DNA of 23,065 bases from a virus, in the IMG/VR virus record IMGVR_UViG_3300044807_000118, positions 1 to 23,065 of that record. One strand, 5' to 3'. The translations under genes and the position numbers were made by a program. The number at the start of each line of letters is the position of its first letter. The first letter of the stretch is position 1. This document shows positions 1 through 23,065 of this stretch, piece after piece. The notes under the pieces are model-generated. The model saw nothing but the letters and a program-made list of their open reading frames with translations. It was not told the DNA's origin and made no database searches.

Positions 1-327
1 GTGGCCGCCACCCGTGACTCCGCCGCCCCGACCCCTCCTCTGAAGAAGCGGGGCTCAAGGAAGGCCGCGCCTGCCGAACCGAGGGAAACGCCAGCAGCCG
101 CCAAGGCCGCGCGCGGTTCGGCGCGCCTGCCCATCGCGGCGCGCGAAGCGATTGCCGCCGCGGCCGTCGATCTCGGCGGGGTGGAGCGGCTGGTGGCGTG
201 GGTGCGGGAGGACGCGAAGAATGAGAGCGTCTTCTGGGCCTCGATCTACCCGAAGCTCATCCCGCTCCAGCTCGCCGGGGAGGAAGGCGGGCCGGTCGGC
301 ATCGAGCTCGTCATCCGTTTCGTCTGA
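1..327 (+). CDS. Terminase small-subunit-like phage protein (window begins at its putative GTG start)
   Basis: This 108-residue protein lies directly before the large terminase, the usual place for a small terminase subunit, which recognises phage DNA for packaging. The first half (about residues 1-45) is rich in Ala, Pro, Lys and Arg and is probably disordered and DNA-binding. The second half is a compact domain with the motifs VERLVAWVREDAKN and FWASIYPKLIPLQ, which I associate with small proteins next to TerL in alphaproteobacterial prophages. The reading frame opens with GTG at base 1, so the true start may lie upstream of the window. The stop lies 7 bases before the terL start codon, consistent with co-translation. 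The small-terminase role is inferred from position and general resemblance; no helix-turn-helix is obvious by eye. Confidence 0.55.
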   Translation: MAATRDSAAPTPPLKKRGSRKAAPAEPRETPAAAKAARGSARLPIAAREAIAAAAVDLGGVERLVAWVREDAKNESVFWASIYPKLIPLQLAGEEGGPVGIELVIRFV

Positions 328-334
328 GGTCGAG

Positions 335-1588
335 ATGCCGGCGGCCTTCCGGGGCCTGTTCGAACCGCATCGCTACAAGGCTTTCCATGGCGGCCGCGGC
401 TCGGCCAAGTCGCACAGCTTCGCCACCGCACTCGTCATCCTCGCGGCGCAGAAGCCGCTTCGCATCGTCTGCGCCCGCGAGATCCAGAACAGCCTCCGGG
501 ACTCGGTCAAGCAACTGGTCGAGGACAAGATCGCGACGCTCGGCCTGTCGGCGCGCTTCCGCTGCCTCGACAAGATGACCCGCGGCCTCAACGGCTCCCA
601 ATTCACCTATATCGGCCTGTGGCGCAATCCGGACGCGATCAAGTCGCTGGAGGGCGCCGACATCTTCTGGGGCGAGGAGGCGAGCGCCTTCTCCGAGCGG
701 TCGCTGAAGATCGTCCGGCCGACGATGCGCAAGCCGGGATCGGAACTGTGGTTCAGCTGGAACCCGGAATTCGAGCACGATCCCGTGGACCTGTTCTTCC
801 GCGGCCGGACGCCGCCGCCGCAGGCGCTGCTCCGGAAGGTGAGCTGGCGCGACAATCCCTGGTTCTCCGGCACGCCGCTCCAGGCCGAGATGGAGTTCGA
901 CTATGAGGCGGACCCGGCCCGCGCCGAGCATGTCTGGGGCGGCGGCTACGTGACCGCGGTGGACGGCGCTTATTATGCAGCGCCGCTCGCCGAGGCCAGG
1001 GAAGGAGGGCGGATCGGACGGGTCGCCGCCGATCCTCTGCTCGCGCTGCGTGCCTTCTGGGACCTGGGGGTGAGTGATTCCACTTCGATCTGGGTCGCGC
1101 AATTTGCCGGGCGCGAGATCCGTGTGCTCGATTATTGCGAAGGGCAGGGGCAGCCGCTCGGCTTTTACGCCGACTGGCTGCGCGGCCGCGGCTATGGCGC
1201 CGCCGAATGCGTGCTGCCGCATGACGGAGCGCGGCGCGACAGCGTGTCGGCGCTCAAATATGAGGACCATCTCCGCGAGGCGGGCTTCCGCGTCCAGACC
1301 GTCCCGAACCAGGGCAAGGGCGCGGCGATGAAGCGGATCGAGGCGGCGCGGCGGCTTTTCCCCTCGATCTGGTTCAACGAGGAGAATTGCCGCGACGGGC
1401 TGAAGTCGCTCGCCGCCTATCACGAGCGAATCGACGGCAAGCGCAATGTCGGCCTGGGGCCGGAGCATGACTGGGCGAGCCACGGCGCCGACGCTTTCGG
1501 GCTGATGTGCGTGGCCTACGAGGCGCCGCAGGAGCGGCGGAGCGCGCCCAAGGTTGCGCATCATGGACAAGGGGGATGGATGGGATGA
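335..1588 (+). CDS. terL: Phage terminase large subunit (PBSX/Terminase_3-like ATPase-nuclease)
   Basis: This 417-residue motor protein pumps DNA into the prohead and cuts it. The N-terminal ATPase has a Walker A motif GGRGSAKS at residues 19-26, and a Walker B strand with catalytic acids in ADIFWGEEA at residues 108-116. The C-terminal RNase H-like nuclease shows FWDLGVSDSTS (first metal-binding Asp), LPHDGARRD, and the final HDWASHGADAFG motif. Length fits the family. The ATG at 335 follows an SD-like TGAGGT with good spacing; an upstream in-frame extension to 152 would overlap gene 1 and is Ser/Arg-rich shadow coding. The stop overlaps the portal start (ATGA). Assignment to packaging is secure; the exact terminase family is from recognition only. 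Confidence 0.95.
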   Translation: MPAAFRGLFEPHRYKAFHGGRGSAKSHSFATALVILAAQKPLRIVCAREIQNSLRDSVKQLVEDKIATLGLSARFRCLDKMTRGLNGSQFTYIGLWRNPDAIKSLEGADIFWGEEASAFSERSLKIVRPTMRKPGSELWFSWNPEFEHDPVDLFFRGRTPPPQALLRKVSWRDNPWFSGTPLQAEMEFDYEADPARAEHVWGGGYVTAVDGAYYAAPLAEAREGGRIGRVAADPLLALRAFWDLGVSDSTSIWVAQFAGREIRVLDYCEGQGQPLGFYADWLRGRGYGAAECVLPHDGARRDSVSALKYEDHLREAGFRVQTVPNQGKGAAMKRIEAARRLFPSIWFNEENCRDGLKSLAAYHERIDGKRNVGLGPEHDWASHGADAFGLMCVAYEAPQERRSAPKVAHHGQGGWMG

Positions 1589-3669
1589 TTCTTCGACAAG
1601 CCCGAAGCGGGGCCCTTCGAGACGCGTCCTCCCCCGGCTCAGGTCCGGGGTCGGCCGCTCCTCAGGATGAGCGGGACGAGGATGAGCGGGAACAGGATGA
1701 TCGGCAGGCGTCCGACGAGAAGATCCTCGCCGCCGCGCGCGACGATTACAAGCGGGCGCGCGACGCCTGGAACGAGAACCAGCAGGAAGCGCGCGCCGAC
1801 CTCGAATTCGCGCGGCTCGGGCGGCAATGGGATGTTTCGGTCGAGCAGCAGCGCCGGCGCGAGAACCGCCCCTGCCTCACCTTCAACAAGATGCCGGCCT
1901 TCATCCGCCAGGTGGTCAACGACGCGCGGCAGAACAAGCCGGCGATCAAGGTCCACCCGCAGGACAGCGGCGCCGACAGGCGCGTCGCCGAAATCTATAA
2001 CGGCCTGATCCGCAACATCGAGGCCGCGTCCGACGCCGACGTCGCCTATGACACGGCGATCGAGCATGCGGTCGGCCAGGGCTTCGGCTTCTGGCGGATC
2101 AACACCCGTTATACGAGCGACGACGCCTTCGACCAGGACATCGTCGTCGAGCGGGTGTCGAACCCGTTCGCGGTCTACGGCGACCCGCGCTCGACCGCCG
2201 CCGACAGCTCGGACTGGAACAGCGCCTTCGTCATCACGACGATGAGCAAGGAGGCGTTCGAGCGCGACTATCCGGAGGCGGAAAGGACGAACTGGGAGTA
2301 TGACTTCGCCGACTGCCCGGACTGGCTGGACGGCGAGGATGTGGTGCTCGCCGAATATTGGACGCGCGAGAAAGTGGCGCGCGAGATCGTCGCTTTGTCG
2401 GACGGCGCCGTCGTCGGCACGGACGAGCTGGCGGCGCAGCCGGAGCATTTTGCCGGGCTCGAGATCGTCGGCCGGCCGCGCCGGGTGGAGAGCTGGAAGG
2501 TCACCCAGCGGCTGATGACCGGCGCCGAGATCCTGAAGACGGTCGACTGGGCCGGCAAATATATCCCGATCGTGCCCGTCTATGGCGACGAGGTGGTCGA
2601 CGAGAACGGGCGCCGCCATTTCCGCTCGCTGATCCGCGACGCCAAATCGGCGCAGCAGATGTTCAATTACTGGCGGACGACGACGACCGAGCTGGTCGCT
2701 TTGGCTCCGAAGGCGCCCTGGGTGGGCGAGGAGAAGGCCTTCTCGATCGATCCCAATTGGGACACGGCGAACAGCGCCTCGCACGCCAAATTGATGGTGC
2801 CGAACGGGGCGCGCTTTCCCGAGCGGATGCCCTTCGCCGGCGTCCCCGCGGGAGCGCTGCAGGAGGCGCTCAACGCCAATGACGACATGAAGGCGATCAT
2901 CGGCATCTACGATGCCTCGCTCGGCGCGCGGAGCAACGAGACTTCGGGCCGCGCGATCATGGCGCGGCAGCGGGAAGGGGATGTTTCCACCTTCCACTTC
3001 ATCGACAATCTCAGCCGCGCGATCCGTCACGGCGGGCGCATCCTGCTCGACCTCATCCCCAGGGTCTACACGACCGAGCGGATGGTCCGGGTGCTCGGCG
3101 AGGATCTGGCGCCGGCCAATGTGGCGGTGGCGCCGACCGGGCAGGCGGTGACGCCGGTGCCGAACGCGGCCGGCGAGACGGTCGCGCATATCTTCGACCT
3201 GGCGGCGGGGAAATACGACCTCAGCGTCTCGTCCGGCCCGGCCTATACGACGCGGCGGGCGGAGGCCTCCGACCTGATGATGCAGATGATGCAGGCGGCG
3301 CCGCAGGTGATCCCGCTGATCGCCGATCTCTGGGTCGAGCAGCAGGACATGCCGCTCGCCGACCGGCTGGCGGAGCGATTCCGCCTGATGCTGCCGCCCC
3401 AGGCGCAGGGTGCGGGCAGCGGTTCGGGGGGCGCCGGGCCGGGCGGGGGAGGGGGCGCCGGTGGCGGTCTCCCCCCAGCGGTCCAGCAGCAGATCCAGGA
3501 GGGCCTCGCCCAGCTGCAGCAGCTCCAGCAGGAGAATGCGACGCTCCGCCAGGCGCTCAGGAACCGGATGGCCGAGACCCAGGTGAAGTCGGAGGCGAAC
3601 CAGATCCACGCCTATGAGGCGCAGACCGAGCGGATGCGGGCGGTGCAGCCGCCGGGAATGGTGGGCTGA
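1585..3669 (+). CDS. P22-like portal protein
   Basis: This 694-residue protein forms the dodecameric ring at the head vertex through which DNA enters and leaves. The core from about residue 45 (DEKILAAARDDYKRARDAW, FARLGRQWD, RPCLTFNKMPAFIRQVVND) to about residue 590 matches what I know of P22-type portals, including the NPFAVYGDP and AEYWTREK segments. The C-terminal end has a Gly-rich linker and a Gln-rich coiled coil (about residues 635-685), consistent with a barrel. The start at 1585 overlaps the terL stop as ATGA and has a G-rich SD (AGGGGG) about 9 bases upstream; an in-frame ATG at 1576 sits too close to that SD. Residues 3 to about 30 are odd because they are encoded by a palindromic repeat (see separate entry). 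A broken second copy of the C-terminal region lies at 5446-5525. Confidence 0.93.
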   Translation: MILRQARSGALRDASSPGSGPGSAAPQDERDEDEREQDDRQASDEKILAAARDDYKRARDAWNENQQEARADLEFARLGRQWDVSVEQQRRRENRPCLTFNKMPAFIRQVVNDARQNKPAIKVHPQDSGADRRVAEIYNGLIRNIEAASDADVAYDTAIEHAVGQGFGFWRINTRYTSDDAFDQDIVVERVSNPFAVYGDPRSTAADSSDWNSAFVITTMSKEAFERDYPEAERTNWEYDFADCPDWLDGEDVVLAEYWTREKVAREIVALSDGAVVGTDELAAQPEHFAGLEIVGRPRRVESWKVTQRLMTGAEILKTVDWAGKYIPIVPVYGDEVVDENGRRHFRSLIRDAKSAQQMFNYWRTTTTELVALAPKAPWVGEEKAFSIDPNWDTANSASHAKLMVPNGARFPERMPFAGVPAGALQEALNANDDMKAIIGIYDASLGARSNETSGRAIMARQREGDVSTFHFIDNLSRAIRHGGRILLDLIPRVYTTERMVRVLGEDLAPANVAVAPTGQAVTPVPNAAGETVAHIFDLAAGKYDLSVSSGPAYTTRRAEASDLMMQMMQAAPQVIPLIADLWVEQQDMPLADRLAERFRLMLPPQAQGAGSGSGGAGPGGGGGAGGGLPPAVQQQIQEGLAQLQQLQQENATLRQALRNRMAETQVKSEANQIHAYEAQTERMRAVQPPGMVG
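1591..1674. repeat. Palindromic REP-like element inside the portal 5' coding region
   Basis: The stretch holds CTTCGACAAG, CCCTTCGAGACG and CTCAGGATGAGCGG, all of which resemble short dispersed repeats common in sphingomonad intergenic DNA. It contains two perfect inverted repeats: CCCCGG/CCGGGG (1632-1637 and 1645-1650) and CCGCTC/GAGCGG (1655-1660 and 1669-1674). It is read in frame as the low-complexity N-terminus of the portal. The identification as a host REP-type element is from memory of such repeats and was not searched. Confidence 0.5.
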
Positions 3670-3715
3670 TCCGACCGGTGTTGGTCGGGGCGAACGATCT
3701 ATCGAAGGACTGCAA

Positions 3716-5038
3716 ATGGTGAAGCCTTGGGAAATGGATTGGAGCGCCGGCGATCCGGCGCCGGACGCGAGCCTGCTGCCGATCGTGCCTTTCTTCGGCC
3801 GGCAGCCGCCACCGATGCTGGATGCTGGCGGCGCGGGCATCGACGTTGGCGGGGTGCCGGCGACGGTCAATCAAGTGCAGGCCCCCGGCCCGTCGGCGAT
3901 CCAGGCAGCAGGTGCATCTCCGGTGACCGCGGCCGACCCCATGCCGATGCAGGCGGCCGGTACAACTTCGGCACCCCCAGCCTACCCTTTCGCAGTACCG
4001 TCGACGCTGCCATCGCCAGCGCTCGATGCAAAGATCCTGGCACGATATGGCCAGGTGCGCTCCGCAGCGCCTACCGCAGACTGGTTGAGCCAGCCGCCGC
4101 AGCCATCAGCCATCGACGCGCCAACTACGCTTGGTCCGTTGCCGGGCCCGGCCGGCCCGCAAGGACGGCATTCGGTGCAGCCGCCCGTCTACGACAGCTG
4201 GAGCGGGCTCACCGGTGGGACGGCAATTCAATCCAGCCCCAGTCAGATTGGTGCCATTCCAGCGCATCGGATGCTCGCACAGGCAGTAGGTGGCAATCTC
4301 TCACAGGCAACCGCCTCAGGGGGACGTGTGCCGCAGCAACCCGGAAGGTTTGTCCAGGCGCCGCCACCGCAGAACGCCCGGCAGGGGCCCGCGGCGCCGA
4401 TTGCGCCCGCCGCCGGTCCCCATGCGGCCGCCACAGTTCGGCCCAGGGTGCGTGGCGCCGGCAGGCTTTCGCCAGCCGGTACCTTGGCTAGGGCCCGGGT
4501 TGGGGCGCCTTTGCGAGATCGGCTCATCGCCGGCGGCCACAGCGTGGACGACGCGACGGCGCTGGCCGCCAACGCGGCAATGGAGAGCGGGGCCGATTAT
4601 CGTTCTCGCGAACGCATTCGCGGCCACCCGAATCAAGGTGGTCGCGGCTTATGGATGTGGACCGGGCCTCGGCGGGACCTGTTCCGCCGCACGATGGGGG
4701 TGTCGGTCGAGAACTCGACCGAAGACCAGCAGATCCGCTTTCAGGAATGGGAATTGGCACATACCGAAAGAAGAACGTGGCAGCACGCGCACGCCGCAGG
4801 ACGGGGCGCTCCGGACATCGCCGCAGGTTTTGCAACCTACGTCGAGAGGCCGGCAAACCCCACTCGAGACAGCGCGGAACGCGCTGCTGTGGCAGAAGCG
4901 ATGGGAGCGATCCCGGTGCATGTCACGGGAGGTAGGGGCAGCACGCCCGCTCGGAGGCCGCCTCAGCTGCCTTCTCCCCGGCCATCGCAACCCACCCCCG
5001 ATCGTGGTTGGGTTTTCGAGCCGGTGCACGGCGGCTGA
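3716..5038 (+). CDS. Virion-associated lysozyme A with KPWE-type N-terminal tag (tail-lysozyme-like C-terminus)
   Basis: This 440-residue protein is predicted to be carried in the virion and to cut peptidoglycan during DNA entry. Residues 1-42 hold the tag KPWEMDWS...LPIVPFFGRQPPPMLDAGG, shared with the protein at 18462-19796. Residues about 43-265 are a Pro/Ala/Gln-rich linker without predicted fold. Residues about 266-415 resemble phage tail lysozyme domains: a helix with AANAAMESGADY (candidate catalytic Glu290), GGRGLWMWTGPRRD, QIRFQEWEL and FATYVERPANPT. The start has GAAGGA six bases upstream. It sits between portal and scaffold, an unusual place, and is followed two bases later by the end of an opposite-strand secreted gene. 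Codon use looks less GC-biased than that of the portal, suggesting transfer. The enzyme class is inferred from motifs. Confidence 0.8.
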   Translation: MVKPWEMDWSAGDPAPDASLLPIVPFFGRQPPPMLDAGGAGIDVGGVPATVNQVQAPGPSAIQAAGASPVTAADPMPMQAAGTTSAPPAYPFAVPSTLPSPALDAKILARYGQVRSAAPTADWLSQPPQPSAIDAPTTLGPLPGPAGPQGRHSVQPPVYDSWSGLTGGTAIQSSPSQIGAIPAHRMLAQAVGGNLSQATASGGRVPQQPGRFVQAPPPQNARQGPAAPIAPAAGPHAAATVRPRVRGAGRLSPAGTLARARVGAPLRDRLIAGGHSVDDATALAANAAMESGADYRSRERIRGHPNQGGRGLWMWTGPRRDLFRRTMGVSVENSTEDQQIRFQEWELAHTERRTWQHAHAAGRGAPDIAAGFATYVERPANPTRDSAERAAVAEAMGAIPVHVTGGRGSTPARRPPQLPSPRPSQPTPDRGWVFEPVHGG

Positions 5039-5040
5039 AA

Positions 5041-5355
5041 TTAGCGGGTTCGATCCCTGGTACAGGGGAGCCAAGTCATCTGAAACTCAGCCGCGTCCCT
5101 GTTTCTTGAACCATGGCACCATCCGCGGCGCTCAAGCTGACGGACCAGCCGATCCCGCCGGCGGCATGTCGGCCCTTGCGGGTCCTCGCCAATGCCGCCG
5201 CGGCAGAGTTCGTTCCACCGGATCTCTCGATCGATGAGAGGTTGGATATCCTTCGGATAATATTGCCTGACATGAGCCTTCTGGGCCGTGGCTGCAGGTA
5301 CCGCGGCGCAGGCGATGGCGAGAAACGCGATGGTCCGCAAAAGTGCAAACGTCAC
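5041..5355 (-). CDS. Small secreted four-cysteine protein, opposite strand, cassette A
   Basis: This 104-residue reading frame starts at GTG (5355-5353) with AGGAG nine bases upstream. Residues 1-25 form a clear signal peptide (LLRTIAFLAIACAAVPAATA, then AQKA). The mature part has four cysteines (51, 64, 80, 98) and the pattern NELCRGGIGEDPQGPTCRRR followed by RDRLVRQLERRGWCHG. I recognise this pattern from small uncharacterised periplasmic proteins of proteobacteria but know of no proven function. It converges on lysozyme A with a two-base gap. The signal peptide is almost the same as that of the opposite-strand protein in cassette B (20869-21285), which argues that both are real genes. It could be a stabilising partner, an inhibitor or a moron product; I do not assign a role. 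Confidence 0.72.
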   Translation of the reverse strand: MTFALLRTIAFLAIACAAVPAATAQKAHVRQYYPKDIQPLIDREIRWNELCRGGIGEDPQGPTCRRRDRLVRQLERRGWCHGSRNRDAAEFQMTWLPCTRDRTR

Positions 5356-5445
5356 AGCCGCGGTCTCCTGAGCACGAGGATCAGTTTCGGTCGGCGCTCT
5401 TACCAGACCCGGTCCTATGGAACAACATGGGAACAGGGAGGCCGC

Positions 5446-5525
5446 CGACCGGCGGCGGAGCGCTTCCGCCTGATGCCGCCGCCGCAGGCACAGGGTGGTG
5501 CGGGCGGTTCCGGGGGACGCCGGGC
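5446..5525 (+). pseudogene. Remnant duplicate of the portal gene 3' region
   Basis: About 80 bases here closely match portal bases 3361 to about 3440: GACCGG, then CGGAGCG-TTCCGCCTGATG, then CCGCC-CAGGC-CAGGGTG, then GCGGTTC-GGGGG-CGCCGGGC. Read in one frame, it gives AERFRLMPPPQAQGGAGGSG against AERFRLMLPPQAQGAGSGSG in the portal. No portal start or core is present, and the match fades after about 5525. It lies downstream of lysozyme A and the opposite-strand gene, as expected if cassette A entered or was exchanged by recombination at the portal 3' end. Confidence 0.7.
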
Positions 5526-5668
5526 AGCAGCTCGGGGGATGATTTCCGAAAACAGCGTCAGTTCTGCTGCCAAAAGCCGGCACGTTGGCGTCCCTGCCGC
5601 AAAACAGATACGGTAAAGAGAGAATCGAAGCGCAACGGATGCAGCTTCGTCGGCAGTGAGGAGGCGCT

Positions 5669-6124
5669 ATGGATGGCATCAAGCTTTGTCGGCGCTTTCG
5701 CAGGCCAGCTCTGCTGTCGGGTGCCGCCGTCGCCCTCCTCATCGGGCACGTTGCTCCCGCTCCAGCCGCCGCGGAGGCCGGACAAGGGGCCGCTGCCGAT
5801 CCCTATGCGGCATGCTTGAAGACCGGCCAAGCCGCCGAAGGCGTCATGCCCGCTATCGAAGATTGCAATAGAGCGGAGCTCCACAGGAGCGACCAGGAAC
5901 TCAACCACTTGTACGCCGGCCTGATCCGCCGCCTGCCGCCGTCGCAGGTGCGTGCGCTGCGAGCTGGTGAAAGAGCCTGGGTTCAACACCGTGACAGAAC
6001 TTGCATGAAGGAAGCCGGCGGAGCGTCTCAAGACGAAGATGTCTCGTATCTCCAATGCCTCCTCCGTGAAACCACCGATAGAATACAGTGGCTAAGGCAT
6101 CGGTACAAAAACGGGGTCCGTTAG
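5669..6124 (+). CDS. LprI/DUF1311-family secreted protein, cassette A (putative lysozyme inhibitor)
   Basis: This 151-residue protein has an arginine-rich start, a hydrophobic segment (about residues 14-30) and an Ala-rich cleavage region, so it should be exported. The mature part carries four cysteines (49, 66, 112, 130) and the LprI-like signature: helix DQELNHLYAGLIRRLPPSQV, then ERAWVQHRDRTC with Trp104, Arg108-Asp109 and Cys112. Proteins of this family include the mycobacterial lysozyme inhibitor LprI, though most members are untested. A strong SD (GAGGAGG) ends five bases before the ATG. A weak promoter-like pair, TTGGCG (5585-5590) and TACGGT (5609-5614), lies 18 bases apart upstream, so independent expression is possible. 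Its position after a virion lysozyme suggests protection of the host wall or exclusion of related phages; this is inference. Confidence 0.83.
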   Translation: MDGIKLCRRFRRPALLSGAAVALLIGHVAPAPAAAEAGQGAAADPYAACLKTGQAAEGVMPAIEDCNRAELHRSDQELNHLYAGLIRRLPPSQVRALRAGERAWVQHRDRTCMKEAGGASQDEDVSYLQCLLRETTDRIQWLRHRYKNGVR

Positions 6125-6339
6125 CCTTTTTGGCGATCGGCACGCTAAAACCGGGGCGCAGGAATTGAGCATGTGTCCTTGGGATTCCTGTTTGTCAGGC
6201 AAACGCAGCTTTTTGCGGGATCGCTCGTACCGCGGCCGCTGAAGCCGATCGTATTCCTTACATTTGATTTTCCCGCCAACCTTTCGAGGAGCGGGTCAAC
6301 CCGCCGCGCCGTGAGGCGCGGCTTTTCCCGGAGATGGAT
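6125..6339. other. Leader region before the scaffold gene
   Basis: No gene is supported in this gap. It holds CGCA/TGCG flanking a T-run near 6208-6220, an AT-richer stretch TATTCCTTACATTTGATTTT near 6250-6269 that could contain a promoter, and the GUGA-loop hairpin described separately. A similar TTCCTACATTT word occurs at 21419-21429, upstream of the lysis module. Confidence 0.4.
6303..6326 (+). promoter_or_regulatory. GUGA-tetraloop hairpin with T-run, scaffold leader
   Basis: GCCGCGCC, loop GTGA, GGCGCGGC form a perfect 8-bp stem capped by a GNRA-type tetraloop, followed by TTTT and 7 bases later the first ATG of the scaffold frame. The form fits an intrinsic terminator or a processing/attenuation hairpin. 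A shorter relative in the same sequence context precedes the coat gene (7402-7415). Confidence 0.5.
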
Positions 6340-7224
6340 ATGGAATTCGAAAGTGCGACCAATCCGGTCGAGGGTGCCGACACGTCGCTCGTCGACATCG
6401 GCAGCCCGGCGCAGGAAGTCCCCCAAGAGATCGACCCGTCGACAAGCTCAGGGCAGGCGCCCGAGGAAGAGGAGCCGGGCGATGCGGATTCCGCTTCCGA
6501 GATCGAGGAGATCGAGCATGACGGCCGCAAGTACCAGGTGCCGAAGGCGCTGAAGGACGCGTTCCTTCGGCAGGCCGATTACACCCGCAAGACCCAGGAG
6601 GTGGCGGATCTGCGCCGGGCCGTCGAGGCCGAGCGGCAGGCCATCCGCGGCGCCGGCGAGGCGGAGGTGGCGGCGCGGGCGCAGCTGGTCACGATCGACC
6701 AGCAGCTCGCCCATTATCAACGGATCGACTGGGATGCCTGGGAGGACCAGGACCCGTTCGAGGCCCAGAAAGGCTGGCGGCAGTTCCAACAGCTCCAGAA
6801 TGCCCGGTCCCAGGCCGCCGGGCAGTTCGCGCAAGTCGCGCAGCAGCGCCATCTCGTCCAGCAGCAGGAGACTGCCAGGCAGATCGAGGAAGGGCGCGCC
6901 GTGCTCGCGCGCGACATCAAGGACTGGTCGCCCCAGCTCGCCGAAGCGCTGCTGGACCATGGCGTTTCGCAATACGGCTTTCAGCGCGGGGAGATCGAGG
7001 AATTCACCGATCCGCGCATGGTGAAGGTCCTGCACGACGCCTGGCAATATCGAAGCATCACCCGCAGGCAGCAGCAGGCGCAGCGCCACGCCGCCGCCCA
7101 GACCGCCCAGCCAGCAGCCCGGGTGGGGACCAGCGCGTCTCCGCCCAAGGGACTGGACGACCGGCTGAGCGTCGACGAATGGGCGCGGCGCCGGAACGAG
7201 CAGGTCCGCAAGCGGGCCCGCTAG
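6340..7224 (+). CDS. Capsid scaffolding protein
   Basis: This 294-residue acidic, helix-rich protein lies directly before the major coat gene, the standard place for a P22-type scaffold, which guides prohead assembly and is then released. Residues 1-60 are acidic and disordered. YQVPKALKDAFLRQADYTRKTQEV is a segment I know from phage scaffold and head-assembly proteins. The middle (about 95-180) is Gln/Ala-rich coiled coil, and the C-terminus is basic (WARRRNEQVRKRAR), as expected for coat binding. The ATG at 6340 is preferred because GGAG lies six bases upstream; the ATG at 6334 abuts the same SD with no spacing. Residues about 33-40 (PSTSSGQA) come from a dispersed repeat fragment. Confidence 0.82.
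   Translation: MEFESATNPVEGADTSLVDIGSPAQEVPQEIDPSTSSGQAPEEEEPGDADSASEIEEIEHDGRKYQVPKALKDAFLRQADYTRKTQEVADLRRAVEAERQAIRGAGEAEVAARAQLVTIDQQLAHYQRIDWDAWEDQDPFEAQKGWRQFQQLQNARSQAAGQFAQVAQQRHLVQQQETARQIEEGRAVLARDIKDWSPQLAEALLDHGVSQYGFQRGEIEEFTDPRMVKVLHDAWQYRSITRRQQQAQRHAAAQTAQPAARVGTSASPPKGLDDRLSVDEWARRRNEQVRKRAR
6437..6458. repeat. REP-like fragment inside the scaffold coding region
   Basis: The bases CGTCGACAAGCTCAGGGCAG followed by GC correspond to a dispersed repeat common in sphingomonads, whose reverse reading is the frequently seen peptide PELVEG (here PELVDG). It is read in frame as PSTSSGQA in the disordered N-terminus, so it is tolerated. The repeat assignment rests on memory, not a search. 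Confidence 0.5.
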
Positions 7225-7401
7225 GGCGGTTGCCGCGCCGTGCCGGCGCCCCTCCACCGCACTTCGTGCGCCCCCCCCTCCCAACGGCCTGCGGCCGCAG
7301 GGAGGACCGGGTGGGGCCTCCCGGCCGCCGATCCTTCACGCGCCGCCCATAAAGCGGCACCCTTTCCCGCAGGGAGAGGGGCTTTCTTTCAACCCACACC
7401 C
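7225..7401. repeat. Intergenic repeat-rich spacer between scaffold and coat
   Basis: This spacer has no supported gene. It contains several imperfect palindromes: CCTCCC with GGGAGG around GGCCTGCGGCC (about 7277-7304), and CCCTTTCCC-GCA-GGGAGAGGG (about 7359-7379), which resembles a known style of sphingomonad dispersed repeat. GC-rich purine/pyrimidine tracts dominate. Function unknown; the repeats may act as processing or termination sites that tune scaffold versus coat expression. Confidence 0.4.
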
Positions 7402-7415
7402 GCGCCGTGAGGCGC
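7402..7415 (+). promoter_or_regulatory. Short GUGA-loop hairpin, coat leader
   Basis: GCGCC-GTGA-GGCGC forms a five-pair stem with the same GUGA loop as at 6303-6322. Both are preceded by TCAACCC and followed by TTCCC and a GATGGA-TGGAATT or GATGGAATTT context, so the two leaders look like copies of one element placed before scaffold and coat. Confidence 0.45.
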
Positions 7416-7443
7416 CGGCCTTCCCACAGATGGAATTTCACCC

Positions 7444-8640
7444 ATGGCAAACAGCCTTTTGACTCCCGTTGCGGTGACCCGCGAGGCGCTCCGCATCCTC
7501 CACCAGAAGCTCAACTTCGTCGGCAATATCGTCCGCGAATATGACGACAGCTTCGCCAAGTCCGGCGCCAAGATCGGCGACACGCTGAAGATCCGCCTGC
7601 CGAACCAGTATACGGTCCGGACCGGCGCGACCTTGAGCGCGCAGGACACGTCGGAGACCAATGTCGCCCTGCAGGTCGCGACCCAGAAGGGCGTCGACCT
7701 CAACTTCACCTCGGCCGACCTGACGATGAGCCTGGACGATTTCTCCTCGCGCATCCTCGAGCCGGCGATGTCGGTGCTCGCCGCCAATATGGAGGCGGAC
7801 GCGCTCTCGATGTACAAGGACGTCGCCAATTCGGTGTGGAACGGCGGCTCGGCAGCGACGCTTTCCAGGGTGCTGCAGGGCCGCAAGATCCTGCAGGACC
7901 ATCTGGCGCCCTCCAACGACCGCACCGCCTTGCTCAACACCCAGGACCAGGTCGACATCGTCACCGACGTCAAGGGCCTGTTCAACGCCCAGGAGGTGAT
8001 CGCCAAGCAATATAAGGAGGGCTATGTCGGCCGCACCGCCGGCTTCGACTTCGCCGAGAACACGCTGGTGCCGGCCCATAGCCGCGGCGCGGCGAACGGC
8101 GCCTACACGACCAACACCACGGCCCTGGCGACCGACGGCACCGAATATGCCGCGATCACCGTCGCCACCGGCACCGGCACGCTGAAGAAGGGCGACGTGG
8201 TCACCATCGCCGGGATCAACCGGGTCCATCCGGAATCCAAGGCGGACCAGGGCGTCGCGCGCCAGTTCGTCGTCACCGCCGATTATGCGGGCGGCGGCGG
8301 ATCGGTGGCGATCTCGCCGTCGATCGTGCTGGGCGGCGCCAAGCAGAACTGCGTCGCCGCCGCGACCGGCGCCACCCAGGCGGTGAGCGTCGCCGGCACC
8401 GCCTCGACCGCGGTGGGCACGTCCTTGCTGTTCCAGAAGGAAGCCTTCGCCTTCGCCACCGCCGATCTGGTGATGCCGCAGGGCGTCGACTTCGCCCGGC
8501 GCGAGGTGATGGACGGCATCTCGATGCGCGTCGTCCGGCAGTACGACATCAACTCGGACCGGTTCCCGACCCGGCTCGATGTCCTCTACGGTTACAAGAC
8601 GCTGCGCGGGGCGCTGGCCTGCCGGCTGCACAACAACTGA
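7444..8640 (+). CDS. Major capsid (coat) protein, P22 gp5-like
   Basis: This 398-residue protein is the main shell subunit. The start MANSLLTPVAVTREALRILH and the following NFVGNIVREYDDSFAKSGAKIGD match the N-arm and E-loop region of P22-type coat proteins. About residues 210-310 form a beta-rich Gly/Thr/Val insertion resembling the P22 I-domain, and the C-terminal DGISMRVVRQYDINSDRF with YGYKTLRG is typical of the P-domain end. The ATG at 7444 has only a weak SD in its leader, notable for a highly expressed gene, so expression may depend on the upstream hairpin leader or coupling. A strong terminator follows at 8702-8733. Confidence 0.92.
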   Translation: MANSLLTPVAVTREALRILHQKLNFVGNIVREYDDSFAKSGAKIGDTLKIRLPNQYTVRTGATLSAQDTSETNVALQVATQKGVDLNFTSADLTMSLDDFSSRILEPAMSVLAANMEADALSMYKDVANSVWNGGSAATLSRVLQGRKILQDHLAPSNDRTALLNTQDQVDIVTDVKGLFNAQEVIAKQYKEGYVGRTAGFDFAENTLVPAHSRGAANGAYTTNTTALATDGTEYAAITVATGTGTLKKGDVVTIAGINRVHPESKADQGVARQFVVTADYAGGGGSVAISPSIVLGGAKQNCVAAATGATQAVSVAGTASTAVGTSLLFQKEAFAFATADLVMPQGVDFARREVMDGISMRVVRQYDINSDRFPTRLDVLYGYKTLRGALACRLHNN

Positions 8641-8652
8641 TGATGCGGGGCT

Positions 8653-8673
8653 GAGGGCTGCCCGGCAGCCCTC
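8653..8673 (+). terminator. Hairpin after coat gene
   Basis: GAGGGCTGCC and GGCAGCCCTC are perfect arms with a minimal centre (practical loop CCCGG). There is no T-run, so it may stabilise the coat mRNA 3' end or assist the terminator 30 bases downstream. Confidence 0.5.
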
Positions 8674-8701
8674 GGTCTCGCGGCGGGGCGACCCGCTCAT
8701 C

Positions 8702-8733
8702 GGGAGGGGCTTCGCGGCCCCTCCCTTCTTTTT
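8702..8733 (+). terminator. Rho-independent terminator after the coat gene
   Basis: GGGAGGGGC, loop TTCGCG and GCCCCTCCC make a perfect nine-pair stem followed by TTCTTTTT. This is the clearest terminator in the window and would limit transcription from head genes into the adaptor and tail genes. Confidence 0.85.
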
Positions 8734-8803
8734 CCTCGCCCGGAAGCTCGGCGGGGTAGCGGGGCGAGGCCGCCCAGCCTGCGTCGAACCTCACCCCCAC
8801 CAA

Positions 8804-8824
8804 CCTCCCCCATCGAGGGGGAGG
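8804..8824. repeat. CCTCCCCC-ATCGA-GGGGGAGG palindrome
   Basis: An eight-pair perfect inverted repeat with a five-base loop lies 19 bases before the adaptor start codon. This palindrome is of the same style as dispersed intergenic repeats in alphaproteobacterial chromosomes. It has no T-run and may be a resident repeat or a 5' leader hairpin. Confidence 0.5.
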
Positions 8825-8843
8825 CCAAGCGAAGGAAATGCGC

Positions 8844-9467
8844 ATGGCGACTTTGGCGCAGCTGCAGACGCGGATCATCCTCGATACCAATCGCGACGAT
8901 CTCGGAGCGGGCGGCGAGCTGGCTCAGGCGCTGACCGACGCGATTGCGGATGCGATCGAAACCTATGCGGACGAACCGTTCTGGTTCAACCGTGCGACGG
9001 GAAATGCGACCACGACGAACGTTGCCACCGTCGCTCTTCCCGCCGGGATGCGGGCGGCGAGCCTGGTGACCTGCCAAGGAATGGCGCTCCTGAAAGTGCC
9101 GCTGGCGAGCCTGCAGGGGCGGGTCGAGACGGGCCTCCCCTGCCGCTGGGCGGAGGAGGGCGGGCTGCTCCATTTCTGGCCGACGCCCGACGCGGCCTAC
9201 GTGCTGGGCGTTTACGGAATCGCCGATCTCGGCGTTCCCGCCTCGTCCAACGCCTGGACCAATGAGGGCTACCGGCTGATCCTCGCCTGCGCCAAGAAGA
9301 TCCTCGCCCGCGGCTCGCTGCGCGATCCCGACGGCATGGCGCTGGCCCGCGACGAGGAAGAGGAGGCGCTGGCGAAGCTGCGCCGCGAGACGCGGCGGCG
9401 GGCGGCGAGCGGCCTGACCGCGGATCTTCCCGGCCGCGCCGGCTTCAGCATCGCGACCGGCCGGTGA
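8844..9467 (+). CDS. Head-tail adaptor protein (phage adaptor family)
   Basis: This 207-residue protein probably binds below the portal and seals the filled head. The helical start MATLAQLQTRIILDTNRDDL with ADAIETYADEPFWFNRATGN resembles podoviral adaptor proteins that begin with a TLxxLxxRI helix and an ERFWFNE-like segment. The C-terminus is basic and Arg-rich (about residues 170-195). ATG 8844 is preferred over 8838 because the SD GAAGGA ends seven bases upstream of it. The stop overlaps the fibre start (GTGA). The family call is from recognition of the N-terminal pattern. Confidence 0.72.
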   Translation: MATLAQLQTRIILDTNRDDLGAGGELAQALTDAIADAIETYADEPFWFNRATGNATTTNVATVALPAGMRAASLVTCQGMALLKVPLASLQGRVETGLPCRWAEEGGLLHFWPTPDAAYVLGVYGIADLGVPASSNAWTNEGYRLILACAKKILARGSLRDPDGMALARDEEEEALAKLRRETRRRAASGLTADLPGRAGFSIATGR

Positions 9468-11455
9468 GGCTGTTTACCCCGTCCGAGGGGCCGGTCTGGC
9501 TGCGGCGCTTCGCGGATTCGATCCTCGCCGCCTTCAAGCAGGTGATGGACGCGCCGTTCCGACTCTGGCCCTCGGCGACGGCCGACCTGCCGGCCGCCGC
9601 CGATCATGGCGGCGGCCTCGCCTGGAACGCGACCGTCTCGCGCATCGCCTATTCGGACGGCGGCGCCTGGCAGGAGGTGCAGCCCTACGACCCGACGCTG
9701 GCGGCGCTGGCGGCCTATAATGCCAACGGCCTAGTCGCGCAGACCGCGCCCGACGCCTTCGCCGCCCGCACGATCCTCGGCCCGGCGGCCGGACTCACCA
9801 TCGCCAACGGCAATGGCGTCGCCGGCAATCCGACCCTGGGGCTGGCCAACGATCTCGCCGCGCTGGAAGGGCTGAGCGGCACCAGCACGATCTACTATCG
9901 TTCGGGCGCGGACGCATGGTCGGCGGTGACGATCGGCGGCAATCTCGGTTTCGCGGGCGGCACGCTCGGCTCCGCTTTGGGCAATGCGGCGACGAAGACG
10001 ATCGGCACGTCCGGGGCCGCGGTGCCGCTGCTGAACGGCGGGAACATTCACTCCGGCGCCAATATCTTCTCCGGCCCCTTGCGGCACGCCAGCGCGGCGG
10101 AGGCGGCGCGGTTCGAGGGCGTCGCGACCCAGGCCCCGACCGGCTCGACCGGCCTCGGGGTGGAGATCGTCCAGCAAGGCGGCGTTTGCTACGTTCTTTC
10201 CTACAACCGCACCACCAATGCCTTCGGGCCGTTGAGCGTCGACGGCGCCAGCGTTTCCTTCCGGACGAACGGGACGCAAACGGCGTCCTTCACCTCGACC
10301 GCCGCCTCCTTCGCCACCGGCGCCAGCTTCGGCGGCGGGATCTCGACGACCTCCGCATCGGTACAGGCCGGCTATCAGCAGACCGGCCATGCCAATCCGA
10401 CCGTATCGCTGATCCCCACCGGATGGGGCAGCACGGCCACGGACGGGTTCAACATGCTGGGCGGCGTCAACGCGGCCAACAATGCGTCGGGCGATTACGG
10501 GCTGCTTTACGTGAAGAGCGGGAAGACGATCGGGCTGATGGCCGGCTCGTCGCTGGTGGCCGAGTTCAGCGGCAGCCAGGCCAGGCTCAACCAGGTCGCC
10601 GTCGCCACCGGCGGCTCGCTCTACAGCTGTTCGGTGAACCGCGCCGGCCAGTGCGGCTATCATCTCTACAATGGCGGCGCGATCCAGGAATGGCTCGTCT
10701 ACCAGCCGGCCCATGCCAGCGGCGACGATTTCCGCATCGCCACCCTCAACAGCGGATTCGTCACCGACCGGCTGACGGTCTCGACGGTCGGCGCGGTCTC
10801 GATCGGCAACAGCCTCACGGTCGCGAACAACGTCCGGGCGACCGACGCGACCTTTCTTCAGTCCGGCCAGGGGAACATCTCGATCTCCCACAGCGCGGCG
10901 AGCGGAACGCCGACCACCTCCATACTCGCCGCTTCGGCCTGCAACCTTTCGCTCGGCGCCAATGGCGGGTCGATGCTCGACATCACCAGCAGCGGCGTCG
11001 CCATCGTCTCGGGCACGACGGCGTCGGCGGCGAACGTCTTCCAGTCGGCGAGCGGGGCGCAGTTGCTGCGATCGACCTCCTCGATGCGCTTCAAGCAGGA
11101 TGCGCGGCCGCTCGGCGAGGAGGAGGCGGAGCGGCTGCTGCGGCTCGAGCCCTTCACCTATCGCTCGAAATGCGCGGCGGACGACCGGCGCCGGCGGCAT
11201 TGGGGCGTGAGCGCGGAGCAGGCGCTCGCGGTCGGACTCGGCAAGCTCGTCCACCGCGAGCCGGACGGGATGCCGGCCGGTTTCATGTACGAACGGGCGG
11301 TGGCCGGCCTGATCGCTATCGCCCGGAGCGAGCGGGCGGCGCGGAGAGCGCTGGAGGCGCGGATGGCGGCGGCGGAGCGGGCGCTCGGCCTGCGCGGAAC
11401 GCCCGCCGCCATCCGTGGTGCCCGCCGGTCGAAGCTGATAACGGATCAAGAATGA
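9464..11455 (+). CDS. Tail fibre/spike with C-terminal S74 intramolecular chaperone
   Basis: This 663-residue receptor-binding protein uses GTG, overlapping the preceding stop. Residues 1-60 should anchor it to the tail (RLFTPSEGPVWLRRFADSIL). The middle is Gly/Thr/Ser/Ala-rich beta-repeat sequence, as in trimeric fibres, with motifs such as YDPTLAALAAYNANGL and NGNGVAGNPTLGL. The end (about residues 535-650) is an S74 peptidase/chaperone: SSMRFKQDARPL places candidate Ser539 and Lys544 five apart, as in the endosialidase dyad, followed by RLEPFTYRSK, HWGVSAEQA, YERAVAGLIAI and a long basic helix. The chaperone is expected to trimerise the fibre and cut itself off. The host ligand cannot be read from sequence. 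Confidence 0.88.
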   Translation: MRLFTPSEGPVWLRRFADSILAAFKQVMDAPFRLWPSATADLPAAADHGGGLAWNATVSRIAYSDGGAWQEVQPYDPTLAALAAYNANGLVAQTAPDAFAARTILGPAAGLTIANGNGVAGNPTLGLANDLAALEGLSGTSTIYYRSGADAWSAVTIGGNLGFAGGTLGSALGNAATKTIGTSGAAVPLLNGGNIHSGANIFSGPLRHASAAEAARFEGVATQAPTGSTGLGVEIVQQGGVCYVLSYNRTTNAFGPLSVDGASVSFRTNGTQTASFTSTAASFATGASFGGGISTTSASVQAGYQQTGHANPTVSLIPTGWGSTATDGFNMLGGVNAANNASGDYGLLYVKSGKTIGLMAGSSLVAEFSGSQARLNQVAVATGGSLYSCSVNRAGQCGYHLYNGGAIQEWLVYQPAHASGDDFRIATLNSGFVTDRLTVSTVGAVSIGNSLTVANNVRATDATFLQSGQGNISISHSAASGTPTTSILAASACNLSLGANGGSMLDITSSGVAIVSGTTASAANVFQSASGAQLLRSTSSMRFKQDARPLGEEEAERLLRLEPFTYRSKCAADDRRRRHWGVSAEQALAVGLGKLVHREPDGMPAGFMYERAVAGLIAIARSERAARRALEARMAAAERALGLRGTPAAIRGARRSKLITDQE

Positions 11456-12096
11456 AGATCGCGATCTGCATCCCGTGCCACCGCGACACCAAGGCGAGAT
11501 TCACCCTCTCTCTGGCCGGGATGCTGGTCCACAGCGCGCGGGTGATGCCGGACGAGTTGAAGACGATGCTGGCGCAAGGGCCTTTGCTCGACGTGCGCGA
11601 GGGCCTGGTCCATGCAGCGCGGGGCTGGGGCGCGGACTGGATCCTGTGGCTCGATGCCGACCACACCTTCCCGAACGAGACGCTGGTCCGGCTGCTCGGC
11701 CACGGCAAGGACGTCGTCGCCTGCAATTACGCCCGCCGCACGGCCGCGCCGGAGCCGGTGGCGCAGCGCGACGGGCGGCTGGTGCAGACGAGCGAGGCGC
11801 TGGCGAAAAGCGGAGCGGTCGAGCCGGTCGACGCGATCGGCCTCGGCGTCTGCCTGATGCGCGCCGCGGTCTTCGACCGGCTGGACCCGCCTTATTTCCA
11901 GCTCGAGCCGAAGCCGGACGGAAGCGGCTATGTGTCGGAGGATTTCACTCTGTTCCGCCGGCTGAAGCGGGCCGGGGTCACGGCCCATGTCGACCACGGC
12001 CTCAGCTGGAAGATCGGCCATATCGGCGATCTCATCTACACCACCGCCGCCATGGCTGGCGGAACGGGCAGCGACGGGCCGCCGGCGGCGGGCTGA
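11452..12096 (+). CDS. Phage GT-A-fold glycosyltransferase, copy 1
   Basis: This 214-residue protein overlaps the fibre stop (ATGA). It opens with MKIAICIPCH and has WILWLDADHTFP around residues 62-74, where DAD is the nucleotide-sugar/metal motif of GT-A enzymes. Further motifs are VVACNYARR, DAIGLGVCLMR, SEDFTLFRRLKRAG and VDHGLSWKIGHIG. It is paralogous to 13004-13627. Position within the fibre module suggests glycosylation of a virion protein or of the host surface glycan; no flippase or anchor protein of a gtr cluster is present, so a soluble target such as a fibre or coat protein is equally possible. Donor sugar unknown. Confidence 0.8.
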   Translation: MKIAICIPCHRDTKARFTLSLAGMLVHSARVMPDELKTMLAQGPLLDVREGLVHAARGWGADWILWLDADHTFPNETLVRLLGHGKDVVACNYARRTAAPEPVAQRDGRLVQTSEALAKSGAVEPVDAIGLGVCLMRAAVFDRLDPPYFQLEPKPDGSGYVSEDFTLFRRLKRAGVTAHVDHGLSWKIGHIGDLIYTTAAMAGGTGSDGPPAAG

Positions 12097-12183
12097 CGCC
12101 GCTTATCGATTTCGCGCGCGCCGAGGCTGCCGGACCGCCGGCGGCATCGCCGCGCGCACGTCACCTGCAAGAGAGGGCATGAG

Positions 12184-12537
12184 ATGACCTGGAAATACGA
12201 TTCCGCCGACGCGCATCACAACGTCTATTCGGTCAATCCGGCGGCGGAATATGCGGTCGTTGCCGCCGCGCAGACGGACCAGGCGCTCGGCGGCGCGGGC
12301 GCGGCGGGGGATTATCTCTCGCATCTCGTCATCGTTCCGGCCGCCGCCGCCGCCGGCGCGGTGTCGGTGAGGGACGGAGCGGGCGCCGCCGTCGCAATCT
12401 TCGCCGGCGGCGGCACCACGGCGCTGCCGACGCTGGCGCCGTTCACCGTATTCCTCGGCATGAAGAGCATCGGCGGCGCCTGGAAGGTGACGACCGGCGC
12501 GAACGTGTCGGCGATCGCCGTAGGCGATTTCAGCTGA
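12184..12537 (+). CDS. Small virion-associated protein (unknown, fibre/decoration-like)
   Basis: This 117-residue protein begins MTWKYDSADAHHNVYSVNPA and ends AWKVTTGANVSAIAVGDFS. It is rich in Ala, Gly and Val and should be mostly beta-structure, without a signal peptide. Similar short proteins occur near fibre genes of alphaproteobacterial phages, but I do not know a proven function. GAGAGGG precedes the ATG with about six bases. Its stop overlaps the next start by one base (TGATG), so the two are translationally coupled and probably work together. Confidence 0.7.
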   Translation: MTWKYDSADAHHNVYSVNPAAEYAVVAAAQTDQALGGAGAAGDYLSHLVIVPAAAAAGAVSVRDGAGAAVAIFAGGGTTALPTLAPFTVFLGMKSIGGAWKVTTGANVSAIAVGDFS

Positions 12538-12971
12538 TGCTGCCGCGTGTTTCTGGGCTGGCGATCGCGTCCCAGGGGGCGGCGATGGTCAAGGCGGCGG
12601 CTGTATCGCTGGGGCCGGAGCTCGTCGTCAACGGCGAAATGAACGGGTCGACCGGCTGGATATTCACCGTGCTCGACGGCGTGGCGCCGACCATGGCCGG
12701 GGCAATGGTCTTCGATCCGACCTTCGGCAGCGACGTGATAGCGACGACCGCGGCGCCGGTGATCTCTTCAACCGGCACTTATCGCGTGTCGTGGACGGAG
12801 GGCAGCGGAGCCAACTCCTTCTTTCTAGGCGGCAATGGCGGAGCGGGCTCCAACAGTGGCCCGGGATCGCAGGATGTAGCCGTTACCGATCTTGGTGACG
12901 GAGGCCTGGCGTGGCGGAATGAATATGCAGGCGGGACCGTAGACGGGCTCTCCGTCAAGCAAATCTTGTAG
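12537..12971 (+). CDS. Putative carbohydrate-binding jelly-roll fibre-associated protein
   Basis: This 144-residue protein contains ELVVNGEMNGSTGWIF near residue 27, then TYRVSWTEG, and ends with GGTVDGLSVKQIL. The pattern 'NG-(x)-GW ... YRVSW ... VDxxSV' is typical of carbohydrate-binding-module-like galactose-binding folds in phage tail proteins. It sits between two glycosyltransferase genes and after the fibre, which supports a glycan-binding role. There is no catalytic motif. The function is inferred from pattern only. Confidence 0.62.
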   Translation: MLPRVSGLAIASQGAAMVKAAAVSLGPELVVNGEMNGSTGWIFTVLDGVAPTMAGAMVFDPTFGSDVIATTAAPVISSTGTYRVSWTEGSGANSFFLGGNGGAGSNSGPGSQDVAVTDLGDGGLAWRNEYAGGTVDGLSVKQIL

Positions 12972-13003
12972 CTAGAACGGGCCACACAGGCTATCGATCT
13001 GGG

Positions 13004-13627
13004 GTGAAAATCGCGATCTGCTATCCGGCGCACAGCGAAACCAAAGCTCACTTCACACTTTCATTGGTCGGCATGGTGACGCACATTCTCAGCCAACGCC
13101 TCGTCGTCAACGGCGAAGAGGTTCGGCCCGAAATTCGCACCCACATGGTACCTGGCAATTCGAACATTGCGCGCGCTCGGGAGCGGCTGGCGGAGATCGC
13201 GCTGGAATGGAACCCCGATTACCTCCTCTGCGTGGACGTAGATCAGACATTCCCACCCGATACGTTCTTTCGCCTCGCTACGCATGACGTCTCGTTCGTC
13301 GGCTGCAACATCCGGAAGCGTGATCCGGATCGGGTTGTCTCAACGGCTCGCAATTTTGTCGGGGAACGGACCGTCGCCATCGAGCCTAAGTCGGAGGGAT
13401 TGGAGCCCGTCGATTTTGTCGGCTTCGGGGTCGCACTGATAAAGGCCGGGGTCTTCACTGCCCTGCCACGCCCGTGGTTTGAGAATGGGCGCTATGGTGA
13501 GGACGGGCACTTCTGCCGGCTGGCGAAGGCACATGGCATCCAGCCTTACGTCGACCACGGACTTTCGATGGAAGTCGGGCACATCGCCGAAACCGTGCTG
13601 CGCTTCCCGGGCTCACCGGCCGCATAG
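13004..13627 (+). CDS. Phage GT-A-fold glycosyltransferase, copy 2
   Basis: This 207-residue paralogue of 11452-12096 shares MKIAIC-P-H---TKA-FTLSL at the N-terminus, a DxD motif (YLLCVDVDQTFPPDT, about residues 72-86), EPVDFVGFGVALIKAGVF, and the C-terminal YVDHGLSMEVGHI. The first catalytic Asp context differs (DVDQT against DADHT), and copy 2 has an extra segment after residue 30 (QRLVVNGEEV...MVPGNSNIARARE), so donor or acceptor may differ. It begins with GTG and has a weak SD. Codon use is visibly less GC-biased than neighbouring structural genes, suggesting separate acquisition rather than recent tandem duplication. Confidence 0.8.
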   Translation: MKIAICYPAHSETKAHFTLSLVGMVTHILSQRLVVNGEEVRPEIRTHMVPGNSNIARARERLAEIALEWNPDYLLCVDVDQTFPPDTFFRLATHDVSFVGCNIRKRDPDRVVSTARNFVGERTVAIEPKSEGLEPVDFVGFGVALIKAGVFTALPRPWFENGRYGEDGHFCRLAKAHGIQPYVDHGLSMEVGHIAETVLRFPGSPAA

Positions 13628-13759
13628 ACGCGGCCTCGAGGTTTTCCCGTCCCGAACGCCATCCGGTGCCGAGTGTGGCGGGACTGGCTCGGACGGCGTT
13701 CGTGGCAGACTGGCCATGTCCGTCAGATCATCCTGACCAACGCGCATGTGGAAAAGCAA

Positions 13760-13779
13760 AGGGGCGACCAAAAGCCCCT
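13760..13779 (+). promoter_or_regulatory. AGGGGC/GCCCCT hairpin in the tail-hub leader
   Basis: A perfect six-pair stem with an eight-base loop (GACCAAAA) ends four bases before the SD GGAGGAG of the next gene. It could shape translation from the TTG start. The surrounding gap 13628-13792 shows no other supported feature. Confidence 0.4.
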
Positions 13780-13792
13780 GATCGGAGGAGTC

Positions 13793-15268
13793 TTGCTCAC
13801 AGCTTTCTCGCCGCCGCCGGGGCTCGTCTCCGACGATACCAGCTTCGCCGCCGAAGGCCGGTGGACGGACGGTTCCAACGTCCGCTTCCGGGATGGCAAG
13901 CCGCAGGTGATCGGCGGCTGGTCGACGACCGGCCGCGCCGCCTTGCTCGGCACCTGCCGCTCGCTCCACGCCTGGACGATCGGCAATGTCTTCTATTGCG
14001 CCATGGGGACGACGGCGCGGCTCTATGTCGAGACCGGCGGCGCGCTCTATGACATCACCCCCGCGGCCGACATCGCCGAGACCGGCCTGTGGTCCTTCGC
14101 CAATTACGGCAACGACCTGCTCGCCCAGAGCGCAGGCGGGACCATCTATCGCTGGCAGGGCGACACCGGCGCCGACGCCGGCGCGCTGCCGAACGCGCCT
14201 TATTATGTCGGCGCCGGCATCCTCGTCACGCCGCAGCGCCAGGTGCTCGCCCTGTTCGCCAATGAGGCGCTGTCGGGGATCGTCAACCCGATGTGCATCC
14301 GGGGGTCGGACCTCGAGGATCCGACCGCCTGGGACAGCATGGCGACGAACAACGCGTTCGAGCATATCCTCGACGGGCCCGGCCGGATCGTCGCCGGCGC
14401 GATCGTCGGCGACCATGTCGTCATCTGGACCGACACGGCCTTGTTCCTCGGCACATTCCTCGGCGATCCCGGCCAGACCTACCGCTTCGAGAAGATCGCC
14501 GCCGATTGCGGCCTCTATTGCCAGACCGCGGCCGTGATCGTCGACCAACGCGCCTATTGGTACGGCAGCGACGGACGGTTCTGGACCTGGACGGTCGGCA
14601 TGCTGCCCGAGCATGTCGAATGCCCCCTGCTCAAGGACCTCAACGACAATCTCAACCGGACGCGGGACACCAATTTGTCGCGCATGTTCGCCACCCCGGT
14701 GTCCCGCCATGGCGAGATCTGGTGGTTCTATCCGCGCGGCGGCAGCGCCGAATGCACGAATTACGTCGCTTTCTCGACCCGGGACGTCGCCTGGTTCAAG
14801 GGCGCGCTCGCCCGCACCGCCTTCCTCGACGATCCGCTGATCCAGCGGATGCTCGCGCCGGGCGGGGCGGCGCAGATCAAGATCACCAACTGCATCGGCG
14901 TCGACGCGGCGGGCATCGGCTACTTCCATGAATATGGGAGCAACGCCAACGGCGCCGCGCTCGACTGGTTCATCCAGAGCGGCGACCAGTCGATCGAGCA
15001 GAGCGGGCGGCGGATGCTGGTCCGCGGCATCGTGCCGGACTTCAAGGATCAGCTCGGCAATATCTCGCTGACCCTCTCCTGCCGCGACCGGCCGCAATCG
15101 GCGGCGGTCGTCAAGGGTCCCTATACGCTGACGCCGACGACAACGAAGAAGGACTTCCGGGCCTCCGGCAGGATCCTTGCCGTCAAATTTTCCGGCGGCG
15201 CGGCGACCGGCTCGTTCATGCGGCTCGGCAAAGTGCTGTTCGACGTGGTGCCGGCGGGGCAAAGATGA
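13793..15268 (+). CDS. P22 gp10-like packaged-DNA stabilisation / tail hub protein
   Basis: This 491-residue protein is close to the length of P22 gp10, which closes the portal channel. The start region LTAFSPPPGLVSDDTSFAAE with GRWTDGSNVRFRDGKPQVIGGW is a pattern I associate with gp10-type hub proteins of alphaproteobacterial phages. The body is a series of beta-blade-like repeats (NVFYCAMGTTARLYV, YGNDLLAQSAGGTIYRW, HVVIWTDTALFLGTF, QRAYWYGSDGRFWTW). TTG at 13793 is preferred because GGAGG lies just upstream and homologues begin near this point; the longer frame from 13673 has no family-like sequence. The stop overlaps the next start. Confidence 0.82.
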   Translation: MLTAFSPPPGLVSDDTSFAAEGRWTDGSNVRFRDGKPQVIGGWSTTGRAALLGTCRSLHAWTIGNVFYCAMGTTARLYVETGGALYDITPAADIAETGLWSFANYGNDLLAQSAGGTIYRWQGDTGADAGALPNAPYYVGAGILVTPQRQVLALFANEALSGIVNPMCIRGSDLEDPTAWDSMATNNAFEHILDGPGRIVAGAIVGDHVVIWTDTALFLGTFLGDPGQTYRFEKIAADCGLYCQTAAVIVDQRAYWYGSDGRFWTWTVGMLPEHVECPLLKDLNDNLNRTRDTNLSRMFATPVSRHGEIWWFYPRGGSAECTNYVAFSTRDVAWFKGALARTAFLDDPLIQRMLAPGGAAQIKITNCIGVDAAGIGYFHEYGSNANGAALDWFIQSGDQSIEQSGRRMLVRGIVPDFKDQLGNISLTLSCRDRPQSAAVVKGPYTLTPTTTKKDFRASGRILAVKFSGGAATGSFMRLGKVLFDVVPAGQR

Positions 15269-15666
15269 GCCCCGCGTGCCGACCCGCAAACGTCCAGTGG
15301 GCGGATTATCGTCCTTGGCGCGGCGCGTTCGAAAAGGCGCTCGATCCGCGCTTCTGCGCGATCGAGCATCTCGACGCGCGGATCAGCGGCGACAGCGCGC
15401 GGATCTTCGCCTGTGCCGAGGCGGCGCTGATCGTCGAGCTGCGGCACTATCCGACCGGCGCCTATGACGGCCACGTGCTGATCGCGGCCGGCGATCCCAA
15501 GCAGGTCGTCGCCACCCTGCGGCCCCGGGCGGAGGCGTGGCTGCGTTCGATCGGCGCGCTCGGCGCCCTGGTCGAGAGCCGGCCGGGCTGGGCGCGGCTG
15601 CTGAAAGAGCATGGCTACGAGCCACATCAAATGACGCTGAGGAAGGATTTCGCCCGATGGACCTGA
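15265..15666 (+). CDS. GNAT-like phage protein
   Basis: This 133-residue protein overlaps the hub gene by ATGA and the next gene by ten bases. The pattern AALIVELRHYPTGAYDGHVL...LRPRAEAWLRSIGALGALVESRPGWARLLKEHGY resembles the core strands and C-terminal end of GNAT acyltransferases, but the acetyl-CoA pyrophosphate loop (Q/R-x-x-G-x-G/A) is not obvious, so it may be catalytically altered or structural. Similar genes lie between hub and ejection-protein genes in related phages. A small head-tail or acyltransferase role is possible; I do not assign a substrate. Confidence 0.6.
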   Translation: MSPACRPANVQWADYRPWRGAFEKALDPRFCAIEHLDARISGDSARIFACAEAALIVELRHYPTGAYDGHVLIAAGDPKQVVATLRPRAEAWLRSIGALGALVESRPGWARLLKEHGYEPHQMTLRKDFARWT

Positions 15667-16583
15667 GCATGTTCCCGCCGGAGATACAGGAGATGATGCG
15701 GCTCCAGCTCGCGCAGTCCGGACAGGATGCGGGCGGCGGCGGGGGCGGCGTCGCCGATCCCGGCCGGCGCCTGGCGCAGCCCGGTCCGGCGCCGCAGGGG
15801 ACGCCGCTCCCGGCGCCCGATCCCATGCTCGCCGGCAACGATGCGCTGCGCCGGCAATTTGCCGGCCAGCCCGGCATGCAGCCGTGGCTCGACCAGCGGG
15901 AGGCGCATCTCCTGGGGCACGGGGCGGCCGATCCCGCCCTCGCGCCGGGGCCGTCCGCTGCGCCGCAGATGCAGGCGCCGGATTACCCGCAGCCTGCCCC
16001 CTCCGCCCCGCCGCCGCCGCCTGCCGCGATCGACCCGCCGCCGGTCTTTGCGCCGGCCCCCGTCTTCGCGTCGCCGCCCCGCCCCGCGCCGCCGCCGATG
16101 CTCGCGGACCCGCCCGCCCCCCGGTTTGCCGCGGCGCCGCATCCGTTGCTCGCCGGTACGCCGCTGCCGCGGCAGGCGCCGCTCATTTCGGAGGTCTCGC
16201 CCGCGCCCGCGGCCCCCGCTTCGGCCCAGATCGACAATCGGGTCGCGCCGCCGCAGCGCAGCTTCGCGCCGGCCTGGCAGCCGCCGGCGCTGCCGTCCTT
16301 CCTCAATGCGACCCTGGTGCCGAACCCGGGGGCCTACCGGCCGGGCCCGGCCATGCCCGGCTACGGGCTGCCGCGGAGCGGCAATCCGTTCCGCCCGGCC
16401 GCCCGGAACGCGCCGCTTCTGCCCGGCTTCGACGCTCCGTTCGCCGGCGCCGCGACCGGCGGGCCGATCGGGCCCGGCGGCGGGGCGGACCATGCGGCGC
16501 CGACCCTGGCCCAGCAGCCCTATGACGAATCCCTCTATTCCTCCTTCCTCCGCCCGATCTCCCCCGGAATCCGCTCCTATTGA
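15657..16583 (+). CDS. Proline-rich virion-associated protein, unknown
   Basis: This 308-residue protein starts MDLSMFPPEIQEMMRLQLAQ, a short helical segment, and then becomes Pro/Ala-rich low-complexity sequence with repeats such as APSAPPPPPAAIDPPPVFAP and PPPMLADPPAP. The C-terminus (DESLYSSFLRPISPGIRSY) is more ordered. AGGAAGG lies about ten bases before ATG 15657, inside the preceding gene. No catalytic motif is seen. It lies directly before the putative ejection protein and has compositional similarity to the linkers of the two virion lysozymes, so it may be another ejected or tail-tube-lining protein. Function unknown. Confidence 0.62.
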   Translation: MDLSMFPPEIQEMMRLQLAQSGQDAGGGGGGVADPGRRLAQPGPAPQGTPLPAPDPMLAGNDALRRQFAGQPGMQPWLDQREAHLLGHGAADPALAPGPSAAPQMQAPDYPQPAPSAPPPPPAAIDPPPVFAPAPVFASPPRPAPPPMLADPPAPRFAAAPHPLLAGTPLPRQAPLISEVSPAPAAPASAQIDNRVAPPQRSFAPAWQPPALPSFLNATLVPNPGAYRPGPAMPGYGLPRSGNPFRPAARNAPLLPGFDAPFAGAATGGPIGPGGGADHAAPTLAQQPYDESLYSSFLRPISPGIRSY

Positions 16584-16615
16584 GGCCCGGGATCCACTCT
16601 TACCAAGGAACGAAG

Positions 16616-18037
16616 ATGGGCCTTTCCTCGAGCAAGTCGACCCAGACGAGCAGCAGCAACCAGACGCAGAACGCGACGACCACGCCCCAGAACCCGTCCT
16701 GGGTGACGGATTCGCTGACCGACTATACCGGCCGCATCGGATCGATGCTGGACGCCGATCCCAATGCCTTCGTCGCCGCCGCCTCGCCGCTCCAGCAGCA
16801 GGCATGGGGCAATGCCGACCGGCTCGGCCTGTGGACCGGCAATGCCAATGCCGCGTCGAACATCGCCCTCGACGCGGCCAACGCGCCGGCGAGCAATGTC
16901 CCCGGCGCCGCCGGCTACGGCGCGGCGCGGGGCAATGCGTCGACCTGGACGCCGGCGGCGCTGGCCAATCCGCGCGAAGTGGGCGCGAACGGCTATTCGG
17001 CGGCGCAGGCGGGTCGGGTCGGGATCGATCCCGTCGCCAATGGCCGGGCGAGCGACGCCCATGCCGCCAGCCTGCTCTCCGGCTTCGCCGATTACATGAA
17101 CCCGTATCGCGACCAGGTGGTGAATTCGGCGATGGCCGATTTCGACCGGCAGGCGGGGCAGCAAAGGGCGGCGCTGGAGGCGCAGGGCGCGCGCAACGGC
17201 GCCTTTGGCGGCTCGCGCTTCGGCATCGCCCAGGCGGAGCTCGAGGGCAATCTCGCCCGCGCCCGCAGCTCGAGCGAGGCCGGGCTGCTGAGCGACGGCT
17301 TCGACCGCGCCGCCGGCCTTTCCCAGTTCGACGCGGCGAACCGCCAGCAGGCGAGCCTGTTCAACGCCCAGAATCGTACCGGAGTCTCGACCGCCAACGC
17401 CGCCGCCGCCAACCAGCGCGCGCTCAGCCAGGCCCAGCTCGACGCGCAGACCGGCCTCGCCAATGCCGATGCGCGGAGCCAGGCGGCGCAATTCGGCGCG
17501 GCGGCGCAGAACGCTGCGTCGCTGGCCAATCAGGGGGCGTCGAACCAGTTCGCGCTCGCCCAGGCGGGGATGCAGAACGATGCGTCCCGCTATGCCGCCG
17601 ATGCGCATAACGAGCTCAATCGGGATTACCTGACCCGCGCCGACCAGGCGGCGCAGTTCGGCGCCTCGGCGGAGAATGCGGCGAACCTGTTCAACGCGCA
17701 GCAGCGGGAGGCGGGGCTCAACCGCCAGCTCACCGCGGCGAGCGCGCTGAACGGCTTCGGCAGTGATTACGGCGCCAATACGCGGGCCGATCTCGGCGCG
17801 CTGGCCTCGCTCGGCGACGCGCAGCGCCAGGTCGAGCAGGCCTATGCGCTGGCGCCGCTCGCCCAGCTGCAGGCGGGCGGGCAATTGTTCGGGGCGACGC
17901 CGTTCCAGCTCTTCACCGGGCAGAATGTGGCGTCGAACGGCACGTCGAGCGGCACCGGCACGACGATTTCGACGCCGTCCCTGTTTAGCCAGCTGCTGGC
18001 TGCGGCGTCGGTCGCCTCCAGCTTCGTGCCGAAATAG
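16616..18037 (+). CDS. Putative DNA-ejection/internal virion protein
   Basis: This 473-residue protein begins with a Ser/Thr/Gln/Asn-rich flexible region (GLSSSKSTQTSSSNQTQNAT) and PSWVTDSLTDYTG, then is long, helical and rich in Ala, Gln and Asn. Near-repeated units occur at about residues 289 and 343 (QAAQFGAAAQNAASL against QAAQFGASAENAANL). The C-terminal tail ends in a hydrophobic segment (LFSQLLAAASVASSFVPK). Such coiled-coil Ala/Gln proteins after hub genes usually form the ejectosome that crosses the cell envelope. SD AAGGAA is five bases upstream of 16616. I infer an ejection role from composition and position. Confidence 0.68.
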   Translation: MGLSSSKSTQTSSSNQTQNATTTPQNPSWVTDSLTDYTGRIGSMLDADPNAFVAAASPLQQQAWGNADRLGLWTGNANAASNIALDAANAPASNVPGAAGYGAARGNASTWTPAALANPREVGANGYSAAQAGRVGIDPVANGRASDAHAASLLSGFADYMNPYRDQVVNSAMADFDRQAGQQRAALEAQGARNGAFGGSRFGIAQAELEGNLARARSSSEAGLLSDGFDRAAGLSQFDAANRQQASLFNAQNRTGVSTANAAAANQRALSQAQLDAQTGLANADARSQAAQFGAAAQNAASLANQGASNQFALAQAGMQNDASRYAADAHNELNRDYLTRADQAAQFGASAENAANLFNAQQREAGLNRQLTAASALNGFGSDYGANTRADLGALASLGDAQRQVEQAYALAPLAQLQAGGQLFGATPFQLFTGQNVASNGTSSGTGTTISTPSLFSQLLAAASVASSFVPK

Positions 18038-18054
18038 CGAAAGAGGAAACGGAC

Positions 18055-18345
18055 ATGGGAATATTGAGCGGCGTCGGCCCGGGGCTGAGCGGATTGTTCG
18101 GCAAGGCGGATCTGGGCGACGGCATTGCGCAGGCGCAGGCCTATCTCGACGGCGATTATCTGTCGGGAGCCAAGATCGCGGCCGCCCGATTCCGCCGGCA
18201 ACGGCAAGCGCAGCCGGCGCCGGGAACGGTGGTCGACGGCTATCGCTTCAAGGGCGGCGACGCCAAGGCGGCCGGTTCCTGGGAGCCTGCCGCCGCCGTC
18301 GGCGCGGGAATGCCCATTCCGCTTGATTTCGGAGCCTGGCGCTAG
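18055..18345 (+). CDS. Small protein with GYRFKGGD motif, likely ejection-associated
   Basis: This 96-residue protein has GILSGVGPGLSGLFGKAD at the N-terminus and VVDGYRFKGGDAKAAGSWEP near the C-terminus. The 'GYRFKGGD...SWEPV' pattern is one I associate with small proteins beside ejection genes in alphaproteobacterial phages. There is no signal peptide. AGAGGAAAC precedes the start and the gene follows the preceding stop by 17 bases. Exact role unknown. Confidence 0.65.
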   Translation: MGILSGVGPGLSGLFGKADLGDGIAQAQAYLDGDYLSGAKIAAARFRRQRQAQPAPGTVVDGYRFKGGDAKAAGSWEPAAAVGAGMPIPLDFGAWR

Positions 18346-18461
18346 GCCACCCGCCGCAGGCGGACTTCGGCCGCGAGCCCCTTTCTTGTGAATAAGAGCA
18401 ATTCTCCGTTCCAGACCGTCGCGACGACTGTCGGATGGCCGCCAGCATCGAAAGGCCTCAC

Positions 18462-19796
18462 ATGCCAAAACCTTGGGAAATCGACTGGAGCAGCGGCCCT
18501 CAGCCCGAGCAGGACATGCCGCCGATCGTGCCGTTCTTCGGCCGGCAGCTGCCGCCGATGCTGGACTCGGGCGGTTCGGCGATCGGCCCATCGGCTATGC
18601 CCTCGGCGGGCTCCTCCCCAATGCTCAGCCCGGACCCGTTGGCGGTGCCCTCCCCGAATCCGTTTCAGGCGCTCGTCGCAAACCCGCAGGCCGTAGAAGC
18701 GCCGGACCCGTCGGCGGGGGCCGCCGCAGACCGGTTCGCCCGGTGGCCGCAGCCTTGGCCGGCCGCTCCGTCCATGCCCGATCTGCTGTCCGGCTCAGTG
18801 GGAACGGACGGCCAGCCTCTTCTGCAGCCAGCCGTTCCGCACAGCTGGGGCGACCTCGGCGCGCAAGCGGCACCCTCGCCTGCGCCCATCCTGGGCGACC
18901 CCGTTCCGCCGTCCCTCATGCTCGCAGCGTTGCAGGCGCCTAACGGCCGCCATCCGGCCGATTCCGCTCCCCCGGCTGCGATGCGGCGCAACGGCGCGCA
19001 ACCGCCGACGAGGGGTGTGGAGGCGGCGCCCGGGAGGCCTTCCGCGCCGGCAGGGCTGCCCGGCCGGCAAGCGCACCCGCTGATGTCACAGCCTGGCAAT
19101 ATGGCCCGGCGACAGACCAGCGAGTTGGGAACGCTCGCGGCGGAGCGTGAAACCAGTGGAAGAGGGCCCAATCCAGGCCTCGTATCGACGGGCGTGGGCG
19201 ATCGCGGCGGCATTTCCTACGGAACCTATCAATTGGCCACTCGAACCGGGACGGCCAGGGAATTCGCCGCCAGCCCCGAGGTAAGACGATATGCGCCCGA
19301 GCTTGCCCGCTTGGCGCCGGGTCAGCCGCAATTCGCGGCGGAGTGGCGAAGAATCGCCGCTCGAGACCCAATCGGTTTCCAAGCTCTGCAGCACGCCTTC
19401 ATGCAGCGCACCCATTATGAGCCCGCAGTGAGGCGTGTCGCCCAATCGACCGGGCTCGATCTCCAGGCCCGAAGCGACGCCGTACGAGAATTGGCCTGGT
19501 CTGTGGCCGATCAGTTTCACAACGCCGCCCCCGGCATCATATCGCGGGCAATCGGGAGCGCCGATCGAAGCTTACACAGAGACGATGCACGTTATGATGC
19601 TGCGCTTATCGACGCCATCAACGACGCGCGGTCTGCGCCTCATATAAGTCGGCGGGACGGCTTGCTCGACCGAGCTCAACGCGCCAATCCAGCCGCACGA
19701 GCGCGCTTGCGTGCCGCCGCCCATCATGAGGACAATCTCATCCATGGGTGGGAGCGCGAGCGACAAAGGGCTCACCAGATCTTGAACGGGCACTGA
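18462..19796 (+). CDS. Virion-associated lytic enzyme B with KPWE-type tag (different catalytic end)
   Basis: This 444-residue protein starts MPKPWEIDWSSG and PPIVPFFGRQLPPMLDSGG, the same tag as lysozyme A. The proline-rich linker also keeps short matches to A (LQPAVPHSWGDL against VQPPVYDSWSGL; SLMLAALQA against HRMLAQAVG). From about residue 215 the proteins are unrelated: here RETSGRGPN (candidate catalytic Glu230), GDRGGISYGTYQLATR, REFAASPEVRRYAPELARL, FQALQHAFMQRTHYEPAV, LDLQARSDAVRELAWSVADQ, then a basic helical C-terminus. I know the 'SYGxYQ(L/M)A' module from phage and type VI secretion peptidoglycan hydrolases, but the exact bond cut is not certain. AAGG lies six bases before ATG. 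It is followed by an LprI-type gene, as lysozyme A is. Confidence 0.8.
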   Translation: MPKPWEIDWSSGPQPEQDMPPIVPFFGRQLPPMLDSGGSAIGPSAMPSAGSSPMLSPDPLAVPSPNPFQALVANPQAVEAPDPSAGAAADRFARWPQPWPAAPSMPDLLSGSVGTDGQPLLQPAVPHSWGDLGAQAAPSPAPILGDPVPPSLMLAALQAPNGRHPADSAPPAAMRRNGAQPPTRGVEAAPGRPSAPAGLPGRQAHPLMSQPGNMARRQTSELGTLAAERETSGRGPNPGLVSTGVGDRGGISYGTYQLATRTGTAREFAASPEVRRYAPELARLAPGQPQFAAEWRRIAARDPIGFQALQHAFMQRTHYEPAVRRVAQSTGLDLQARSDAVRELAWSVADQFHNAAPGIISRAIGSADRSLHRDDARYDAALIDAINDARSAPHISRRDGLLDRAQRANPAARARLRAAAHHEDNLIHGWERERQRAHQILNGH

Positions 19797-19851
19797 CTTT
19801 CCGTGGATCGCGGACGAGGCGCAACGGCAGGACGGCGATCTGCCGGTCGCG

Positions 19852-19880
19852 GCCGCTGAGTGATTTTCGAAATCAGCGGC
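19852..19880 (+). terminator. Hairpin after lytic enzyme B
   Basis: GCCGCTGA and TCAGCGGC are perfect eight-base arms; an inner GATTT-TCG-AAATC gives an alternative nested stem. No T-run follows, so it may be a processing or attenuation site between enzyme B and the LprI gene rather than a complete terminator. Confidence 0.4.
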
Positions 19881-19969
19881 GCTTCCACCGCGAAAAGCAT
19901 GGACATCACATTGCCCCTGCTGATAGAAGGAACAAAAGAAGCACAGGGAAGATAGTGCCGGGGACAGGT

Positions 19970-20500
19970 ATGAGCCGCTTTGGACTCCTTCTCAAATCGC
20001 GCGCTGCGATCGCGTTCGCCGCAGCTGCCATATTCGTCCTCGGTGGAGCGATGGCACCTGCTGCCGTGTCCGCGGCCGCCGGACACCGGAAGGCTGTCCC
20101 CCCGCTGAATGCCTGTCTGTCGACTCCGAAGGGCCATACCGAATCGGGAAAACAGGCCTGCATCGAGGCAGCGGTGGAAGGAACGACCCCGGCTGATATC
20201 TGCCTGTCGGCCCAGAAAGGTCACGAGACCTATTACGGGACTGTGGATTGCCTTAGCGCCGAGCTGGACAGGACCTATTTTAAACTCAATCGCGTCTCCG
20301 CCGATCTTGGCCATCGCCTCCCGCCGCCGCAGGCCCGCTCCCTCAGACGGGAGCAGAAAGGCTGGTTTGCGCAGCGTGACAGGATATGCACGAAGCACGA
20401 TCTCCGTTTCGACGTTCTGATGTGCATGATTGACAAGAACCTCGACAGGACGGAGCAGCTGCAACGCCGATTGAAGAGACTTCCTCCTCGAGGCCGGTGA
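19970..20500 (+). CDS. LprI/DUF1311-family secreted protein, cassette B (putative lysozyme inhibitor, internal duplication)
   Basis: This 176-residue protein has a signal peptide (SRAAIAFAAAAIFVLGGAMA, with AVSAAA before the mature part) and six mature cysteines (49, 64, 78, 94, 140, 152). The C-terminal half matches the LprI pattern: DRTYFKLNRVSADLGHRLPP, then QKGWFAQRDRIC with Trp132, Arg136-Asp137 and Cys140, and MCMIDKNLDRTEQL. The N-terminal part carries two copies of a C-L-S-x-x-K-G-H unit (residues 47-68 and 76-98). It shares RLPP-QxRxLRxxxxxW with the cassette A protein. The ATG at 19970 has only a short SD; an in-frame GTG at 19955 with AGGGAAG upstream is a plausible alternative that adds five residues. 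Inhibition of enzyme B is a hypothesis from family and neighbourhood. Confidence 0.82.
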   Translation: MSRFGLLLKSRAAIAFAAAAIFVLGGAMAPAAVSAAAGHRKAVPPLNACLSTPKGHTESGKQACIEAAVEGTTPADICLSAQKGHETYYGTVDCLSAELDRTYFKLNRVSADLGHRLPPPQARSLRREQKGWFAQRDRICTKHDLRFDVLMCMIDKNLDRTEQLQRRLKRLPPRGR

Positions 20501-20868
20501 TCGCGGTAGCTTTCGGCATGGATGAGAGCGGGCCCGGCATCCTGGGAGCCCACCGGCGGCCTGGCAGGGCGTGGGGCGCCAATATGTCAGTGATTTCGAG
20601 AGCTGGTACTGACCAGCCGACGGCCTCTGCGAGACGTCTACCGGCCGTGAACGTCAAATCGGCTCGCTGCCGGAGCATCGATCGAAACATTCCGTCAAGC
20701 GGGCCGTCTACGGCGACATGAGCGAGGAACCGCAGCCGCGCCAGCAGCGGCAGCAAGTTCAACCTCATCGTCGCTCACCGCCGCTCCCGCGAACTCAGGA
20801 GCGTGAGCGGCGGTAAAGTGGCGAACGAAGAAGGAACAGGAAGGACGCGGTTTCGCACGCCGAACTCG
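20501..20868. other. Gap with no supported gene; contains a long inverted repeat
   Basis: No convincing coding region is seen on either strand. An opposite-strand frame from 20768 (starting MRLNLLPLLARLRFLAHV) has a weak start site and runs into the end of the LprI gene, so it may be a relic. A ten-base inverted repeat ACCGCCGCTC/GAGCGGCGGT (20778-20787 and 20806-20815) lies between the converging genes, without a clear T-run for either strand. Confidence 0.45.
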
Positions 20869-21285
20869 TTACCGAGGTTGCTCGGCGATGATTTCGCTCG
20901 GAGTTTCAACATGTCCCATGCCCATGATAGTCCCCCTTACGCGGATGCGACGGCCGGGCCGGATCAGGCTATAGGCTCCCAGCGGGAGGTCCCACGGATC
21001 GACATTCTGCATTTCCCTTCGGCCGCTCCTGGTCCGGAGCATGAAACCGCTGATCCGCTGCGTATCCATGTAATACTCGACCGAGCCAATGGTCCCGGCG
21101 AGCGAGTAGGCTCTGCATAGGGCCAAAGGATCCACGCCTTTGCAGTCAAGGAAGGGGTCGATGCCGCGAACGCCGTAGACGATTCCGTGCCGCTTCAGCA
21201 GTTGAGGCTTCGGAGCGGCGGCTGCGGCGGTCGCGGCGCTGATCATGGCGAAAAACGCGATGGTACGAAGAAGCGTCCCGCTCAT
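20869..21285 (-). CDS. Small secreted protein, opposite strand, cassette B
   Basis: This 138-residue protein starts at ATG 21285 with AGAGG nine bases upstream; an in-frame ATG at 21294 abuts that SD. The signal peptide SGTLLRTIAFFAMISAATAA is nearly the same as that of the cassette A opposite-strand protein (FALLRTIAFLAIACAAVPAA). The bases also match (GCGAAAAACGCGATGGT against GCGAGAAACGCGATGGT on the + strand). The mature part is different: two cysteines (48, 57), GIDPFLDCKGVDPLALCRAY, then a basic beta-like C-terminus (YSLIRPGRRIRVRGTIMGMG). Function unknown. It converges on the LprI gene and diverges from the lysis module. Confidence 0.75.
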   Translation of the reverse strand: MSGTLLRTIAFFAMISAATAAAAAPKPQLLKRHGIVYGVRGIDPFLDCKGVDPLALCRAYSLAGTIGSVEYYMDTQRISGFMLRTRSGRREMQNVDPWDLPLGAYSLIRPGRRIRVRGTIMGMGHVETPSEIIAEQPR

Positions 21286-21308
21286 AGCTACCATCCTCTT
21301 TCTCTCGG

Positions 21309-21324
21309 CCGTTGCGAGCAACGG
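21309..21324. promoter_or_regulatory. CCGTTGC-GA-GCAACGG palindrome upstream of the opposite-strand gene
   Basis: A perfect seven-base inverted repeat with a two-base centre lies 24-39 bases upstream of the start codon at 21285. Size and placement suit an operator or a 5' leader hairpin. No factor can be named. Confidence 0.35.
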
Positions 21325-21465
21325 ATGAATCATCCTCATATCAAAGCATCGGTTCAGGAACAATAGAAGAACAGACGGGCGGCGCGGTTCGAGCCGCCTG
21401 AAGCCCGCGCCCCAACTTCCTACATTTAAGCCCCATCGGCCCGAACCGGCCGGCGAGGAGATGCC

Positions 21466-21660
21466 ATGGCCGTGTCCGACATCCTCCCGCTCGCCGGCCA
21501 GTTCGGCCCGATGGGGCTGCTCGTCGCCTATCTGATCTGGCGGGAGCGGAGCTCCGACGCCAAGCGCATGGCCTACGACCAGGCGCGGCTCGACGCGGAC
21601 AAGGCGCTGGCCGCGTCGCTGGGGGCGCTGACGGCGGTGATCCAGAGGCTCGACCGCTGA
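21466..21660 (+). CDS. Small membrane protein with coiled coil (holin/lysis accessory-like)
   Basis: This 64-residue protein has one transmembrane segment (FGPMGLLVAYLIW, about residues 13-25) followed by a basic turn and a helical tail (RSSDAKRMAYDQARLDADKA...VIQRLDR). SD GAGGAG ends five bases before the ATG. Short single-span proteins with a C-terminal coiled coil at the head of a lysis module are often holin or antiholin accessories (XhlA-like arrangement), but sequence alone does not prove this. Its stop overlaps the next start (TGATG). Confidence 0.7.
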   Translation: MAVSDILPLAGQFGPMGLLVAYLIWRERSSDAKRMAYDQARLDADKALAASLGALTAVIQRLDR

Positions 21661-21833
21661 TGTGCGCGAAGGTCGACAGTGCGCGGACCGTGCAGAGATG
21701 CGCGGAGAGGCTGCACGTCGCCTGCGCGCGGCTCGGGGCGCTGCGGGTCGAGGCGGAGACGCCGGACTGGGCGCGGGCCTTGCTCGACCGGCGGGACGAG
21801 GCGTCGAAGCGTGAGGGCGGGGCTCGGATCTGA
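21660..21833 (+). CDS. 57-residue lysis-module protein, unknown
   Basis: A start codon sharing one base with the preceding stop opens a 57-residue frame beginning MCAKVDSARTVQRCAERLH and ending SKREGGARI. It is helical, with Ala/Arg/Leu heptad-like spacing and RVEAETPDWARALLDRRDEA. There is no signal peptide. Coupled translation with the membrane protein supports that it is real. Role unknown. Confidence 0.6.
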   Translation: MCAKVDSARTVQRCAERLHVACARLGALRVEAETPDWARALLDRRDEASKREGGARI

Positions 21834-21865
21834 CCTCGGCCTGGGAGAATACTCGCCGACCGTGT

Positions 21866-21945
21866 TCCTAGATTCCGGATCAAGTCCGGGATGACAATAT
21901 GTCCGCGCCGGCGTCGTTCTGGGCCCCGGCTTTCGCCGGGGAACA
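21866..21945. repeat. Two adjacent REP-like palindromes in the lysis module
   Basis: ATTCCGGATCAAGTCCGGGA (arms CCGGA 21875-21879 and TCCGG 21885-21889) and GTTCTGGGCCCCGGC-TTTC-GCCGGGGAACAA (arms 21924-21930 and 21935-21941) resemble two common dispersed palindromes of alphaproteobacterial chromosomes. The gap 21834-22020 otherwise holds only a CAC-rich tract (about 21978-22008) and the strong SD of the next gene. Confidence 0.55.
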
Positions 21946-22020
21946 ATGGCGGGACGGGGCTCCGCTCCCCTGCAATCACCGCCACCACCACCACACCACC
22001 ACCAGCGAGAGGAGGGGCTT

Positions 22021-22146
22021 ATGGCGCCCAATGCGCGCGTGCCGATCTACCGCGCCGTCGTCGATGCGCTCGGGCGGTCGCTGACGCCGGCCGAGCGGAT
22101 CGACGTCGACAAATGCCTCGACCGGGTCGGGGTGGCGAAAAGATGA
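22021..22146 (+). CDS. 41-residue phage protein, unknown
   Basis: The frame MAPNARVPIYRAVVDALGRS-LTPAERIDVDKCLDRVGVAKR follows a very strong SD (GAGAGGAGGGG) and overlaps the endolysin start (ATGA). It is short and probably helical, with no signal peptide. Translational coupling to the endolysin suggests it tunes lysis or is a small structural or lysis factor. No family recognised. Confidence 0.62.
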   Translation: MAPNARVPIYRAVVDALGRSLTPAERIDVDKCLDRVGVAKR

Positions 22147-22670
22147 GCGCGCCCCAAGCCGCGCCCGCGGCTGCGCCCAGGCGGCTCAAGGGTTCCGCCC
22201 TGGCCGCCGCGATCGCCGCCGCCTGCGCCCTCGCCGCGCCGCTCACCATGGGCTTCGAGGGCAAGAGGAATGTCGCCTATCTCGACCGGTTGCCGCGCCG
22301 GCCGGTCCCGACCACCTGCTTCGGCCATACCGGGCCGGAGGTGAAGGTCGGCCGCCGCTACAGCGACCGGCAATGCAGCGTGCTGCTCGAGGGCGATCTC
22401 AGCCGCGAGGCGGTCGGCGTCTATCGCTGCGGCCCGCCCGCGCTTGCCGCACGGCCGCTGGTGTGGGCGGCGCTCACCGACCTCGCCCACAATATCGGCG
22501 TGGCCGGCGTCTGCCGCTCCTCGGCGATGTGGCGGTTCCAGACCGGCCGCTGGCGCGAAGGATGCGGCCGCATCGCCCTGTTCGACAAGGCCGGCGGCAG
22601 AGTCCTGCCCGGCCTCGTCCGCCGCCGCGCCCGCGAAGTGGCGCTGTGCCTGAAGGGAGCGGAAGGATGA
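22143..22670 (+). CDS. GH24-type phage endolysin with N-terminal signal-anchor
   Basis: This 175-residue muramidase cuts peptidoglycan at the end of infection. The N-terminus is basic (APRRLKG), followed by an Ala-rich weakly hydrophobic segment (SALAAAIAAACALAAPLTM, about 18-36), fitting a signal-arrest-release or anchor type. The T4-like triad can be placed as Glu39 (MGFEGKRNVAYLD), Asp48 and Thr57 (PVPTTCFGHTG), with a few extra residues (RLPRRPVP) between Asp and Thr. ALTDLAHNIGVAGVCRSSAM is the expected helix with NIG. It overlaps the preceding and following genes by ATGA. It differs from both virion lysozymes, so this phage carries three peptidoglycan hydrolases. Confidence 0.88.
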   Translation: MSAPQAAPAAAPRRLKGSALAAAIAAACALAAPLTMGFEGKRNVAYLDRLPRRPVPTTCFGHTGPEVKVGRRYSDRQCSVLLEGDLSREAVGVYRCGPPALAARPLVWAALTDLAHNIGVAGVCRSSAMWRFQTGRWREGCGRIALFDKAGGRVLPGLVRRRAREVALCLKGAEG

Positions 22671-22852
22671 AGATGCTGCACTATGTCGGGGCACGGCTGC
22701 GCGAGCCCTCGACCCATGCCGGCATCGCCGGGATCCTCGCCGGCCTCGCCCAGTTCAACCCCACCATTTGCTGGCTCGCCGCCGGCGAAGGCTGCCTCGC
22801 TTTCCTGCTCAGGGAAAACGGCCCGGCGCCCGCCCCCTCCGACCCTCGCTGA
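22667..22852 (+). CDS. Small membrane protein, holin-like
   Basis: A 61-residue frame starting at ATG 22667, overlapping the endolysin stop, reads MKMLHYVGARLREPSTHAGI, then a hydrophobic segment (AGIAGILAGLAQFNPTICWL) and a second short one (GCLAFLL), with a Pro-rich tail. This 'RLREPSTxAGIA' start is one I know from short holin-like proteins of sphingomonad prophages. GGAAGG precedes the start. Holin function is inferred from size, membrane segments and neighbourhood. Confidence 0.68.
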   Translation: MKMLHYVGARLREPSTHAGIAGILAGLAQFNPTICWLAAGEGCLAFLLRENGPAPAPSDPR

Positions 22853-22864
22853 ACAGGATCCGCC

Positions 22865-23065
22865 ATGACCAGAACGATCGCGGCCCCCTCGACCTTGCTC
22901 GGGGCGGGCCTCGCCGCCGCCTTTTCGCTTGCCGCGCCCGCGGCGCCGGCCCGCCCCAGCCATGACGAGGCTCTGCGATGCTGGCTGATGACCCATCCCA
23001 ATCGGGAGCGGCTGCGCGTCACCCACTGGCCCGCGGTCGAGCCGCGCGGGGAGAAGATCGCATGA
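22865..23065 (+). CDS. Small exported protein at the end of the lysis module
   Basis: This 66-residue protein has a signal-like segment (APSTLLGAGLAAAFSLAAPA, then APARP) and a short polar mature part with one cysteine (DEALRCWLMTHPNRERLRVT). AGGAT lies five bases upstream of ATG 22865. Its size, export signal and place after endolysin and holin-like genes would suit a spanin-type or other lysis accessory, but no lipobox is clear. The last bases (ATGA at 23062-23065) appear to begin another overlapping gene that leaves the window. Confidence 0.6.
   Translation: MTRTIAAPSTLLGAGLAAAFSLAAPAAPARPSHDEALRCWLMTHPNRERLRVTHWPAVEPRGEKIA

Follow-up and report, generated by a model that had tools for sequence, protein, structure and literature searches.

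Exchangeable wall hydrolases with a shared N-terminal tag, and their small, apparently exported partners, in a P22-like phage

Two tagged hydrolases in a podovirus genome

The window analysed here, the 23,065 bases of IMG/VR record IMGVR_UViG_3300044807_000118, belongs to a short-tailed phage (podovirus) with a P22-like portal gene (1507..3669, + strand; PF16510, 2.6e-180), genes resembling those for terminase, scaffold and coat, a gene for a gp10-like stabilisation protein (phrog_3287) and a separate endolysin gene (21891-22670). The phage is possibly a cryptic prophage. The idea of a gene transfer agent was rejected, as a portal homologue occurs in only 5 of 299 genomes of the bacterial family, at 41-56% identity except in one genome, G001, described below.

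Two genes of this phage begin with a common peptide, the tag. Effector A (3716-5038, + strand, 440 aa) follows the portal gene and comprises the tag (3716..3841, + strand, 42 codons), a Pro/Ala linker and a PF18013 phage tail lysozyme domain (Phage_lysozyme2; aa 268-395, 6.7e-12). Effector B (18462-19796, + strand, 444 aa) lies instead in the ejection block, in the place of the last ejection protein of P22-type phages, and joins its tag (18462..18584, + strand, 41 codons) through a linker to a PF21277 VgrG3-like muramidase domain (aa 222-392, 9.5e-37), which also matched the solved VgrG3 structure 4noo at 7e-20. Upstream of effector B are a structural, probably ejection-type protein (16580..18037, + strand), whose upstream position is kept in relatives, and a small protein (18055..18345, + strand) that is probably of ejection type, judging by its position and its relatives; family profile searches gave no match for either.

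Both coding sequences open right at the tag (MVKPWEMDWS for effector A, from 3716, and MPKPWEIDWS for effector B, from 18462), with the consensus M-x-KPWE-[IM]-DWS ... PIVPFFGRQ-x-PPMLD-x-GG. The two proteins align by BLASTP over 188 aa (E = 1e-20) and are 60% identical over the first 48 aa, and their catalytic parts, PF18013 and PF21277, are unrelated. The original prediction of a common N-terminal tag in front of unrelated C-terminal domains thus holds. Its further claim of shared linker words holds in part: most of the six proteins with the tag that are considered below contain the word QPxVxxSW (QP-x-V-x-x-SW) in varying form, whereas the remainder of the Pro/Ala-rich linkers is mostly unalignable beyond about residue 45, so we define the tag proper as about 42 residues plus this word.

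Each tagged hydrolase adjoins a gene for a small protein that appears to be exported by a home-made hydropathy rule for signal peptides; the protein is either an LprI-type lysozyme inhibitor or a member of one of three families, X, Y and W. These partner genes had escaped the original reading of the sequence. Convergent to effector A lies X1 (5041..5355, - strand, GTG start), a proposed immunity gene of family X with a signal-peptide-like start. Effector B is flanked by LprI2 (19970..20500, + strand; PF07007, 5.9e-8), also with a signal-peptide-like start, and then by the convergent, apparently exported Y1 of family Y (20869..21285, - strand). A further LprI-type gene with a signal-peptide-like start, LprI1 (5669..6124, + strand; PF07007, 2.4e-14), has no hydrolase of its own. 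The LprI proteins score 54.0, 33.5 and 56.5 bits against the PF07007 profile (cut-off 22), and one LprI query against INPHARED gave no match. For families X, Y and W no known homologue was detected, and the AlphaFold model of family X (pLDDT 72.7) had no meaningful match in the PDB. Promoter scans found none for X or Y and were uninformative.

The orphan LprI1 is preceded by two remnants. One is a copy of the portal 3' end (5443..5525, + strand), 86% identical to window positions 3357-3439, which would mark the start of a lost second cassette; the other, just before LprI1 (5581..5657, + strand), is what is left of a PF21277-type effector gene, namely its final ~26 codons, which match the end of effector A3 of the sister prophage. 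These remnants indicate that a second cassette was lost and LprI1 left behind. Orphan immunity genes are a hallmark of toxin-immunity arrays.

Cassette exchange with a sister prophage

A near relative of the window phage is a prophage in one bacterial MAG (G001, JAQGLF). Over most of the structural genes that the two have in common, to the left and to the right of the tagged genes, their DNA is 87-90% identical. The sister prophage has four tagged genes, each with a different catalytic domain, and the tag is thus not confined to two proteins of one genome. Three stand in tandem between portal and scaffold and carry, in order, PF18013, a transglycosylase that we call A2-type, and PF21277; the fourth, with an SLT domain, occupies the later slot, which in the window holds PF21277. 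Together the two genomes thus encode six tagged proteins with PF18013 (two), PF21277 (two), SLT and an SLT-like/phrog_4067 transglycosylase.

Comparison of the two genomes locates the edges of the exchanged DNA. For effector A, where the end of the tag was set by alignment, identity to G001 is 0.76-0.91 within the tag and falls to about 0.5 just past it. In the later slot, the tag forms a conserved island (0.75-0.84) with about 0.4-0.5 in either flank. On its right edge, identity is 98-100% down to about position 21200 and about 50% beyond, with a breakpoint near 21166, some 40 codons into gene Y and past its signal-peptide region. Accordingly, Y1 and the G001 Y protein are 97% identical over the first 37 aa and 49% identical in the mature part: the signal peptide is constant and the mature part variable. 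With breakpoints just after the tag and inside Y, the exchanged block begins where the tag ends and reaches into the convergent partner gene. In the portal-adjacent slot, X1 is 39% identical to X of G001 and LprI1 62% identical to the LprI adjoining A3.

About 500 bp of the 3' end of the portal gene are duplicated upstream of a G001 tagged gene, and the downstream tagged genes of G001 are each preceded by such a copy (87% and 83% identity). Within the tag, pN in the motif columns was below pS for 14 of the 15 pairs and close to it for the last, which suggests purifying selection on these columns.

Searches of INPHARED and IMG/VR for the KPWExDWS tag found no carrier other than those already known, and INPHARED gave no match to KPWE; among the 299 family genomes, G001 alone rose above noise. 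The KPWE tag is thus known from two genomes, and a second tag, NWW, from five IMG/VR contigs. The latter tag (M[PA]QNWW[ED]x[FY]PE) is found in phages among the relatives with portals 47-73% identical to that of the window, in front of PF07486 hydrolase, SLT and lambda-lysozyme-type domains.

Partner type and catalytic domain

Under a single uniform rule (ORF ≤1.2 kb downstream), a small, apparently exported ORF follows all 11 of the genes for tagged hydrolases or hydrolases of the same families, compared with 4 of 22 genes for control ejection-type proteins (Fisher p = 7e-6). This p value is optimistic, because several members of the first set are orthologues and the rule was framed once the pairs were already known. 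The type of partner follows the catalytic domain: LprI lies beside PF21277 in 3/3 cases, X beside PF18013 in 4/4 (window, G001, a remnant in L025, and L079) and W beside the A2-type transglycosylase in 2/2, counts that are not independent since several cassettes are orthologous. Family X genes are convergent to the effector in five cases and otherwise on the same strand. An LprI neighbour was not seen beside the two PF21277 genes of one unrelated genome, and among 385 genomes of the bacterial class PF21277 was too rare for a test of LprI linkage.

The A2-type/W pair, which we regard as the most telling case for domain-specific partners, occurs under two different tags: after the portal with a KPWE tag in G001, and after the coat gene with an NWW tag in L080. 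The catalytic domains of the two proteins align from residue 224 (44%, E = 2e-58), and the W proteins are 30% identical (E = 6e-23; Smith-Waterman score 204 compared with 34 +/- 5 for shuffles). At the sequence level, hydrolase and partner thus move together, and the tag keeps to its phage lineage.

Much of this could in principle reflect ordinary modular evolution, in which ejection proteins are duplicated, their wall-cutting domains are shuffled by recombination to suit the host peptidoglycan, and the small genes are morons that hitch-hike without any relation to the hydrolases. Mosaicism of ejection proteins is known, a hydrolase domain can move between proteins (PMC8954989), and the portal 3'-end duplications are signs of recombination. 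We nevertheless consider this account rather unlikely, for it leaves unexplained why the partner tracks the catalytic domain across tags and positions, why LprI accompanies all three PF21277 muramidases and why the downstream ORF is so much more frequent than beside control genes.

Tags in other phages and their proposed role

The original prediction had also pointed to PW(D/E)xDPIV-like N termini in other phage proteins, and these do exist. The PW[DE]xDPIV DNA pattern was found at 59 IMG/VR loci, in 42 of them with the motif ≤8 residues after a Met, and the motif is often repeated 15-25 residues further on. Many PHROG matches of 48 such proteins have no assigned function; informative names mostly concern virion, DNA-transfer or lytic proteins, and include DNA transfer protein, internal virion protein, head morphogenesis and virion RNA polymerase, as well as transglycosylase, endolysin and lytic tail protein. 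Pfam matches also include SLT, glucosaminidase and polyvalent-protein domains. Partial homologues in isolate phages are annotated as 'ejection protein' or 'putative injection protein', and phrog_36512 is common to six of the PW[DE]xDPIV proteins and an NWWDAFP protein of L069. Different repeats open proteins of two isolate phages (FDDL[VI]PA twice; PWEQYA/PWQNYA). The PW tag is not universal, being absent from ejection-type proteins of six P22-like isolates (BA3, EBPR, CV-1-33, P26218, PBR31 and MW202573), and a tblastn search of INPHARED with a generic 32-residue DPIV peptide, perhaps too short for BLAST, gave no match. The kinship of the DPIV motif with KPWExDWS...PIV is one of resemblance.

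These observations are consistent with the tag being a virion-loading signal. Alternatively, it could have a role other than that of a virion signal, for example in lysis or as the site at which an assembly chaperone binds. The presence of tagged proteins in virions is itself an inference, and the window has its separate endolysin gene; yet the position in the ejection-gene block and the analogous motifs that open ejection- or injection-type proteins elsewhere make such a role very improbable.

Toxin cassettes in a further relative fit the cassette reading and also bear on a different alternative. In prophage G227 (portal 54% identical), four places between portal and scaffold have a common start (MSGPKSLPKMLFEEDYARRLE or a variant); one gene in this portal-adjacent slot ends in a TNT toxin domain (4e-18), a genuine domain of polymorphic toxins, and the other C termini are variable. 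Between portal and scaffold of its sister G296 (coat 86% identical) there is no insert. Toxin cassettes thus occupy the portal-adjacent slot in more than one lineage. Virions might then deliver tagged effectors as antibacterial weapons that kill or stall competitors, with immunity genes shielding relatives, as proposed for the MuF toxins (PMC5576092), which together with the G227 slot provide a precedent. However, the cargo in the window consists of wall hydrolases only, enzymes that can help a phage to enter the cell, and killing a new host at entry would be costly to the phage. We judge a weapon function to be quite unlikely.

The layout does resemble that of the MuF polymorphic toxins of temperate phages, which likewise combine a constant N terminus, a variable C-terminal toxin, a portal-adjacent gene and a small downstream gene as presumed immunity (PMC5576092). 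By contrast, the phage studied here is a podovirus with a short peptide tag, wall-hydrolase cargo, apparently exported partners and a second slot in the ejection block, and partner exchange can be seen directly. Pfam scans found no MuF domain (PF04233/PF06152 and kin). Judged by their domains, the effectors are thus not MuF toxins by membership, although they are MuF-like in layout. The polymorphic-effector layout that had been proposed is better supported than the first reading could have known: six proteins of four catalytic types share a constant N terminus with a putative trafficking role, candidate immunity genes downstream match the domain, and LprI1 stands as an orphan beside its remnants.

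We favour, with moderate confidence, a reading in which a lineage-specific ejection-protein loading tag is fused to exchangeable wall-cutting effectors that travel with periplasmic immunity proteins, as a hydrolase/inhibitor system of the incompatibility type. Sequence comparison shows that the tag is shared, that catalytic domains are swapped, that cassettes were duplicated and lost, that partners go with particular domains and that one inhibitor gene is an orphan; we infer virion loading, inhibition of hydrolases by their partners and exclusion. The tag would be a docking peptide of the ejection-protein class and load its cargo into the virion, most simply by binding scaffold, portal or another ejection protein. 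The hydrolases, which would be peptidoglycan hydrolases ejected into the next cell, would cut the wall and allow DNA passage, and the one or two small exported proteins encoded beside each would be specific periplasmic inhibitors. As the hydrolases lack a signal peptide and would be made in the cytoplasm, such an inhibitor would guard mainly against hydrolase from outside; lysogens or infected cells would thereby gain immunity both to related virions and to lysis from without. A block swap between two conserved ends, the tag on one side and, on the other, either a copy of the portal end or the beginning of a convergent immunity gene, would change hydrolase and inhibitor jointly and thereby create incompatibility. 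In phage T4, the capsid targeting sequence of internal proteins, a short N-terminal peptide, sends cargo into the phage head; the likeness of our tag to it is in role alone, and no sequence relation is claimed.

Exported partners and hydrolases without signal peptides fit superinfection exclusion as in T4 Spackle and P22 SieA. Spackle is a phage-encoded periplasmic protein that acts against the gp5 tail lysozyme and confers superinfection exclusion and resistance to lysis from without (PMC7677548). The partners studied here are likewise predicted to be phage-encoded periplasmic proteins set against a virion lysozyme, but form several interchangeable hydrolase/partner pairs with putative inhibition rather than one fixed pair. 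No relation of LprI, X, Y or W to Spackle was detected; they are not Spackle but, by analogy, may act like it. With P22 gp7/gp20/gp16, the window shares gene order, the P22-type portal and the last ejection-protein position, and SieA exclusion is likewise aimed at ejection proteins (PMC10883804, PMC12005531), with escape mutations in gp16 and gp20 (PMC10883804). SieA, unlike the partners here, is an inner-membrane protein, and gp16 has no wall hydrolase domain (PMC8954989). In P22, ejection proteins are believed to dock on the scaffolding protein, whose N-loop aids gp16 assembly (PMC12005531). LprI proteins have already been proposed as T6SS immunity (PMC8867033, PMC12135965), and T6SS wall-hydrolase effectors offer a parallel in both the proposed LprI-type periplasmic immunity beside wall hydrolases and the PF21277 domain of VgrG3; here, however, hydrolase and LprI are both phage genes, and a phage tag replaces the T6SS carrier.

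More broadly, and as a tentative proposal, the short acidic-aromatic N-terminal peptides of podophages, each specific to a lineage (PW[DE]xDPIV, NWW[ED]xFPE, KPWExDWS and PWExYA) may be general virion-loading tags on ejection proteins that mobile toxin-immunity cassettes have adopted, with incompatibility groups set by the match between hydrolase and periplasmic inhibitor. The tags would offer a testable code by which proteins are addressed to phage heads. Phage-borne polymorphic effectors would gain a non-MuF family, LprI-type inhibitors are placed in phage genomes, and X, Y and W become new candidate families of hydrolase inhibitors. Escape from the inhibitors of resident prophages is a possible reason for the diversity of virion wall hydrolases, and the arrangement as a whole suggests swappable toxin-and-antidote modules carried in phage particles.

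Tail region

The window's tail protein (9464-11455) ends in an S74 chaperone domain, and the relatives L079 and L080 carry repeated AAPAAGLTIANPAGTAGNPTFALANDLAALE-like modules. Two glycosyltransferase-like genes that resemble each other (11599-12182 and 13004-13627) also lie in the tail region; their homologues are present again in L025, L027 and L029, sometimes on the opposite strand.

Repeats in ejection-type proteins

The probable ejection-type protein encoded at 16580-18037 has a 1,044-amino-acid homologue (L065, 1228-4359), enlarged through internal copies of a 55-amino-acid repeat unit. Short repeats other than the tags were seen at the N terminus of ejection-type proteins in isolate phages (L154-L157). 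FDDL[VI]PA occurs twice at the start of such a protein in Rhizobium phage RHph_Y1_10, and PWEQYA/PWQNYA repeats begin that of a Bradyrhizobium phage.

Gene neighbourhoods in related elements

In L070, an NWW-tagged, lambda-lysozyme-type effector is followed immediately by a gene (5901-6722) for an ankyrin-repeat protein with a signal-peptide-like segment. In the related prophage G227, tandem polymorphic-toxin-like genes with a common N terminus, one with a TNT domain, lie between portal and scaffold (L048, 6211-13709); its sister prophage G296 lacks them.

In the bacterial genome G001 (C326/C12), every gene of the element homologous to the window (1-23065) is structural or for lysis; neither a replication gene nor an integrase gene was seen. 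The genes on either side of the element look bacterial. This element may be a cryptic prophage.
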